DNA of 64,000 nt from Dyadobacter sp. 676 (GTDB taxonomy: Bacteria; Bacteroidota; Bacteroidia; Cytophagales; Spirosomataceae), in the NCBI RefSeq assembly GCF_040448675.1, contig NZ_CP159289.1, forward strand, positions 2,976,001 through 3,040,000, given 5' to 3'. Below are positions 1 through 64,000 of this stretch, in pieces. A model generated the notes under the pieces. The model saw only the letters and a list, made by a program, of their open reading frames with translations, did not search any database and was not told the DNA's origin. How positions within the stretch are numbered: the first letter of the stretch is position 1; every line of letters starts with the position of its first letter. A program made the translations under genes and the position numbers.

Positions 1-342
1 CGCCTCGATCTTGTCCCCGTCAACGGTATTGGGTAAAGTGAAAGTTCTCTGGAAAGATGTGTATTTAAATTCTTTCCTGGTGTACTTCTCATTTTTTTCT
101 TCTTCCTTCTGCTCTTTCTCAGCTGAAATGGTCAGTTGATTTTTCTCGAGGTTCAGTTTGAAGTCTGATTTCTGAAGGCCGGGAGCCGCTACTTCAATGC
201 GGAAACCTTCCTTATTTTCAACCACATTCACAGCTGGCACGGTACCTGCGAAAGCAGGGGTGTTAAACTCGTGGAATAGATCCTTACCAAAAAATCCGTT
301 CAAATAAGATGGACCTGCGAAATGTTTGACTAATGTGCTCAT
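1..342 (-). CDS. Hsp20/alpha-crystallin small heat-shock protein (3' end off the window)
   Basis: An open frame read leftwards from ATG at 342 runs off the window edge, giving 114 residues without a stop. After an N-terminal arm of about 35 residues, an alpha-crystallin domain begins (PAVNVVENKEGFRIEVAAPG), followed by the beta strands LEKNQLTISAEK and FQRTFTLP and an acidic/lysine-rich segment between them. This layout is that of bacterial Hsp20 proteins of about 140-150 residues, so roughly the last quarter is missing here. Such proteins are ATP-independent cytoplasmic holdases that bind unfolding clients. The gene stands alone, downstream of the rnc end, with a 240-base upstream region that carries a repeated 13-mer. 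The call is secure at family level. Confidence 0.9.
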   Translation of the reverse strand, partial: MSTLVKHFAGPSYLNGFFGKDLFHEFNTPAFAGTVPAVNVVENKEGFRIEVAAPGLQKSDFKLNLEKNQLTISAEKEQKEEEKNEKYTRKEFKYTSFQRTFTLPNTVDGDKIEA

Positions 343-449
343 TGTTATAAGATTTTTATGTTCTATGTTTTCAGTTTCTTCTAACCGTCGTGGTTATGCC
401 CTGTATTTAACAACTTCTGTTCCGGGCTGGAAAAATGGGAAAAATAGTG

Positions 450-503
450 ACAAAATGGCCGCATTCGTCCGGCTTTTCTCCGGAATGCAGACAAAATGAC
501 CGA
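450..503. promoter_or_regulatory. Direct 13-mer repeat around a CCGG hairpin upstream of hsp20
   Basis: The 13-mer GACAAAATGGCCG (450-462) recurs as GACAAAATGACCG (491-503), one mismatch, start to start 41 bases. Between them, GCATTC and CCGG face CCGG and AATGC as an imperfect hairpin. The element lies 108-160 bases upstream of the small heat-shock gene, which is the only gene starting here because rnc ends at 583. A binding site controlling the chaperone gene is an inference; no TAnnTTTG box was found in this stretch. Confidence 0.3.
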
Positions 504-582
504 CAATCGTTTTTTCAAAACACACAAAACGACATTAGCCCATAGGAGAACCAATGAGCAGACGCTTTAAAAACAAGTAAGG

Positions 583-1329
583 TTATTTCAATTCAAGGAT
601 TGCGCAGGCCTGCTCGGAAGCGGATTGTTCGGCTTTTTTCTTGGTAAAGCCGTTGCCAATGGCGAAGGGCTCGTCGTTAACGAGGATTTGGGAGATGAAT
701 TCGCGGTGGTGCCGGGTACCCCGTTCTTCGAGTATTTCGAAGCGGATCTCCTTGCCCTCGCGCTGCGCCCATTCGATGATGAGACTTTTGAAGTTCACAT
801 TGTTCTGGATAATACTGTCCAGATCGTAATGTGTGATGAGCTTGCTGATGATGAAGGTCCGCGTGAAACGGAAGCCCTTATCGAGGTAAATGGCGCCTAC
901 GAATGCTTCGAGCGCGTCCCCGTACATGGATGAGCGTGGCGACATACCGCGGCGGTTGCCGTCGTATTCGATCAGCCGGTCGAGGCCCAGCTTGCGCGAA
1001 ATCTGGTTCAGCGACTCGCGATTCACGATCCGAGAGCGGATTTCGGTGAGGAAGCCCTCGTCTTTGTAGGGATATTTGGTAAAAAGAAACTCTGCCACCA
1101 CCATGCCCAGCACCGCGTCGCCCAGGTATTCCAAACGCTCGTTCGATTCCCTGAAACCTTTGATAGCGGTCTCGCGGGAAGCGGAGGTGTGCCTGAAAGC
1201 CAGCTGATAAACGCCGAGATTAGAAGGCTTGTCGCCTATAACATGCGCAATCGACTCCTTAAATTTTTTGTCCTCAGCACTTCCGGTCCTGAACAGGGAA
1301 AGTATCGGTATAAGAATTCGCTTTGCCAA
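583..1329 (-). CDS. rnc: Ribonuclease III
   Basis: This 248-residue protein is ribonuclease III, which cleaves double-stranded RNA in rRNA processing and mRNA decay. The family signature NERLEYLGD is at residues 63-71 and the second acidic motif YGDALEAFVG at 136-145, so the metal-binding residues E64/E67/D71 and D138/E141 are all present. The C-terminal third (about 180-248) is a double-stranded-RNA-binding domain ending in KKKAEQSASEQACAILE. It lies 14 bases behind fabF and 3' of acpP, a gene order widespread in Bacteroidota, and is probably cotranscribed from the acpP side. The N-terminus is slightly extended, but no better internal start is evident. Confidence 0.96.
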   Translation of the reverse strand: MAKRILIPILSLFRTGSAEDKKFKESIAHVIGDKPSNLGVYQLAFRHTSASRETAIKGFRESNERLEYLGDAVLGMVVAEFLFTKYPYKDEGFLTEIRSRIVNRESLNQISRKLGLDRLIEYDGNRRGMSPRSSMYGDALEAFVGAIYLDKGFRFTRTFIISKLITHYDLDSIIQNNVNFKSLIIEWAQREGKEIRFEILEERGTRHHREFISQILVNDEPFAIGNGFTKKKAEQSASEQACAILELK

Positions 1330-1343
1330 TGGTAGAGATTTAA

Positions 1344-2597
1344 TCAGTCTTCGTATTTCTTGAAAACGACTGACGCATTATGACCTCCGAAACCGAAAGT
1401 ATTGCTCAAAGCGACATTTACACGACGTTTTTCGGCCTTATTGAATGTAAGTTTCAGGCGCGGATTAATTTCCGGGTCGTCGGTAAAATGGTTAATGGTA
1501 GGCGGCACCACCTGGTCCTTGATCGCCATGATACAGGCGGCAGCTTCGATGGCTCCTGCTCCTCCCAATAAATGCCCTGTCATCGATTTCGTTGAGCTGA
1601 TATTCAGATCATATGCATGCTCGCCGAAGAATTTTTCTATGGCCTTGATCTCCTGCGGGTCACCGATCGGGGTAGATGTACCGTGGGTATTGATGTAATC
1701 GATATCCTCAGGCTTGATGCCTGCGTTATCGACCGCATTTTTCATTACAATGTAAGCGCCGAGTCCTTCCGGATGCGGAGCGGTGATGTGATAGGCGTCG
1801 GACGACATCCCGGCACCGATCATTTCGGCGTAAATCTTTGCCCCGCGTGCTTTCGCATGTTCGAGTTCTTCCAAAATAATCGCCGCTCCTCCTTCTCCGA
1901 GCACGAAACCGTCACGGTCCTTGTCGTAAGGGCGCGAGGCAGTTTCAGGCGAATCGTTTCTTTCGGACAATGCTTTCAGTGCATTGAAACCGCCCACACC
2001 GGCAATCGTCACCGCCGCTTCGGAACCGCCGGAGATACATACGTTCATCAAACCGAGCTTGATGTAATTGTATGCGTCGATCAACGCGTTGGTCGCCGAA
2101 GCGCAAGCCGATACCGTGATAAAATTAGGTCCCCGGAAACCGTACCGGATCGACAATACGCCGGAAGCGCTGTCGACGATCATTTTCGGGATAAAGAAAG
2201 GATTGAAACGGGGAGTTCTGCCGTTCTCGGAATAGTTCATCACCTCTTCCTCGAAAGTTTTGAGGCCGCCGATGCCGGAGCCCCAAATTACACCGGCTTT
2301 GTCGAGATCAAGCGTATCTGCGTCAAAGCCGGCGTCCTTCATCGCTTCGTCGGCCGCGATGACGGCGTATTGTGTAAAGGGGTCCATTTTACGGGCTTCT
2401 TGCCGAGGAATGTAATTCGTAACGTCCAATCCCTTCACCTCACAGGCGAAACGCGTACGAAACTTTTCAGCATCGAACCGCGTGATGGGGGCTGCACCGC
2501 TTACGCCTGCAACCAGATTTGACCAAAAGGTAGGAACATCATTGCCAACGGGCGTCAATGCGCCCATTCCTGTAATTACAACTCGCTTAAAACTCAT
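1344..2597 (-). CDS. fabF: Beta-ketoacyl-ACP synthase II
   Basis: A 417-residue KAS II condensing enzyme, which extends acyl-ACP with malonyl-ACP in type II fatty acid synthesis in the cytoplasm. The Cys-His-His triad is visible: C165 in VSACASATNAL, H305 in NTHGTSTPIGD and H342 in STKSMTGHLLGGAGAIEA. The length is standard and the N-terminus (MSFKRVVITGMGALTPVG) is the usual first strand of the thiolase fold. It sits 43 bases behind acpP, which encodes its carrier protein, and 14 bases ahead of rnc, so the three probably form one operon. Confidence 0.97.
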   Translation of the reverse strand: MSFKRVVITGMGALTPVGNDVPTFWSNLVAGVSGAAPITRFDAEKFRTRFACEVKGLDVTNYIPRQEARKMDPFTQYAVIAADEAMKDAGFDADTLDLDKAGVIWGSGIGGLKTFEEEVMNYSENGRTPRFNPFFIPKMIVDSASGVLSIRYGFRGPNFITVSACASATNALIDAYNYIKLGLMNVCISGGSEAAVTIAGVGGFNALKALSERNDSPETASRPYDKDRDGFVLGEGGAAIILEELEHAKARGAKIYAEMIGAGMSSDAYHITAPHPEGLGAYIVMKNAVDNAGIKPEDIDYINTHGTSTPIGDPQEIKAIEKFFGEHAYDLNISSTKSMTGHLLGGAGAIEAAACIMAIKDQVVPPTINHFTDDPEINPRLKLTFNKAEKRRVNVALSNTFGFGGHNASVVFKKYED

Positions 2598-2640
2598 AAA
2601 ATTGGGACAGAAATAGAAGATTGTACTGGTAAAAACCGGA

Positions 2641-2877
2641 TTACTTCACGTTTTCTTCCAGATATGCAACAGCCTGACCAACTGTACCGATGTTCTCTGC
2701 CTGATCGTCAGGGATAGAAAGATTGAATTCTTTTTCGAATTCCATAATCAACTCAACGGTGTCTAGAGAGTCCGCTCCCAAGTCGTTCTGGAAGTTTGCT
2801 TCCGGTGTAACCTCCGACTCTTCAACGCCGAGTTTTTCGACGATAATTTGCTTAACTCTTTCTGCAATTGCTGACAT
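2641..2877 (-). CDS. acpP: Acyl carrier protein
   Basis: This 78-residue acidic protein is the acyl carrier protein that holds growing fatty acyl chains on a phosphopantetheine arm. The attachment serine is S37 in [15 protein letters not shown]. It is the first gene of the acpP-fabF-rnc operon. The 232 bases upstream (2878-3109), shared with the divergent kdsA, must contain both promoters; the stretch is A/T-rich near acpP but has no exact TAnnTTTG box that I can find. Confidence 0.98.
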
Positions 2878-3109
2878 TTTATAATCACTTTTTGGTTAAA
2901 ATCGCCACAAAGAAAGATATTTCAGTTCACTTTTTCAAAAATTTTTTAAACACTTCATTTTATTGCATAATCCCTGTTTGAAATAAAAAAAAGCAGGAAA
3001 TCAGCCGATTATAAGGGCTCCGTTTCAAGAAATCGGCCGAGTGCGAAGAGAACGTTACGGATAGCCGTACATTCGCGAAACATTTATCAATACCTATACC
3101 AACACCAGT

Positions 3110-3922
3110 ATGATCTCGATACCGAAGTTGAAAAATACCGATTCGACCAATTTCTTCCTGATGGCTGGCCCCTGCGCGATAGAAGGAAGGGATATGGCGC
3201 TGCGAATCGCCGAGCATATCGTTACAATCACCGAACGCCTTCGCATTCCTTATATATTCAAGGGTTCCTACCGCAAAGCCAACCGCACCAAAATCGACTC
3301 GTTTACAGGAATCGGCGATGAAAAAGCGTTGAAAATCTTGCAGGAAGTAAGTCAGACTTTCGGCATTCCTACTGTTACCGACATTCACGAATCGCACGAA
3401 GCAGCAATGGCGGCCGAATATGTGGATGTGCTGCAAATCCCGGCATTCCTTTGTCGCCAGACGGAGCTTCTCGTGGCCGCTGCACGCACGGGCAAGGCAG
3501 TGAATGTCAAAAAAGGACAATTTCTTTCCGGCGCATCGATGAAATTTGCCGCGGAGAAAATCAATGAAGTAAACCCGGAAGCACAAGTAATCCTTACTGA
3601 TCGCGGTAACAGCTTTGGTTACGGGGATTTGGTGGTAGATTATCGTAACCTCCCTGAAATGGCCGCATTTGGCGTACCGGTGGTGATGGACTGCACGCAT
3701 TCGTTGCAACAGCCCAACCAGGCTTCGGGCATCACCGGCGGTAAACCCAAACTCATCGAAACCATCGCGAAAGCCGCCATCGCCGTGGGAGCCGACGGCC
3801 TTTTCATCGAAACCCATTTCAATCCCGCCGAAGCCAAATCCGACGGTGCCAACATGCTCCCGCTCGATCAGCTCGAAGGGTTGCTGGAAAGACTTGTACG
3901 CGTGAGAGAAGCTATTTTATGA
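3110..3922 (+). CDS. kdsA: 3-deoxy-8-phosphooctulonate synthase
   Basis: A 270-residue Kdo-8-phosphate synthase, which condenses phosphoenolpyruvate with arabinose-5-phosphate for the inner core of lipopolysaccharide. Recognisable family segments are MAGPCAIEG near the start, FKGSYRKANRT (substrate binding), TDIHES, LQIPAFLCRQTEL, NVKKGQF and the C-terminal IETHFNP. A cysteine in the AGPCAIEG motif is consistent with the metal-dependent subgroup. The downstream PAP2 gene starts within the stop codon region (4-base ATGA overlap), so the two are translationally coupled. Confidence 0.97.
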   Translation: MISIPKLKNTDSTNFFLMAGPCAIEGRDMALRIAEHIVTITERLRIPYIFKGSYRKANRTKIDSFTGIGDEKALKILQEVSQTFGIPTVTDIHESHEAAMAAEYVDVLQIPAFLCRQTELLVAAARTGKAVNVKKGQFLSGASMKFAAEKINEVNPEAQVILTDRGNSFGYGDLVVDYRNLPEMAAFGVPVVMDCTHSLQQPNQASGITGGKPKLIETIAKAAIAVGADGLFIETHFNPAEAKSDGANMLPLDQLEGLLERLVRVREAIL

Positions 3923-4611
3923 TCCCAAAAACTATGAAGGCATATCTGATATGCCTTTTTCTTTGTCTGCAAATACTCCCTCAGGCCGCATTTGCCCAGC
4001 AGGATTCCACCAAACTATGGAAAGTAACTGCCGGCGATGTTATCCCGCCCGTTTCGCTGGGGCTGGCGGGCCTTATTGTTCAGGGAAAAATCAGCCGGCA
4101 TTTGCAGGAGCGCGTGGTTTCCAGCTATCCTAATTACCGCACCAATTTGGACGAATATCTACCGTATGCGCCGGGCGTGGTAAGCCTCGGGCTAGCGTCC
4201 GCGGGCGTGAAGGGCAAACATAAGCTCGGCGACCAGGTGATTCTGGCGTTGCTGTCCAATGTCATCGCGCAAGGCGTTACACAGAGCTTGAAGCGCATTG
4301 TGCGTTATCCTCGGCCCAATGGCGAGGATTATCACTCATTCCCATCGGGACACAGCACTACCGCTTTTGCCAATGCTGCGATCCTGCACGAAGAATACGG
4401 AGAACGCAGCATATTATATAGTATAGGCGGCTATGGCACGGCCACGGCCGTAGGTACCATGCGCGTGCTTGGCAACCATCACTGGCTCGCCGACGTGCTC
4501 ATGGGCGCGGGCATAGGCATAGGTGCGACGAAAGTTGTTTACATCAGCTACCCCTGGATGCAGCAGCAGGTGCGGAAAATGAAAGCAAGGCGGCATAGCA
4601 AAAAAAATTGA
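3919..4611 (+). CDS. PAP2-family phosphatase, membrane or periplasmic
   Basis: A 230-residue phosphatase of the PAP2 superfamily with an N-terminal signal sequence (LICLFLCLQ, cleavage near AFA-QQ). The three catalytic motifs are present: K125 to R132-P133, PSGH at 142-145, and R182 to H188 and D192 in the third motif. Hydrophobic stretches lie between them. Substrates of such enzymes include undecaprenyl pyrophosphate, phosphatidate and lipid A phosphates; the overlap with kdsA suggests an envelope-lipid role, but the substrate cannot be read from the sequence. Translation may start at the coupled ATG (3919) or at residue 6, which also begins a normal signal peptide. Confidence 0.88.
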   Translation: MIPKTMKAYLICLFLCLQILPQAAFAQQDSTKLWKVTAGDVIPPVSLGLAGLIVQGKISRHLQERVVSSYPNYRTNLDEYLPYAPGVVSLGLASAGVKGKHKLGDQVILALLSNVIAQGVTQSLKRIVRYPRPNGEDYHSFPSGHSTTAFANAAILHEEYGERSILYSIGGYGTATAVGTMRVLGNHHWLADVLMGAGIGIGATKVVYISYPWMQQQVRKMKARRHSKKN

Positions 4612-4712
4612 AATACTGCTGACATAGGGTTGTCACCCGGCACTTTCACTTTTGCAAAGTCATCTGTTAGCCATGCACTTCTCAAAGAGACAATCTTAAA
4701 GTTTTTTACGCG

Positions 4713-5273
4713 ATGTCATATTGCACTTACGTCAACAACAACCAATCGGAGCAGGCCGACTACCTGCTCCACAAACATTATCATGATAACCACTATGGCT
4801 TTCCGATCGACGATGACGACGAGTTATTCGGGCGGCTTTTGCTGGAAATCAACCAGGCCGGACTCAGCTGGACGCTGATGCTTCGAAAGCAAGACAGTTT
4901 CCGGGCCGCTTACGATAATTTCTCCATTGAAAAAGTGGCTGCTTATGACGAGTCGGACCGTGAGCGGCTACTGGCCGATCCCGGCATCGTTCGAAACCGG
5001 TTGAAGGTGAATGCAGCTATTGTGAATGCACGGAAAATTCTTGAATTGAAACAGGAATACGGCTCGTTCAAAGGATGGATCGACGCGCATCATCCTTTGA
5101 CGAAAGAGCAGTGGGTCAAGCTGTTTAAAAAGACTTTTAAGTTTACGGGCGGGGAGATTGTGAACGAGTTTCTGATGAGTACGGGATATTTGCCGGGCGC
5201 TCATGATGCCGATTGTCCGGTTTATAATGCCACGCTGCGGCCAACCGCAAAGACACTGCAGCGGCGGCCGTGA
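4713..5273 (+). CDS. tag: DNA-3-methyladenine glycosylase I
   Basis: A 186-residue TagI glycosylase that removes 3-methyladenine from alkylated DNA, starting base excision repair. The family markers are C4 in the opening SYCTYV, YHDNHYGFP (residues 23-31), E45 in LEINQAGLSW, and the C-terminal H164 and C168 of GAHDADC. C4, H24, H164 and C168 match the known zinc site of the E. coli enzyme. The gene ends 4 bases before the convergent GDPD gene. About 100 bases separate it from the PAP2 gene, enough for its own promoter. Confidence 0.93.
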   Translation: MSYCTYVNNNQSEQADYLLHKHYHDNHYGFPIDDDDELFGRLLLEINQAGLSWTLMLRKQDSFRAAYDNFSIEKVAAYDESDRERLLADPGIVRNRLKVNAAIVNARKILELKQEYGSFKGWIDAHHPLTKEQWVKLFKKTFKFTGGEIVNEFLMSTGYLPGAHDADCPVYNATLRPTAKTLQRRP

Positions 5274-5277
5274 ATGG

Positions 5278-6093
5278 TCACGAATGGCTCTTGATATAAT
5301 TAACAAGCTCGGCGGGCTTATCCGTTTGCAACCCTTGCACACCTTTATGCAATGCCTCATTCCATGACGCCGGGCCTTCGGTAGGGCTTTGCACATCCAG
5401 CCAAACCGACAGGCCATGTTCATGCGCAGCTTTCAGCAATTCCGGATCGGATACGTTATCTACCACCTGAATGTGCATTTGATTCAGAAATGCAGCCAGT
5501 TGCTCCTTATTAGTCACTTCTTTCGGAAGGCTGGTCATTAGCGGCATTTCGGGAGCCACTTCCCTCCATTTTTTGTATTGTTCTTCCTTATTTAAATAGA
5601 CTACGATCTGGTGCTCCATGCCAGCGGCTTTGATCTGCTTCCAGGTTTCGGCAACGTCCGCATCCTTGAAGTCCAGATAAATATTGATTTTACCCTTACA
5701 AAGCGCGAGTATCTCTTTGAATTCGGGAACCCGGTGGGGCTTTTTATTACGGTTGAAAACCTGTAAATCTTCCACTTCCTGCCAGGTCATATCGGCTACC
5801 TTACCCGCACCATTTGTAGTCCGGTCTACTTTGGCGTCATGCATCGCGACGAGGTGGCCGTCTTTGGTTGTCCTTAAATCCACCTCAACATAATCGGCAC
5901 CGCAGTTAATGGCTTCACGCGTGGAAGCGAGCGTGTTTTCAGGCGCGTTTACATGATTACCACGATGGGCTATCACAACCGTTTTATGTTTGGAATGCGG
6001 TAATGCGGGATGCGCATGGTGCTGCGCGAATGCTGGTGTAATAAGCGCGGCGTACGCTACGAGGGAGCAGATTTTGTGAACAAACAATTTCAT
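5278..6093 (-). CDS. Secreted glycerophosphodiester phosphodiesterase
   Basis: A 271-residue GDPD-family enzyme that hydrolyses glycerophosphodiesters to glycerol-3-phosphate and an alcohol. A signal peptide (cleavage after AFA, about residue 23) places it in the periplasm or outside. The TIM-barrel catalytic residues are H43-R44 (AHRGN), E52 (PENT), E70 and D72 (VEVDLRTTKDG) and H85 (AMHD). The glpK gene lies about 7 kb away, so periplasmic release of glycerol-3-phosphate could feed glycerol metabolism, but no transporter is linked. It is not cotranscribed with the PfkB gene, since a terminator lies between them. Confidence 0.9.
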   Translation of the reverse strand: MKLFVHKICSLVAYAALITPAFAQHHAHPALPHSKHKTVVIAHRGNHVNAPENTLASTREAINCGADYVEVDLRTTKDGHLVAMHDAKVDRTTNGAGKVADMTWQEVEDLQVFNRNKKPHRVPEFKEILALCKGKINIYLDFKDADVAETWKQIKAAGMEHQIVVYLNKEEQYKKWREVAPEMPLMTSLPKEVTNKEQLAAFLNQMHIQVVDNVSDPELLKAAHEHGLSVWLDVQSPTEGPASWNEALHKGVQGLQTDKPAELVNYIKSHS

Positions 6094-6155
6094 CGTGAAT
6101 TTCAGGTTATCAGCGGGGTTACCGTTTTTTCAACCAATCGGACTAATGGGCCGGT

Positions 6156-6204
6156 AAAAAAATGAGTCTACAAGCAGAAATGCAATTCCAACTCATAGAC
6201 TCAT
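6156..6204 (-). terminator. Intrinsic terminator of the PfkB gene
   Basis: On the minus strand, a 9-bp perfect stem (ATGAGTCTA at 6162-6170 with TAGACTCAT at 6196-6204, 25-base loop) is followed by seven T residues (A run 6156-6162 on the plus strand). It lies 21 bases behind the PfkB stop. Confidence 0.6.
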
Positions 6205-6224
6205 CTGCTCTGAACTTTAAACTT

Positions 6225-7142
6225 TTATTGTATTTCGAAGCTCGCCAGTTTCACAAATTCCTGCACGCGGTCGTTGATTTCCTGCTGCGAAAGGTTCACC
6301 AAACGCTCCGTGCCGAATTTCTCCACGCAGAAAGATGCCATCGCCGAACCATAAATGATCGCACGCTTCATATTGTCGAAAGAGATGTCGTTGGTAGCGG
6401 CGAGATACCCGATAAAACCACCCGCAAATGAGTCGCCGGCGCCGGTCGGGTCGAAAACTTCTTCCAGTGGCAACGCGGGCGCGAAGAAGATGCGGTCTTC
6501 CTGGAACAGCAATGCGCCGTGCTCGCCTTTTTTAATAATCAGCGTCTTGGGGCCCATGGCCAGGATTTTCTTGGCGGCCTTGCGCAATGAGTATTCGCCT
6601 GAAAGCTGGCGCGCCTCTTCGTCGTTGATCGTCAGGAGGTCGACCAGTTTCAAAACCGATTTCAGGTCTTCCAATGCGATATTCATCCACAGGTTCATGG
6701 TATCGAGCATGATCAGCTTCGGGCGTTTTGCCAAACGTTCGATCACCAGTTTCTGAGTCACGGGAACCGTATTGCCCAGCATCAGGAACTCGGTACCCTG
6801 GTAGGAATCCGGGATGATGGGGTCGAAATGCTCCATCACATTCAGCTCCGTGATCAGCGTGTCGCGCGTGTTCATATCCTCATGGTACTTACCCGACCAG
6901 AAGAATGTCTTGCCATCCTGAACGATCTCCAAACCCTTGGTATCCACACCATGTTCTTCAAGGAGGTCAATCATTTCTTTGGGGAAATCACCCCCTACTA
7001 CCGCAACCAGGTTATTCTGTTTCGTGAAGTAAGAGGCGGCTAGTGTGATGTAAGTGGCGGCACCGCCGATAATTTTGTCTGTTTTTCCAAACGGGGTTTC
7101 GAGCGCATCGAATGCAACAGATCCTACGGTAAGTAAACTCAT
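6225..7142 (-). CDS. PfkB-family carbohydrate/nucleoside kinase
   Basis: A 305-residue ribokinase-like kinase that phosphorylates a sugar or nucleoside with ATP. The second PfkB signature, DPTGAGDSFAGG, is at 231-242 with the catalytic base at D237 and the GAGD anion hole. The N-terminal GGAATYITLAASYF corresponds to the sugar-binding GG motif. Residues around FFWSGKYHEDMNTRDTL are those of the Bacteroidota group often labelled sugar kinase or adenosine-kinase-like; the actual substrate is unknown. The gene stands alone, with a hairpin terminator at its 3' end and a 192-base divergent region before DUF5618. Confidence 0.88.
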   Translation of the reverse strand: MSLLTVGSVAFDALETPFGKTDKIIGGAATYITLAASYFTKQNNLVAVVGGDFPKEMIDLLEEHGVDTKGLEIVQDGKTFFWSGKYHEDMNTRDTLITELNVMEHFDPIIPDSYQGTEFLMLGNTVPVTQKLVIERLAKRPKLIMLDTMNLWMNIALEDLKSVLKLVDLLTINDEEARQLSGEYSLRKAAKKILAMGPKTLIIKKGEHGALLFQEDRIFFAPALPLEEVFDPTGAGDSFAGGFIGYLAATNDISFDNMKRAIIYGSAMASFCVEKFGTERLVNLSQQEINDRVQEFVKLASFEIQ

Positions 7143-7286
7143 AAGTGATTACTGTGTTGATTTTAAGTTAGTTTCAAACTGGATTTTAAATGCAAAAACG
7201 CTGCGAAGATAAACAAAACGCCCGAATAGCCTCTCCCCGCCTGCTCATTCTCAGTTCTATCTACAAATCAATCCTGCGTTATTTGC

Positions 7287-7294
7287 TATTTTTG
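7287..7294 (+). promoter_or_regulatory. Bacteroidota -7 box for the DUF5618-cysS group
   Basis: TATTTTTG matches the TAnnTTTG consensus and lies 40 bases before the DUF5618 start. No exact TTTG is found at the -33 position, so this is a partial promoter call. Confidence 0.45.
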
Positions 7295-7334
7295 TCTGAA
7301 GTAAAATTCTCTATCAACTAATTCACATACTATT

Positions 7335-7715
7335 ATGGAAGTAATCAACGAAGCTAAAAGGTACATCGACAATGCAAGGGGATTTCTTAGAAACAATGCC
7401 CGCAAAGAAAATGGCGTATACCAGGATACAAAATACGTGAAGATTGCAGGGCATACGGCTTATAGCGGCGTTTTGATGGCGCTTGACGCGGTGCTTCCAG
7501 AGAAAGGGTCCCGCAAAAGTGTCGAATGGTACCAGAAAGAACTTAGTGCAATTGACAAACGGGTATTAGCCAGCTTTCTGAATGCGTATCACCAATTGCA
7601 TATCGGCATGGGCTATGACGGTAATCCGAGTGCAAAAATGGCCAATATAGGCTTGCAGGATGCAGAAAGAATTATCCATTGGGTCGAGAACCGGCTCGAA
7701 AAGACAAACCAGTAA
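7335..7715 (+). CDS. DUF5618-family small helical protein
   Basis: A 126-residue, probably all-helical cytoplasmic protein without signal peptide or membrane segment. I recognise it as the DUF5618 type found in Bacteroidota from the pattern ARKENGVYQDTKYVKIAGH followed by AYSGVLMALD. The layout (helix bundle, YQKEL, NAYHQLHIGMGYDG, and a C-terminal helix ending AERIIHWVE) recalls HEPN-like bundles, but no R-x4-6-H catalytic motif is obvious. It starts the group DUF5618-cysS-DUF192-M28, with a 21-base gap to cysS. Function unknown. Confidence 0.75.
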   Translation: MEVINEAKRYIDNARGFLRNNARKENGVYQDTKYVKIAGHTAYSGVLMALDAVLPEKGSRKSVEWYQKELSAIDKRVLASFLNAYHQLHIGMGYDGNPSAKMANIGLQDAERIIHWVENRLEKTNQ

Positions 7716-7736
7716 TCAAGAAAGTATAACATATAA

Positions 7737-9239
7737 ATGACCGCACAAACTTTCCAGCCACTCAAAATATTCAATACGCTTACCCGTAAAAAGGATGTTT
7801 TCGTTCCCATTGCCCCTCCCTATGTCGGCATGTATGTGTGCGGGCCGACGGTCTACAACAATGTGCATTTGGGCAACATCCGCACGTTTCTCTCATTCGA
7901 TATCCTGTTCCGCTATCTGACGCACATCGGCTACAAGGTCCGCTACGTCCGCAATATTACCGATGTAGGCCACCTCGTAGGCGATGGCGACGAGGGCGAG
8001 GACAAGATCGGCAAAATGGCCAAGCTGCAAAAGCTCGAACCGATGGAGGTCGTGCAGCAATATACCAATGATTTCCATGCGGTTACAGCGGTTTTCAACC
8101 TGCTTTCACCCAGCATAGAGCCTACTGCAACCGGCCATTTGATCGAGCAAATCGAAGCGGTGCAAGCGTTGATCGACAAGGGAGTGGCGTATGAGTCCAA
8201 TGGCTCGGTATATTTCGATATTAACAAATACCAGGCAGGCGGCAATGAATATGGCAAGCTTTCAGGCCGCATTATCGAGGATTTGCTGAACGAAACACGT
8301 GACCTCGACGGTCAGGCCGAGAAGCGCAATCCGCTCGATTTCGCATTGTGGAAAAAAGCCAGTCCCGAGCACATTATGCAATGGGAATCGCCTTGGGGCA
8401 AAGGCTTCCCTGGCTGGCACCTCGAATGTACCTGCATGAGTGCCAAGTACTTAGGTAAACAGTTCGATATCCACGGCGGTGGCATGGATCTCAAATTCCC
8501 GCACCACGAATGCGAAATTGCACAAGGTAAATCGCTCACCGGCGAAGAACCCGTTCGTTACTGGATGCATACCAATATGCTGACTGTCAACGGGCAAAAA
8601 ATGTCAAAATCGCTGGGCAATTCTTTTTTGCCGGCCGAGCTCTTTTCGGGTAACCACGAATTGCTGGAACAGGCCTACAGTCCGATGACGGTTCGCTTTT
8701 TCATGCTCCAGAGCCAGTACCGGAGCACGCTCGATTTCTCGAACGAAGCACTGAAGGCCGCTCAGAAAGGTTACAAAAAACTTGCTAACGGCCTGCGCAT
8801 CGCCAAGCTCCTTACGTATACGCACGAAGATGGTGTCCCTTTTGACGAAGCCAAAAAAGCCGATATCGAAAAGTCGATCGAAGGGTTTTACAATGCGATG
8901 AATGATGATCTGAATACCGCCGTGGCATTTGCGAACCTGTTCAATATGTTGAAATACATCAATATGCTGAACATGGGTCAGTTGAAGTCGGCGGCGCTGG
9001 GAGAGGCGGTATTTATTTCGCTGAAAGAGAAGTTCGTGGTTTTTTTCGAAGATGTTTTAGGCTTGAAAGAGGAACTGGCCGAAGGCCACGCAATCCTCGA
9101 TGGTATGCTCAAACTCTACCGGGAATTTAAACTTTCCCAGAACTACGAAAAAGTGGACGAAATCCGTTCTTACTTCAAAAATCAGGGTCTGGTGATCCGC
9201 GACACCAAAACGCGCATCGACTGGGCGTATGAAGAATAA
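7737..9239 (+). CDS. cysS: Cysteinyl-tRNA synthetase
   Basis: A 500-residue class I synthetase that charges tRNA-Cys with cysteine. Zinc and adenylate motifs are in place: C35 in [11 protein letters not shown], the HIGH-type HLGN at 44-47, the second zinc segment [14 protein letters not shown] followed by [15 protein letters not shown], and KMSKS at 288-292. The length matches the family. The downstream DUF192 gene begins at or just after the stop codon, so the two are coupled. Confidence 0.98.
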
Positions 9240-9750
9240 TATGAAACATCGACGGTCGGTTTTTGCATACATATTGCTGGGCGTGTTTCTGCTGGGCGGA
9301 GCGGCGTATTTCATCGCCTCTTTCCGGGACAGGAGCAAACCCGCCGAAATGCCTGCCCCGGCAGTACCCCGTCCGGTTTATAATAAAGAAGGCGAGGTCA
9401 CCTTCCTGAAAAAAGGTCGGCCTTTGACGAAAATCGAGGTTGAGATTGCAGAAAACGAGGCCGAGCGCGCCAAAGGTCTGATGTTCCGCTCTTACCTGCC
9501 CGATTCGGTAGGTATGCTTTTCATTTTTGAGCAGCCCGACGAGCATGCCTTCTGGATGAAGAACACATCCATTCCGTTGGACATTATATATGTAGGTCCG
9601 GACAAAAAAATCGTTTCCATCGCACAAAATACTCAACCGTATTCGGAAGAAAGCATTCCTCCGTATGGTCTGGTACAATATGTGGTAGAGGTCAATGCAG
9701 GTTTTACCAAGCGTAACAATATTCAATCAGGAGATGCCATTTCTTTCTAA
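9229..9750 (+). CDS. DUF192-domain exported protein
   Basis: A 173-residue protein with one N-terminal hydrophobic anchor (FAYILLGVFLLGGAAYFIA) and a C-terminal DUF192 domain from about residue 65: EIAENEAERAKGLMFRSYLPDSVGMLF, FWMKNTSIPLDIIYV, and VQYVVEVNAGF. The domain is a small beta fold common in secreted proteins; its biochemical role is not established. The ATG at 9229 overlaps the cysS end by 11 bases; the ATG at 9241, one base after the cysS stop, is equally good and shortens the protein by four residues. It overlaps or abuts the M28 gene downstream. Confidence 0.85.
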   Translation: MKNNMKHRRSVFAYILLGVFLLGGAAYFIASFRDRSKPAEMPAPAVPRPVYNKEGEVTFLKKGRPLTKIEVEIAENEAERAKGLMFRSYLPDSVGMLFIFEQPDEHAFWMKNTSIPLDIIYVGPDKKIVSIAQNTQPYSEESIPPYGLVQYVVEVNAGFTKRNNIQSGDAISF

Positions 9751-10768
9751 CAACTTGTTTTTTAGACGATTGCCGATCGCACTTGCGATCATCGCCGGAA
9801 TTTATGGCTGCAAAAGCAGCACCAGCTCCGAGCAAACGGCCGAACAAGCTCCGCCGGCACTTGTAAAAAGCGCGGATTTCAATGCCGACAGTGCTTTTCA
9901 GTTTGTGCAAAAACAAGTCGATTTCGGTGCACGCGTACCCAATACGCCCCCACACAGGGCCTGCGGCGATTACCTCGTGGCTACATTGAAAAAATATGGC
10001 TGGCAAGTGGTGGAGCAGCCTTTTACCGCCACCACATTCGACGGTACCAAGCTGAATGCACGGAACATTATCGGGAGTTTCAATCCCCAGGCAGCTAAGC
10101 GTATTCTGTTAGCCTCCCACTGGGATTCTCGGCCTTTTTCTGATCAGGATTCTTTGGTTAAAAACAAACCGGTCCTCGCAGCGAACGATGGCGCAAGCGG
10201 CATAGGTGTGTTACTTGAAATTGCACGGGTGCTTTCCAAAGAGGCGGCAAAGCCGGAAATCGGTGTGGATATTATCTTCTTCGACGCCGAAGACTGGGGC
10301 TCGTCCGGCTCGGAAGATAACGGCATGGAATACAGCGGCTTCTGCCTGGGCTCGCAGCATTGGGCCGCTAACAAGCATAATCCGAACTACACAGCCTATT
10401 TTGGAGTGTTGCTCGACATGGTAGGCGCGAAAGGGGCCACATTTCTCAAGGAAGGGTATTCCACCCAGATGGCCGGCGACGTAGTAAGGCAGGTATGGGC
10501 AACAGCCAGCCGCCTGGGATACAGCAACTATTTTATCGATGAAACCGGCGGCGCCATTACCGACGATCACGTCCCCGTGAATAAAGTGGCGCGCATTCCG
10601 ATGATCGACATCATCCATACCCGCCAGAACAATCCGTCCAAAACGTTCTTCGACCAGTGGCACACCACGCACGATACGATGGAAAACATCGATCCGAAGA
10701 CATTAAAGGCGGTCGGCCAGACGCTCATTCAGGTACTTTACCAGGAGGCACAGGACCAGCCGTTATAA
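9734..10768 (+). CDS. M28-family zinc peptidase or glutaminyl-cyclase-like lipoprotein
   Basis: With the start at 9734 the protein has 344 residues and begins with a lipoprotein signal (lipobox GIYGC, lipidated C26), so it is probably anchored in the envelope. A longer frame opens at 9695, but it would overlap DUF192 by 56 bases and spoil the signal peptide. The zinc-ligand motifs of the M28/glutaminyl cyclase fold occur in order: SHWDSRPF, ANDGASG, FFDAEDWG, LLDMVGAKG and WHTTHDT. The SHWDSRPFSDQD form is typical of the group that includes glutaminyl-peptide cyclotransferases, so N-terminal pyroglutamate formation is as plausible as aminopeptidase activity. A decanucleotide array starts 3 bases after its stop. 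Confidence 0.87.
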   Translation: MPFLSNNLFFRRLPIALAIIAGIYGCKSSTSSEQTAEQAPPALVKSADFNADSAFQFVQKQVDFGARVPNTPPHRACGDYLVATLKKYGWQVVEQPFTATTFDGTKLNARNIIGSFNPQAAKRILLASHWDSRPFSDQDSLVKNKPVLAANDGASGIGVLLEIARVLSKEAAKPEIGVDIIFFDAEDWGSSGSEDNGMEYSGFCLGSQHWAANKHNPNYTAYFGVLLDMVGAKGATFLKEGYSTQMAGDVVRQVWATASRLGYSNYFIDETGGAITDDHVPVNKVARIPMIDIIHTRQNNPSKTFFDQWHTTHDTMENIDPKTLKAVGQTLIQVLYQEAQDQPL

Positions 10769-10770
10769 GG

Positions 10771-11010
10771 GTCAAGTGTAGTCGGAAGTAGTCAGGTATA
10801 GTCAATTGTAGTCAGGTATTGTTATTAATTAATTATATCAACACTTGGCAATTCCGGACCATACTTGACAATACCTGGCTATACCTGACTATCTCTGGCA
10901 ACTCCTGACCACCTCCGACAATTCCCGACCATACCCGACTACCCCTGACAACACCTGACTACCTCCGACAATTCCCGACCATACTTGACAATCCCTGACA
11001 ACGCCCGACC
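10771..11010. repeat. Decanucleotide inverted array 1
   Basis: The left arm (10771-10830) has five clear units on a strict period of 10 (for example GTCAAGTGTA, GTCAGGTATA, GTCAGGTATT) and a degenerate sixth. An AT-rich centre (TTATTAATTAATTATATCA) follows. The right arm (10841-11010) has 17 units in exact 10-base register with consensus ATACCTGACH, the reverse complement of the left units. The array fills the convergent gap: it begins 3 bases after the M28 stop and ends 15 bases before the pbpC stop. It lacks spacers, so it is not a CRISPR. Confidence 0.9.
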
Positions 11011-11024
11011 AGGATCAACCCGCC

Positions 11025-13325
11025 CTACATGCGTTTGACGACAATCCAAACATCCGAATTCCGGCCTTTGTCGTCGCTGCACGACACTTTTACACTGCCA
11101 AGCGGCGGGCTTAGAAAAACGCTTTCCTGCGGCGGCGATTTTTGGTATAACTTATCATTAACATACCAATACACTTCCTGAACATCATTCGCGGCCTGAC
11201 ATGCGAGCTGGATTTGCTGCGGCTCATCTTTGCGAATGTAATATTCGCTTCCTTCGTGGGGACTAACGATCAATGGTGCGCCTTCGTGGAAAACCCTTTC
11301 GCATTGCGGATTATGGGGAGGGATTTTCTGGTAGGGCAGTTTTTGCAATTCATAGAAAGCAATCAGCTCCGGCGCGAGATTGGGGTAAGCCTTTTTTTCA
11401 AATCCTTTTTCAGGAAGGCAATAGGTACAATATGACATCTTTCCGACCGCATCGGTAAAAACCCAGCGCATATGCCGGCATTTCCGGTAGGCCGAAACAC
11501 CTAAAATATACTGATCCGGCACCTGATGGTCGCAGAAATCGGACGGGATGTCGCCGCTCACCGGACAAACGTTGCGGAGCGAAATGTTGGCCGGCGATTT
11601 ATACCAGCCTTTCGGTGAATTGTAATCCAGCGTATTGAAGATCGAAAACAGCAGCGGCGTGGCCGTATTGGCGCCGCTTAGCTCGGGCACGCCTTCGCCC
11701 GAAAAATTACCTACCCATACACCCACCGTGTACCGGCGGTTGTAACCGATGCTCCATGCATCCCGCTTGCCATAGGAGGTCCCGGTTTTCCAGGCGATCC
11801 GGGGCAAATGGAAGGTATTGGCAAAGTTCGTCGGCAAATCCGGCCTTGTAATCTGGGTGAGGATGCCTGTGGTGAGGAAAGTCGCTTCTTCGGAAAGGAT
11901 CGGATTTCCCTTTTTATCTAAAATATCGCCGTCCAAAAACCGAAGATTCCGTAGCTTTCCTACGTTGGCAAACGCAGCAAAAAGTCGCGTAAGCTCTTCC
12001 AGCGTGACCCCACAGCCGCCCAGAATCATCGAAAGACCGAGGTCCCTGGCTTGCTTGTCAACTGTCTTAAAACCGGCTTTACGAAGTTTGGCAATCAAAG
12101 CGGGTGTGCCGATATCTTTCAAAACTTTCACCGCCGGAATATTCAGCGAATTGGCCAATGCGAATTCGGTGGTTACCGCCCCGTTGAAATGCCTGTCAAA
12201 ATTTTCAGGTTCATAGCCGTTAAAATTACCCGGGACATCGTTCAATACTGATTTCGGTGTGATGATACCCGCGTCGAATGCGATAGCATATAATAATGGT
12301 TTCAAGGTGCTTCCCGGCGAACGCACCGCCCGCACGCCGTCGACCTGGCCGCCGTCGAAAGGATTGTCGAAATCCGCGGAACCGACGTAAGCCTCCACTT
12401 CCATGGTTTCGTTGTTCACAACGAGTACAGCGGCGTTGTGGATATTCATGGATTGCCTCCGGTTAATATAATTTCTCACCTGCTCTTCGATCTGGCTTTG
12501 CGCTTGCAAGTTAAGATTTGTGCGGATCACGGGCGTGTCAGGATTTTGCTGCCGAAGGCGGATGGAGAGGTGCGGCGCGAGGCGAGGGCTTTGAAGGCGG
12601 CGAATTTCCAACGGCTCGTTCAGTGCATCGCGGATCACATTCTGGTCGAAAAGGCCGGCTTCTTCAAAACGTTTCAGCCAGTTGTTCCTCGCCTGGCGCA
12701 GGGCGTCGTTTCGCGTGCCCGGGCGCAGGCTTGAAGGCCGGTTAGGCACGATCGTCAATGCTGTGATTTCGGAGAGGCTCAGCAGCTGCGGCGCCTTGCC
12801 GAAATAAAACAACGAGGCGGCCTTTATGCCTTCGATGTTTCCTCCATAGGGAACCAGGTTTAGATAAAATTGGAGGATTTCGTCTTTGGAATAATGCATT
12901 TCCAGTTGAAACGCATGCCACATTTCCACTACCTTATTTAAATAAGTCCGCGGACGCGGGTCCATCAGGCGCACCACCTGCATGGTGATCGTGGATGCGC
13001 CAGAAGTTCTTCTGCCCGAGAATGCATTCCTGGCCGCCGCACGCACCACCGCAAACGGGTTCACGCCTGGATGATAGTAGAAATACTGATCTTCTTTATA
13101 AATCAACGTTTTACGGAGCAACGGCGTGATTTCGTTCACATTGGAATACAGCCGCCATTTATCTTCCTTACTCAAAAAAGCATGAATGACGCGGCCTTTC
13201 CGATCGGTAATCTGCGTCGCATAATGGATATCCGGATTGAACGGAAACGCAAAGTCGAGCGCTATGAAAACGGTGATGAGGCAGACCAATGCCAACAACG
13301 CTTTTCTAACCCTGCTATGCTTCAT
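11025..13325 (-). CDS. pbpC: Penicillin-binding protein 1C
   Basis: A 766-residue bifunctional peptidoglycan synthase anchored by one N-terminal membrane helix (about residues 8-25). The glycosyltransferase domain has E78 in YKEDQYFYYHPGVNP and the ASTITMQVVRL motif. The transpeptidase domain has S339-T-L-K342, S393-L-N395 and K513-T-G515. The C-terminal region after about residue 670 is the small BiPBP_C beta domain typical of PBP1C. In many bacteria pbpC neighbours an alpha-2-macroglobulin gene; none is present here. The gene is divergent from glpK and convergent with the M28 gene across repeat array 1. Confidence 0.94.
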   Translation of the reverse strand: MKHSRVRKALLALVCLITVFIALDFAFPFNPDIHYATQITDRKGRVIHAFLSKEDKWRLYSNVNEITPLLRKTLIYKEDQYFYYHPGVNPFAVVRAAARNAFSGRRTSGASTITMQVVRLMDPRPRTYLNKVVEMWHAFQLEMHYSKDEILQFYLNLVPYGGNIEGIKAASLFYFGKAPQLLSLSEITALTIVPNRPSSLRPGTRNDALRQARNNWLKRFEEAGLFDQNVIRDALNEPLEIRRLQSPRLAPHLSIRLRQQNPDTPVIRTNLNLQAQSQIEEQVRNYINRRQSMNIHNAAVLVVNNETMEVEAYVGSADFDNPFDGGQVDGVRAVRSPGSTLKPLLYAIAFDAGIITPKSVLNDVPGNFNGYEPENFDRHFNGAVTTEFALANSLNIPAVKVLKDIGTPALIAKLRKAGFKTVDKQARDLGLSMILGGCGVTLEELTRLFAAFANVGKLRNLRFLDGDILDKKGNPILSEEATFLTTGILTQITRPDLPTNFANTFHLPRIAWKTGTSYGKRDAWSIGYNRRYTVGVWVGNFSGEGVPELSGANTATPLLFSIFNTLDYNSPKGWYKSPANISLRNVCPVSGDIPSDFCDHQVPDQYILGVSAYRKCRHMRWVFTDAVGKMSYCTYCLPEKGFEKKAYPNLAPELIAFYELQKLPYQKIPPHNPQCERVFHEGAPLIVSPHEGSEYYIRKDEPQQIQLACQAANDVQEVYWYVNDKLYQKSPPQESVFLSPPLGSVKVSCSDDKGRNSDVWIVVKRM

Positions 13326-13489
13326 GAGAGGATTTCCTGAAATTACTTAGTGTATCCGTAAATATAGGCAACGCCGTCGTGCCGTTTTCATGTGTTCCGT
13401 TCAATAAAATCGCGGCTGTATTTGTGCCGCTCGGTTAATTTTCCCTATTTACTTGCTTTACTACAAATAAAATCAATCATAATACCATT

Positions 13490-14989
13490 ATGTCCAAATA
13501 CATTGCCGCCATCGACCAGGGAACCACCAGCACACGCTGCATACTTTTCAACAAACAAGGGAATATCGTTTCGGTAGGACAAAAGGAGCACGAACAGATT
13601 TACCCACGTCCGGGTTGGGTCGAGCATAATCCCACGGAAATATGGAAAAACACCCTTGAAGTGATCGCTCTGGCGCGTATTAATGTATCGGCACACGCGT
13701 CGGACATCGCGGCGCTGGGTATTACCAACCAGCGTGAAACGACGGTCGTCTGGAACAAACGGACCGGCAAGCCCTATTACAATGCATTGGTCTGGCAAGA
13801 CACCCGCACCACCGACCTTGTCGCGAAATATGAAAAGGAAGGCGGGCTCAACCAGTTCCGGGATATTACCGGCCTGCCTGTTTCGACCTATTTCAGTGGT
13901 TTGAAACTAAAATGGTTGCTGGAAAATGTCGCGGGCATCCGCGAGGACGCCGAGAAAGGTGAGGCGATTTTCGGGAATATCGACACTTTCCTCATCTGGC
14001 ACCTTACCGGCGGCACGCACGGCGGCATTCACGTCACCGACGTAACCAACGCAAGCCGTACACAACTTATGAACCTCCGTACGCTGCAATGGGACAAGTC
14101 CATGCTCGCGGCATACAATATCCCCGAAACGATGCTGCCGGCCATAAAAAGCAGCAGCGAAATATATGGATACGCCACCCACGAAGTGCTTCCGGGTGTG
14201 CCTGTGGCCGGCGACCTGGGCGATCAGCACGCCGCATTGGTAGGGCAAACCTGCTTCGAACCCGGAATGGCCAAGAATACCTATGGCACCGGCTGCTTTC
14301 TGGTCATGAATACGGGTAACGAACTGAAAACCTCCGAAAACGGCCTGCTAACCACCATTTCCTACAAATTCGGCGACCAGCCGGTGCAATACGCTCTGGA
14401 AGGAAGCGTGGCCGTCACGGGTGCGCTTGTGCAATGGCTGCGCGACAACCTGGGCCTGATCCGGAACAGCAGCGACATAGAACCGCTTGCCCGGACCGTC
14501 GAAGACAACGGCGGCGCCTATTTCGTACCTGCATTTTCCGGCTTGTATGCACCCTACTGGCGCAACGACGCGCGCGGCGTCATAGCCGGCCTGACGCGCT
14601 ATGTGACCAAAGGGCATATTGCCCGCGCGGTACTGGAAGCGACTGCTTATCAGACCGTCGACGTAGTCCGCGCGATGGAGCAGGACTCCGCCATTCGGCT
14701 CTCCAGTCTTCGAGTGGACGGCGGTATGGTGCATAACCAGCTGCTGATGCAATTTCAATCCGATATTCTCAACACGCAGGTTGTGTCCCCGGCTGTTGCC
14801 GAAACTACCGCATTGGGAGCCGCCTACGCCGCCGGATTGGCCGTGGGATATTGGCCGAGCACCGAGGATTTGAAGAAAAACTGGGCGGTAGCGCATACCT
14901 GGAACCCGAATATGGCCGAAGAAAAGCGCAATGCCTATTACAAAGGCTGGAAGAAGGCGGTTACGAAGTCGTATGACTGGATTGATTAG
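13490..14989 (+). CDS. glpK: Glycerol kinase
   Basis: A 499-residue FGGY kinase that makes glycerol-3-phosphate. It opens with [16 protein letters not shown] (phosphate loop) and contains [34 protein letters not shown] and the C-terminal signature region [21 protein letters not shown]. The length equals that of the family. No glpF or glpD is adjacent; the secreted GDPD at 5.3-6.1 kb is the only functionally related gene in view. Its 3' end runs directly into repeat array 2. Confidence 0.97.
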
Positions 14990-15000
14990 TGGCGTGTTTT

Positions 15001-15280
15001 GTCGGGAATGGTCAGGCATGGTCATTTGTAGTCAAGTATTGTCAAGTATAGTCAGGGATTGACAGGTGTGGTCATTTGTTGTCAAGTATTGTCATTAATA
15101 GTAGGTGTGGTTGGGAATTGAAAACAAAATTTTTCCTTTCTCCGCTACAAATGACCATACGTGACTACTCCCGACCATATCTGACCACACTTGGTTAACA
15201 GTGACCATACCTGACAACAAATGACTACTCCTGTCAATCCCTGACTATACTTGACTACAAATGACCATGCCTGACAACCG
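15001..15280. repeat. Decanucleotide inverted array 2, long stem
   Basis: Twelve left-arm units (15001-15120) and thirteen right-arm units (15151-15280) in 10-base register flank an A/T-rich centre. The 28 bases at 15011-15038 pair perfectly with 15248-15275. The next 18 bases at 15049-15066 pair perfectly with 15230-15247. The only interruption is one unpaired 10-base unit on the left (15039-15048), so the arms differ by one whole repeat unit. It starts 12 bases after the glpK stop; on the plus strand a run of six T residues (15293-15298) follows, so it could double as a terminator. The remaining 15299-15381 leader of the exonuclease gene shows nothing recognisable. Confidence 0.92.
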
Positions 15281-15381
15281 CCGGACTAACGCTTTTTTAT
15301 AATCTGTATAAACAAGCCCATTCCTTGCGCTATCCCACCGTTCACCTTAACTTCGCGGTGCCAAATCAACCTTAGTAACCC

Positions 15382-16191
15382 ATGCATACCCTCCATCTCA
15401 AAAAGCCCCTTGCTTTTTTTGATCTTGAGACAACTGGAGTCAACATCGTCCGCGACCGCATTGTAGAGATTTCCGTTGTGAAAGCATTGGTGAACGGCGA
15501 AACCGAAATCCGCACGCGGCGTATTAATCCTGAAATGCCTATCCCGCTCGAAAGCAGCCTGATACACGGCATTTATGACGAAGACGTCAAAGACGCTCCC
15601 ACATTCAAAAGCATTGCAAAAAACCTGGCGGCCTTCCTCGAAGGCTGCGATCTGGCTGGTTTCAACAGCAACCGCTTCGACATTCCGATGCTTGTCGAAG
15701 AATTCCTGCGCGTGGGTGTGGATTTCGATATCAAGAACCGCCGGATGGTCGATGTGCAGCGCATTTACCACATGATGGAGCCTCGCAACCTCGCAGCGGC
15801 CTACAAATATTATTGCGGCAAAACGCTCGACAACGCCCACAGCGCCGAGGCCGATACCATTGCCACATTTGAAATTTTGCAAGGACAAATCGAACGCTAT
15901 CAAGGTGTTACGATAGTCGATTCGCATGGCAACGTGACCGAGCCGATCAAAAACGACATCGCCGTACTGCACGAACTGACCGCGTCGAAAATCGTAGACT
16001 TCGCGGGCCGGATGGTGTATAACGACAAGGGCGAGGAAGTTTTCAATTTTGGCAAGCACAATGGCAAACGCGTAGCCGACATCCTTAAAAACGAACCGTC
16101 GTTCTTCGACTGGATGATGAAAGGAGAGTTCCCGCTCGACACTAAACGGAAATTGACGGAGATTAAATTGAGGGGATTAACCCAACGCTGA
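15382..16191 (+). CDS. DnaQ-like DEDDh 3'-5' exonuclease
   Basis: A 269-residue exonuclease of the DnaQ/RNase T type. The catalytic set is D14 and E16 in FFDLETTG, D100 in FNSNRFDIPML, and H153 and D158 in HSAEADT, giving the DEDDh order. Residues about 215-269 (FNFGKHNGKRVADILKNEP, FFDWMMKGEFP) form the small C-terminal module that often follows this nuclease in Bacteroidota. It may act in proofreading or in trimming DNA or RNA; it is separate from DNA polymerase III alpha. It is transcribed alone, because a clear promoter for nuoK follows. Confidence 0.88.
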   Translation: MHTLHLKKPLAFFDLETTGVNIVRDRIVEISVVKALVNGETEIRTRRINPEMPIPLESSLIHGIYDEDVKDAPTFKSIAKNLAAFLEGCDLAGFNSNRFDIPMLVEEFLRVGVDFDIKNRRMVDVQRIYHMMEPRNLAAAYKYYCGKTLDNAHSAEADTIATFEILQGQIERYQGVTIVDSHGNVTEPIKNDIAVLHELTASKIVDFAGRMVYNDKGEEVFNFGKHNGKRVADILKNEPSFFDWMMKGEFPLDTKRKLTEIKLRGLTQR

Positions 16192-16208
16192 CATAATCTC
16201 GGCTCAGG

Positions 16209-16239
16209 TTTGAGTAAGTAGTAATTATGTCTATTTTTG
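16209..16239 (+). promoter_or_regulatory. Full Bacteroidota promoter of nuoKLMN
   Basis: TTTG at 16209-16212, a 19-base spacer and TATTTTTG at 16232-16239 match the TTTG-N19-TAnnTTTG consensus at every fixed position. Initiation would fall near 16245, about 50 bases before nuoK. A second TATTTTTG lies at 16249-16256 without a partner. Confidence 0.75.
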
Positions 16240-16293
16240 CCTGAAATCTATTTTTGACTATTTTAACCGGATATCCAATAAGGTAAACCTGCT

Positions 16294-16647
16294 ATGATCC
16301 CAAACCCCACCATGCCAGAGGTTAACATACCAGCGGTTATTCAAAATATCCCACTTCAAAGCTATTTAATTCTCAGCACCTTACTATTTGTAATCGGCAT
16401 TATCGGTGTGCTTACGCGCAGGAATGCGATTATCATTTTCATGTCGATTGAATTGATGCTGAATGCCGCAAACCTGCTGCTGATCGCATTCTCTTCATAC
16501 CGGTCCGATCCTTCCGCACAGGTTTTCGTATTCTTTATTATGGCCGTAGCAGCCGCCGAAGTAGCCGTGGGGCTCGCCATTATCGTAATGATTTACCGCA
16601 ACACCAGAAATACGGATATCGGGTTCCTCAACAAGCTGAAATGGTAA
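16294..16647 (+). CDS. nuoK: NADH-quinone oxidoreductase subunit K
   Basis: A 117-residue three-helix membrane subunit of complex I, related to the MrpC antiporter. The helix with the conserved glutamate is FMSIELMLNAANLLLIAF, and the third helix FFIMAVAAAEVAVGLAIIV carries the second conserved glutamate; both belong to the proton-conducting membrane arm. The ATG at 16312 (MPEVNIP) is an alternative start six codons in. It is the first gene of a four-gene group directly behind a good promoter, with nuoL 54 bases downstream. Confidence 0.94.
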   Translation: MIPNPTMPEVNIPAVIQNIPLQSYLILSTLLFVIGIIGVLTRRNAIIIFMSIELMLNAANLLLIAFSSYRSDPSAQVFVFFIMAVAAAEVAVGLAIIVMIYRNTRNTDIGFLNKLKW

Positions 16648-16701
16648 GATTTCGGCGCACTAACCGGTCAAAACCAAGAGATTAAAGATTAAAAAATAGA
16701 C

Positions 16702-18621
16702 ATGTCTGCATCATTACTCATCCTGATTCCGCTGTTGCCGCTCGCAGGCTTTCTGATCAACGGAATCGGATTTCCCAACATCCCCAAAGGCGCAGTAGGC
16801 ATTATCGGAACTTTGGCGGTGGTGGCCAGCTTCGCGCTGTCGGTCATGACGTTCAATGCGTTCGTTACCTCGGGCAGTCAGCCGTTTATAGTACCGCTCT
16901 TCGACTGGATCACCGTCGGCGACCTTAATATCCCGTTCTCCTTCCAGGTCGACCAGCTTTCGTTGCTGATGCTGATGATCATCACCGGCGTAGGTTCGCT
17001 GATCCACATTTATTCGATCGGCTACATGCATCACGATTCAGGTTTTGGTAAATTTTTCGCTTATCTGAACCTGTTTTTGTTTTTCATGCTCCTGCTGGTG
17101 CTTGGCTCGAACTACGTAATCATGTTCATCGGCTGGGAAGGTGTGGGACTTTGCTCTTACCTACTCATCGGCTTCTGGAACAAGAACACCAGCTACAACA
17201 ATGCAGCCCGTAAAGCATTCATCATGAACCGTGTAGGAGACCTCGGTTTCCTGCTGGGTATCTTCACGATCATTGCTACGTTCGGTTCGGTCGAATACTC
17301 GGAGGTTTTCAGCAAAGCGGCCGCCGGTTTCCAGGTAGGCGATCCGGTGATAATTACCATTACGCTGTTTCTTTTTGTGGGTGCGATGGGTAAATCGGCA
17401 CAGATACCGCTGTATACCTGGCTCCCCGACGCGATGGCCGGCCCGACGCCCGTTTCGGCCCTGATCCACGCCGCTACGATGGTTACCGCGGGCATTTACA
17501 TGGTGATCCGATCCAACGTGCTCTATTCATTGGCGCCTTCAACCCTCGAAATCGTGGGCATTATCGGTGGCGCTACCGCATTGTTCGCCGCTTCGATCGG
17601 CCTTTTACAAAACGACATCAAGAAAGTACTGGCATATTCCACAGTTAGTCAGCTGGGTTATATGTTTATGGCCCTGGGCGTGATGGCCTATTCGGCATCC
17701 ATGTTCCATGTAATCACCCATGCATTCTTCAAGGCATTGCTCTTCCTCGGCGCCGGTAGCGTGATCCACGCCATGTCCGACGAGCAGGATATCCGGTCGA
17801 TGGGTGGTTTGAGAAAAAAATTGCCTGTTACGTTCATTACATTCTTTTTCGGAACCTGGGCAATTTCAGGTATCCCGCCACTTGCAGGTTTCTTCTCGAA
17901 AGATGAAATCCTTGCCCACGTTTTTGAACACAACAAAATCCTGTGGGTAATCGGTGTGCTGGGCTCGATCATGACTTCCTTCTATATGTTCCGCCTGTTG
18001 TTCCTGACATTCTTCGGGACCTTCCGCGGCACGCACGAGCAGGAGCACCATTTGCACGAATCACCTGCTTCGATGACCATTCCGTTGATCATCCTCGCCA
18101 TTCTTTCTGCCCTGGGTGGTTTCATCGGTGTTCCTGAGGCATTGCACGGGTCGCACCAGTTGGCCCAGTTCATGAGCCCGTTGTATGATCTGGCCAAAAC
18201 TGCAAATCCGGCTGCGTTCGAGCATACTTCCCTTTCGCATTCGGAAGAATATATGCTGATGGCGATTTCAGTTGCTGCTGCATTGATTTCCGCCATCGCC
18301 GCTTATGTGATGTACGTACAAAAAGGTGCGGTACCAGCCCCCGATTCAGAAGAAAAATCAGGCTTGCAGCGTGTGGTTTATAACAAGTATTATGTCGACG
18401 AACTATACGATGCGGTATTTGTAAAACCAATCAAAACGCTTTCCAACATCCTGTACAGCTTCGGCGAGATCACGATCGATTTGATCATCGAGGCGTTTAC
18501 CGGGCTGGTCAACCTGATAGCGAAGCTATTGAGAAAAACACAAACCGGCTCCACCGGCGAATATGTGTTCGCGATGGTGATAGGTATCGTGTTGATATTA
18601 TTCTGGAAGCTGTTACTCTGA
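16702..18621 (+). CDS. nuoL: NADH-quinone oxidoreductase subunit L
   Basis: A 639-residue antiporter-like subunit with about 15-16 membrane helices, one of three proton channels of complex I. Typical segments are MFIGWEGVGLCSYLLIGFW (with the key glutamate), YTWLPDAMAGPTPVSALIHAATMVTAGIY and STVSQLGYMFMALG. The C-terminus carries the long lateral helix and a final anchor (VFAMVIGIVLILFWKLLL). It lies between nuoK and nuoM with short gaps. Confidence 0.97.
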   Translation: MSASLLILIPLLPLAGFLINGIGFPNIPKGAVGIIGTLAVVASFALSVMTFNAFVTSGSQPFIVPLFDWITVGDLNIPFSFQVDQLSLLMLMIITGVGSLIHIYSIGYMHHDSGFGKFFAYLNLFLFFMLLLVLGSNYVIMFIGWEGVGLCSYLLIGFWNKNTSYNNAARKAFIMNRVGDLGFLLGIFTIIATFGSVEYSEVFSKAAAGFQVGDPVIITITLFLFVGAMGKSAQIPLYTWLPDAMAGPTPVSALIHAATMVTAGIYMVIRSNVLYSLAPSTLEIVGIIGGATALFAASIGLLQNDIKKVLAYSTVSQLGYMFMALGVMAYSASMFHVITHAFFKALLFLGAGSVIHAMSDEQDIRSMGGLRKKLPVTFITFFFGTWAISGIPPLAGFFSKDEILAHVFEHNKILWVIGVLGSIMTSFYMFRLLFLTFFGTFRGTHEQEHHLHESPASMTIPLIILAILSALGGFIGVPEALHGSHQLAQFMSPLYDLAKTANPAAFEHTSLSHSEEYMLMAISVAAALISAIAAYVMYVQKGAVPAPDSEEKSGLQRVVYNKYYVDELYDAVFVKPIKTLSNILYSFGEITIDLIIEAFTGLVNLIAKLLRKTQTGSTGEYVFAMVIGIVLILFWKLLL

Positions 18622-18675
18622 TCCGATCATTCATCAATCCGTTCAATACTAGTTTCGGACCGTCGACTTGAAAAT

Positions 18676-20124
18676 ATGCTTACTCTTCTTTTAATACTTT
18701 TACCGATAGCGGCAGGCGTTATCACCCTCCTGTCCGGCGAACGCCTGGCAAAGCAGCTCGCGCTGATTGGTGGCCTTGCTTCGTTGGGCGTCGCTATTTT
18801 CACCTGGCTGCAATTCGACCCCGCAGCCGGTTCTCAATTTGGGTTTAAATACGCATGGGTAGCTTCCGGAGGCATTTCTTTCGCTGCGGGCATCGACGGC
18901 ATCAGCATGCTGCTGGTATTGCTGACAACCTTCCTGACGCCGCTAATCATTCTTTCGGCATTTAAAAACGAATACAAAAACCCGGCATCGTTCTACTCGC
19001 TGATCCTCTTTATGGAGGCCGCGCTGATCGGCGTTTTCACCGCTACGGACGCGTTCCTGTTCTACCTCTTTTTCGAGGCGGCGCTGATACCGGTTTACTT
19101 CCTGTCGGCGATCTGGGGTGGCGAAAACCGCATCAAGGTCACTTTCAAGTTCTTCATCTACACCATTTTCGGGAGCTTGTTCATGCTCGTGGCATTGGTT
19201 TATTTGTATTACCAGACACCGGGCACGCATACTTCCGAAATCGCGGCATTTTATCAGCTGCAACTGAGCCCGGCGGCGCAAGGCTTCCTGTTCTGGGCGT
19301 TTTTCATTGCGTTCGCGATTAAAATGCCGCTCTTTCCGTTCCATACCTGGCAACCCGACACCTACACCGAGTCGCCTACGCCGGCCACCATGCTGCTATC
19401 GGGTATTATGCTGAAAATGGGAGTTTACGGATTGATCCGCCTGCTGCTGCCCATTGTACCTGCGGGTATGGAGCAATGGGGCTTCCTGGCGATGATCCTG
19501 GCTGTAACCGGCATCATTTACGGTTCGATCATCGCGATCCAGCAAAGCGATATGAAAACACTCATCGCCTATTCGTCCTTCGCGCACGTAGGACTGATGG
19601 CTGCCGGCGTATTCTCTTCTTCGCTGAATGGCCTGCAAGGCGCGCTGATCCAGATGCTCGCGCACGGCATCAACGTGATCGGCCTGTTTTTTATCGTCGA
19701 TATCATTTATTCAAGAACCAAAACCCGCTATCTCGACCAGCTTGGGGGCATCACCCAAAGCACGCCGCATTTGAGCGTGTATTTTATGGTATTGCTGCTT
19801 GGCAGCGTCGCATTGCCGCTTACCAACGGTTTTGTAGGTGAATTCCTGTTGCTTTCGAGTGTATTCCAATACAAGAGCTGGCTGGGCGCGGTGGCCGGTC
19901 TGACGATCATTCTCGGTTCGGTGTACATGCTCCGTCTCTTCCAAAAATCCATGTTCGGGCCGAAATCGAAATGGGTGGAAGGCTTCCAGGACCTTACCGC
20001 CAGCGAGCGCGCCGTTCTGCTGCCGCTGGTAATCATGGTATTCTGGATCGGTATTTACCCAAGCACATTCCTGAAAATAACAGAGCCCGCTGTAAACCAA
20101 CTGTTGCAACTGGTCAATAACTAA
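18676..20124 (+). CDS. nuoM: NADH-quinone oxidoreductase subunit M
   Basis: A 482-residue antiporter-like membrane subunit of complex I. It shows the family patterns FYLFFEAALIPVYFLSAIWGG (conserved glutamate), KMPLFPFHTWQPDTYTESPT and YSSFAHVGLMAAG. It begins 54 bases after nuoL and is followed by nuoN after 9 bases. Confidence 0.97.
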   Translation: MLTLLLILLPIAAGVITLLSGERLAKQLALIGGLASLGVAIFTWLQFDPAAGSQFGFKYAWVASGGISFAAGIDGISMLLVLLTTFLTPLIILSAFKNEYKNPASFYSLILFMEAALIGVFTATDAFLFYLFFEAALIPVYFLSAIWGGENRIKVTFKFFIYTIFGSLFMLVALVYLYYQTPGTHTSEIAAFYQLQLSPAAQGFLFWAFFIAFAIKMPLFPFHTWQPDTYTESPTPATMLLSGIMLKMGVYGLIRLLLPIVPAGMEQWGFLAMILAVTGIIYGSIIAIQQSDMKTLIAYSSFAHVGLMAAGVFSSSLNGLQGALIQMLAHGINVIGLFFIVDIIYSRTKTRYLDQLGGITQSTPHLSVYFMVLLLGSVALPLTNGFVGEFLLLSSVFQYKSWLGAVAGLTIILGSVYMLRLFQKSMFGPKSKWVEGFQDLTASERAVLLPLVIMVFWIGIYPSTFLKITEPAVNQLLQLVNN

Positions 20125-20133
20125 GTTAAGAAT

Positions 20134-21528
20134 ATGTATCCCATTATATTGTTGTCGGTTTTTGGAGTGTTAACGCTTTTCCTGGGCTTTTCAAAATCCA
20201 AGAACATCCTCTTGCCAGCTACCCTGCTTTTCCTCGCAATCGCATTGGGAAGCAACTTCATCGAATGGGGAAAGGGGCCGTTTCTCTACTTCCACGACAT
20301 GTTGCGGGTAGATAACCTCACGCTCGCATTCAACGGGATCGTTTTGCTGTCGGCATTCATGATCGCGGCCATTTCGGGTGGTTTCCAGGACAATACGGAT
20401 TCCGAACCGGCCGAATATTATGGACTGATGCTGTTTTCGCTCGTAGGCGCCATCATGATGATCGGTTTCGATCACCTGATCATGCTGTTCATCGGGGTCG
20501 AGATCCTTTCCGTTGCCATGTACGTGCTCACGGGAAGCAATAAGCGTAATCTCCGCTCCAATGAGGCGGCGTTGAAATACCTGTTGATGGGTGCGTTCGC
20601 CACGGGTTTCATGCTCTTCGGCATGACCCTGCTTTACGGTGCGACAGGCTCCTTCAAACTCGTTGCCATCCAGGGCTTCGCGTCCAACATGCCTGCTAGC
20701 GCACCGTCTTACATTTTCTACGCAGGTTTGCTGCTGCTTTTGATCGGTATGCTCTTCAAAGTGTCGGCCGCGCCGTTCCATTTCTGGACGCCGGATGTTT
20801 ACGAAGGAGCTCCTACGATTTTCACGACCTTCATGTCGACGATCGTGAAAACGGCCGGTTTTGCGGCATTATTCCGCTTGCTGAATCATTCCTTCGCCAT
20901 CTACAACTTCTGGTGGATCGTAATCGCGGCCATCGCGGTGCTTACGATGCTTGTCGGGAACATCGGCGCAACGAGCCAGGCCAGCTTCAAGAGAATGCTC
21001 GCTTACTCGGGTATTTCGCATGCCGGCTACCTGCTCATCGCATTGACTGCTCTTACCAAACCCAGCCAGAACGCCATTATTTTTTACTCCCTCGCCTATT
21101 CGCTTTCCACCATTGCGGCGTTCGGGGTACTGATACTCGTTTCGAAAGAGAAAAGCATCGAAGGCCAACCGAATGATCGCTACGAAGCATTCAATGGTTT
21201 GGCAAAGCAAAATCCACTGCTGGCATTCGTACTGGCAGTATCCATGCTGTCGCTGGCAGGTATCCCGCTTACAGCGGGCTTCTGGGGGAAATTCTTCATC
21301 TTTACCAGCGCGGCCGAGCGCGGCATTATGTGGATAACGGTGATCGCCGTATTGATGTCGACTGTCGGTATTTACTATTATTTCCGCGTTATCATTTCTT
21401 CTTATTTTAAAGAGGGCGACACGGTGAAAATCCGCGTGGCGCCATTCTATCAGATCATTCTGGTCCTGGCTACCTTCCTGACAATCCTGTTCGGTCTGGC
21501 CCCCGGTATTTTCGAGAAACTGATATAA
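20134..21528 (+). CDS. nuoN: NADH-quinone oxidoreductase subunit N
   Basis: A 464-residue antiporter-like subunit completing the membrane arm of complex I. Markers are LIMLFIGVEILSVAMYVL, KVSAAPFHFWTPDVYEGAPT and AYSGISHAGYLLIALTA. It is the last gene of nuoKLMN and is followed within 60 bases by a strong terminator. Subunits A-J and the NADH dehydrogenase module are not in this window, so the complex I genes are split between loci or begin beyond the visible region. Confidence 0.97.
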   Translation: MYPIILLSVFGVLTLFLGFSKSKNILLPATLLFLAIALGSNFIEWGKGPFLYFHDMLRVDNLTLAFNGIVLLSAFMIAAISGGFQDNTDSEPAEYYGLMLFSLVGAIMMIGFDHLIMLFIGVEILSVAMYVLTGSNKRNLRSNEAALKYLLMGAFATGFMLFGMTLLYGATGSFKLVAIQGFASNMPASAPSYIFYAGLLLLLIGMLFKVSAAPFHFWTPDVYEGAPTIFTTFMSTIVKTAGFAALFRLLNHSFAIYNFWWIVIAAIAVLTMLVGNIGATSQASFKRMLAYSGISHAGYLLIALTALTKPSQNAIIFYSLAYSLSTIAAFGVLILVSKEKSIEGQPNDRYEAFNGLAKQNPLLAFVLAVSMLSLAGIPLTAGFWGKFFIFTSAAERGIMWITVIAVLMSTVGIYYYFRVIISSYFKEGDTVKIRVAPFYQIILVLATFLTILFGLAPGIFEKLI

Positions 21529-21551
21529 AGATTTGTAATTAATACTTTGCG

Positions 21552-21584
21552 AAAAGAGCTGTACATTTTTGCAGCTCTTTTTTT
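21552..21584 (+). terminator. Intrinsic terminator of nuoKLMN
   Basis: AAAAGAGCTG (21552-21561) pairs with CAGCTCTTTT (21572-21581) around a 10-base loop, and the T run continues to 21584. It lies 23 bases after the nuoN stop. Confidence 0.85.
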
Positions 21585-21594
21585 GTGACCAAAT

Positions 21595-21640
21595 GTCCGA
21601 TCGGACGTATCAAGGATATCCATTATCTTAAACGATATCC
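21595..21640. promoter_or_regulatory. Two palindromes in the capD-like leader
   Basis: GTCCGATCGGAC (21595-21606) is a perfect 12-bp palindrome. GGATATC (21614-21620) and GATATCC (21634-21640) form a perfect 7-bp inverted repeat ending 2 bases before the start codon. They could be operators or a translation-control hairpin; this is inference. Confidence 0.35.
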
Positions 21641-21642
21641 CG

Positions 21643-22851
21643 ATGCAAACAAAACAGCACACCTATCCATTCGGCACATTCGCGCCGGAAGACCTCCTCG
21701 GCCGCGAACCGGTTGTACTTGATCCTCGCAATATCATCCGCGAAATGCGGGACCGGATAGTCATGATTACCGGTGCCGCAGGGACGATCGGCAGCGAGCT
21801 CGCCTCACAGGTATGCACATACGCCCCGGCGAAGGTCATTCTGGTGGATCAGGCAGAAACCCCGCTGCACGATCTGGACCTTTTTCTCAAGCACAAATTC
21901 CCGCGGGTGCACGTGCTCAGCGAGGTAGCGAATATCACCAACGCCTCGCGCATGGCGCAAATCCTTGCGCAATCGGGCGCCCGCGTCATTTTCCATGCCG
22001 CCGCGTACAAGCACGTCCCGTTCATGGAACGGCATCCTTACGAGGCCATTAAAACCAATATCCTGGGCACCGAAATCCTGGCAGACCTCGCACTATCCCA
22101 CGGCGTCGACAAATTCGTTTACATCTCAACCGATAAAGCCGTGAAACCCGGCAGTGTAATGGGCGCCACGAAGCGCCTGGCGGAAATCTATCTTCAACAT
22201 TTAAGTAAGGAATATCCCTGCCAGACAAAGTTCGTTGTCACCCGTTTTGGAAATGTACTGGGTTCGAACGGCTCATTCCTGCTGCGTTTTGCACAACAAA
22301 TCCGCGAGGGCGGGCCGGTAACCGTTACGCACCCTGATGCGCAGCGGTATATGATGACCGTCTCCGAAGCTTGCCAGCTCGTTCTGGAAGCGGCTGCCAC
22401 CAGCCAGGGCAGTGAAATTCTGTCATTCGACATGGGCTGGCCGGTGAAGATTATGGATGTGGCGAAAAGAATGATCCGCCTTTCGGGGAAGGCTCATATC
22501 GAGGTTCAGTTCACCGGATTGAGGCCCGGTGAAAAACTATGCGAAGAACCGGCCGTGGAGGTTGGTGCGTTTGAAAAGGAATGTGGACAGATAAAAAGCA
22601 TTCCTTTCTCCAAATCAATCGGTTTTTGCATGCGTCAATGCATGTCTGTTTTACAGGAAGCACTGGATTCCGGCCAGGCCGAACGTATGGTCGCCATCCT
22701 GAAAATGGCCATCCCGGACTACATCAGCGTCAACTCGGCCTTTACAAAACTGGATTTGAAGCGTAGCGTGCCGTTGCCCGGGTTACTTTTCAGGCAGGAA
22801 GCCGGTTATCCGCATCCATTGGAGGCACCGTCCGAACCATTCGTCGAATGA
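21643..22851 (+). CDS. CapD/FlaA1-like NDP-sugar epimerase or dehydratase, soluble form
   Basis: A 402-residue extended-SDR enzyme acting on nucleotide sugars for surface polysaccharide synthesis. The NAD(P)-binding motif TGAAGTIG is at 43-50. The active-site segment STDKAVKPGSVMGATKR has M173 and K177, the Met-x3-Lys form seen in WbpM/PglF-type 4,6-dehydratases in place of the usual Tyr-x3-Lys. The membrane and CoA-binding-like N-terminal domains of full-length CapD are missing, so this is the short soluble version. It stands alone after the nuo terminator with palindromes in its leader, and its last 69 bases overlap the convergent esterase. Confidence 0.85.
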   Translation: MQTKQHTYPFGTFAPEDLLGREPVVLDPRNIIREMRDRIVMITGAAGTIGSELASQVCTYAPAKVILVDQAETPLHDLDLFLKHKFPRVHVLSEVANITNASRMAQILAQSGARVIFHAAAYKHVPFMERHPYEAIKTNILGTEILADLALSHGVDKFVYISTDKAVKPGSVMGATKRLAEIYLQHLSKEYPCQTKFVVTRFGNVLGSNGSFLLRFAQQIREGGPVTVTHPDAQRYMMTVSEACQLVLEAAATSQGSEILSFDMGWPVKIMDVAKRMIRLSGKAHIEVQFTGLRPGEKLCEEPAVEVGAFEKECGQIKSIPFSKSIGFCMRQCMSVLQEALDSGQAERMVAILKMAIPDYISVNSAFTKLDLKRSVPLPGLLFRQEAGYPHPLEAPSEPFVE

Positions 22852-23694
22852 AGGCACTTTTGGGTAGCCATGTTGCCCCCTGGCGTAAATGTGCATGTCG
22901 GCGGCAATACCTTTGGCGTTCAATGCTTCGTAGAAGCGAAGGCTGTTGGATACCGGCACGACCGTATCGTCGCCCGCGTGGGTGAGATATGCCGGGGGCG
23001 TAGATGCCGTAACCTGCAAATCGTTGGAGAAATACCGCACACGCTCTGCAGATGGCGACGGCCCCAGCAGATTGGCGGAAGAACCCTTGTGCCCAATTTT
23101 TCCCTCAAAACTGATAACCGGGTAAACAAGCACCATGAAATCGGGACGGAGGCTCGTTTTTTGAGGATTGTCGATAAAACTGCTGTCATAATGCGTACCG
23201 GCCGTGGACGCCAGATGCCCGCCCGCCGAAAAGCCCATAATGCCGATCTTCGCAGGATCTACGTGCCATTCCTTCGCTCTTTCACGGACCGTCCTGATGG
23301 CCTGCTGCGCGTCTTGCAATGGCCCCATCGACTTATCCTTCATCGTACGGTCGCTTGGCAGGCGGTATTTCAGTACAAATGCGGCAATACCTTGCCTGTT
23401 CAGCTCCTTTGCCACGCGGTAGCCCTCCCGTTCGATCACCAGCACGCCGTAGCCGCCTCCGGGGCATACGATCACCGCCGTGCCGTTTCCCATACCTGCC
23501 GGCGGAAGGAACGCGGTAAGCGTAGGTATCGACACGTCCCGGACGACGTTGTCCTTGCTCGTCTCCTGGTTCTCCGCCTCGATCGCATTGGGAATCTTCC
23601 CCGGATAAAGCGGCATTTCGGTTTGCGCATGCAGCGCGACGGAGACGAACAGGGTAGCGCAAACGGCAGTTAACAGGCAGGATATCTTGGCCAT
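22783..23694 (-). CDS. Secreted alpha/beta-hydrolase esterase (BD-FAE/acetylesterase-like)
   Basis: A 303-residue esterase with a signal peptide (cleavage near LHA-QTE, about residue 23). The oxyanion region is CPGGGYGVL (77-85), the nucleophile is S156 in GFSAGGH, and the acid and histidine are likely in HAGDDTVVPV and RGQHGYP near the C-terminus. Such enzymes remove acetyl or related esters from carbohydrates. The 3' end overlaps the capD-like gene on the opposite strand by 69 bases, and both C-termini look genuine. A three-way-junction fold lies about 80 bases upstream of its start. Confidence 0.88.
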   Translation of the reverse strand: MAKISCLLTAVCATLFVSVALHAQTEMPLYPGKIPNAIEAENQETSKDNVVRDVSIPTLTAFLPPAGMGNGTAVIVCPGGGYGVLVIEREGYRVAKELNRQGIAAFVLKYRLPSDRTMKDKSMGPLQDAQQAIRTVRERAKEWHVDPAKIGIMGFSAGGHLASTAGTHYDSSFIDNPQKTSLRPDFMVLVYPVISFEGKIGHKGSSANLLGPSPSAERVRYFSNDLQVTASTPPAYLTHAGDDTVVPVSNSLRFYEALNAKGIAADMHIYARGQHGYPKVPSFDEWFGRCLQWMRITGFLPEK

Positions 23695-23772
23695 TTCTAT
23701 GGAATCGAAGAATTTGCAGTCGTATTTAATTTTTTTCTAATACCTTTTGAATAGTATTTCTGGCTAAATTTC

Positions 23773-23835
23773 GGTTACACTCAGAAACGCGGCTACCCCG
23801 AGCCGGGACGTGTTTATGCGCTTCGTCCTGTAACC
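23773..23835. other. Candidate structured RNA: compact three-way junction
   Basis: Within the 408-base gene-free gap 23695-24102, three nested perfect helices fit together. P1 is GGTTACA (23773-23779) with TGTAACC (23829-23835). P2 is CGGCT (23790-23794) with AGCCG (23801-23805), closing a 6-base loop. P3 is GGACG (23806-23810) with CGTCC (23824-23828). P2-P3 and P3-P1 are directly contiguous, leaving a single 10-base joining strand (23780-23789). It could be the leader of the esterase (78 bases away, minus strand) or of the hydrolase (plus strand). I could not match it to a known riboswitch. The rest of the gap is A/T-rich, with only the promoter box listed next. Confidence 0.4.
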
Positions 23836-24028
23836 GGTGGATAATTGGTTTAAGACAGGACCAACCAAAATATACCCGGTTCAACAACGCCGGCCGGCGG
23901 AAGCAGCAAGTGAACAGAATTGCACCATTCTATGTTATTCGACTAATTCTTTTATTATTAATATAATATTTACAAGAAATTCGGAAAGCGTTTCTTACTT
24001 TGGCTCATTGAACAATCAAAAAAATAAC

Positions 24029-24036
24029 TAGTTTTG
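24029..24036 (+). promoter_or_regulatory. Bacteroidota -7 box for the alpha/beta hydrolase
   Basis: TAGTTTTG matches TAnnTTTG, 66 bases before the start at 24103. ATTG at 24007-24010 with an 18-base spacer is a near-match to the -33 element. Confidence 0.45.
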
Positions 24037-24102
24037 TAGAGTATCCTAATCATGCACTAGTTTCTTTGATAAGTTATAAATGGTCTTAAATCCACAAAAA
24101 GA

Positions 24103-24876
24103 ATGAAATATACAGTACATGCAGAAGGCAGGTTTCAGTTTATCGACGAGGGAAAGGGCGAAACATTACTGCTTTTGCATGGCCTTTTCGGTGCATTGAG
24201 TAACTGGGATGGTATTATCGACCATTTTTCAAGTCGCTACCGGGTGGTTATTCCACTGCTTCCGATCTATGAACTTCCGCCGCGCGAGGCCGGTCTGGAA
24301 GCATTGCTCGCCTTTCTGGAAGACTTTGTTTCATTTAAAAATCTAATTAACGTTACGGTTATCGGTAACTCACTGGGCGGGCATATCGGCTTGCTGTACA
24401 CCCTCAAAAACCAGGACAACGTACAACGGCTGGTTCTCACGGGGAGTTCGGGCCTGTTCGAGAACTCGATGGGTGGCTCCTTCCCGAAACGTGGAAGTTA
24501 TGATTATATCAAGGAACGTGTAGCCTATACCTTCTACGATCCGGAGGTGGCCACGAAAGAGCTTATCGACGAAGTTTTTGAAACTACATCCAGTATTCCG
24601 AAGTGCATGAGCATCGTGGGCATCGCCAAATCGGCTCAGCGGCACAATCTTGCGAAGGATTTGCACCAGATCACGGTTCCTACGCTGCTTGTCTGGGGTT
24701 TGAACGACACGATCACGCCGCCACATGTAGGCTATGAATTCAACCGGCTGATTGCCAATTCGGAATTGTATTTTATCGATAAATGCTGCCATGCGCCGAT
24801 GATGGAGCACCCGCACGAGTTCAATGTGATCCTGGAAAGCTTCCTCGAAAAACACGTGACAGTGCCGATGGCTTAA
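24103..24876 (+). CDS. Cytoplasmic alpha/beta-hydrolase
   Basis: A 257-residue alpha/beta-hydrolase without a signal peptide. The oxyanion motif is LLLLHGLFG (22-30), the nucleophile S90 in GNSLGGH, the acid in VWGLNDTITPP and the histidine in DKCCHAPMMEHP. This is the layout of small esterases, C-C hydrolases and haloperoxidase-like enzymes; the substrate is unknown. It precedes the CBS-domain gene and nadK on the same strand, with an 89-base gap. Confidence 0.82.
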   Translation: MKYTVHAEGRFQFIDEGKGETLLLLHGLFGALSNWDGIIDHFSSRYRVVIPLLPIYELPPREAGLEALLAFLEDFVSFKNLINVTVIGNSLGGHIGLLYTLKNQDNVQRLVLTGSSGLFENSMGGSFPKRGSYDYIKERVAYTFYDPEVATKELIDEVFETTSSIPKCMSIVGIAKSAQRHNLAKDLHQITVPTLLVWGLNDTITPPHVGYEFNRLIANSELYFIDKCCHAPMMEHPHEFNVILESFLEKHVTVPMA

Positions 24877-24965
24877 AACCAGGGAATTCCGGTGAAATTT
24901 CTTTTGTTACGATAGTTGATCTGTATATTGTTTTTTTATAGCTTCGGAAAATGACGTTCTGACCC

Positions 24966-25637
24966 ATGCTCGCAGCCACTCTGATAAATCCCATGATCCC
25001 CGTGCTGAAACCGACCGATTCGGTGGGTACGGCTTTGGATTGGATGGATGAATTCGGGGTAAAACAGCTTGTCGTTGCCGATTCGGGCGTTTACCAGGGC
25101 ATTGTTTCGGAAGACATTCTTTTCGACATCCCCGATATCGCCGAGCATCTTTCCAAGGTCATCATCCAGCATAAGGACATTTTCGCGACGGAAGACCAGC
25201 ACCCTTACGAACTGCTGCGGCTTGTGAACCAGTTCGGGCTGGTGGTTATCCCCGTGTTGCATGAGGACCGCACATTTGCCGGCAGCATTCTCGTCAACGA
25301 CCTTGTCGAACGCTTCGTAAACGAGCTGGGCGTTCAGGAAAAAGGCGCCGTTATCGTGCTCAAAATTGAGGAAAGAAGCTATTCGCTTTCCGAAGTCAGC
25401 CGTTTGATCGAATCCAATGGCGTGAAAGTGCTCAGCAGTTACTATTCTTCCGGAGAAGTTTATAACCCCACCAACGAGGCCCGGCTAACGCTGAAACTGA
25501 ACCGGACCCACATTACTCCTATTATCGCCACGCTGGAACGCTTCGGGTATGAAATCGAGGAAGCGCACGCCAACGACCCCATCGAAAGCCTCGATCAGGA
25601 ACGCCTGGATATGCTTTTGCGGTACCTGGCTACCTAG
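24966..25637 (+). CDS. CBS-domain protein with C-terminal ACT-like region
   Basis: A 223-residue protein with a pair of CBS motifs in residues 1-120 (LKPTDSVGTALDWMDEFGVKQLVVAD, then ATEDQHPYELLRLVNQFGLVVIPVL). A second half of ACT-like pattern follows (KGAVIVLKIEERSYSLSEV, then LNRTHITPIIATLERFGYEI). CBS pairs usually bind adenine nucleotides, and the protein sits 94 bases before NAD kinase on the same strand, so a role in sensing nucleotides near NAD(P) metabolism is a reasonable inference. No enzymatic domain is attached. Confidence 0.82.
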   Translation: MLAATLINPMIPVLKPTDSVGTALDWMDEFGVKQLVVADSGVYQGIVSEDILFDIPDIAEHLSKVIIQHKDIFATEDQHPYELLRLVNQFGLVVIPVLHEDRTFAGSILVNDLVERFVNELGVQEKGAVIVLKIEERSYSLSEVSRLIESNGVKVLSSYYSSGEVYNPTNEARLTLKLNRTHITPIIATLERFGYEIEEAHANDPIESLDQERLDMLLRYLAT

Positions 25638-25731
25638 GCATCCCGCAACCGGCAAATGTTCCTGCGGCTTTTGAATCGGCATATTTGTCGCGTATCTTTC
25701 GGGTGAAACCACAAGTTTTACTTTTTTCTGC

Positions 25732-26607
25732 ATGAAGATCGCCATTCACGGACGCAACTTTAATGAGTCCGCAAGACCTTTCATTGAAAACATGTTTGAT
25801 GAACTGTCACGCCGGAAAGTTGAGGTTCAGCTGTCAAAGTCTTTCCGGACGTTCCTGGATCAGGCCGGCATTTCGCATCACTCCGAGCTCGTTTACGAAA
25901 AGCCGGAGGAACTTTTCGACGCGCGGCTGGTGGTAAGCATGGGTGGCGACGGCACATTACTGGAAACGATTTCGCACGTCGGCAAACGCCAGACACCCGC
26001 CATCGGGATCAATGTAGGCCGCCTGGGGTTCCTGGCAACCGTTTCGCCCGAGCGCATTACCGACATGATCGCCGCACTCGAAACCAGCCAGTTCCGCATC
26101 GACGAACGTACATTAGTAGAGGTAGAATCCAATATCGATCTTTTCGACGGCCTGAATTTCGGTTTGAACGATTTCACGATCACCAAAACGGATACATCGT
26201 CGATGATTACGGTGCACACGTACCTGAACGACGAATTTCTCAACTCCTATTGGGCCGACGGCCTGATCGTATCTACGCCTACCGGCTCGACGGGCTATTC
26301 GCTGAGCTGCGGCGGACCGGTGCTCGTACCGCACTCACAGAATTTTATCGTTACGCCTATCAGTCCGCATAACCTGAACGTGCGTCCGCTCGTGGTCGAA
26401 GATACGGCCGTGATCCGCCTGGAAGTAAAAAGCCGCAGCAGCAACTTCCTCGTCTCGCTCGACGCTCGGTCTCGCATTGTCGACGAAAATACGCAGCTGC
26501 TCGTACGCAAAGCCGGTTTCATTGCCCGGTTGATCAAAATGAAAGACGACAGTTTTTTGAATACATTAAGAAACAAGCTATCGTGGGGCCTCGATATGCG
26601 GAATTAG
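25732..26607 (+). CDS. nadK: NAD kinase
   Basis: A 291-residue NAD kinase, which makes NADP from NAD and ATP. GGDGT is at 71-75 (MGGDGTLLE) and the second signature is DGLIVSTPTGSTGYSLSCGGPV. LNDFTITK replaces the more common NE motif. The length is normal. It is followed after 27 bases by a dipeptide epimerase gene. Confidence 0.97.
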   Translation: MKIAIHGRNFNESARPFIENMFDELSRRKVEVQLSKSFRTFLDQAGISHHSELVYEKPEELFDARLVVSMGGDGTLLETISHVGKRQTPAIGINVGRLGFLATVSPERITDMIAALETSQFRIDERTLVEVESNIDLFDGLNFGLNDFTITKTDTSSMITVHTYLNDEFLNSYWADGLIVSTPTGSTGYSLSCGGPVLVPHSQNFIVTPISPHNLNVRPLVVEDTAVIRLEVKSRSSNFLVSLDARSRIVDENTQLLVRKAGFIARLIKMKDDSFLNTLRNKLSWGLDMRN

Positions 26608-26634
26608 GCCTATGAAATTTCAGTTCTGACACCT

Positions 26635-27657
26635 ATGCAGCTTACCTACCACACTTTTGACCTGCAACTGAAACACACCTTCACCATCGCGCACGACTCG
26701 CGCGATGTGCAGCAGACGCTGATCGTGCAACTGAACGACGGCCTATATTCGGGGCTGGGCGAAGCTACTTCCAATCCCTATTACGGCGTCACGATCGAAA
26801 ACATGATCGCCGCGCTGGAAACCGTGAAGGAAATTGTCGAAAAAGGCGATTACAGCTCGGCGGAGGAACTTTGGACGATTACACACCCTTACCTTCTCGG
26901 TAACTCTTTCGCACAATGCGCATTGGACGAAGCGGCACAGGATTATTTTGCCAAAAAGAAAGGCCGGAAGCTGTACGAAAGCTGGGGCCTTTCTCCGGAG
27001 CGCATTCCCATGACAAATTTCACTATCGGGATTGACACCGTGGAGAAAATGGTAGCCAAGATGCGCGAACTCCCCTGGCCTATTTATAAGATCAAGCTCG
27101 GGACCGACGAAGACCTCCGCATTGTTCAGGAATTAAGGAAAAATACCGACGCGATCTTCCGGGTCGATGCCAATTGTGGCTGGACAGCGAAAAAAACCAT
27201 TGAGGTAGCACCGAAGCTGGCTGCATTAGGCGTAGAGTTTATCGAACAGCCGCTTCCCGCCGACGATATCCGGGGCATGAAAGAAGTATTTGCGGAGAGC
27301 GCATTGCCCGTTATTGCCGATGAAAGCTGCATTACCGAAGATGACGTTGAAAAATGCCACGGCCTGTTCCATGGGGTTAATGTAAAACTTACCAAATGCG
27401 GCGGGCCTACCGCCGCGCTGCGGATGCTCGCCAAAGCCAGGACCCTCGGTATGAAAACGATGGTCGGCTGCATGACCGAAACCAGTGTAGGCATTTCCGT
27501 CATCGCGCATTTACTTCCGCTGCTCGATTATGTGGATATGGACGGCTCTCTGCTGATTCGTAACGATCCGGCTACCGGCGTAACCTTCGATTTCGGCAAA
27601 GTGATCTATGCCGGAGGAAACGGCACGGGCGCTGCCCTGAAACCGGAATTCCAGTAA
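26635..27657 (+). CDS. Dipeptide epimerase (L-Ala-D/L-Glu epimerase type)
   Basis: A 340-residue enolase-superfamily enzyme of the muconate-lactonising subgroup. Catalytic K152-x-K154 (YKIKLGT), metal ligands D178 (VDAN), E204 (IEQP) and D229 (ADES), and the second lysine region K251/K254 (VNVKLTKCGG) are all present. The MVGCMTETSVGIS segment corresponds to the specificity region of L-Ala-D/L-Glu epimerases, which recycle the murein dipeptide. The next gene, a PLP aminotransferase, starts 8 bases after its stop, so both probably act in one amino acid or peptidoglycan recycling route. Confidence 0.9.
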   Translation: MQLTYHTFDLQLKHTFTIAHDSRDVQQTLIVQLNDGLYSGLGEATSNPYYGVTIENMIAALETVKEIVEKGDYSSAEELWTITHPYLLGNSFAQCALDEAAQDYFAKKKGRKLYESWGLSPERIPMTNFTIGIDTVEKMVAKMRELPWPIYKIKLGTDEDLRIVQELRKNTDAIFRVDANCGWTAKKTIEVAPKLAALGVEFIEQPLPADDIRGMKEVFAESALPVIADESCITEDDVEKCHGLFHGVNVKLTKCGGPTAALRMLAKARTLGMKTMVGCMTETSVGISVIAHLLPLLDYVDMDGSLLIRNDPATGVTFDFGKVIYAGGNGTGAALKPEFQ

Positions 27658-27665
27658 TCCGCGCC

Positions 27666-28868
27666 GTGAAAATCTACCACACCAGCAAACTCCCGGGCAG
27701 GACCGTCGAGACATCCGACGGGCGGGAATTTTTATGGTTCAGTGGAACGGATTACCTTGGAATGGGGCACAACGAAGACCTTCGTAGATATATGCTGTTA
27801 GCTACGGAAACTTTCGGAAATCATTACGGCGGTTCCAGAAACAACAGTTTGAGGCTCGATATCTATAATGAGACGGAGCAACAACTATCCGATTTTCTGC
27901 AAACCCGCGCCGCCTTGATCGTTTCTTCGGGTATGTGGGCCGGGCAACTGCTCATGAAAGAAATAGAGGACATCGCCCGAAGGAATTCCCGTCCAAAAGA
28001 GATCGTCTACCACTACGCTCCGGGGGTTCATCCGGCACTATGGGGCAATGCGTTCCAGCGAACCAATGCGGAATGGCGGGAGTGGGCAGTACAAACGGTC
28101 GGGGAAATCAACGCTTCCGATTCCGGCGTTTCACACATCATATGCACGGATGCGGTAGGTTCGCCGATGGTAGAGACCTATGATTTTACTCTTTTCGATA
28201 CGCTTCAAAACCCATCGGATGTGTGGCTGATAATCGACGAGTCGCATTCGCTAGGCGTGCTCGGTATGGGAGGCAGGGGCGTCGCTTCGGGCATCGGCGA
28301 AAAGCTATTGCCGCAAACCATTTTCGTTTCGTCGCTGAACAAAGCCCTGGGAATTCCGGCAGGAGCTATCTGGGGAGCCGACAGCGTGGTGGAAACGGTG
28401 CGGAAATCGCCCTGGTACGCCGGCGCTTCCCCACCCGCACCTGCGTACGCATTCGCGCTGGGAATGCTGCTCAAAGAAAACAAATATGTGGCTGCACATA
28501 CATTGCTGACGGAGAACATAGCGTATTTCAATCGGCATACAAGCGGCGACATGCATTTCAGAACGATACCCGGATATCCGGTATTCTGCTCATCCAGCGC
28601 GGCGCTGTTCGATCATCTGCTCGAAAACGGCATTATGGCCTCGTGCTTCCCCTACCCTTCGCCAGCAGATGCTCCGGTAACGCGGATTGCGATTACCGGT
28701 TTGCACCAAAAAAGAAGACCTCGACCGGCTGGCCGAGGTCTGTATGCGGTTTATCGCTTAATAGCTTATCAATCTTCGGTGGTTGTCCCTCCCAGTTTGG
28801 CGAGCCGCTTCTCCTCGCGCAGTTTCTCGCGTTCCACTTTTGCCGACACCATGATACTCACCTCGTAA
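27666..28868 (+). CDS. BioF/KBL-like PLP aminotransferase, C-terminus frameshifted
   Basis: A fold-type I PLP enzyme resembling 2-amino-3-ketobutyrate CoA ligase and BioF. The PLP aspartate is in LIIDESHSLGVLG and the Schiff-base lysine in SSLNKALGIPAG. The open frame has 400 codons, but the last part is not native. At the A6 run 28708-28713 one extra A shifts the frame; with five A residues the protein would end EDLDRLAEVCMRFIA at TAA 28759-28761 (364 residues). That leaves 7 bases before the convergent tatC end. As it stands, the shifted tail reads 100 bases into tatC antisense. The core is intact, so activity may remain. The epimerase gene is immediately upstream. Confidence 0.8.
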   Translation: MKIYHTSKLPGRTVETSDGREFLWFSGTDYLGMGHNEDLRRYMLLATETFGNHYGGSRNNSLRLDIYNETEQQLSDFLQTRAALIVSSGMWAGQLLMKEIEDIARRNSRPKEIVYHYAPGVHPALWGNAFQRTNAEWREWAVQTVGEINASDSGVSHIICTDAVGSPMVETYDFTLFDTLQNPSDVWLIIDESHSLGVLGMGGRGVASGIGEKLLPQTIFVSSLNKALGIPAGAIWGADSVVETVRKSPWYAGASPPAPAYAFALGMLLKENKYVAAHTLLTENIAYFNRHTSGDMHFRTIPGYPVFCSSSAALFDHLLENGIMASCFPYPSPADAPVTRIAITGLHQKRRPRPAGRGLYAVYRLIAYQSSVVVPPSLASRFSSRSFSRSTFADTMILTS

Positions 28869-29653
28869 AGCAGGAACAACGGTATTGCCACGAGGATCTG
28901 GCTGTAAATATCCGGTGAAGGTGTAATGATCGCAGCTACGATCAGGATGACGATCATGGAATGCTTGCGGTATTCTTTCATAAACGACGGTGTCAGCACG
29001 CCGATTTTGGACAATACAAATACTACAATAGGCAACTGGAACGCAACGCCGCAAGCGAGCGTCAGCGTCGATACCAGCGATATGTAGGAAGCAAGGCTGA
29101 ACTCGTTGATGATCGAGGGATCGAGCGTATAATTTGCGAGGAAGTTGATGGCGAGCGGCGACACGACGTAGTAACCAAAAAGCACACCGGAAAAAAACAG
29201 GAATGTCACATAAAATACCGCCCCGCGTGCCGAACGCTTTTCGGACGGCTTCAAACCCGGCTCGATAAACCGCCACAGCTCCCAGAAAGCATAGGGAAAC
29301 GCAAACACCAGACCGGCAATCAACGCCGACGTCATACTCATCGTAAACGCGTCGCCCATACCGATAAGCTGCAACTTGAAATTCAGCGACTTAACGCAAA
29401 GGTCATCATAGCCCGTAATTTCCGACAGCTTGCAAAGCATCCGGTACGTCCAGAAATCGGGCCGGGAAGGCGCTACGATCACATAATGGTAGATTTCCTG
29501 AATGTAGATAAATGCGATGATAGCAAACACCAGAATCGAAGCGCCGGCACGGATTACATGCCATCTTAATTCTTCGAGATGCGAGAGGAACGACATCTCC
29601 TTGCCATCGCCATCCTCCTCTTCTTCTCGTTCAAAATCCTGGTCCAGGGACAT
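28769..29653 (-). CDS. tatC: Sec-independent protein translocase TatC
   Basis: A 294-residue polytopic inner-membrane protein that recognises twin-arginine signal peptides. After an acidic N-terminal tail comes the signature SHLEELRWHV and six hydrophobic segments, including FPYAFWELWRFIEPGL (the conserved P-x-x-x-E region). A long first periplasmic loop with two cysteines (MLCKLSEITGYDDLC) follows the Bacteroidota form. No tatA/B gene is adjacent. The gene converges with the aminotransferase and lies behind pdhA, which has its own terminator. Confidence 0.95.
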   Translation of the reverse strand: MSLDQDFEREEEEDGDGKEMSFLSHLEELRWHVIRAGASILVFAIIAFIYIQEIYHYVIVAPSRPDFWTYRMLCKLSEITGYDDLCVKSLNFKLQLIGMGDAFTMSMTSALIAGLVFAFPYAFWELWRFIEPGLKPSEKRSARGAVFYVTFLFFSGVLFGYYVVSPLAINFLANYTLDPSIINEFSLASYISLVSTLTLACGVAFQLPIVVFVLSKIGVLTPSFMKEYRKHSMIVILIVAAIITPSPDIYSQILVAIPLFLLYEVSIMVSAKVEREKLREEKRLAKLGGTTTED

Positions 29654-29737
29654 ACTTTAAATTATTACTAGAACTCAATCTACGTGGAAAATTCAAAACA
29701 GGATCACTGCCTGTTTACTAAAAGCTGAAATTACTTA

Positions 29738-29769
29738 AAAAACCCGTCGAAGTAATCCGGCGGGTTTTT
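29738..29769 (-). terminator. Intrinsic terminator of pdhA
   Basis: A 12-bp stem (29738-29749 with 29758-29769, one G-T pair) has the arms AAAAACCCG and CGGGTTTTT around an 8-base loop. Read on the minus strand it follows pdhA by 22 bases and ends in T6. The A/T symmetry allows function in both directions. Confidence 0.8.
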
Positions 29770-29791
29770 CATTCATGTGTTTCTGAATGGA

Positions 29792-30823
29792 TTAATCCAT
29801 TACGAAAGGATAATCGTTTTCAACATACACGTCGGTGTACGCCTCTTTCGGATCCGGCCATTCCGATTCCTCGGCGAACTGCACGGCTTCCGCAACGATA
29901 TCTTTTACTTTCTTATCGATGTTTTCGAGTTCTTCTTCGGTAGCGATTTTGTTTTCGAGGATCACCGCACGGATCTGCTCGATAGGGTCGCGGTGTTTGT
30001 ATTCCTCTACCTCCTCTTTCGAACGGTATTTCTGCGGGTCGGACATCGAATGTCCGCGGTAGCGATAAGTGCGGAATTCAAGGAAAGTCGGGCCATCCCC
30101 TTTGCGTGCGCGTTCTGCCGCACGGGAAACCGCTTCGTGAATCGCTTCGACACTCATACCATCAACCGGCTCCGAAGGAATATCGTAAGCTTCGCCAAGG
30201 GTATAAAGCTCGGTCACATTGGAGGTACGCGCTACCGAAGTACCCATTGCGTAACCATTGTTTTCAACCACGAAAATCACAGGCAGCTTCCAGCTCATCG
30301 CCATGTTCAGCGTTTCGTGGAAAGAGCCCTGGCGGATCGCGCCGTCGCCGAAATAGCAGATACAGATGTTATCGGTTTTGTTATATTTCTCCGCGAATGC
30401 GATACCCGCGCCGAGGGGAATCTGGCCGCCTACGATGCCGTGACCTCCGATGAAGTTATTTTCCTTGTCAAAAATGTGCATGGAACCGCCTTTACCTTTG
30501 GTAGTACCGGTCTTTTTGCCGTAAAGCTCCGCCATAATCGCTTTCGGATCGGTGCCCAATGCGAGAGGGATACCGTGGTCGCGGTAAGCGGTAATGTATT
30601 TGTCGCCCTTCTTCAAGGCACTCACCGCGCCGGAAGAGCAGGCTTCCTGGCCGATATACAAGTGACAAAAACCACGAATTTTCTGCTGACCGTACAGCTG
30701 GCCTGATTTCTCTTCAAAACGGCGTTGTAAAAGCATATTCTCGAACCAGAACATATACTGCTCCTTCGGATGCTGTAACTTTTTGGGGGCTGATGCTTTC
30801 TTTTTCTCAGTAACGGTGGCCAT
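29792..30823 (-). CDS. pdhA: Pyruvate dehydrogenase E1 component, alpha subunit
   Basis: A 343-residue thiamine-diphosphate enzyme subunit for oxidative decarboxylation of pyruvate to acetyl-CoA. The ThDP motif is GDGAIRQGSFHETLNMA...VVENNGYAMGTS. The phosphorylation-loop-like segment YRYRGHSMSDPQKYRS is typical of E1-alpha. The N-terminus is lysine-rich. The beta subunit (pdhB) and E2 genes are not adjacent, so the complex is encoded at separate loci. The gene has its own terminator and is divergent from recF. Confidence 0.95.
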   Translation of the reverse strand: MATVTEKKKASAPKKLQHPKEQYMFWFENMLLQRRFEEKSGQLYGQQKIRGFCHLYIGQEACSSGAVSALKKGDKYITAYRDHGIPLALGTDPKAIMAELYGKKTGTTKGKGGSMHIFDKENNFIGGHGIVGGQIPLGAGIAFAEKYNKTDNICICYFGDGAIRQGSFHETLNMAMSWKLPVIFVVENNGYAMGTSVARTSNVTELYTLGEAYDIPSEPVDGMSVEAIHEAVSRAAERARKGDGPTFLEFRTYRYRGHSMSDPQKYRSKEEVEEYKHRDPIEQIRAVILENKIATEEELENIDKKVKDIVAEAVQFAEESEWPDPKEAYTDVYVENDYPFVMD

Positions 30824-30953
30824 GTATTTGGTTCTCGTTTATAAAGACAGAACTTTGTCTTAAAGTTAGTAGTGGTTTGAACAGAGTCTGTTTTTTGCCG
30901 TACTCACGCAATGATCTGCGAAAATAAGCATAAACTAAATAACAAAGAAGTTC

Positions 30954-32052
30954 ATGTGGCTAGAAAAGCTCCACCTTACATACTTTAAAAGCTATGAGGA
31001 GAAAGCCTTCACTTTCGGGCAACATGTGAACTGCATCGTGGGCGAGAATGGCAGCGGCAAGACCAACCTGCTCGACGCAATCTATTTCCTGACTCTTACC
31101 AAAAGCGCATTTCATAACCAGGACGCCCTTGGCATCCGCCATACCAGCGATTTTTTCCTGCTCGACGGCGTCTTCAATGAACACGGCAGGCATGTCCAGA
31201 TCACATGCAGCCTGCAACGTGGCCAGCGGAAGGTATTCATGGCCGATAAAAAGCATTATGAACGCCTGAGCGACCATATCGGCCTTTTTCCGGTGGTCCT
31301 GATCGCCCCGGACGACACCGACCTGATCCGCGAAGGCAGCGAAGAGCGCCGCCGTTTTTTCGACGGTGTATTAGGCCAGGCGGTACCAGGCTACCTGACC
31401 GATTTTTTACAATACAACAAAATACTCACCCAACGAAACGGTTTGCTGGAAGCTCTTCGCCGAACGCAATTACCTCGACGAAGACCTGCTCGAAACCTAC
31501 GACGAACCGCTGATCGTCCTCTCACAGCGCATTCACGAATACCGTGCGACGTTCATGCAAAAATTCGTCCCGCTGTTCCATAAGTATTACGAATTTCTCA
31601 GCAGCGGCCATGAAAAAGTGGATGTGATTTACGAAAGCGAAGTAGCCAGCCGCGATTTCCCTGCCGAATTCCGTCGCAACCGCAGCCGCGACCTACATGC
31701 GCAGCGCACAGGCAAGGGCGTGCATAAGGATGAATATGTGTTCGAAATAGACGGGGTAACCCTCAAAAAATTTGGCTCGCAGGGGCAGCAGAAGTCTTTT
31801 TTGATCGCCCTGAAACTGGCGCAATTCGAACTATTGAAAGAAGAAAAAGGCAAAACGCCGATTTTGCTCCTCGATGATATTTTTGATAAACTCGATGACC
31901 GGCGCATTCATAAATTGATCGAACTGATCGATACCGGATTTTTAGCGCAAGTTTTCATTACCGATGCCAGGCCGGAGCGCTCGCAGCGGATTTTAGAGCA
32001 TGTAAAGGCAGATGTGAGGTTTTTTGAGATCGAGAAGGTGTTGAAGGAATGA
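30954..32052 (+). pseudogene. recF: RecF recombination protein, single-base frameshift
   Basis: RecF loads RecA at DNA gaps. The first frame gives MWLEKLHLTYFKSYEE with Walker A GENGSGKTNLLDAIYFL and runs to QRNGLLEAL near 31450. The second frame continues with LFAERNYLDEDLLETYDEPL and includes Walker B PILLLDDIFDKLDDRRIHKL to the stop at 32052. Removing one G of the GG at 31448-31449 restores NGLLKLFAERNY and gives one 365-residue protein, the normal RecF length. As given, translation ends at 31583 with a scrambled tail, losing Walker B. It is either a real null allele or a sequence error. The homologous features are otherwise complete. Confidence 0.9.
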
Positions 32053-32100
32053 GTTTTAATTAGGGCGCCTGATTAAACTCTTCATTATTTTAAAACAACA

Positions 32101-32125
32101 AATCCAGGCCGATATGGCCTGGATT
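32101..32125 (-). terminator. Terminator between recF and manC
   Basis: A perfect 10-bp stem AATCCAGGCC/GGCCTGGATT with a 5-base loop lies in the convergent gap. On the minus strand it follows the manC stop by 31 bases and leads into a T-rich stretch (TGTTGTTTT), so it best serves manC. Confidence 0.65.
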
Positions 32126-32156
32126 CTCTGCGGCATGCATTTAATAACCAACCACA

Positions 32157-33224
32157 TTAAACATATTTCGGATCAAGCTCCTTGGCCTGCGCCACGAACT
32201 CCTTCACCTTCTGTTCGTCGTCTTTTTTGCAAATCAGCAGCACGCCATCAAATTCGGCTACAATGAAGCCGTCGAGGCCGTTAACGACCACCAGCTTGTC
32301 TTTCGGCGTTTTGATGATCGAGTTTGTCGTATTATGCAGGATCAGGTTGCCGTCGGTAACATTCAGGTTGCCGTCTTTTTCAGACACTTCGTACATCGAT
32401 TTCCAGGTTCCCAGATCCGACCAACCGAAGCTGGCGAGTACCACGTGCACGTTTTCGGCTTTTTCCATGATGCCATTGTCGATGGAAATGCTGCCGCAAT
32501 GCTGATAGGCCCGCTGAACGAACGCATCCTCGGAATCGAGATAGTAATGTTCGTTTCCACCATCGAAAATTTCCGCAATGTCGGGTTGGAACTGCGTCAG
32601 CGCCTTTTTGAACGCATTGATGTTCCAGACAAAAATACCGGCATTCCAGACGAAATCACCGCTGTCGAGGAATTGCAATGCAAGTTCCAGGTGCGGTTTT
32701 TCGGTAAACGACTTTACCTTCTTGACCGTCAGCTTGTCGGGAATGTATTGAATGTAACCGTAACCTGTGTCCGGGCGGGTCGGCTGAATACCCAGCGTGA
32801 CAAGAATATCCTCGTTACGGGTCGCGCCGAGCGCCACTTTGATGGTGTCCTTGAAAACATCCTCTTTTAAAATGATATGGTCGGCGGGCGCCACCACCAC
32901 ATTGGCATTGGGGTTGCGTGCCGCGATCTTGTAGCAAGCATAGGCAATGCAAGGCGCGGTATTCCGCCGGTGCGGTTCGAGGAGGATCTGATCTTCGGTG
33001 AGCTCGGGAATCTGCTGTTTGATCAGATCTTTATACTCCTGACTGGTCACTATATAGACATTTTCAATCGGACAAACGCCTTCGAACCTGTCGACTGTCT
33101 GCTGCAAAAGCGTCCGGCCCGTGCCGAGCACATCATGGAACTGCTTCGGAAAATCTGTCCGGCTGAAAGGCCAGAAACGTGTCCCGACACCGCCCGCCAT
33201 GATAATTACATAAGTATCCTGCAT
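32157..33224 (-). CDS. manC: Mannose-1-phosphate guanylyltransferase
   Basis: A 355-residue nucleotidyltransferase that makes GDP-mannose from mannose-1-phosphate and GTP for surface glycans. The N-terminal motif is AGGVGTRFWPFSR with PKQF (residues 10-29); later segments PADHIILKEDVF, FTEKPHLELA, WNAGIFVWN and FGWSDLGTWKS are typical. It lacks the C-terminal phosphomannose isomerase domain of bifunctional ManC, so it is the monofunctional type. The 284 bases upstream (33225-33508) are A/T-rich and show no further gene or clear promoter box. Confidence 0.93.
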   Translation of the reverse strand: MQDTYVIIMAGGVGTRFWPFSRTDFPKQFHDVLGTGRTLLQQTVDRFEGVCPIENVYIVTSQEYKDLIKQQIPELTEDQILLEPHRRNTAPCIAYACYKIAARNPNANVVVAPADHIILKEDVFKDTIKVALGATRNEDILVTLGIQPTRPDTGYGYIQYIPDKLTVKKVKSFTEKPHLELALQFLDSGDFVWNAGIFVWNINAFKKALTQFQPDIAEIFDGGNEHYYLDSEDAFVQRAYQHCGSISIDNGIMEKAENVHVVLASFGWSDLGTWKSMYEVSEKDGNLNVTDGNLILHNTTNSIIKTPKDKLVVVNGLDGFIVAEFDGVLLICKKDDEQKVKEFVAQAKELDPKYV

Positions 33225-33508
33225 CTGTGTTGTGTAAGGTATATTTTGTATAACGTCAAATAAAATCCCTCAAAACTAATGATAAAGCACCAGTATGCTC
33301 TACCTGTTCCGGTTAAAAAGCTTCGGAAAATTAGTTGGTGGCCAAGAAAACGATCCTTCACCCGCTCACTAAATAGCTTGTACGCGTCCGTTTCCGGGAG
33401 TTTTATTTCACATTCGATTATTATTAATACGCAAAGAAAAAGTAGGACATTCTGATAAAACATGTGATTTCTTGCTAACTTGTTTTAAACATCAACCCAT
33501 TAAGAACC

Positions 33509-36500
33509 ATGATAACGACTTCTCCATTCCGCAGAAATCCGCTTCTCTTTCTCTTTGCATTGTTGTTTTGCCAACATTCTTTTGCACAGATTAGTTTAAC
33601 CGGAAAAGTCACCGAATCGGTCACTCAGGAGCCGCTCGCCGGCGTAAGCATTCGTATACAGGGCAAAGTGGCCGGCACGATCACGAATACAAAAGGCGAA
33701 TTTTCCCTGACCACAACGTCCAACCCGCCTTTCACCATCATTATCAGCTCGGTTGGCTTCCAGTCGCAGGAGATACCGGTGACGGCCAGCATGTCGAACC
33801 TCGACGTCCGCCTGGTAGAGCAACCGATTTTGGGCAAGGAAATCGTCGTTGCCGCCTCGCGTGTGGAGGAAAGCGTGATGAAATCGCCGGTTGCTGTGGA
33901 GAAGCTCGATATCAGGGGCATTCGCGATACGCCGGCTGCCAACTTTTACGATGCGCTCGCGAACCTGAAAGGCATCGACATGACTACTCAGGGCGTTTTG
34001 TTCAAATCCGTCAACATGCGCGGCTTCGGTGCTACCGGTAACCCACGTACCGTTCAAATGATCGACGGCATGGACAACCAGGCTCCCGGACTTAACTTTC
34101 CGATCGACAACATTATCGGAATGTCCGAACTCGACGTCGAGAGTGTGGAAGTGCTCCCTGGCGCGGCGTCGGCATTGTATGGTCCCAATGCGGTGAATGG
34201 CTTAATCCTGATGAACAGCAAAAGTCCATTCCTGTACCAGGGATTGAGCGCGAACCTGAAAGGTGGCATCATGCACGAAAAGAACCGCTCGAAAGCCACC
34301 ACGCCATTCGCCGACGCGACGATCCGCTATGCAAAGGCATTCAATAACAAATTTGCATTCAAGGTAAACATCTCTTACATCCAGGCCAAAGACTGGGAAG
34401 CTACCAACTATACCAACCTGAACGTGGGCGGCAACGCCGACCCGAATCGCGGAAAAGGTACCGATCCGGACTATGACGGCACGAATGTATACGGGGACGA
34501 AATACAGACCAATATCAATGCGGTCGCCAGGGCACTCGCTGCGGCAGGGCAGATTCCGCAGGCAGCGGTAGGCCTGGTCCCGAATACATTCGTGAGCCGG
34601 ACGGGCTACCGCGAAAAGGACCTGGTTGATTACGACACTAAAAGCCTTAAAGCCAACGCCGCACTCCATTACCGCCTGAACGAGAAAGTGGAAGCCATCG
34701 CGCAGGTCAACTATGGCTATGGTACGACGGTTTACACCGGCACCGGCCGCTATTCCCTGCGTGATTTCAACCTTACGCAGGCCAAACTGGAACTGCGTGG
34801 CGACAATTTTACGGTCCGGGCATATACCACGCAGGAACGTTCCGGGAAGTCCTACCTCTCGGGGCTGGCCGCGGTGTCGATGCTGGGCGAGATCAAGCCG
34901 AACAATGCATGGTTCGGGCAATACGTGGGGGCATTCGTGACTGCGCGTGGCGCGGGCGCTGCGGAGGCGGACGCGCACGTACTTGCGCGACAGGCAGCGG
35001 ACCAGGGAATGCCACAGCCGGGCAGCGCGGCATTCGACCAGCTGCTGGATAAGTACCGGAATATGCCCATTGTAAACGGCGGGGGCGGTTTTGCCGATAA
35101 AACCAATATGTACCACGCCGAAGGCTTTTATAATTTCAAAAACCAGATCCGCTTCCTGGAACTGATCGCGGGTGCTAATTATCGTCTTTACACCCTGCGT
35201 TCCGCCGGTACATTGTTTGCCGACACCAAGGAAGGGCGCGACGGAACGATCCCGATCAACGAATGGGGCGCGTTTGCGCAGGCTGGCAAAACTTTGCTTT
35301 CCGACCATTTGAAACTGACCGGCTCGATCCGCTACGACAAAAACGAGAACTTTGACGGCCAATTCACGCCAAGGGTATCGGCCGTAACCACATTCGGGGA
35401 GCACAACATCCGGCTTTCCTACCAGACCGGCTTCCGCATTCCGACTACGCAAAACCAGTATATCGACCTCAGGACACCCTCGGGCACCCTCGTAGGCGGC
35501 CTGCCGGAATTTGATGCCCGTTACAACCTGTCGAACGGCATTCTCCGCCAAAACCTGTCGGAGGCCACTGTGGCAGCTGTAGTGCAGAGCGACCCGTCCC
35601 TGATTCAAAGCGCCCGGCAATACGCTACCGTGGTGGTTACCCAGCAAGCGACGGCCACCATAACCCAGCAGGTGACTACCGCGGTAACCGCACAAGTTAA
35701 CCAGGCGGTGCAGGCGGGGACCATTCCAAACGACCCGGCGGCCATACAGGCGGCTATTACGGCGGGGGTAAACCAGACACTTCCGGGCGTGCTCGCGGCA
35801 CAACTTCCGGGCATCCTGGCAAAGGAAGTACCCGCGCTCGTTCCCGACCTCGCCAAGGCATATGCGTTGGGAAAACTTCCCAAATACCAGCCTGTAAAGC
35901 TCAAACCGGAACGCATTGCTTCCTATGAAATCGGTTATAAGGGCGTTATCGCGAACAAGCTGTTTGTCGACGCCTATTATTATATCAGCAAATACAAAAA
36001 CCTGATTGGTGGAACGGTGATTGTGGTACCTACCGCCGCCGCCGCGCCGGGCCTGCCTATCGAATCGGGTATCGGGGTGGGAAACTACCAGGGATTCGCG
36101 CGGACGGTTAATACTACCGAGACCATCACCACGCGCGGATTCGCCATTGGCTTAAACTACGCATTACCACAGGGGTTCAATATCGGCGGAAATCTCGCGA
36201 ATAACGAACTGAAAGATTTTACACCATCGCCGGAAGTGCAGTATTCGCAGTTCAACACACCAAAATACCGGTACAATGTAAGCGTTGGCCGCCGCATTAC
36301 GAGCGCCAACAGATGGGGTTTCAATGTAGTTTACCGTTATCAGCAGTCATTCTTGTGGGAATCGAGTTTCGTGGTGCCTACCACTACCGATGTGCCGGTA
36401 TTCTCTAATACACGGGTGCCGGCGATCAACAACCTCGACGCGCAGGTAAGTTGGAAACTCCCGACGATCAAATCGATCGTCAAGCTTGGAGGGACGAACC

Positions 36501-36592
36501 TGTTCGGGAAATCGTACTTCCAGTCGTACGCAAGTCCGAATGTGGGCAGCACGTACTACGTGTCCATTATGTTTGACGAGCTGCTGAACTGA
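33509..36592 (+). CDS. TonB-dependent receptor with carboxypeptidase-regulatory-like domain
   Basis: A 1027-residue outer-membrane receptor. It has a signal peptide (cleavage near SFA-QIS, residue 26), a CarboxypepD_reg-like domain (about 28-105: SLTGKVTESVTQEPLAGVSI), a plug (about 120-235, with VNMRGFG and LPGAASALYGPNAVNG), and a long beta-barrel ending in an aromatic-rich strand. No SusD partner is adjacent, so it is not a standard polysaccharide utilisation pair; the ligand could be a metal complex, vitamin or peptide. Residues about 684-790 are an unusual Ala/Val/Gln/Thr-rich, probably helical insertion, and another Ala-rich stretch is at about 470-520; both probably lie in extracellular loops. 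The gene stands alone. Confidence 0.9.
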   Translation: MITTSPFRRNPLLFLFALLFCQHSFAQISLTGKVTESVTQEPLAGVSIRIQGKVAGTITNTKGEFSLTTTSNPPFTIIISSVGFQSQEIPVTASMSNLDVRLVEQPILGKEIVVAASRVEESVMKSPVAVEKLDIRGIRDTPAANFYDALANLKGIDMTTQGVLFKSVNMRGFGATGNPRTVQMIDGMDNQAPGLNFPIDNIIGMSELDVESVEVLPGAASALYGPNAVNGLILMNSKSPFLYQGLSANLKGGIMHEKNRSKATTPFADATIRYAKAFNNKFAFKVNISYIQAKDWEATNYTNLNVGGNADPNRGKGTDPDYDGTNVYGDEIQTNINAVARALAAAGQIPQAAVGLVPNTFVSRTGYREKDLVDYDTKSLKANAALHYRLNEKVEAIAQVNYGYGTTVYTGTGRYSLRDFNLTQAKLELRGDNFTVRAYTTQERSGKSYLSGLAAVSMLGEIKPNNAWFGQYVGAFVTARGAGAAEADAHVLARQAADQGMPQPGSAAFDQLLDKYRNMPIVNGGGGFADKTNMYHAEGFYNFKNQIRFLELIAGANYRLYTLRSAGTLFADTKEGRDGTIPINEWGAFAQAGKTLLSDHLKLTGSIRYDKNENFDGQFTPRVSAVTTFGEHNIRLSYQTGFRIPTTQNQYIDLRTPSGTLVGGLPEFDARYNLSNGILRQNLSEATVAAVVQSDPSLIQSARQYATVVVTQQATATITQQVTTAVTAQVNQAVQAGTIPNDPAAIQAAITAGVNQTLPGVLAAQLPGILAKEVPALVPDLAKAYALGKLPKYQPVKLKPERIASYEIGYKGVIANKLFVDAYYYISKYKNLIGGTVIVVPTAAAAPGLPIESGIGVGNYQGFARTVNTTETITTRGFAIGLNYALPQGFNIGGNLANNELKDFTPSPEVQYSQFNTPKYRYNVSVGRRITSANRWGFNVVYRYQQSFLWESSFVVPTTTDVPVFSNTRVPAINNLDAQVSWKLPTIKSIVKLGGTNLFGKSYFQSYASPNVGSTYYVSIMFDELLN

Positions 36593-36605
36593 GCCGCGGC
36601 CGGAG

Positions 36606-37250
36606 CTATTTTTCACCATAAGCCAGGTCGCCGGCGTCGCCGAGGCCCGGTACTATATAATATTGCTCGTTCAGCTTCTGATCCACCGCGCCGAGCCAGA
36701 GGCGGCATTGCGGAATCCTTTGCTGCAGGTATTCGACGCCCTCCGGACTGGCGATAACGGATGCAATATGGGTTTGCGAAGGAATCCCGAAACGTAATAA
36801 TGCATGATAAACTTTTTCCATCGAACGTCCGGTGGCAAGCATGGGATCGATCATCACGAGGATTTTACCCGTCAGGTCGGGGCTTGTGATGTAATCCATT
36901 TCGACTGTAAATTCCTCCTCCGCATTGATATGATGCCCCCGGTAAGCCCCTATAAAGGCATTATCGGCTTTATCGAAAATATTAAGGAAGCCCTGGTGGA
37001 AAGGTAACCCGGCCCGGAGAATCGTGGCAAGTACCAAAGGTTGCAACATCGAACGGCAGGGTGCGGTACCAAGGGGCGTTTCTACTTTTTCCGTTTTGAA
37101 GGTAAGCGTTTTCGACAATTCATAGGCCAGCAACTCACCCACGCGCTCCATATTCCGGCGAAAACGCATCCGGTCTTTCTGACAATTTACGTCACGCAAT
37201 TCGGCCAGGTAATGATCTGCTATGGAAGGCTTTTGGGAAAGTAAAAACAT
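36606..37250 (-). CDS. upp: Uracil phosphoribosyltransferase
   Basis: A 214-residue type I phosphoribosyltransferase that salvages uracil to UMP. The PRPP-binding motif is VMIDPMLATGRS (132-143) and the uracil-binding C-terminus is IVPGLGDAGDLAYG. The gene converges with the TonB receptor with a 13-base gap and is divergent from the wzi gene. Confidence 0.95.
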   Translation of the reverse strand: MFLLSQKPSIADHYLAELRDVNCQKDRMRFRRNMERVGELLAYELSKTLTFKTEKVETPLGTAPCRSMLQPLVLATILRAGLPFHQGFLNIFDKADNAFIGAYRGHHINAEEEFTVEMDYITSPDLTGKILVMIDPMLATGRSMEKVYHALLRFGIPSQTHIASVIASPEGVEYLQQRIPQCRLWLGAVDQKLNEQYYIVPGLGDAGDLAYGEK

Positions 37251-37301
37251 GGAAGCGACAGTTTTTTAGGCTACTCCATGCAAGATAATACAAATTCATT
37301 G

Positions 37302-37335
37302 ACGTAATTTGGAAGACCATTTCTAAAAATTACGT
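37302..37335. promoter_or_regulatory. 9-bp inverted repeat between upp and wzi
   Basis: ACGTAATTT (37302-37310) and AAATTACGT (37327-37335) are perfect inverted copies separated by 16 bases, in the divergent gap between upp and wzi. The element could be an operator for either gene; no experimental link is known. Confidence 0.3.
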
Positions 37336-37376
37336 GCAAAAGCGCTTATTGCGGGTTTAGAAGATTTTTGTTGCCT

Positions 37377-39146
37377 ATGTATCAAGGAATTATCCGGCAT
37401 TTTAAAATACTGCTTTTAACACTGGTATCCTCGGTATACGTACACGCGCAAAGTTCATTCGTTCCGCTAAACGACGATTATTACCATCTTATCGATCGCT
37501 TGGAAATCAAAAGGGGCAAATTTTCCGAGGGCTTTCATTACAATGCCAGGCCATTCGAACGGAAGGCCGTCGTGGCCCTCACCGATTCGATCCTGAAAGA
37601 AGGTACCGTGGACCTCACCGAGCGGGACTGGGAGACGATCGATTATCTGAGGGAAGACAGCTGGGAGTGGACCAACGGCATGATCTCCACCGATTCGGCC
37701 AAATACAACAAACTCGCGCGGCTTGGCTGGTTCAAATCACCTCCGCCGGGCCGCAAACGCAGGTTTTTCCATCATCCCGCGGATCTGTACAGCATTCACA
37801 ACAAAGATTTCGACCTGCATTTCAATTTTACTACCACCAATTTCATCGGAAAGGACAACAGCTACGACACCACTTCGCAGCAAACGCTGTGGTTTACCGG
37901 CCGGGGCGTTGAAATCCGGGGTATGATTAATGAAAAACTTGGGTTCTACACATTTGTTTCCGATAACCAGGGGCGTTTTCCGCGGTATGTAAACGGCTTT
38001 GCGCCCAAATACAGTTTCCCTGGGGAAGGTCTGGCCAAGCAGACGCGCAACCACGGCACCGATTTCCTCTCGGCACGCGGTTATATTACTTTCCGCCCGC
38101 TTAAAGCGGTAAATGTCAAACTCGGGCACGATTACAACACATTCGGCAGCGGTTACCGCTCGCTGATCCTTTCGGACAACAGCAGCCCATACCTGTTCCT
38201 GCGCCTGGATACCCAGCTCGGCCGGTTTCATTATACCAATCTCTGGACCAGCATGATAGATGGCGGCGAGGACGCATTCTCGGAATTTTTAAGAAGAAAG
38301 AAATTCGCGGCTATTCACCATTTGAGTGTCAATCTCACGGATAAAATCAATTTCGGCGTATTTGAAGCGGAAGTTTTCAACCGCGATTCGGTGGGCGGCG
38401 GTTACGACCTGAATTATTTAAATCCCATTATCTTCTACCGCTACGTGGAGTCCTACATCGGTAGCCAGGACAACGCATTGCTCGGCTTCGATTTCCGCTG
38501 GCTCGTAGGCAAAACGGCTTCCATTTACAGCCAGTTTGTATTGGATGAATTTCTGACCAAATACCTTTTCAACGGCAGCGGCTCCTGGACCAACAAATAC
38601 AGTTTCCAGCTCGGCGCCAAATATGTGGATGCCTTTGGCATACCAAACCTGGATTTGCAGGCCGAATATAACGTCGTGCGCCCCTATACCTACTCGCATA
38701 AGGATGGCGGGCGCAACTATATGCATTATGGGCAGGCGCTCGCGCACCCGCTGGGCGCGAATTTCCGGGAATACCTGGGCATTTTGCGTTATAAAGTAAC
38801 CCCGAGACTGTCCATTTACGGCACCGTAATGTCGGCCATGCAGGGTAAAGACCCGTCCGACAAACCTTTGATGAACTATGGAGGCGATATTTCGAAGAGC
38901 TACGAAACCCGCCACGTGAACCGCGAAGGCGAAAGCGAGCTGAATCAGAAGATCGGTCAGGGCATCAAAGCGAGAACATTATTTACAGATTTACGCCTCT
39001 CCTATTCCCTGGCCCACAACCTGTTCCTCGACGGCCGGTACCAGATCAGGAAGGTCAGGTCGCAGGATGTGCATGTGGCCACCAACTCCAATGTTTTTAC
39101 GTTTGCCATACGCTACAACATGGCGTACCGGCAGCAGACTTACTGA
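37377..39146 (+). CDS. Wzi-family capsule assembly outer-membrane protein
   Basis: A 589-residue secreted beta-barrel protein. The signal peptide (KILLLTLVSSVYVHA-Q) follows the ATG at 37377; an upstream TTG is in frame but unlikely. The pattern FVPLNDDYYHLIDRLEIKRG, FHYNARPFERKAV and the barrel segments VNVKLGHDYNTFGSGYRSLILSDNS and HHLSVNLTDKINFGVFEAEVF are those of Wzi-like proteins, which attach capsule or exopolysaccharide to the outer membrane. It is followed by nadC after 17 bases. Role inferred from family only. Confidence 0.83.
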   Translation: MYQGIIRHFKILLLTLVSSVYVHAQSSFVPLNDDYYHLIDRLEIKRGKFSEGFHYNARPFERKAVVALTDSILKEGTVDLTERDWETIDYLREDSWEWTNGMISTDSAKYNKLARLGWFKSPPPGRKRRFFHHPADLYSIHNKDFDLHFNFTTTNFIGKDNSYDTTSQQTLWFTGRGVEIRGMINEKLGFYTFVSDNQGRFPRYVNGFAPKYSFPGEGLAKQTRNHGTDFLSARGYITFRPLKAVNVKLGHDYNTFGSGYRSLILSDNSSPYLFLRLDTQLGRFHYTNLWTSMIDGGEDAFSEFLRRKKFAAIHHLSVNLTDKINFGVFEAEVFNRDSVGGGYDLNYLNPIIFYRYVESYIGSQDNALLGFDFRWLVGKTASIYSQFVLDEFLTKYLFNGSGSWTNKYSFQLGAKYVDAFGIPNLDLQAEYNVVRPYTYSHKDGGRNYMHYGQALAHPLGANFREYLGILRYKVTPRLSIYGTVMSAMQGKDPSDKPLMNYGGDISKSYETRHVNREGESELNQKIGQGIKARTLFTDLRLSYSLAHNLFLDGRYQIRKVRSQDVHVATNSNVFTFAIRYNMAYRQQTY

Positions 39147-39163
39147 TGTAAATTTTAATTAAA

Positions 39164-40027
39164 ATGGAAACTGATCCACACGAGCTCCGGAATCTTATCA
39201 GACTTGCATTGCTGGAAGATATTGGAGACGGAGACCATTCATCCCTGGCCAGCGTACCCGAAAATGCCACCAGACGCGCCAAACTGCTGGTGAAGCAGGA
39301 CGGCGTGCTCGCAGGAGTGGAAGTGGCGCAGATCATCTTCGATGAGACCGCAAAATATTACAACCATCCCCGTCCGAAAATTGATGTGTTACTTTTCGAC
39401 GGTTCCGTCGTATCAACAGGAGACATTGTTTTTACGGTAGAAGGAAATGCGCGACTGATCCTGAAAGCCGAGCGGCTGGTGCTGAACATTATGCAGCGTA
39501 TGAGCGGTATCGCCACCTATGCGAGGCAGATGTCGGATTTGATCAAAGAATTGCCCGTAAAACTACTCGATACCCGCAAAACGACACCCAATTTCAGGCT
39601 GTTTGAAAAAATGGCGGTGAAAATCGGCGGGGCCGTGAACCACCGGATGGGCCTTTACGACATGATCATGTTGAAGGATAACCACGTGGATTACGCCGGC
39701 GGCATCGAAGCGGCCATTACGGGGGCCAACAAATACCTGAAAGAAACAGGCAGGAAGCTGAAAATCGAGATCGAAACGCGGAACCTTGCGGAGGTGGATG
39801 AAGTGCTGCGCGTGGGACAGGTGGATATTATCATGCTGGATAATTTCAATCTGGACGACCTGCGCGAAGCGGTGAAAAGGATCGGCGGGCGGTACGAAAC
39901 CGAGGCTTCGGGCAACATTACCGAAAAAACATTGCGCGCAGTGGCCGAAACCGGCGTGGATGGCATATCCAGCGGTGCGCTCACGCACCAGGCGCGAAGT
40001 CTGGATTTAAGCTTGAAAGCCTTCTAA
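39164..40027 (+). CDS. nadC: Nicotinate-nucleotide pyrophosphorylase (carboxylating)
   Basis: A 287-residue quinolinate phosphoribosyltransferase, which converts quinolinate and PRPP to nicotinate mononucleotide in NAD synthesis. Characteristic segments are LRLALLEDIGDGDHSS-type near the start, LNIMQRMSGIATYARQM, LDTRKTTPNFRLFEK, NHRMGLYDMIMLKDNH and EIETRNLAEVDEVL. The preceding wzi gene is only 17 bases away, so cotranscription is likely although the functions are unrelated. nadK lies 13 kb upstream in the window. Confidence 0.96.
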   Translation: METDPHELRNLIRLALLEDIGDGDHSSLASVPENATRRAKLLVKQDGVLAGVEVAQIIFDETAKYYNHPRPKIDVLLFDGSVVSTGDIVFTVEGNARLILKAERLVLNIMQRMSGIATYARQMSDLIKELPVKLLDTRKTTPNFRLFEKMAVKIGGAVNHRMGLYDMIMLKDNHVDYAGGIEAAITGANKYLKETGRKLKIEIETRNLAEVDEVLRVGQVDIIMLDNFNLDDLREAVKRIGGRYETEASGNITEKTLRAVAETGVDGISSGALTHQARSLDLSLKAF

Positions 40028-40040
40028 CCTTTTCATTCAT

Positions 40041-40087
40041 ATCAAAAGCGTATGCCGAGATCGATGAAAACCACATACGCTTTTGAT
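40041..40087 (+). promoter_or_regulatory. 14-bp hairpin enclosing the HhH gene start
   Basis: ATCAAAAGCGTATG (40041-40054) pairs perfectly with CATACGCTTTTGAT (40074-40087). The ATG at 40052 lies in the left arm and the ATG at 40064 in the loop. The A-rich/T-rich arms resemble a terminator for nadC, whose stop is 13 bases upstream, so termination and start selection may compete. Confidence 0.6.
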
Positions 40088-42163
40088 CTTCAAGGGAAAT
40101 ATGCAGCGTATTTCCTGTGGGTAACTATATTGCTTTTCTTTCAGGCAGCGCCTTCCATTGCACAAGAACCGCCACGCGGAGAAATCGACATTAACCGCTT
40201 CATCGCCGAGCTCTTTCCGATCCCGCCCGACGATTCGGAAGAACTTTACGAATCGCTTTTACAGCTTTACACCAACCCGCTCGACCTCAATACGGCTACG
40301 CCCGACGATCTTGCGGCTACATTTATTTTAAGCGAGGAGCAACTCCGTTCATTTTTCGACTATCGCGTCAAAGCCGGTGCATTGCTTTCATTGTATGAAT
40401 TGCAAGCCATTCCAGGTTTCGATATTTACACTATTCGGCGGTTGTTACCCTTTGTGACAATCAGCACCAGGGCGGTTTCCGTTCAGGAAGCGTTGAGAAA
40501 TCCGGGCCAGCATTTCCTGATGTACCGTTCGGCGAAGTTGTTGGAACGGCAGAAAGGTTTCACACCGCAGGATTCCAACTCCGGCGCAGGTACCCGATAC
40601 CAGGGGCCGCCGTTCAATGGCTATCTCCGCTATCGGAATGCGAGGAGCGGCGCATACAGTTTCGGGATCACATTGGAAAAGGATTCGGGAGAAAAAATAT
40701 GGTGCTGGAATGCGCACAGGCAGATTTGGGGTATCGATTTTACTTCGTTTCACGTCCAGCTCGCCAACCGCGGCAAACTTAAAAACCTGATAATCGGCGA
40801 CTTTCAAATGCAAGCCGGGCAGGGAATGCTCTTTGGCGCGGGCCTCTCGCTAGGCAAGGGCTCGGAAGTGATCCGCACCGTTTACAGAAGCACAACCGGC
40901 GCCAAACCTTATACTTCGGCCACCGAAGCCAACTTTTTCAGGGGCGTTACGGCCACATGGAGCATTACGAAGCAAACCGATCTGGCCATTTTAGCTTCCC
41001 GAACCAAACGCGACGCGACCCAGGAGGCGGACAGTACTCATTCGGGCATCACCACTTCACTTCCCGTTACCGGCTACCATCGCACGCCCTCGGAAATCGA
41101 AAAGCACAACTTGCTTCGCGAGCAGAACATCGGTTTCCATTTGCTGCACAGGCCCGGCTCCCAAAAAGGCCAGGTTGGGCTCACGGCGCTTTTTACCGAT
41201 TACAATTCATTTATCCGGAAACGTGACCTGCCCTACAACCGCTACGAATTTTCGGGCAAACAAAACCTCGTCGCTGGCCTGCACGGCGATTATCGATGGC
41301 AGAATGTACACTTCTTTACCGAAGCGGCTATATCGCGAAGCGGCGGCATCGGTGCGATCGGCGGTGCCATCGCGGGCATCGGCAGGAAGCTCGACGTTTC
41401 GGGTATGGCCCGGCATTATGCACGCAATTTTCACACATTCTACGGCAATGCCGCCAGCGAGGCCACCCGGCCGATCAACGAGCGCGGTGCTTATGCCGGC
41501 GTCCGCTGGTCGCCGTCGCGAAAATGGCAATGGAGCGGCTATTTCGATTATTTCCGGTTTCCCTGGCTGAAATACCAGGTCGATAAACCGTCGGGCGGCT
41601 TCGACTATTTCCTGCATTTGCTCTGGAAACCATCGAAGCGGTTGAATGGATACCTCCTGTTTCACGAAAAACATAAACAGATTAATGATCCGGATGCGGG
41701 CGCTGGTGATCCATTGCTAAGATCTGTCAAACGGACGGCGATGCTTAACTGTGACTACGAAGTTCCGCTCAAATGCGCATTCCGGACGCGGTTGCAATAT
41801 GGCAGGTTGAAGGACGGGCATGCAAGAGGTTCTAACGGTTTCACGGTTGTGCAGGACCTCACCTGGCATTTTTCAAAAATTGAAATCAGTGGCCGCGTCG
41901 CGTTCTTCAAAACCGACGATTACGATAGCCGGCAATATGTGTATGAGAAAGATATGCTCTACACATTCTCGGTTCCGGCCTATTACAATACCGGCACCCG
42001 GCATTATCTGATGGCGCGATACATGGTTTCGGAGGGGCTCAAAATATGGCTCAGGTGGTCGCAAACGCGGTATTCGGACATCGACAAGATCAGCTCGGGC
42101 CTCGGCGAAATCGACGGTAACAAACGAAGCGAAGCGAAAGTACAGGTGATGTATCAGTTTTGA
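40052..42163 (+). CDS. Secreted helix-hairpin-helix protein with beta-barrel C-terminus
   Basis: A 703-residue exported protein. Residues about 17-38 are a signal peptide (WVTILLFFQAAPSIA-Q). Residues about 75-135 contain two HhH-like repeats of the ComEA type (LDLNTATPDDLAATFILSEE; LSLYELQAIPGFDIYTIRRLLPF). The remainder is rich in alternating beta strands, with a final aromatic strand (KVQVMYQF), as in outer-membrane barrels. In Bacteroidota such proteins are usually called helix-hairpin-helix domain proteins; a DNA-binding or structural role at the outer membrane is possible, but function is not known. The start may be 40052 or 40064 (MKTTYAF); both lie within a hairpin. Confidence 0.78.
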   Translation: MPRSMKTTYAFDLQGKYAAYFLWVTILLFFQAAPSIAQEPPRGEIDINRFIAELFPIPPDDSEELYESLLQLYTNPLDLNTATPDDLAATFILSEEQLRSFFDYRVKAGALLSLYELQAIPGFDIYTIRRLLPFVTISTRAVSVQEALRNPGQHFLMYRSAKLLERQKGFTPQDSNSGAGTRYQGPPFNGYLRYRNARSGAYSFGITLEKDSGEKIWCWNAHRQIWGIDFTSFHVQLANRGKLKNLIIGDFQMQAGQGMLFGAGLSLGKGSEVIRTVYRSTTGAKPYTSATEANFFRGVTATWSITKQTDLAILASRTKRDATQEADSTHSGITTSLPVTGYHRTPSEIEKHNLLREQNIGFHLLHRPGSQKGQVGLTALFTDYNSFIRKRDLPYNRYEFSGKQNLVAGLHGDYRWQNVHFFTEAAISRSGGIGAIGGAIAGIGRKLDVSGMARHYARNFHTFYGNAASEATRPINERGAYAGVRWSPSRKWQWSGYFDYFRFPWLKYQVDKPSGGFDYFLHLLWKPSKRLNGYLLFHEKHKQINDPDAGAGDPLLRSVKRTAMLNCDYEVPLKCAFRTRLQYGRLKDGHARGSNGFTVVQDLTWHFSKIEISGRVAFFKTDDYDSRQYVYEKDMLYTFSVPAYYNTGTRHYLMARYMVSEGLKIWLRWSQTRYSDIDKISSGLGEIDGNKRSEAKVQVMYQF

Positions 42164-42168
42164 ACCCG

Positions 42169-42176
42169 TATTTTTG
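42169..42176 (+). promoter_or_regulatory. Bacteroidota -7 box for recQ
   Basis: TATTTTTG matches TAnnTTTG, 48 bases before the recQ start and 6 bases after the stop of the preceding gene. The -33 TTTG is not at the expected spacing. Confidence 0.45.
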
Positions 42177-42223
42177 CAGCGCGAAAGGAATTTTTTGAAG
42201 TAAAGAACATTAACCAGTACACC

Positions 42224-44371
42224 ATGTCCACCAGCAAACTTGAAGCATTAAAGAAATATTTCGGATACGATTCCTTTCGCCCCCGGCAATCCGAAATCAT
42301 CGACACGATCATGGCCAACCGCGATTGCCTGGTGCTGATGCCCACCGGCGGCGGAAAATCGGTCTGTTTTCAGATCCCCGCGGTGCTTCGCGAGGGGTTA
42401 ACCGTTGTGATATCGCCACTGATCGCCCTGATGAAAGACCAGGTCGAGGCATTGCGCGGAAACGGTATCACAGCTGCCTTTCTGAACTCGACGCTATCGG
42501 GCGCCGAGCAGGACCGGATCATGTGGCAGGCCAAACTTGGCGAATTGAAACTGCTTTACATTGCACCGGAAAGGCTTTTTGCGGGAAATACTTTCGATAT
42601 GCTGCGTGAATGGAACGTTCGGCTGTTCGCGATCGACGAGTCGCATTGCATTTCTTCATGGGGCCACGATTTCCGGCCGGAATACCGCAGCCTGAATACA
42701 CTCAAACTACGCTTTCCCGACGTCCCGATCGTAGCCCTCACCGCCACCGCCGACCGCGTAACGCGCCGCGATATTTTGAAGCAACTCAATATCGAGCATG
42801 CCGAGGTTTTTATTTCCAGCTTCGACAGACCCAACCTGAGCCTGAATGTGCTGCCCGGGCGAAAGCGCATCGAACAAATCCAGCGCTTCATCAACCGGCA
42901 TGAAGGCCAGCCTGGCATTATTTATTGCCTCAGCCGCAAAGGCACTGAAACCGTAGCCGCCAGCTTGCAGAAAGCGGGGTTCCGCGTAGCGTACTACCAC
43001 GCAGGCATGCCGGCCGACAAGCGCTCGCAAGTGCAGGAAAATTTTTTAAGGGATGACATTCAGGTGATTGTAGCGACCATTGCGTTCGGAATGGGCATCG
43101 ACAAATCCAACGTCCGTTGGGTAATCCACTACAATCTGCCCTCGAATGTGGAGAGCTTTTACCAGGAAATAGGGCGGGCCGGCCGCGACGGTGCCAGTGC
43201 GGATACAGTGCTGTTTTACAGCTACCTGGACATTATTACAAGACAGGATATGATCAACAACTCGGACCAGTCGGCGGAACAGAAGGAGTTGCTGCATGCC
43301 AAATTGAACCGTATGAAACAATATGCGGAAGCCGATATCTGCCGTCGCCGTATTCTTTTGAGCTATTTCAACGAGCCCATCGATCACGATTGCGGCAATT
43401 GCGATGTCTGCCGGAACCCGCGCACGCGCTTCGATGCCACGGTCATCGCCCAAAAAGCACTGTCGGGCATCGCGCGTACGGAGCAGAAGGTAGCAATGGG
43501 CATGCTGATCGACATCCTCCGCGGCAGTCGTAACCGGAGCGTCCTGCAACATGGCTATGAACGCCTGCCCACATTCGGTGTGGGGCACGAACTGCGGAGC
43601 GACGAATGGGCTGAATACCTGGGACAAATGCTGAACTCCGGCGTTATGGACATTGCTTACGACGAGGCACATTCGTTCAAACTGAACCCTGTAAGCTGGC
43701 AAGTCCTGAAAGGCGAAAAACAGATCGAACTTGTCAAATTCATTCCTCTCAGCGAACGGAAAGCCAGGGAAGAAGAGCTTGTACCAAAGGAAAAGCCCAG
43801 GCAGGAAATCATCCGCGACGCACTTTTCGAGCGCCTCCGCCAGCTTCGCAAACAGCTGGCCGACGCGCTGGGCGTGCCGCCATATGTCGTATTCAGCGAC
43901 GCGACGCTTTCGGAAATGGCACAGAAAAAACCGGTGTCGGAGGGGCAAATGAAGGCTGTTTCGGGTGTTGGAGCCGAAAAATTCAGGCGGTATGGCGAAG
44001 CATTTATCAACGAAATCCTCGATTTTGCAAGGGAAAACAATGCCCCCGGCACGCGGGTAATGAAAGGCATGACCTTTGTCGAAACCCTCGATCTCTATAA
44101 AGAAGGCTATTCAGTGAAAGTAATTGCCGAAAAACGAAACCTGAACCCGGTGACGATCATTTCACATCTGGTAAAACTGAAAGAAGACGGGCACGCCATC
44201 AATCTGAAATCGCTTATAGAGCCCGCAGCATACAAAACCATTATCGCCGCCGCGCAGGAAATCCGGACAGGAAAAAATGATCCGCTGAAACCCCTGTTCG
44301 AGCTATTGAATGAACAGTACGATTACGGGCAAATCAGACTGGCCCTGGCGATTTGGGAGAGTGAGAGGTAA
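42224..44371 (+). CDS. recQ: ATP-dependent DNA helicase RecQ
   Basis: A 715-residue 3'-5' helicase for recombination and fork repair. Walker A is MPTGGGKS (39-46), the DEAH-type box is AIDESHCISSWGHDFRPEY (about 136-154), and motif VI is YQEIGRAGRDG. The RecQ zinc site is formed by cysteines near 372, 391, 394 and 397 (CRRRILLSYF, CGNCDVC). An HRDC domain (FERLRQLRKQLADALGVPPYVVFSD) covers about 525-605. Beyond it lies a C-terminal winged-helix-like module (TFVETLDLYKEGYSVKVIAEKRNLNPVTII) similar to the HTH_40 domain. Confidence 0.95.
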   Translation: MSTSKLEALKKYFGYDSFRPRQSEIIDTIMANRDCLVLMPTGGGKSVCFQIPAVLREGLTVVISPLIALMKDQVEALRGNGITAAFLNSTLSGAEQDRIMWQAKLGELKLLYIAPERLFAGNTFDMLREWNVRLFAIDESHCISSWGHDFRPEYRSLNTLKLRFPDVPIVALTATADRVTRRDILKQLNIEHAEVFISSFDRPNLSLNVLPGRKRIEQIQRFINRHEGQPGIIYCLSRKGTETVAASLQKAGFRVAYYHAGMPADKRSQVQENFLRDDIQVIVATIAFGMGIDKSNVRWVIHYNLPSNVESFYQEIGRAGRDGASADTVLFYSYLDIITRQDMINNSDQSAEQKELLHAKLNRMKQYAEADICRRRILLSYFNEPIDHDCGNCDVCRNPRTRFDATVIAQKALSGIARTEQKVAMGMLIDILRGSRNRSVLQHGYERLPTFGVGHELRSDEWAEYLGQMLNSGVMDIAYDEAHSFKLNPVSWQVLKGEKQIELVKFIPLSERKAREEELVPKEKPRQEIIRDALFERLRQLRKQLADALGVPPYVVFSDATLSEMAQKKPVSEGQMKAVSGVGAEKFRRYGEAFINEILDFARENNAPGTRVMKGMTFVETLDLYKEGYSVKVIAEKRNLNPVTIISHLVKLKEDGHAINLKSLIEPAAYKTIIAAAQEIRTGKNDPLKPLFELLNEQYDYGQIRLALAIWESER

Positions 44372-44421
44372 AAGTAGCCGCAGCTCGTTATATTTACTTT
44401 TTTAATTCTTAACCAACAATA

Positions 44422-44805
44422 ATGTCAAGACAAAATATACTCTCAGGCTCTCCATGGGAAGACAAAATGGGGTATTGCCGGGCTGTCCGGATCGGGAATA
44501 TCATCGAGGTCGCCGGAACGGTGGCTATCGTGGACGGAGAAAAGGTGAAGGCGGATGACGCCTATGCGCAGACCAACAACATTATCGAACGCATTGAAAA
44601 AGTGTTGCAGGAAGCCGGCGCAAGCCTCGCCGATGTGGTCCGCACACGCATCTTCACGACCAATATTACCTATTTCGACGAGATCGCGCGCGCACATGGT
44701 GCGTATTTCCGGGACATCAAGCCCACTACCGGGATTTACGAGATCAGCAAACTGGTTTCCGCCGACTACCTGGTAGAGATCGAATTTACCGCAATAATCC
44801 AGTAA
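44422..44805 (+). CDS. RidA/YjgF-family protein
   Basis: A 127-residue member of the YjgF/YER057c/UK114 family, trimeric enamine or imine deaminases and related enzymes. It begins MSRQNILSGSPWEDKMGYCRAV and contains VAGTVAIVDG, RTRIFTTNITYFDEI and the C-terminal VEIEFTAIIQ. The arginine of RTRIF corresponds to the carboxylate-binding residue of active RidA. The GSPWEDKMGYCRAVRIGN start is that of the YjgF subgroup often of unknown substrate, so I do not assign the ridA symbol. It lies 50 bases after recQ and has its own terminator. Confidence 0.85.
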   Translation: MSRQNILSGSPWEDKMGYCRAVRIGNIIEVAGTVAIVDGEKVKADDAYAQTNNIIERIEKVLQEAGASLADVVRTRIFTTNITYFDEIARAHGAYFRDIKPTTGIYEISKLVSADYLVEIEFTAIIQ

Positions 44806-44820
44806 GCTATTGAAAATATC

Positions 44821-44857
44821 AAAAAAAACCTGCGCCCAATACGGACGCAGGTTTTTT
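44821..44857 (+). terminator. Intrinsic terminator after the RidA-family gene
   Basis: AAAAACCTGCG (ending 44833) pairs with CGCAGGTTTTT (from 44845), loop of 11 bases, ending in T7. It is 15 bases after the stop codon. Confidence 0.88.
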
Positions 44858-44956
44858 TATCGCCATTTTGCGCGGTTTCCAACCTTTTGGCGCGGATTTT
44901 GCTCTTTGTGGAGGTGTTGTCTGATTTGGAACCCTAAACAAAAGACATCTCTTGAC

Positions 44957-45256
44957 ATGAAAAATGGAATTACTCTTATAATCGCCTCAGTTTTACTGCT
45001 GCTTTGTGTAATGCAAAAAGAGGCGAGATACGGAACGGCTCAGCATGAAAGTGTAGAAAAAATGTACAATGCTTCACCAGTCGGCACGGCGCAGGGCAAG
45101 AGCTCCGGATCACAATATGCCGACCAGCTATTAACCGACTCTCAATCATTCGAATTCGCATCGGCGGACACTACCTTGAAAGCGGAACCAACCGCCCGGC
45201 TGGCCAATCAACGGTTGTTGCACATTTCGGCCAACAGTAAAATGCTAAATTACTGA
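44957..45256 (+). CDS. Small secreted or membrane-anchored protein, unknown
   Basis: A 99-residue protein beginning MKNGITLIIASVLLLLCVMQ, an N-terminal hydrophobic segment that may be a signal anchor or signal peptide. A longer frame is open from 44810, but it runs across the terminator, so the ATG at 44957 is preferred. The mature part is small, polar and Ser/Ala/Gln-rich, with no motif I recognise. It ends inside a 14-bp hairpin that separates it from the convergent SNF2 gene. Function unknown. Confidence 0.55.
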   Translation: MKNGITLIIASVLLLLCVMQKEARYGTAQHESVEKMYNASPVGTAQGKSSGSQYADQLLTDSQSFEFASADTTLKAEPTARLANQRLLHISANSKMLNY

Positions 45257-45283
45257 ACCAACGAACGGATTCAGTAATTTAGC
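45244..45283. terminator. Bidirectional hairpin between the small gene and SNF2
   Basis: GCTAAATTACTGAA (45244-45257) pairs perfectly with TTCAGTAATTTAGC (45270-45283) around 12 bases. The left arm contains the stop codon of the small gene. The location between convergent genes suggests a terminator, although the T tracts are short. Confidence 0.6.
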
Positions 45284-45296
45284 CGACATCGGTGGT

Positions 45297-48200
45297 TTAA
45301 CTGAAAAGTCCCATAATATCCTCCTGGCTCAATTTCTTGATAAAGCCTGACTCCCCTCCTACGAGGTCTTCCGCCAAATCCTGCTTCCGTTGCTGCAAAA
45401 GCAGAATTTTCTCTTCGATCGTATCCTTGCAAATCATTTTATAGGCAAATACCTTGCGCGTCTGCCCGATGCGGTGCGTCCGGTCGATCGCCTGGCGTTC
45501 CACGGCAGGGTTCCACCACGGATCGACGAGGTAAACGTAGTCCGCCTCCGTGAGGTTGAGCCCGACACCACCAGCCTTGAGACTCATCAGGAACACCCGG
45601 CAGGTATCATCGTTCTGGAATCGGTTTACACGGCCGGCGCGGTCGACGGTCTGGCCATCGAGGTATTCGTAAGGGATATTCATTTTCTCCAGATGCTTGC
45701 GGATCAGGTCCAGCATTCCCAGAAACTGACTGAATATCAATATCTTGTGATTAGATGCGTTTTCCTCGATTTCACGGGTGATCTCTTCCAGCTTGGCCGA
45801 TTCGCTGCCGAAATCTTCATCTCCCGCCAAAATAGAAGGCGAGTCGCATATCTGGCGCAGTTTCAGCAATGCTTCAAGAATAAGGAAACTGCTCTTATTA
45901 AGCCCTTCGGTAGCGAGCTTTTCGGCGATTTCCTGGCGGTAACGCTCGCGGAATGTATCGTAAACCTTCCGCTGCTTGTTACCCATTTCGCAGAACAGGA
46001 TGGTCTCGGTTTTGTCGGGCAAATCGGTCGCTACCTCCTCCTTCGTGCGTTTCAGCATAAACGGGTAAACCAGCTTACGCAGTTCCGCGGCCTTTTCCTT
46101 ATCCTGGTATTTATCGATCGGTGTCGCGTATTCGGTTCGGAAGAAGTCGGCGTGGCCGAGCATTCCGGGATTCAGGAACTCGAATTGCGAATAGAGGTCA
46201 AATGTATTGTTCTCCACCGGCGTGCCGGTCATCGTGAGGCGGTTGCGCGCGCGGAGCAGGCGCGATGCCTTGGATGTAAGCGAATCCGGATTCTTGATCG
46301 CCTGCGCCTCGTCGAGGATGATGTAATTGAAATCAAACCCGCGCAATAGCTCTACGTCGCTGCGCATGGTGCCGTAGGTTGTCAGGATGATGTCGTATTC
46401 ACGGAAAAATTCAATGTCTTTCCGTCGCGCCATACCCCTGTGCACGTATAGTTTGAGATCGGGTGTGAATTTGGCGGCTTCCGCCTGCCAGTTGAAAATC
46501 AGGGTTGTAGGAACTACGACAAGGTTCGTATATTCCGGGTTCAGGTTTTTCTGGTTTTGCAGGAACGTCAGCATTTGCAGGGTCTTACCCAAACCCATAT
46601 CGTCCGCCAGACAGCCGCCCCATTGGAACTCGTCCAGAAAATGCAGCCATTTATAACCCTCTTCCTGGTATTGCCGGAGCGTCGCCCGGATGTTTTGCGG
46701 AAGCGGTACTGAGGGAATTTGCTTAAAATTGAGCAGCTTTTGTTTTTTCTCCCAAAGCTCCCGGTAAACTTCCTCGTTATCGATCTCGGAAACCAGGTCG
46801 TCGATCAGCGAGAAGTGGATTTTAGACAAATGGATCTGATCGTCATGAACGCGTCCAAACTGCATGACCGGTTCCAGTTTTGCGATCCATTCGTCCGGCA
46901 GAACGCCCAGCGAGCCGTCCTGCAACTGAATATAATTCTGCTTTTTGAGCAATGCTTTTTTCGCATCCGCCAATGTTACCGTCTGATCCCCAAAAGTGAT
47001 CTCGATCCGCATATCGAACCAATCGATACCGGAGGAAGTATGCACTTTGACCACCCCGCGATTGGGATTGAAGCGCATCTTTTTCAGGTCTTTGAACCCG
47101 AAAATTTCATAATGCTTCTTTTTGGCGGCATCCACGAAACTGAACAGCCAGCCGTTCTTCATCACCTGGTCAAACGGGAGGTAAAAAAATGGCTGCCCGG
47201 TTTGGTGTTCAAAGCTTGGGTGCAGTGCCTTCATCCATTCCCAAACCGCATTCTCGGCCTGAACATCCCGTTCCAGCATGGTGATCTGGTTATCTCCGAA
47301 GCTGGTCCGGGTCCGGCGCTGATCGTGCAGGAATTCCAGCTCCCCGGTTTTTCCATCCTCTTCCAAATAGACGTAGGAAGGCACTATTAACAGGTTCGCC
47401 TCGTCTTCTTTCAGGTAAAACTTCGGCTTCTGAAATACCAGCGACGATGCCTGTATTTCGTGGCGGGTCTGAAAAATCACATCGAACTTTTCCGAAACCG
47501 GAATGATCCAGTTTTTCAGAAAATCGTCGCCAAAATCTTTTTTAACCCGTATTTTAAATCCGTTCTGGCTCAGGTAGGCGACCATTTCCGCTTCGCTGAT
47601 ACCCGCCCAGCGGAATAATGTCTTCTCGTTATAAAGTCCAAGCCAGAAACTGTCGAGCGCAACCACTTTCTGCAACTCCACCGGCGTTCCCGGCTTGATT
47701 TCTACATAGGGGTTCAGCGTGATAAACTCCTTGTCTTCGGTAAGAACAAAAAACAGTTTTACCGGTTCGCGGTGCAATTCGAGCTGTGTAAGCTGATGAT
47801 TGCTGGTCACATAGTCGCCGTCGGCCAGGAACAGGCGGTCGCCGTCCAGGTCATTGAAAACGCGGGTAAGTTGCTTGCCCACATAATTCCGGGCCTCGTA
47901 ACGTTGCTCGGCTTCGACGTCGTCGAAATGCAGATAGGCATTGTATGCCCAACCTTGCTTGCGGATGAATTTTTGCAAACCCTCTTCCCAATGCTTCGCC
48001 ATACGCACAAGGCGCGCGTCCGACTCGCTGAGTACCGGAATTTCATCCGCATTATAATAGTGGCTCGAACCGCCGGCAATGTTACGGATATTGGTAACCT
48101 TCTCGGATTTGGAACTGAACTTGACCGAAAAAACACCGAACCCGATGTCAAGCAGGTGATTTTTTCCTTTTGGCCAGAAAACAAAGATGGAAACACGGTC

Positions 48201-49082
48201 CTCGTCGTCCTGCCCGTTGTCCGTCAACGTCACGGCAAACGTCGACTCCTGGGCAGGCAATATGCGCTCGCGCAACGACTGCCAATCCTGATAAGCGCCC
48301 ACCTTCTGAATCGCCGGATCGAGCTTGATCAAATGCAGCCCACCGTCTTCATCGAGCCTGAATTCGAATTTATCTTTGTAAGGATCTTCCAGCGAATAAC
48401 CATATTCGGCGAGCAGGTTGCTCTTCTCGGCTGTCAGGTCGCGCATTACCTCGAACGCCTTCTCGCCCAGCTCCTCTCGGAGTTTCAGCAACGCGGCGAG
48501 CTTGTGCTCGCAAAGCGGCACCCAAAGTTTCTGGTTACAGGTACAGGATGTCTGGATTTGCCGCGTGCCCTTAACACGCCGGAACGTGGTTATATATTCC
48601 TGTCCTTTGTCCGTCACCCGGCATTCCGCCTCGCCTTCCCTGGCCGAAACAATTTCCACCGGGCCTACATTCTCGCGGTTCTGCCAGGTTTCGTCGAGTA
48701 CCATGACGCGTAATTGCGCCTCACGTATCTCCTGAAGTTCGATCGTCGTGCCGGCCATATCATGGACAACCTGTTTGATCGTCGGCATTTTGTCGAGAAT
48801 GTATAAAATAGCTGCCACCCGGTGCTTGCATAGCCCGGCTTTGTCCGGACAGGAACATTCGGTGGTTATCTGCGGTGTGAGGAAATCGCGGATGAAAATC
48901 TGGTAATACTGAACCGAATAGTCGCTTTTGACCTTGAATTCAGCATTACCGGGGCCATTATAATCGAGTTTGGAAACTTTTAAGCCGCCACTGCTATAAA
49001 TGGAACGCCCTCTTGATAATACATCCCGCTCCGCCCGTCTCAGTAAGAAGTTGGATAGTTTCTCCTTCTTTTCGTTTTCCAT
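45297..49082 (-). CDS. SNF2-family DEAD/DEAH helicase with two SWIM fingers
   Basis: A 1261-residue Swi2/Snf2 ATPase. The motor occupies the C-terminal 480 residues: ADDMGLGKTLQ (Walker A, about residue 825), LDEAQAIKNP (Walker B/DEAQ), and DPWWNPAVERQAIDRTHRIGQTRKV (motif VI). The N-terminus has two SWIM zinc fingers, C76-x-C78-x6-C85-x-H87 and C180-x-C182-x8-C191-x-H193. Most bacterial SNF2 proteins have at most one such finger. A long middle region of about 600 residues separates them from the motor. Proteins of this type remodel protein-DNA or RNA polymerase complexes; the substrate here is unknown. A TAnnTTTG box lies 25 bases upstream. Confidence 0.92.
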   Translation of the reverse strand: MENEKKEKLSNFLLRRAERDVLSRGRSIYSSGGLKVSKLDYNGPGNAEFKVKSDYSVQYYQIFIRDFLTPQITTECSCPDKAGLCKHRVAAILYILDKMPTIKQVVHDMAGTTIELQEIREAQLRVMVLDETWQNRENVGPVEIVSAREGEAECRVTDKGQEYITTFRRVKGTRQIQTSCTCNQKLWVPLCEHKLAALLKLREELGEKAFEVMRDLTAEKSNLLAEYGYSLEDPYKDKFEFRLDEDGGLHLIKLDPAIQKVGAYQDWQSLRERILPAQESTFAVTLTDNGQDDEDRVSIFVFWPKGKNHLLDIGFGVFSVKFSSKSEKVTNIRNIAGGSSHYYNADEIPVLSESDARLVRMAKHWEEGLQKFIRKQGWAYNAYLHFDDVEAEQRYEARNYVGKQLTRVFNDLDGDRLFLADGDYVTSNHQLTQLELHREPVKLFFVLTEDKEFITLNPYVEIKPGTPVELQKVVALDSFWLGLYNEKTLFRWAGISEAEMVAYLSQNGFKIRVKKDFGDDFLKNWIIPVSEKFDVIFQTRHEIQASSLVFQKPKFYLKEDEANLLIVPSYVYLEEDGKTGELEFLHDQRRTRTSFGDNQITMLERDVQAENAVWEWMKALHPSFEHQTGQPFFYLPFDQVMKNGWLFSFVDAAKKKHYEIFGFKDLKKMRFNPNRGVVKVHTSSGIDWFDMRIEITFGDQTVTLADAKKALLKKQNYIQLQDGSLGVLPDEWIAKLEPVMQFGRVHDDQIHLSKIHFSLIDDLVSEIDNEEVYRELWEKKQKLLNFKQIPSVPLPQNIRATLRQYQEEGYKWLHFLDEFQWGGCLADDMGLGKTLQMLTFLQNQKNLNPEYTNLVVVPTTLIFNWQAEAAKFTPDLKLYVHRGMARRKDIEFFREYDIILTTYGTMRSDVELLRGFDFNYIILDEAQAIKNPDSLTSKASRLLRARNRLTMTGTPVENNTFDLYSQFEFLNPGMLGHADFFRTEYATPIDKYQDKEKAAELRKLVYPFMLKRTKEEVATDLPDKTETILFCEMGNKQRKVYDTFRERYRQEIAEKLATEGLNKSSFLILEALLKLRQICDSPSILAGDEDFGSESAKLEEITREIEENASNHKILIFSQFLGMLDLIRKHLEKMNIPYEYLDGQTVDRAGRVNRFQNDDTCRVFLMSLKAGGVGLNLTEADYVYLVDPWWNPAVERQAIDRTHRIGQTRKVFAYKMICKDTIEEKILLLQQRKQDLAEDLVGGESGFIKKLSQEDIMGLFS

Positions 49083-49106
49083 TTACCCTGCTGCCTATTA
49101 AAAACG

Positions 49107-49114
49107 CAAAAGTA
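49107..49114 (-). promoter_or_regulatory. Bacteroidota -7 box for the SNF2 gene
   Basis: On the minus strand TACTTTTG matches TAnnTTTG, 25 bases before the start codon. TTTC replaces TTTG about 20 bases further upstream. Confidence 0.5.
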
Positions 49115-49171
49115 CGGTATGTTTCTGTCTTATAGAAACGAATGAAGAAGTATTGGCTCGCACTTATGCGA

Positions 49172-49615
49172 TTATGAGCGCAGATAGGGTTGGTCGATCA
49201 AGCCGATATGTCCCGAACGCTGCGCCCCGTTGCAGAATGCGGCGATCTGCGGACCGACATTGGGGTACAAATGTGTACTGGAAAGCGCCGAAACGGGTAA
49301 CCATACGATTTCGAGCGCCGTAGTATGCGCCGGGTCGAGCACGGGAGTGCCTTTTGTTATATTTGCGTTAAATACCATGTGCAGGGTTTCCTTCCGCACT
49401 TCCTGCCAGATTACCTCACCACAGGATACCATTTCGCCAACCGTAACTTCCACACCCAGCTCTTCCATCAGCTCGCGCGCCAGGGCGGCGGACAACGTTT
49501 CGCCAGGATCGGGATTACCGCCAGGCAATGCGAAAACCTCCTTTTCTCCATAACGGTAACGCAGCGTGAGAATCTTGTCGTTGTCGAGGATGATGGCGGA
49601 TGGACGGACGTTCAT
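49172..49615 (-). CDS. NUDIX hydrolase
   Basis: A 147-residue NUDIX pyrophosphohydrolase. The Nudix box G33-x5-E39-x7-R47-E48-L49-x-E51-E52-x-G54 is intact (GGNPDPGETLSAALARELMEELGV in outline). Such enzymes hydrolyse nucleoside diphosphates linked to another moiety; the substrate is not predictable here. The gene lies downstream of gmhA on the same strand, but repeat array 3 separates them. Confidence 0.92.
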   Translation of the reverse strand: MNVRPSAIILDNDKILTLRYRYGEKEVFALPGGNPDPGETLSAALARELMEELGVEVTVGEMVSCGEVIWQEVRKETLHMVFNANITKGTPVLDPAHTTALEIVWLPVSALSSTHLYPNVGPQIAAFCNGAQRSGHIGLIDQPYLRS

Positions 49616-49653
49616 GGTGGTACGGATGTGCAGGTTGGTAGCGTTGATTTTTA

Positions 49654-49845
49654 GTCAAGTATTGTCAGGAATAGTCATTTGTGATCAGGAAATGAATGAT
49701 TATTCCTCAATAAACAAACTTCCTCCGAAAAATAACAACACCTGACCACAAATGACCAACCCATGACTATACCTGACCATCCCTTACTATACTTGACCAT
49801 ACTTGACAACACCTGACCACACACCACAACACCTGACCACGACAA
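49654..49845. repeat. Decanucleotide inverted array 3
   Basis: The left arm has about four units (49654-49693: GTCAAGTATT, GTCAGGAATA, GTCATTTGTG, ATCAGGAAAT). After an A/T-rich centre the right arm has about ten units with TGAC cores (49741-49840), spaced 10 bases with one 11-base step. The array lies in the 250-base gap between gmhA and NUDIX and starts about 20 bases after the gmhA stop (minus strand). A 64-codon open frame across it is a shadow. Confidence 0.88.
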
Positions 49846-49865
49846 TGTCGCTGAACAGCACCATG

Positions 49866-50450
49866 TCAATCGCGTAGCACCATTTTTTCGATCAGCAGCA
49901 TGAAAATGTGGATGACTTTAATGTGGATTTCCTGAATGCGGTCGGCGTAACCGAAATGCGGCACGCGGATCTCGACATCGGCCACGCCGGCCAGTTTACC
50001 ACCGTCCTTGCCCGACATAATGATAATCTTCATCCCCCTGGCCTTCGCAGCTTCTGCGGCGCGGATGATATTGGCGGAATTTCCGCTCGTACTCAATCCC
50101 AGCAGCACATCGCCCGGCCGGCCTAATGCCTCGATATACCTCGAAAACACATATTCATACCCAAAATCGTTGCTGACGCAGCTCAGATGGCTTACATCGG
50201 AGATTGCGATGGCGGGTAATGCGCGCCGGTTGTCGCGATAGCGGCCGGTCAGTTCTTCGGCGAAATGCATGGCGTCGCAATGCGAACCACCGTTACCGCA
50301 CGACAGGATTTTGCCGTTATGAATAATCGCGTCGGCCATCAGTCCTGCCGCTTTTTCGATCTTTTCAACCTGCTCAGGATCGTTCAGGAAATTGTCGAGC
50401 ACGGTCTGTGCTTCTTTCAGTTCCTGGCTGATAATGTTTTGGTAATTCAT
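49866..50450 (-). CDS. gmhA: SIS-domain phosphoheptose isomerase
   Basis: A 194-residue SIS-fold isomerase resembling GmhA, which converts sedoheptulose-7-phosphate to D-glycero-D-manno-heptose-7-phosphate for LPS core or S-layer/capsule heptose. SIS motifs are [21 protein letters not shown] and [20 protein letters not shown], and the C-terminal histidine-rich helix [19 protein letters not shown] is typical of the family. It lies 17 bases behind mnmD on the same strand. The 3' end meets repeat array 3. Confidence 0.87.
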
Positions 50451-50467
50451 GTTTGTATATAAATAAG

Positions 50468-51118
50468 TCAGAGCCTGATGGCTTTCAATACGTGTGCTTT
50501 CCGGCCGGGGCCTTTGTGCCGCTCCACTTCAAACCCCGCCGCGGCGAGCGCTCTTTTAACGATGCCTTTGGACGAATATGTTACTAATACGCCTCCTGGT
50601 CGGGTTTGGGCCGCTATTTGGGTAAAAATTTCTTCTGTCCAGAGTTCGGGCTGGGCCTGCGGGTCGAAAGCGTCATAGAAAACGACGTCAAAAAACCGGT
50701 CCTGAGTGAATTGCTGTAAGGTGGTCTTTTCTTTGCGCAGCACAAAAAAAGGAGAGATAGCCGCTTCCGTGCCCCACGGTGCATGGTGCAGCTCCATAAA
50801 ACCCTTTTCCCCCGTCGCTTCCTCATAGTTGAGTTGCGAGGCTTCCAGCAGTGAAACGGGATAAGCCTCCACGGAAGTGTAGAAAACCTGCTTTTGAAGA
50901 TTATCGGCGAGTTTCCAGGCTAAAAACGCATTCAGTCCTGTGCCGAAACCCATTTCAAAAACAGAAACCGGCCCATGTTCGAGGACCGGCCTTAAACCAA
51001 GGTTGATATAAATGTGCTCCGATTCGTTCAAAGCACCTTGCAGGGAATGGTATTGCTGATTGAACTGCGCGCTGAACAATGAGTGCGAGCCGTCCTCGGT
51101 AATAATAAAGCGTTCCAA
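50468..51118 (-). CDS. mnmD: tRNA 5-methylaminomethyl-2-thiouridine methyltransferase (MnmD type)
   Basis: A 216-residue SAM-dependent methyltransferase, the MnmC N-terminal domain as a separate protein. It makes the last methylation of the wobble uridine in certain tRNAs. The SAM motif is [15 protein letters not shown], followed by the signature [15 protein letters not shown] and the C-terminal [26 protein letters not shown]. No MnmC oxidase domain is attached. It lies between the aspartyl protease (28-base gap) and gmhA (17-base gap) in one likely operon. Confidence 0.9.
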
Positions 51119-51146
51119 TGGCCGGATTTTGGTTTGGCCAAAAGTA

Positions 51147-52416
51147 CTAAATCATTCTGCGCAGTGTGATCTGCGTAAAGAAAATATCGCCTTTACGTTT
51201 CACGAGCAGATCGATATTCTTGCCATCGCCCCGTTGCATGAGCTTGTATATGTCGCTCACATTGAGTTCCGCGGCCGAATGGTCGTCGATGAAAAGCAGC
51301 TGGTCGCCCTCCATGAGCCCGGCCCGTGCCGCGGGCGAATCCGCTACAATATGATTGACGATGTAGGAACGCAGGTCAACACCCTCCGCCCGTATCTCCA
51401 TGCCGCTCATATCGTGTTCGAATTTCTCGCGCAGACGGCTTTTGATTGGTTTCAACACCATATATCGTTCGCCGTAATTGAATGTGACCTTGAAACGGCG
51501 CAACAACTCGCAGCCGATATTACCTTGGCGTTCGGCGCCTGCCTTGATTTTGGACCCGAATGCGATACTGTCGGGAAACGAAGCTACGACGTTGTTCAGC
51601 TCAAAACGTCCCAACCGCATTTTATCCACACGTCCCAGGTTTCCGTTGATCACGCCATTGAGGCCACGGCCCAGCTGCGCGCGGATCACTTTTTCGGGCA
51701 ACCGGAAGGTTTCTTTCGGGGTATTGTTCAACAGCAAAGCATGGCCGGCACCGGTGTCGATCAGCACACGGATAGGATGTTCACGACCGTCGGCGAAAAG
51801 CGTTACGGCGTCGGTAAATGGCTTGGTATCTTCGATAATCAGGGGATGTTTGTCGCCCTTCCTGGCTTTATAGCGGTATTTGTCCGGCCGCATCAGCAAG
51901 ATCTCCTTTTTGGCAAAATCGATGGTTACCACGAAGTTGTTAAAAATCTCGTAGCCGAAAATACCGTGAACCGGCACGCCCACGTACTCCGAAAGCCGCA
52001 GGAAATCCTGTTCGAGAATAACGATGTTCTGGTGATTCGCTTTGAGGCGCCCCATTTGAAACCGGTTGTCGATCGCGACATGCGCAGAAATGGACGTGCC
52101 CTCGCCTGCACCGGTAAGATTAACCTTGCGGGTTAAACGCAGCTTGTCGGGTTTGAGAACGTTCGGGTCGGTGATGATAATCGAGCTGACGCCCGTGTCG
52201 AGGATAAAGCGCAGTGAATCATTGTCGTTGATCTTCGCATAGAGCAGGATCAGATTGGAATGCAGCTCGAACGGGATGCGTGCTGTTTTGTAATTTTTAT
52301 CTAAAAAATACCCATACTTTTCCTCTGATACGGGGGGGAACGTCGCTGGAATGGCCGAATGTTAGGGAATGAGTAAAAAGTATGATCGCTGCTATAAACC
52401 ACTTAGACGTTTTCAT
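51147..52416 (-). pseudogene. Exported aspartyl protease with PDZ domain, frameshifted in a G7 run
   Basis: Read from ATG at 52416 the gene would encode about 422 residues. It has a signal peptide (MKTSKWFIAAIILFTHSLTFG) and a first retropepsin-like half with FILDTGVSSIIIT. A second half carries RVLIDTGAGHALLL, and a C-terminal PDZ domain carries LRSYIVNHIVADSPAARAGL. Two DTG halves plus PDZ are the layout of a Bacteroidota aspartyl-protease family. One extra G in the run 52332-52338 (seven instead of six) shifts the frame after about 26 residues; the first frame then stops after VWVFFR. Translation could only resume at 52055 without the first DTG motif. It may be a sequence error or a phase-variable site. 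Confidence 0.85.
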
Positions 52417-52669
52417 CGTGGCCTCCTTTCTTTAAATGCTATGTATCAAGTTCCGCATGCAACATTATAAACACTCTGATTATAAATGACTTAACTATTA
52501 ATATTTATATCCTTCGGTGTACGCTAAGTATCGGATTCAGCCCAATCGGTTAATCAAGTAAAATTAAACGATTTTGCATTAATAAAACACAAAAAAATCC
52601 CGGTATGTGCAAATTTTCCGACATTTTTTTGATCGCATTTATATAATCATGCAAATGAGGAAAATATGG

Positions 52670-52677
52670 TACTTTTG
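52670..52677 (+). promoter_or_regulatory. Bacteroidota -7 box for tpiA
   Basis: TACTTTTG matches TAnnTTTG, 40 bases before the preferred tpiA ATG. The 300-base divergent gap (52417-52716) otherwise shows only A/T-rich sequence. The box lies downstream of the ATG at 52666, which argues against that longer start. Confidence 0.5.
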
Positions 52678-52716
52678 TTGCGTAAAAAAGACTTTTTCCA
52701 CAATAAAAATTTTCTC

Positions 52717-53478
52717 ATGCGAAAAAAAATTGTTGCCGGCAATTGGAAGATGAACAAGGTTCTGGATGAAGCGGTTGCGCTTACCTCCGAGCTCGTAAAT
52801 ATGGCCAAAGACGAGGTCCGTAATGATGCCAAAATCATCCTTTGCCCTCCTGCGATTTATCTCACTACCATTAAAAAATATATCGGGACAGAGCCCAACT
52901 TCGCATTGGCAGCTCAAAATTGCTCGGATAAAGTGTCAGGCGCGTTCACGGGGGAGATCTCGGCGCAAATGTTGCAATCGATCGGCGTGGAATACGTGCT
53001 GATAGGCCACAGCGAACGTCGCCAGTATTTCAACGAAACCAATGCGTTGCTGGCCGAAAAAGTGAACACAGCGCTTTCTTTCGGCGTGTCGCCTATTTTC
53101 TGCTGCGGCGAATCGCTTGAACAGCGTCAGAACGAAGACTATATCGGTTTTGTAAAGAACCAGCTGACCGAGAGCCTTTTCCACCTTTCGGAAGAGCAAT
53201 TGAAATCGGTCGTGATCGCTTATGAGCCGATCTGGGCAATCGGAACCGGCCTGACGGCGTCCGCAGAGCAAGCGCAGGAAATGCACGGCGCATTGCGCGC
53301 GCACATCGCTTCAAAATACGGCGCGGAAGTAGCGGACGAGATTTCGATCCTTTACGGTGGAAGCGTAACCGCCGCCAGCGCACCCGAGCTGTTCGCGGCA
53401 CCGGATATCGACGGCGGCCTGGTTGGTGGCGCTTCTCTGAAATCGAGGGAGTTTACAAATATTATTAAGGCGCGGTAA
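52717..53478 (+). CDS. tpiA: Triosephosphate isomerase
   Basis: A 253-residue TIM-barrel enzyme interconverting dihydroxyacetone phosphate and glyceraldehyde-3-phosphate in glycolysis. Catalytic regions are K11 in GNWKMN, the histidine in VLIGHSERRQYF and the glutamate in AYEPIWAIGTG (loop-6 region); LYGGSVTAAS binds phosphate. The frame is open from 52666, but only the ATG at 52717 gives the usual MRKKIVAGNWKMN start. Its 3' end meets repeat array 4. Confidence 0.97.
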   Translation: MRKKIVAGNWKMNKVLDEAVALTSELVNMAKDEVRNDAKIILCPPAIYLTTIKKYIGTEPNFALAAQNCSDKVSGAFTGEISAQMLQSIGVEYVLIGHSERRQYFNETNALLAEKVNTALSFGVSPIFCCGESLEQRQNEDYIGFVKNQLTESLFHLSEEQLKSVVIAYEPIWAIGTGLTASAEQAQEMHGALRAHIASKYGAEVADEISILYGGSVTAASAPELFAAPDIDGGLVGGASLKSREFTNIIKAR

Positions 53479-53500
53479 AGCGGCTGGCGATGGCCGTGTG

Positions 53501-53690
53501 GTCAAGTGTGGTCATTGGTTGTCAAGAGTAGTCAGGTGTAGTCAAAGGTTGTCGAAGCATGGTCAAAAGTGGCCGGATGTCGTACATATAGCAACAATAC
53601 TTAACTATCGACCATTCCTGACAATACATGACCACATCTGACTATACCTGACAATACATGACCACACCTGACAATACGCCTGGCGTCGAC
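53501..53690. repeat. Decanucleotide inverted array 4
   Basis: Six left-arm units (53501-53560: GTCAAGTGTG, GTCATTGGTT, GTCAAGAGTA, GTCAGGTGTA, GTCAAAGGTT, GTCGAAGCAT) are followed by two shifted units. After an A/T-rich centre, eight or nine right-arm units with TGAC cores lie on a 10-base period (53601-53690). The array fills the convergent gap between tpiA (stop at 53478) and the OmpA gene (stop at 53710), leaving about 20 bases on each side. Confidence 0.9.
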
Positions 53691-53709
53691 CTACATCGCC
53701 GCCGCAGAA

Positions 53710-54952
53710 TTACATTTCCGTAATCACAAATTCCACCCTGCGGTTTTTCTTCCGCTCTTCTTCGCTGCCTTTTGTGATCGGCCGCGTGCCGCCGTAACCT
53801 TTCGCCTCTATACGGCTGCCGGCGATGCCTTTTTCCACGAGGTATCCTTTCACAGCTTCCGCACGCTGACGCGAGAGTTCGAGGTTTTTGTCAAAATCGC
53901 CTACATTGTCCGTGTGGCCTTCGACGCGGATTTTAATGGTCGGGTTATCGAGCATTACCTCCACGAGCCGGTTCAATTCCTCGTAGGATTCCGGAAGCAA
54001 TGTGTATTTGGATGTTTCGAAATAGATATTGGGCAGCAAAATCGTTTCGCCGACGATCAGCGGAGTGAGATAAACGTCCTGGTCAAACGACTGGCTGCTC
54101 GAATCAGCCGGCGCAAGACTGAACGACGAGCCATAATACCCGCGCGACTGCACGCGGAACTTATAATTTTGCCCTGCATCCACTCCTATCCGGTATTTGC
54201 CTGACGACGATTTCACCTGCAGCGTATCACCGCCTTCCACATAGGAAATCTGTGCGGGCACCGGTTCTTTGGTCTTGGCGCTATAAACGGTCCCTTTCAA
54301 AACCGCTACTGTGGCTTCTTTCTTAGCCTCGGGTGCCGGAGCCGGCTTTTCGGGCGCTTTCGCGGCCGGTTTTTTCGCAGGCGTCACGGCTTTCGCGGCG
54401 GGCTTCGACGACTTGGCCGCGGCCTCTTTCTTTGATGGGTTTTTAATGTGGACCCCATAAAAATTCCAGGATTGTAATCCCCCCCTGGCTTCTTCCCTCA
54501 TAAAAGTCAAACTCCTCGATACCCGGTGTCAGCCGCTCGAAATACGCTACAAAATCGACGGTGTCGCCGGAAGATACGTTCATTTTTGAAGTGGTAGGGA
54601 TATTCTCAGCCTTTACGAATTTGAATTTTTTATCGATTTCACCGGGTTTATAAAGCCGGGTTTCGGGGTCGAGCCAGATTTGGCTTTCACCGATCTGCGG
54701 AAGTCCGCGCGGGATCCGCGAATCGGGCATGGGAAGCGTTCTGGGCTGCGACCGGAACTGAGGCTGTTTGGGCGTTTTGTCGATAAACTGGAGGTGTATG
54801 ATAGTATAATCGTCCGTCAGTTCGACACGCTTGATTTTCACGTACGGCGCCGACGATTCGTCTACTTTGGGATTTTCAGTAATTTGCCCGAAGCTGGTAT
54901 GGATGGATAGCAAAATGGCTCCAAAACTGGCTGAAAGCAACTTCAAATTCAT
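53710..54952 (-). pseudogene. OmpA-domain envelope protein, frameshifted in a C7 run
   Basis: Two overlapping frames form one gene of about 413 residues when one base is removed from the run 54479-54485 (seven C, six expected), restoring [16 protein letters not shown]. The N-terminal part starts [15 protein letters not shown], a signal peptide (an upstream in-frame ATG at 54985 is less likely). A beta-rich middle, a Lys/Ala/Pro-rich linker and a carboxypeptidase-regulatory-like segment follow. The OmpA C-like domain ([38 protein letters not shown]) binds peptidoglycan. As written the gene is split: the upstream product lacks OmpA, the downstream one lacks a signal peptide. A sequence error is the simplest explanation. 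Confidence 0.88.
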
Positions 54953-55036
54953 GACGATATTGGGGTTTAAAACAAATATCAGCAAGAACGCCGGAATCCG
55001 GACGATAGTTTGTTAAAAATTGTTAAACCCGGAAAG

Positions 55037-55789
55037 TCACTGGTTTACAGGAATAAAACTGCTCCAAAAAGCAGGCTCGTAGCGCTCCCAGGCATGGCAT
55101 GCGAAGGGCAAATGGTGGCCTGTGAGTTTATAACTAGCTGCCGGGCTCTTCTCAAACGCGAAACGCAGCGCTTCCTCCCACGGGGGTAATTTCATGAACA
55201 TTTTCATCGGTTTGAGGCGCGTGGCTTCCTGGCAGAAAAGCATATCTTCGTTTCCTTTCCATGCCGGGTAAAAAGTGTTGTAAATTTTCAGGTAACGTAT
55301 GAATGCCGGAATCCTGCGCAGCGAAAGTCCGCCGTTCAGTACGACACGGCGGGTCGACAGCGCATTGGCGAATATCCCGGCGGATTCGGCCGGAACGGCG
55401 TCGAACTCATGTTGATGCAGCGACGGCGCTCCGATATAGTCATATCCTTTCGCGCACCATTGAGTGAGCTCATCCCGGAAAACGAATGCATCGAGCTGAT
55501 AAACCAGAATATACTCATAGGCTGTGAAGGTTTTGTAAAAATCAATGGAAACCATCAGCCTGTTGTAGGCGGCGACCCCGGTGAAGAAACTGTCGTCGAA
55601 CGACCGGAATGCGAGCGCCGGATATTGCTGTTGCAATGCCGACAAATCGAGCCCGGCGGGTTTAACGACGATCACCGGGTATTTCCCCAGCACCGTCATG
55701 CACTGTTTCAGCGACATTCGTTCCGCATCCGTCATTACCGACTGGTAAACCGGTATCACCACAGCCACAAGCGACTTGTTATCAGCCAT
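55037..55789 (-). CDS. DUF5672-family protein (glycosyltransferase-associated)
   Basis: A 250-residue cytoplasmic protein matching the DUF5672 pattern: VAVVIPVYQS at the start, YILVYQLDAFVFRDELTQWCAKGYDYIGAP, VLNGGLSLRR and WKGNEDMLFC. The fold is probably GT-A-like and the family occurs in polysaccharide loci, suggesting a glycosyltransferase, but activity is not established. It lies 15 bases behind the GT2 gene on the same strand, so the two probably act on the same glycan. Confidence 0.8.
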   Translation of the reverse strand: MADNKSLVAVVIPVYQSVMTDAERMSLKQCMTVLGKYPVIVVKPAGLDLSALQQQYPALAFRSFDDSFFTGVAAYNRLMVSIDFYKTFTAYEYILVYQLDAFVFRDELTQWCAKGYDYIGAPSLHQHEFDAVPAESAGIFANALSTRRVVLNGGLSLRRIPAFIRYLKIYNTFYPAWKGNEDMLFCQEATRLKPMKMFMKLPPWEEALRFAFEKSPAASYKLTGHHLPFACHAWERYEPAFWSSFIPVNQ

Positions 55790-55804
55790 TTAATACGAAA
55801 TCTG

Positions 55805-56782
55805 TTATTCCAATAAATCACCTGCCGCCGGTAGCCACCAATCCTCGCTACTAAATTGGTAATACCCGCGGACCAGCTGGTTAAGCACCGGTATAATCCT
55901 TTTTAAGCGGTTTTCCGGCAATGCGGCCCGGGTATGAAAGTGTTTTTGCGAGAGGTTCAATTTTCTCAGCTTTTCGTGCCGAATAAATGGAAGTGCAAGA
56001 AGGAGCAGGTACATATCGTGCAGCTTCTTGGCTTTTTGCTGCAAAGGCACGAGCTTCAACCGCCGGTCGCGGTTGAAGCGGTCTTTCAGTTCCACTTTTT
56101 CGACTTTATTACCAAATCCTACCTGCTGGCTCGAATGGATGCGATAGCAAATGAGCGTTTCGGGAATGAAATCGATCTTGTTTTCCAGGCTTAGCACCAT
56201 GGCTATCCAGGCGTCGTGGATCAGATCCTGCACGTGGGTCGGGAAAGGCATCAGCCGGGCCAGGCACGACTTCCGGATCGCCAGCGTAGCGCCCGTTACG
56301 ACAAAACCCTTAAAAAGAATCTCGTGCGATTTCCCGCCGCGCCAGATTTCCTGCCGCCGCTTGCCGAATTCGATTTCTTCCCAGATTGTGCGCCCGGTAG
56401 GCTGCGAATCGTCGCCGACTATTTCCGCATCGCTGAACACCGCATCGAGGTCGCGGCGGGCATTCAGGAAAGCGAGCTGTTTCTGTACCTTGTCTCTCCG
56501 CCAGCGGTCGTCCTGATCGCACAAAAAGATGATATCGCCCTTGCAAAGAGAGAGGCATTTCTCAAAATTCTTCGTCGATCCGAGGTTTTGCCCGTTCACG
56601 TGAATACGCACAGGGAATTTGCACGTGGCGGCAAAAGATTTTATGATTTCAATCGTGTCGTCCTTCGATCTGTCGTCGCAAACAACCAATTCGTCCACCG
56701 AAACCGTCTGATCAGCAATGCTCTTCAACTGTTCGGACAAGTACTTCGCCCCGTTGTAAGTGCACATGGCCACTGAAATCAT
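55805..56782 (-). CDS. Family 2 glycosyltransferase
   Basis: A 325-residue GT-A enzyme, probably transferring a sugar in surface glycan or O-antigen synthesis. The N-terminus is MISVAMCTYNGAKYLSEQL; the nucleotide-binding region includes VCDDRSKDDT and the metal motif FLCDQDDRW. The central part resembles rhamnosyltransferase-like GT2 proteins. It is the first of a two-gene unit with DUF5672. The donor and acceptor are unknown. The 196 bases upstream (to 56979) contain no clear promoter box. Confidence 0.87.
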   Translation of the reverse strand: MISVAMCTYNGAKYLSEQLKSIADQTVSVDELVVCDDRSKDDTIEIIKSFAATCKFPVRIHVNGQNLGSTKNFEKCLSLCKGDIIFLCDQDDRWRRDKVQKQLAFLNARRDLDAVFSDAEIVGDDSQPTGRTIWEEIEFGKRRQEIWRGGKSHEILFKGFVVTGATLAIRKSCLARLMPFPTHVQDLIHDAWIAMVLSLENKIDFIPETLICYRIHSSQQVGFGNKVEKVELKDRFNRDRRLKLVPLQQKAKKLHDMYLLLLALPFIRHEKLRKLNLSQKHFHTRAALPENRLKRIIPVLNQLVRGYYQFSSEDWWLPAAGDLLE

Positions 56783-56978
56783 AATGTGTTTCCCTATTTA
56801 ATTACAAAATTTCGCAAAATAACAGTTAATGCAGAAAGGTCGGGCGGATTTGACGGTGATTGAGAGATATTTAGGCATATCTGATATTTTTGTCGAAAGC
56901 TTCCCGGCCCTTTTTGTGAGCCATAAAGTTATATGGTTTAGAGCGGGGAATTAAACAAAAGTTATTAAAAGCACCGGA

Positions 56979-57530
56979 ATGGCATTACCAGAACAGCTCA
57001 AAAAGGCGATTATCCAGATGCCTGCCAAAGAAAAGGATAAACTGCTCCTGAGGCTGATCACCAAAGACAAAACACTGAGCGACCGGCTTCATTTCGAGCT
57101 GATTGAAGACAGCTCCACCATTCCCGAGCGACGGGAAGAGCTCATGGGACGCATCGTGCGCACTTCGAAATACAACCAGAACACACCGGGCTGGGTGCTT
57201 ATGGACATGCGCAGCCTCAGTGCGGATATTGCCTATCATGTGAAAGTCACCAAGGATAAGGTCGGCGGCATCGAGCTGAATATTTTCCTGCTGAATACAT
57301 TTCTCGAAAGCTATTCCGACATTCTGCGGACCTACTCGTCCCGGGCCGATACCTGCGCATTGTACATCGCCAAAAAAGCCCAGACGATCCTGAACGGGCT
57401 GAACAAACTCGACGAAGATTACCGGGTTGATTATATTAAGGACGCCAACCGCATGCTGGAACTTGTCTACAGTCTGTGTTCCAAAATGTACGCCAGGCAG
57501 ATGGAGCTGCCGCACGAGCTGGAATTTTAA
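56979..57530 (+). CDS. Conserved hypothetical helical protein
   Basis: A 183-residue cytoplasmic protein without signal peptide or membrane helices. It is predicted mostly helical and lysine/leucine-rich, with QLKKAIIQMPAKEKDKLLLRLITKDKTLSDRLHFELIED at the N-terminus. I recognise no domain. The gene is followed after 13 bases by the isochorismatase-fold hydrolase, so the two are probably cotranscribed. Function unknown. Confidence 0.7.
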   Translation: MALPEQLKKAIIQMPAKEKDKLLLRLITKDKTLSDRLHFELIEDSSTIPERREELMGRIVRTSKYNQNTPGWVLMDMRSLSADIAYHVKVTKDKVGGIELNIFLLNTFLESYSDILRTYSSRADTCALYIAKKAQTILNGLNKLDEDYRVDYIKDANRMLELVYSLCSKMYARQMELPHELEF

Positions 57531-57543
57531 ACACCATATTATT

Positions 57544-58341
57544 ATGAAAAAGACCGCCCTGCTGATCATCGACGCCCAATACGATTTCTGTAATCCCGAC
57601 GGGACCCTGTACGTGCCGGGGGCGGAAAAGGATGTGGAGCGTATCGCCAACCTCATCGCTCTGGAAGGCGACCGGATCGATTCGATCTTCCTCACGCTCG
57701 ATACGCACAAGGTGATCGACATCGCACATCCGCTTTTCTGGGAAGATCCGAATGGCAACACGGTAGCGCCATTCACGCTGATTTCGGCTAAATCCGTCGA
57801 AGCGGGCAATTGGGTACCGCGGTACCATAAAGAATATGCATTGAAATACCTGCAAGCCCTGGAAGCCGGGGGCGAATTCCAGCATTTCATCTGGCCCGAG
57901 CATTGCCTCGTCGGATCGAAAGGCGCTGCCCTGGACGACACCATCATGCACTCAGTGCTCGCCTGGACGCACCGCACCCGCCGCGATTACCGCACCGTTT
58001 CGAAGGGCCTTCATCCGCTGACGGAGCATTTCGGGGTTTTTAAAGCGCAAGTACCGGTAGAAAATGTGCCGGAAACCGGACTGAACGAGCATTTCCTGGC
58101 CGAGCTGAATGAATTCGACCAGGTACTCGTCGCCGGCGAGGCGCGGTCGCACTGTGTGGCGACGAGCATCCGGCAGATCGTCAGATACGCACCAGCATTG
58201 GCTGCGAAAGTAACCGCGTTGACCGACTGCATGTCTGACGTGCCGAACTTCGGCCATTTTGCCGATCCGATATTTGAAGAAGCCGCCGGAAGCGGCATGA
58301 GATTTGCGAAAGCGGGCGAGTTTTTTGCACAAAACCAATAG
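57544..58341 (+). CDS. Isochorismatase-fold cysteine hydrolase (nicotinamidase-like)
   Basis: A 265-residue hydrolase of the isochorismatase superfamily. The catalytic aspartate is in LLIIDAQYDFC and the nucleophilic cysteine in AGEARSHCVATSI; WPEHCLVGSKGAAL is the substrate-site segment shared with nicotinamidases. The longer frame from 57427 lies inside the upstream gene and lacks homology, so the ATG at 57544 is used. Nicotinamidase or a related amidase activity is possible, which would fit the NAD genes nadC and nadK in the window, but the neighbours here do not support it directly. Confidence 0.85.
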   Translation: MKKTALLIIDAQYDFCNPDGTLYVPGAEKDVERIANLIALEGDRIDSIFLTLDTHKVIDIAHPLFWEDPNGNTVAPFTLISAKSVEAGNWVPRYHKEYALKYLQALEAGGEFQHFIWPEHCLVGSKGAALDDTIMHSVLAWTHRTRRDYRTVSKGLHPLTEHFGVFKAQVPVENVPETGLNEHFLAELNEFDQVLVAGEARSHCVATSIRQIVRYAPALAAKVTALTDCMSDVPNFGHFADPIFEEAAGSGMRFAKAGEFFAQNQ

Positions 58342-58444
58342 CCCAATCTCTTTACAGGTATCAAACTAAATACTGCGGCTTTTGGTTATAACAGTATCAC
58401 ATCATCATTCAAACTAATATCATAACCCATCGATAACCCCTGCT

Positions 58445-61324
58445 ATGATGCAATTAGCTGTGCCCCGGATCGAGGCCGATCAGTTCGATGAACTGGATCC
58501 GAGACAATACATCCTGATCAAAGGTGCCCGTGTTAACAATCTGAAAAACATCGATGTGGCGATCCCGCGCAATAAGCTGGTCGTCATTACCGGGCTCTCC
58601 GGTTCGGGAAAATCGTCGCTCGCTTTCGATACGCTGTTCGCGGAAGGCCAGCGTATGTACGTGGAAAGCCTCAGCAGCTATGCCCGGCAATTCCTCGGCC
58701 GGATGGAGAAGCCGGAAGTGGAATATATCAAAGGCATTTCACCGGCTATTGCCATAGAGCAGAAGGTCAATACACGCAATCCGCGGTCGACCGTGGGTAC
58801 TTCCACGGAGATTTACGATTACCTCAAATTGCTTTTCGCCAGGATAGGCCACACCTATTCGCCGGTTTCCGGTGAAATGGTCCGGAAGGACACCGTTACG
58901 GATGTGGTGAACTACATGCTCGCGCACGACGAGGGCACGCGGGTAATGATCCTCGCGCCGCTGCTCATACGCGATGGCCGTTCGCAAATGGAAGAACTGA
59001 CCATTCTGCTTTCCAAGGGCTACAACCGCATAGTCCTGAACGAAGAAGTCGTTTCGATCGAAGACATTCTCGAAAACCCGGAACAATTTCCGCAAGCCGG
59101 CAACCAGGTCTTCATCCTCATAGACCGCGCCGCGATCCGCCATAATGACGAAGACACGCAATACCGCCTTTCGGACTCCGTGCAAACTGCCTTTTTCGAA
59201 GGCGAAGGAACTTGCACCGTCCACGTTGTGAATGGAGAGAAAAGGGTTTTCTCCGACAAATTCGAACTCGACGGCATCACTTTCGAAGAGCCGACCGTTA
59301 ATCTATTCAGCTTCAATAACCCGTATGGTGCCTGTAAAAGGTGTGAAGGTTTTGGAAAAATACTGGGAATAGACCCCGACCTCGTGATTCCCGACAAAAA
59401 CCTTTCGGTTTACGACGGCGCCATTGCGCCGTGGCGGACCGAAAAAATGGGCGAATGGCTGATCCCCCTCGTCCGCAACGGCGTGAAATTCGATTTTCCG
59501 ATCCATAGGCCCTACAAGGACCTGACGCCCGCGCAAAAGGAATTGCTCTGGACGGGCAATCAGTATTTCCAGGGAATCAACGATTTCATTTCCGAACTCG
59601 AATCGCAGACGCACAAGATCCAGTACCGCGTAATGCTATCGCGTTTCCGCGGCCGCACTACCTGCCCCGATTGCCGGGGCTCGCGTTTGCGAAAGGATGC
59701 TTCCTATGTTAAAATCGGCGGCAAGTCCATTACCGACCTGGTGTTGATGCCCATTCAGGATGTTTCCGAATTTTTCAAGCAGCTTGAAATCAGCGATCAC
59801 GACCGCCAGATCGCCCGGCGTGTTTTGACGGAAATCGAATCGCGGCTGGATTATATGAACCGCGTCGGACTCGGTTACCTGACGCTGAACCGGCTTACAA
59901 GCACTTTGTCCGGCGGCGAGTTCCAGCGCATTAAGCTCGCCACTTCGCTGGGAAGCGCATTGGTGGGTTCAATGTATATCTTGGACGAACCGAGCATCGG
60001 CCTTCACCCGCGCGACACGCAAAGGTTGGTGGGCGTGCTCGAATCATTGCGCGACCTGGGCAATACGGTGATCGTGGTGGAACACGAGGAAGAGGTAATG
60101 CACGCAGCGGACCAAATCATCGATATTGGTCCGGAAGCCGGAACCGGTGGCGGACATGTTGTATTTCAGGGAAATCAAAGCGATATCGAGGAGTTGAAGG
60201 TCAATGGTCAGGGGGGCAGGAATGGCCAGGAAAGTGGTGAGGGCAGGGTGCAGTCGCATACTTTGGATTTCCTGCTGGGCCATGATTCCATTCCCGTGCC
60301 TTCGGTACGGAGAAAATCCCTGCATTTCCTGGAAATTAAAGGGGCGCGGGAGAATAATTTGAAAGAGCTGGACGTCAAAATCCCTTTAAACAACCTGACC
60401 GTCGTCACCGGGGTAAGTGGTTCGGGAAAATCCACATTGATCCGTAAAATTCTCTATCCCGCATTAATGCGCCTCAAAGGTGAATTCAGTGAAGATGTAG
60501 GAAGGTTCGACGAGCTCACCGGCAGTGTCGATCGCATCGAGGCCGTTGAGATGATCGACCAGAACCCGATCGGTAAATCGTCGCGCTCGAACCCGGTTAC
60601 CTATATCAAAGCTTACGACTACATCCGCCAGATGATGTCCGAACAGCCGCTTTCGAAAGCGAGAGGCTACAAACCTTCGCATTTCTCGTTCAATGTCGAC
60701 GGCGGCCGCTGCGAGATATGCCAGGGCGAGGGCGAGGTGAAAATCGAAATGCAGTTCATGGCCGATATTTATCTGACCTGCGAAGGCTGTAACGGCAAAC
60801 GTTTCAAGCAGGAAATACAGGAGGTCCGGTACCATGACAAGGACATTGCCGAAATCCTCGACATGACCGTCGACGAAGCTATCGAGTTTTTCAGGGAAGC
60901 CGAGCCGAAGCTGGCCGATAAACTGCTGCCTTTGCAGGAAGTAGGGCTCGGCTATGTAGGGCTCGGCCAATCTTCAAACACATTGTCGGGTGGTGAGGCA
61001 CAACGCGTAAAACTGGCCTCGTTCCTCGGAAAAGGTTCTTCCAATAAAGGTAAAACGCTTTTCATTTTCGACGAACCGACCACCGGTTTGCATTTCCACG
61101 ACATTAAAAAGCTCCTCAAAGCCATCAATGCATTGGTAGAGCAAGGCGACAGCGTGATCATTATCGAGCATAATATGGAGGTCATCAAAAGCGCCGACTG
61201 GATCATCGACCTCGGTCCTGAGGGCGGTGAAAACGGCGGTAACCTCACATTCGCCGGCACACCGGAAGAGATGGTCAAGCTGGAAGGTAATTATACGGCC
61301 CGATTTTTGAGGGAAAAAATTTGA
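58445..61324 (+). CDS. uvrA: Excinuclease ABC subunit A
   Basis: A 959-residue nucleotide-excision-repair ATPase that finds bulky lesions and loads UvrB. Walker A motifs are [14 protein letters not shown] (50-63) and [10 protein letters not shown] (near 656). Zinc-finger pairs CPDCRGSRL and CEICQGEGE...CEGCNGKRF, and ABC signatures TLSGGEFQR and TLSGGEAQR, are all present. Residues about 588-604 are an extra glycine-rich linker ([14 protein letters not shown]) encoded by a 9-base-period stretch, in a region that is short in most UvrA proteins. The toxin-antitoxin pair follows after 50 bases. No uvrB is adjacent. Confidence 0.97.
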
Positions 61325-61328
61325 AACG

Positions 61329-61362
61329 TGAAGTATGTCACTTATCTTAGTGACATACTTCA
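61329..61362. promoter_or_regulatory. Operator-like palindrome of the ParS/RES pair
   Basis: TGAAGTATGTCACT (61329-61342) and AGTGACATACTTCA (61349-61362) are perfect inverted copies separated by 6 bases. The site starts 5 bases after the uvrA stop and ends 12 bases before the antitoxin start. The antitoxins of this class repress their own operons, so an operator is likely. A terminator for uvrA is the alternative; no T run follows. Confidence 0.6.
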
Positions 61363-61374
61363 TTCAAAATAGCT

Positions 61375-61809
61375 ATGTCAGCACCACCCGTCCGATTTTT
61401 CGAGGAAGAATTCGTTCCGTACGGCAAGCAGCCGGCTTCCGAATTTGCGGTGATCAAAACATCGCGGGAAGGGATGTTGCGCTCCGCTGCCGATGAAATA
61501 TCGGGTCTTGTAGGGCTGACAGACAATGAAATTGCCTATGTGCTCGGCATGACGCCCCGTAACCTGCACCGCATTCAGGGGGACAGGCGGCTGGGAACCG
61601 ATGCTTCGGAGCGGCTGCTGTTGCTCCGCAATATCCTTTTACACGCGCTGGATACCTTTGATGGCAAAGAAAGTGTGGTGAGGCATTGGCTGCGGACACC
61701 GATTTCCGCGCTGAATGACCAGTCTCCGCTCCAAATGATGGATACGGTAACAGGCTTCGGGCTGGTGGACGATGTGCTTGGCCGGCTCGATTACGGATTA
61801 CCTGCCTAA
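61375..61809 (+). CDS. Xre/ParS-type antitoxin (MbcA/ParS toxin-binding domain)
   Basis: A 144-residue antitoxin. Residues about 35-95 form an Xre-like helix-turn-helix region (GLVGLTDNEIAYVLGMTPRNLHRIQGDRR) and the C-terminus is the MbcA/ParS/Xre toxin-binding domain ending in the characteristic PLQMMDTVTGFGLVDDVLGRLDYG. It probably neutralises the RES toxin encoded 11 bases downstream and represses the operon through the palindrome at 61329-61362. Confidence 0.9.
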   Translation: MSAPPVRFFEEEFVPYGKQPASEFAVIKTSREGMLRSAADEISGLVGLTDNEIAYVLGMTPRNLHRIQGDRRLGTDASERLLLLRNILLHALDTFDGKESVVRHWLRTPISALNDQSPLQMMDTVTGFGLVDDVLGRLDYGLPA

Positions 61810-61820
61810 CGGCACTGCCT

Positions 61821-62285
61821 ATGCCATTGGTTTACAGGATTACGCGAGAGAAATTCCGGCACGACGCACTTTCGGCAGAAGGCAGCCGGCTGTTTGGCGC
61901 ACGCTGGAATCCGAAAGGCATCGGCGTACTTTATACGACATCATCCCCCGAACTCGGACTGGTCGAAACACTCGCACATGCGCCGGGCGTACGCTACGAG
62001 GATCTTCCGAAGTATTGGCTTTCGTCGATCGAGATCCCTGACGACATCCGGCATTATTCACGGACGGATTTGCCCGCTTACTGGCAGGACAAAACCTACG
62101 ACCGTACCCAATACTGGCTCAAAGACTGGCTCGTCAAGCCCGGTGTACTGGGCGTGGGTATTCCGTCGGTAATAGTACCCTTTTCTTCCAATATCATTCT
62201 TCATCCCGACCATCCGCTGTTTGCGAGCATCAAACTCCTGGCCCAGGAGCCTATTCCCATCGACCGCCGTTTGTGGCGGGGCTAG
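61821..62285 (+). CDS. RES-domain toxin
   Basis: A 154-residue RES protein. Family residues are R6 (VYRI), the RWN motif at 28-30 (GARWNPKG), Y38 and E49 (YTTSSPELGLVETLAH), and the C-terminal SVIVPFSSNIILHPDHP. RES toxins such as MbcT and ParT attack NAD or ADP-ribosylate host targets. The complete set of these residues suggests an active toxin. The pair sits behind uvrA as an isolated insertion-like module, without transposase or integrase nearby. Confidence 0.9.
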   Translation: MPLVYRITREKFRHDALSAEGSRLFGARWNPKGIGVLYTTSSPELGLVETLAHAPGVRYEDLPKYWLSSIEIPDDIRHYSRTDLPAYWQDKTYDRTQYWLKDWLVKPGVLGVGIPSVIVPFSSNIILHPDHPLFASIKLLAQEPIPIDRRLWRG

Positions 62286-62406
62286 GCTAATGGATTTCGC
62301 ACGGCATTCCCGCTATGTCAGTGGCCCGAAACACTTTCCTTCCCGTATCTAACAGTAAAGAAACCCGCCGGGGGACTTATTCAGGCTAAAACAAAATTTG
62401 CATTTC

Positions 62407-63243
62407 ATGAAGTTATATAAGACCGAAAATGGTATTCTTCTCGAACACGAGGACATTTTCTACCGCCTGCACGAAACGGATTGGGACGTTGTCGCCAACC
62501 GGAACAACCTGTACGAATGGCTCGAAAACCAAACCAAAAACCTGATCCCGCTCACGTTCACCGACGACATTCCGATGCCGGAAGTGCTTGCCCCGATCGG
62601 TTCGCAGGAAGTGTGGGCGTCCGGTGTTACTTATTTCAGAAGCCGTACAGCCCGGATGGAGGAATCAGAAAAGGCAGGCGGCGGCAGCTTTTACGACCGC
62701 GTATATGAGGCGGAGCGCCCCGAGTTATTCTTCAAATCGACCGCCTGGCGGGTTGTGGGTCATCATGGGACGGTACGCATCCGCAAAGACTCGACCTGGG
62801 ATGTTCCCGAACCGGAATTGACCCTTTTTGCGACTTCGGAGGGTGCATTGGTGGGCTATACGATTGGCAATGATGTGAGCTCGCGGAGCATCGAAGGCGA
62901 AAACCCGCTGTACCTGCCACAAGCCAAATCCTACACCGGCAGCGCGGCGCTGGGCCCGTGCCTTTATGTATTTAAAGAGCAGTTGGGACCGGATACGGTG
63001 ATCGACCTGTCGATCGTACGCGGTGGTGAGGAAGTTTTTAACGGGGAAGTCACATTGTCTCAAATGAAGCGGAAACCGGAAGAGCTGCTGCATTTCCTGT
63101 ACCGGGAAATGGCATTTCCACACGGTTGTTACCTGATGACCGGTACCGGCATTGTCCCGTCCTCCGATTTTACTTTGCAGTCGGGCGACGTTATTCACAT
63201 CACGATCGAGCCCATCGGAACTTTAACCAACACGGTGGCCTGA
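62407..63243 (+). CDS. FAH-family enzyme (AraD1/KdaD-like)
   Basis: A 278-residue enzyme of the fumarylacetoacetate hydrolase superfamily, starting at the ATG 62407 (an in-frame TTG lies upstream). The metal site lies around [13 protein letters not shown] and [30 protein letters not shown] and the C-terminal [20 protein letters not shown] are typical. The segment [17 protein letters not shown] resembles the 2-keto-3-deoxy-pentonate dehydratase group, so a role in oxidative pentose breakdown is likely, although no partner gene is present. A terminator follows directly. Confidence 0.85.
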
Positions 63244-63246
63244 CAA

Positions 63247-63284
63247 AAGGAAAAGCTGCATGGATTGTCATGCAGCTTTTCCTT
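63247..63284. terminator. Bidirectional terminator after the FAH gene
   Basis: AAGGAAAAGCTGCATG (63247-63262) pairs perfectly with CATGCAGCTTTTCCTT (63269-63284) around six bases, a 16-bp stem. It sits 3 bases after the FAH stop and 20 bases before the stop of the convergent small gene. Confidence 0.85.
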
Positions 63285-63303
63285 AAAATGATAGAAGTAT
63301 TGC

Positions 63304-63705
63304 TTACGAATGCCCCAGCCTGGGAATAAAGGCGTAAATCACGCAGCGAACCACGCCTACCAGCTTGCTCACCATGGAGTCGTCGTTATCTTCGCTGGCT
63401 TCGCTTTCAAAGAATGCCGCCGGCCCTACTTGCAGGATCCGTGCATTCAAAGTGACAATATCGGATGCCGGCGTGCCGGTACTGGTATTCCTGATAAGCC
63501 CGGCATGTTTTACCTGAACAGCCGCTTTCGCCTTTGCCGCAGGCTTCAATTTTTTTGAAACAGCCTTTTCATTTACACATTCCTTACCGGATTGCAACTT
63601 TCTGTGCGCTACAAACATATTGTGCACGTAGCCCGTTGCGCTGGCTTGCAGGCTAACAAGGACGAGTAATATAAAGAGTCTGAGTGTTTTCATGGCTTGT
63701 TTCAA
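63304..63705 (-). CDS. Small secreted protein, unknown
   Basis: A 133-residue exported protein with a clear signal peptide (TLRLFILLVLVSLQASA, cleavage near ASA-TGY). The mature part is short, with a lysine/alanine-rich segment (AVSKKLKPAAKAKAAVQVKH) and an acidic serine patch (ESEASEDNDDS). I recognise no domain. Translation may start at 63705 or at the second ATG (63693). A promoter-like element lies 56 bases upstream and a strong terminator follows. Function unknown. Confidence 0.65.
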   Translation of the reverse strand: MKQAMKTLRLFILLVLVSLQASATGYVHNMFVAHRKLQSGKECVNEKAVSKKLKPAAKAKAAVQVKHAGLIRNTSTGTPASDIVTLNARILQVGPAAFFESEASEDNDDSMVSKLVGVVRCVIYAFIPRLGHS

Positions 63706-63760
63706 TCGTTAAGAATCCCGGACGAAACCGGATGGATTTATGTGTAACTAATTGACTTTA

Positions 63761-63793
63761 CAAATATATATGTTTCATTAGGTATCTTGCAAT
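63761..63793 (-). promoter_or_regulatory. Bacteroidota promoter of the small secreted-protein gene
   Basis: On the minus strand TATATTTG (63761-63768) matches TAnnTTTG, and ATTG (63790-63793) with a 21-base spacer stands for the -33 TTTG. The rest of 63706-63964 shows no gene. Confidence 0.6.
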
Positions 63794-63964
63794 ACATAGT
63801 ACCTTGTTTTTAACATTTTTTTGAAATTTTTTCAGCGCCGCATGAGGTACCGTAGTTAGCCGGATAACAGATGTAAAAGTAATGCAAAAGGTTGCTCGTG
63901 ATACTTTAAAAAAGACGAACTGTTGAAATTTCCCGTTGAACAGTAGCAGGTTACGGATAAAATG

Positions 63965-64000
63965 CGGAGCGCCGACGAGAAAATTCTCGTCGGCGCTCCG
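63965..64000. terminator. Perfect 17-bp hairpin at the right edge
   Basis: CGGAGCGCCGACGAGAA (63965-63981) pairs perfectly with 63984-64000, leaving two unpaired A residues. The window ends at the last base, so the following sequence is unknown. On the minus strand a weak T-rich stretch (CATTTTAT) follows, so it may terminate a gene that lies beyond the window. Confidence 0.5.

Follow-up and report, generated by a model that had tools for sequence, protein, structure and literature searches.

What maintains the inverted arrays of ten-base units that lie beside gene ends in Dyadobacter sp. 676 (Bacteria; Bacteroidota; Bacteroidia; Cytophagales; Spirosomataceae)? The DNA analysed, here called the window, is a stretch of 64,000 nt, positions 2,976,001-3,040,000 of the forward strand of NZ_CP159289.1 (assembly GCF_040448675.1). 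A sequence-only reading had placed four such arrays in it, and all four were found at those places, with HMM limits of 10771-11009, 15001-15275, 49654-49837 and 53501-53677. Each has GTCA units on the left and TGAC units on the right, the shared arm order that had been claimed. These two words were by far the commonest period-10 tetramers of the window, and the eight arms called in it compare with none in 20 dinucleotide shuffles. Rfam covariance models gave no match to the window at the gathering threshold. The arrays, their neighbours and a fifth site are as follows.

Site 1, left (GTCA) arm: 10771..10830, about 6 units, its end part merging into the A/T-rich centre (HMM)
Site 1, left neighbour: peptidase M28 gene, 9695-10768, + strand, stop 2 bp before the arm
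Site 1, right (TGAC) arm: 10831..11009, about 18 units (HMM)
Site 1, right neighbour: penicillin-binding protein gene, 11025-13325, - strand, gene end 15 bp off
Site 2, left (GTCA) arm: 15001..15119, about 12 units (HMM)
Site 2, left neighbour: FGGY kinase gene, 13490-14989, + strand, stop 11 bp before the arm
Site 2, A/T-rich centre: 15120..15145, small hairpin predicted by folding
Site 2, right (TGAC) arm: 15146..15275, about 13 units
Site 3, left (GTCA) arm: 49654..49693, about 4 units (HMM)
Site 3, left neighbour: NUDIX gene, 49172-49615, - strand, gene start 38 bp off
Site 3, central core: 49708..49723, 16 bases
Site 3, right (TGAC) arm: 49737..49837, about 10 units (HMM)
Site 3, right neighbour: SIS-domain gene, 49866-50450, - strand, stop 28 bp off
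Site 4, left (GTCA) arm: 53501..53571, about 7 units (HMM)
Site 4, left neighbour: tpiA, 52666-53478, + strand, stop 22 bp before the arm
Site 4, right (TGAC) arm: 53603..53677, about 7.5 units (HMM)
Site 4, right neighbour: OmpA-family gene, 53710-54510, - strand, gene end 32 bp off
Site 5: 60200..60250, + strand, linker of 17 residues within a uvrA-like gene (58445-61324, + strand)

Two of the four arrays lie between convergent genes, as proposed. The claim that all of them sit close to a stop codon was borne out in distance (nearest stop at 2, 11, 28 and 22 bp), but the third array is not purely a gene-3'-end element. Its 16-base core, identical in 10/10 congeners whether arms are present or absent, may be the NUDIX gene's promoter. 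At site 2 several left-arm units recur in the right arm, one shared mutant unit among them.

The four window arrays share the unit GTCA[GTA][GT]T[AG]T[AGT] with a period of 10. In interior units from 82 arms of the source genome the conserved letters were G1 (99%), T2 (96%), C3 (92%), A4 (91%) and T9 (94%), figures biased upward because the HMM itself favours GTCA, and C was rare at positions 5-10. Under a model blind to positions 5-10, T9 stood at 90% (888 units from named Dyadobacter loci). The GTCA core of the original claim is thus kept, but the conserved core is wider and includes T9. The remaining positions are freer, with low mutual information save between 5 and 6. The base preceding GTCA was A, T, G or C at frequencies of.36,.33,.29 and.02, respectively (461 interior positions). 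GTCA spacings peaked at 10, 20, 30, 40, 50 and 60 while a control tetramer was flat, and indel steps made up 68 of 6202, in agreement with the description of units that diverge in register. Arms range from about 3 to 19 units, and the decamer units have no stem of their own.

A three-unit pattern matched 152+156 times in the 7.28-Mb source genome and its reversed control not at all; a four-unit pattern matched in 35 of 48 Dyadobacter genomes, the array-free remainder comprising one clade of seven and six others. The absence of further copies, which the earlier reading had allowed might overturn it, is clearly at odds with these counts, in the source genome and in its Dyadobacter relatives alike. 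In other Bacteroidota the same design is present, patchily. Four-unit matches in a phylum sample (10/394 other genomes) were close to background, because the reversed control matched 6/395. Four of these ten matching genomes resemble the consensus by eye. In another search the reversed control matched 1/59 genomes (G038, seven times). A viral collection, from which records near the source genome were possibly left out, yielded two stretches, both different in make by eye, and viral carriage was rejected on this evidence. The earlier reading had named no known element of this structure, and no published account of such arrays was found in the open-licence literature, searched by titles and the beginnings of abstracts.

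The gene gaps holding 52 arrays of the source genome were convergent in 13 cases, tandem in 35 and divergent in 4, the shortage of divergent gaps being not significant with pair counts, in place of base pairs, as the reference (p=0.17). Between tandem genes the median distance of the arrays is 10 bp to the stop but 62 bp to the start (p=1.5e-6). Outside Dyadobacter, arrays showed no such preference for the stop (15 tandem pairs, p=0.68). The order GTCA..TGAC outnumbered the reverse by 18 to 1 among source-genome sequences not chosen by order, and by 15 to 2 in 27 congeners. Since the source-genome stretches were picked for GTCA hits, in 15 of 38 cases with a pattern fixing arm order, conservation and the intergenic expectation are biased, as is arm order in those 15.

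Position is inherited but the letters are not. Across about 80 kb of synteny in 10 congeners, 27/27 arrays fell at the four window sites or at the fifth site. Orthologous arm pairs (170) were no more alike than non-orthologous ones (486; p=0.74), one close species pair excepted. Unit preferences by lineage were not separable from base composition in what was a thin sample (27 loci). Recent copying between arrays was not seen among the 82 arms, the top matches across arrays falling within the range of simulations, with the median slightly above it (28 vs 24-25.5). Within arms, units 2-6 apart resembled one another more than did units shuffled between arms (0/300 shuffles reached the observed value), a sign of growth by blocks. 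Adjacent units, which shared 2.94 of 6 letters, did not differ from shuffled ones.

Site 5 shows the motif inside coding sequence. The source genome has just two GTCA there, and the HMM called a GTCA array in congeners G003, G018 and G028. The GTCA spacings are 10+8 bp in G018 and G028 and 10+11 bp in G003; both sums are divisible by three, and GTCA is translated in two different frames. The uvrA array keeps the reading frame, pointing to a constraint on the motif at the DNA level. UvrA linker length rose with genome-wide array load (rho 0.76, p=0.011, 10 genomes, relatedness ignored), and the number of GTCA in the linker followed load weakly (p=0.086). Units at sites 1-4 also tracked load (rho 0.82, p=0.002, 11 genomes, relatedness ignored). 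Array size thus covaries over the whole genome, as expected of an effect in trans. In these correlations over 10-11 genomes the array-rich members may share ancestry. Load correlated with genome size as well (rho 0.42, p=0.01, 37 genomes).

The arrays' grammar, placement, order of arms, load over the genome and turnover are established, and we give about an even chance to their being chromosomal REP/BIME-like repeats of a new design, maintained by putative trans-acting recognition of [AG]T[AGT]GTCA in DNA. An array consists of tandem decamers, each with that motif, which form either two inverted arms, heads outward, on the two sides of a short centre or one arm alone. The factor that we infer would read the motif at about one helical turn or, alternatively, would recognise GTCA as a 5' tag of single-stranded DNA. 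Arrays would lengthen and shorten where they stand as blocks of at least two units are gained or lost, and would persist where additional DNA does no harm, chiefly just past stop codons and once in the flexible UvrA linker. Once in place they could fold as transcript-end hairpins, with a possible secondary effect on RNA. More tentatively, Dyadobacter and scattered Bacteroidota may hold an undescribed DNA-level system which recognises [AG]T[AGT]GTCA at a ten-base pitch, sets array length genome-wide and rewrites arrays at fixed sites, even in frame-keeping form inside a repair gene.

The alternative closest to the original suggestion of a REP/BIME-like hairpin holds that the arms form a long RNA hairpin by which mRNA from either strand is terminated or protected, a role that has been proposed for REP/BIME. 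The 3'-end placement directly after stop codons and between convergent genes, the outward-tagged inverted order and the copy number all fit that suggestion, and all 28 arrays folded were stable and below their dinucleotide shuffles (mean z -6.4, range -2.0 to -15.2), so that an RNA role remains conceivable. The hairpin itself is not the conserved trait, however: arm lengths within an array are unmatched (Spearman 0.16, n=29), complementarity between the two arms of an array does not exceed that between arms drawn from separate arrays (27 arrays, p=0.73), and 22/52 arrays have one detectable arm (14/33 in sequences not chosen by order). Arm-to-arm covariation, tried as proof of a hairpin, was negative except at site 2. 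Moreover, the reverse order would form a hairpin just as well and is rare, a coding copy exists in uvrA, and canonical terminators, in which a U run follows the stable hairpin, were not depleted at arrays (15/57 gaps with arrays vs 105/344 without, p=0.64), as judged by a scanner that was unspecific because it also fired in 64/267 gene 5' gaps. A hairpin as the reason for the arrays is therefore doubtful; a role at transcript ends is possible. The other early suggestions were same-face protein sites and a nucleoid element. A periodic recognition site in DNA fits better than a hairpin with a motif kept inside coding sequence in two reading frames. The stronger proposal of sites for a nucleoid or regulatory protein on one helix face every 10 bp, which benefit the host and are selected one by one, would explain the binding-site-like conservation beside freer letters, the fixed positions over congeners and the strict period. 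Such selection is nevertheless unlikely, given a clade of 7 Dyadobacter genomes without arrays (support 100/99), loads of 2 to 610 among close relatives, an arm order too strong for plain double-strand sites, and growth inside UvrA without obvious benefit.

Neutral slippage, with GTCA a mere remnant of the founder unit, would account for the visible block duplications and for unit numbers that differ between species. It is improbable, as several unit positions are nearly free while GTCA and T9 stay above 90%, neighbouring units are no more alike than chance, and T9 and R8, neither of them required by the search pattern, reappear in most of the sets from other Bacteroidota. Mobilisation by RAYT (REP-associated tyrosine transposases), as for REP elements, is hardly credible. 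Y1 transposase matches occur in 47/48 Dyadobacter genomes and the outer-end tetranucleotide tag is reminiscent of REPs, but a decamer arm was present at 0/30 Y1 loci (one locus per genome, of many more matches), several of which (eg L217, L222, L240) are flanked by other palindromes. Y1 count did not correlate with load (rho 0.09, p=0.58, 37 genomes) and recent copy-and-paste was not seen; RAYT and other Y1 transposases were rejected as movers on the missing arms and the missing correlation. Loss of the palindrome nuclease SbcCD as a cause of high load was likewise rejected, SbcD being above the cut-off in 48/48 genomes.

The arrays are a bacterial repeat that inherits its places and its spelling rule but not its letters, with a load that moves together across the genome. 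Array-rich, array-poor and array-free Dyadobacter species exist side by side, so the putative factor can be sought by comparison.

Among known repeats, minisatellites (VNTRs) have near-identical adjacent copies and MITEs near-identical dispersed ones; the arrays have neither, judging by adjacent units and by the matches among the 82 arms. TAACTGA heptamer repeats, described from Beggiatoaceae, Cyanobacteria and a small number of Bacteroidetes (PMC4679880), resemble them as a short tandem intergenic word, patchy across phyla and with no known function, but are invariant and direct, and in the principal species they mostly stand directly ahead of start codons. Intergenic position, high copy number and inverted pairing are also features of GTAG REPs, BIMEs and RAYT systems (PMC3733652, PMC6006769); the arrays lack the GTAG tag and the single stem, and no arm flanked any of the 30 Y1 loci as REPs would a RAYT gene. 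Within the genus, GTCA..TGAC hairpins with the core CTGAGCG have identical outer tetramers and occupy the same tpiA/ompA gap in relatives, that of G459 being preceded by the 7-base flank that also precedes the G011 array. They differ in having one GC-rich stem of conserved sequence and no period 10; in two species they form tandem units whose lengths are different. Their number rose weakly with array load (rho 0.29, p=0.08, 37 genomes). Mosaics of decamers and CTGAGCG hairpins were dismissed, two weak text matches being unconvincing.

The CGTC-tagged REPs are described by Di Nocera et al. 2013 (PMC3733652) as single stem-loops of 8-9 bp that open with A-T pairs and have loops of 4-5 nt and a short tail, with TGTC and CCTC as tag variants. 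The arrays have no such stem, being tandem decamers of mostly free letters, and their GTC mostly follows A, G or T, so that only about a third fit TGTC. Both kinds of repeat carry a GTC tag at their outer ends, and the head-outward (HH) dimers that predominate among these REPs have their counterpart in the 18:1 and 15:2 arm orders. Placement near 3' ends of convergent or co-directional genes is common to both in Dyadobacter, though not seen for the arrays outside it, and no dedicated transposase is known for the REPs. The arrays thus have habits in common with CGTC-tagged REPs, not their defining structure. Tagged REPs, both superfamilies together, are reported there inside repair genes including uvrA and uvrB, and the uvrA copy is a further case of that habit. 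The arrays make it possible to test what sustains tagged REPs that have no transposase.

The window belongs to a single-contig genome of 7,284,078 bp (G000:C1:2976001-3040000), and a scan of the window at period 10 gave values for GTCA and TGAC far above those of all other tetramers. The sequence-only reading had placed four arrays of tandem decamers here, each with a left GTCA arm, a centre and a right TGAC arm, and all four were borne out by a hidden Markov model of the unit and by reading of the sequence:

Site 1, 10771-11009: decamer array
Site 2, 15001-15275: decamer array
Site 3, 49654-49837: decamer array
Site 4, 53501-53677: decamer array in the tpiA/ompA gap

Eight arms were called by the model in the window, whereas 20 dinucleotide shuffles yielded none. 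Further copies, on whose existence that reading had staked the family, are present: a 3-unit pattern gave 152 + 156 matches in the whole genome (reversed pattern, 0 and 0), and matches to a 4-unit pattern numbered 0 to 610 per Dyadobacter genome, 35 of 48 having at least one (reversed control, 0 of 48). The window and 38 further stretches, selected because they held pattern matches, contained 82 arms in 52 arrays by the hidden Markov model. Twenty-nine of these arrays were two-armed in the order GTCA..TGAC, 22 had one detectable arm and one had the reverse order. Reversing 15 of the 39 sequences left 0 arms, against 34. Listed places of the 3-unit pattern, which extend as far as about position 2.99 Mb, supplied 23 stretches, and the other 15 came from a pattern that presets the GTCA..TGAC order.

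Interior units in this genome had G1 in 99%, T2 in 96%, C3 in 92%, A4 in 91% and T9 in 94%, values biased upward because the model itself favours GTCA and a T at position 9. When positions 5-10 were left unweighted, T9 stood at 90% in 888 Dyadobacter units. Positions 5, 7, 8 and 10 were variable, C was scarce at 5-10, and mutual information between positions was low, 5 with 6 excepted. Indels accounted for 68 of 6202 steps along the arms (hidden Markov model). Adjacent units were no more similar than shuffled ones, whereas units two to six apart had 3.2-3.4 of 6 letters alike, compared to 2.94 after shuffling, which points to gain of units in blocks of two or more. For the best matches between different arrays the median was 28, where six simulations gave 24-25.5; the top matches lay within the simulated range, so recent copying between loci was not seen in this comparison.

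Folded as RNA, 28 two-armed arrays (one with a long centre was omitted) all scored below shuffled versions of themselves (30 each), with z from -2.0 to -15.2 and a mean of -6.4. The arms of one array were not more complementary to each other than arms from different arrays (27 arrays, p = 0.73), and left and right arm lengths were uncorrelated among the two-armed arrays of this genome. Site 2 was exceptional: a run of units, one mutant included, is common to both arms, suggesting that sequence is at times copied from one arm to the other across the hairpin. Pairing would be just as good with the two arms in the opposite order. The observed ratio of GTCA..TGAC to reverse was 18:1 in the 24 sequences (23 stretches plus the window) whose choice did not depend on order, and 15:2 in 27 congener loci; the 21:0 of ten close congeners adds little, because those sites are orthologous to the window arrays.

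Among the 52 arrays, 13 lay in convergent gaps (expected 6.6 from intergenic length and 7.5 from the number of gene pairs), 35 in co-directional gaps (31.6 and 36.8) and 4 in divergent gaps (13.8 and 7.7). The shortage in divergent gaps gave p = 0.001 against the length-based expectation and a non-significant p = 0.17 against the pair-based one. Between co-directional genes the median distance was 10 bp to the stop and 62 bp to the start (p = 1.5e-6). Three further Dyadobacter sets showed this stop-side lean too (p from 0.004 to 0.049); it was not seen outside the genus (27 loci, p = 0.68).

Sites 1-4 were compared across ten congeners, whose syntenic DNA held 27 arrays (28 if counted stretch by stretch), all at these sites or at one further site. 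Site 1 ranged from a 1-bp gap through a 45-bp seed to long arms. Site 2 had arms in all ten, with one detected in G455. At site 3 both arms flank a 16-base core, which array-free relatives keep alone, so the arms were not gained or lost as a single block. At site 4, G455 has a small hairpin of another kind, and five relatives have CTGAGCG-type GTCA..TGAC hairpins instead of the array, two in variant spelling:

G035, locus L184
G459, locus L189
G454, locus L190
G014, locus L192
G021, locus L203

One exact form of this hairpin matches 34 of 48 Dyadobacter genomes. The 7-base flank after the stop is common to G011, which has the array, and G459, which has the hairpin. TGAC-headed tandem units of other lengths stand beside the hairpins in G035 and G459. 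Among 17 of 30 loci read, decamer arrays also occupy the tpiA gap in more distant Dyadobacter (L194, L198, L200 and L205), and site 4 is thus either old or repeatedly used.

Orthologous arms did not resemble each other more than non-orthologous ones (170 vs 486 pairs, which are non-independent; p = 0.74), and 2 of the 170 orthologous pairs exceeded the 99th percentile. This comparison excluded the pair G028-G018, which is 89% identical with units in common at some sites. At sites 1 and 2 of these two genomes (within L309-L316) a different palindromic cluster, core AATCGCGTAGCGATGTA, lies in the array centres, as if these were targets for other repeats. The number of units at sites 1-4 tracked the genome-wide array count, or load (rho 0.82, p = 0.002; 11 genomes, kinship ignored).

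A first survey covered 59 genomes. The 27 with matches were all Dyadobacter, namely this one and 26 of its 36 congeners, and the 22 genomes of other genera had none; the reversed control matched one genome, G038, 7 times. A longer two-arm pattern found at least 80 loci in named genomes. Among those listed, 27 came from elsewhere than Dyadobacter, namely from Spirosoma, Fibrella, a single Flavobacterium, Bacteroidota metagenome bins and, for two loci, Planctomycetota bins; the names of the bins may be incorrect. For six non-Dyadobacter sets (15 to 96 units each) a model giving no weight to positions 5-10 was used. A or G at position 8 reached at least 75% in all six, TT occurred at 5-6 in five, and T9 was at least 76% in all but two sets, one with 57% and the other, the bin KLAP56, with 40%. 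The spelling in KLAP56 (L075, L080, L095) differs at positions 9-10, where G or T is followed in most units by C; its specificity may have changed. In a tpiA tree of 30 genomes, holding 7 of the 13 zero genomes, these seven array-free genomes form one clade (support 100/99); the array-rich clade is weakly resolved. A contig from a viral collection (L330:2363-2451) carries a 10-bp array of different make, with GTCA and TGAC overlapping in one unit (GTCAATGACA). The Y1 transposase genes at L217, L222 and L240 adjoin other palindromic repeats, unlike the decamer arrays.

A one-armed array was also called by the hidden Markov model in G003, G018 and G028 at site 5, a linker (window 60200-60250) inside a uvrA-like gene with Pfam UvrA domains. 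Successive GTCA words are 10, 11 and 10 bp apart in G003, whereas in G018 and G028 the distance alternates between 10 and 8 bp, so the reading frame is kept. The word is read alternately as GTC-A and -GT-CA, and its retention in two frames argues for a cause that would act at the DNA level. The linker was longer where load was higher (rho 0.76, p = 0.011; 10 of 11 genomes, G455 excluded, kinship ignored), and its GTCA count tracked load weakly (p = 0.086, kinship ignored).

RAYT transposases, loss of SbcCD and viral carriage were each tested and were unsupported. A putative trans factor reading DNA is the likeliest cause, but is unproven. In Di Nocera et al. (2013, PMC3733652), CGTC-tagged REPs are described as mainly head-outward dimers near gene 3' ends, with no known transposase, and tagged REPs of both superfamilies as occurring inside repair genes, eg uvrA and uvrB. 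Compared to that description, the arrays lack the REP stem-loop and about two thirds of their units lack the tag, but their habits are those just listed for the REPs. They are not classed as members of the CGTC-tagged REPs, but work like them.
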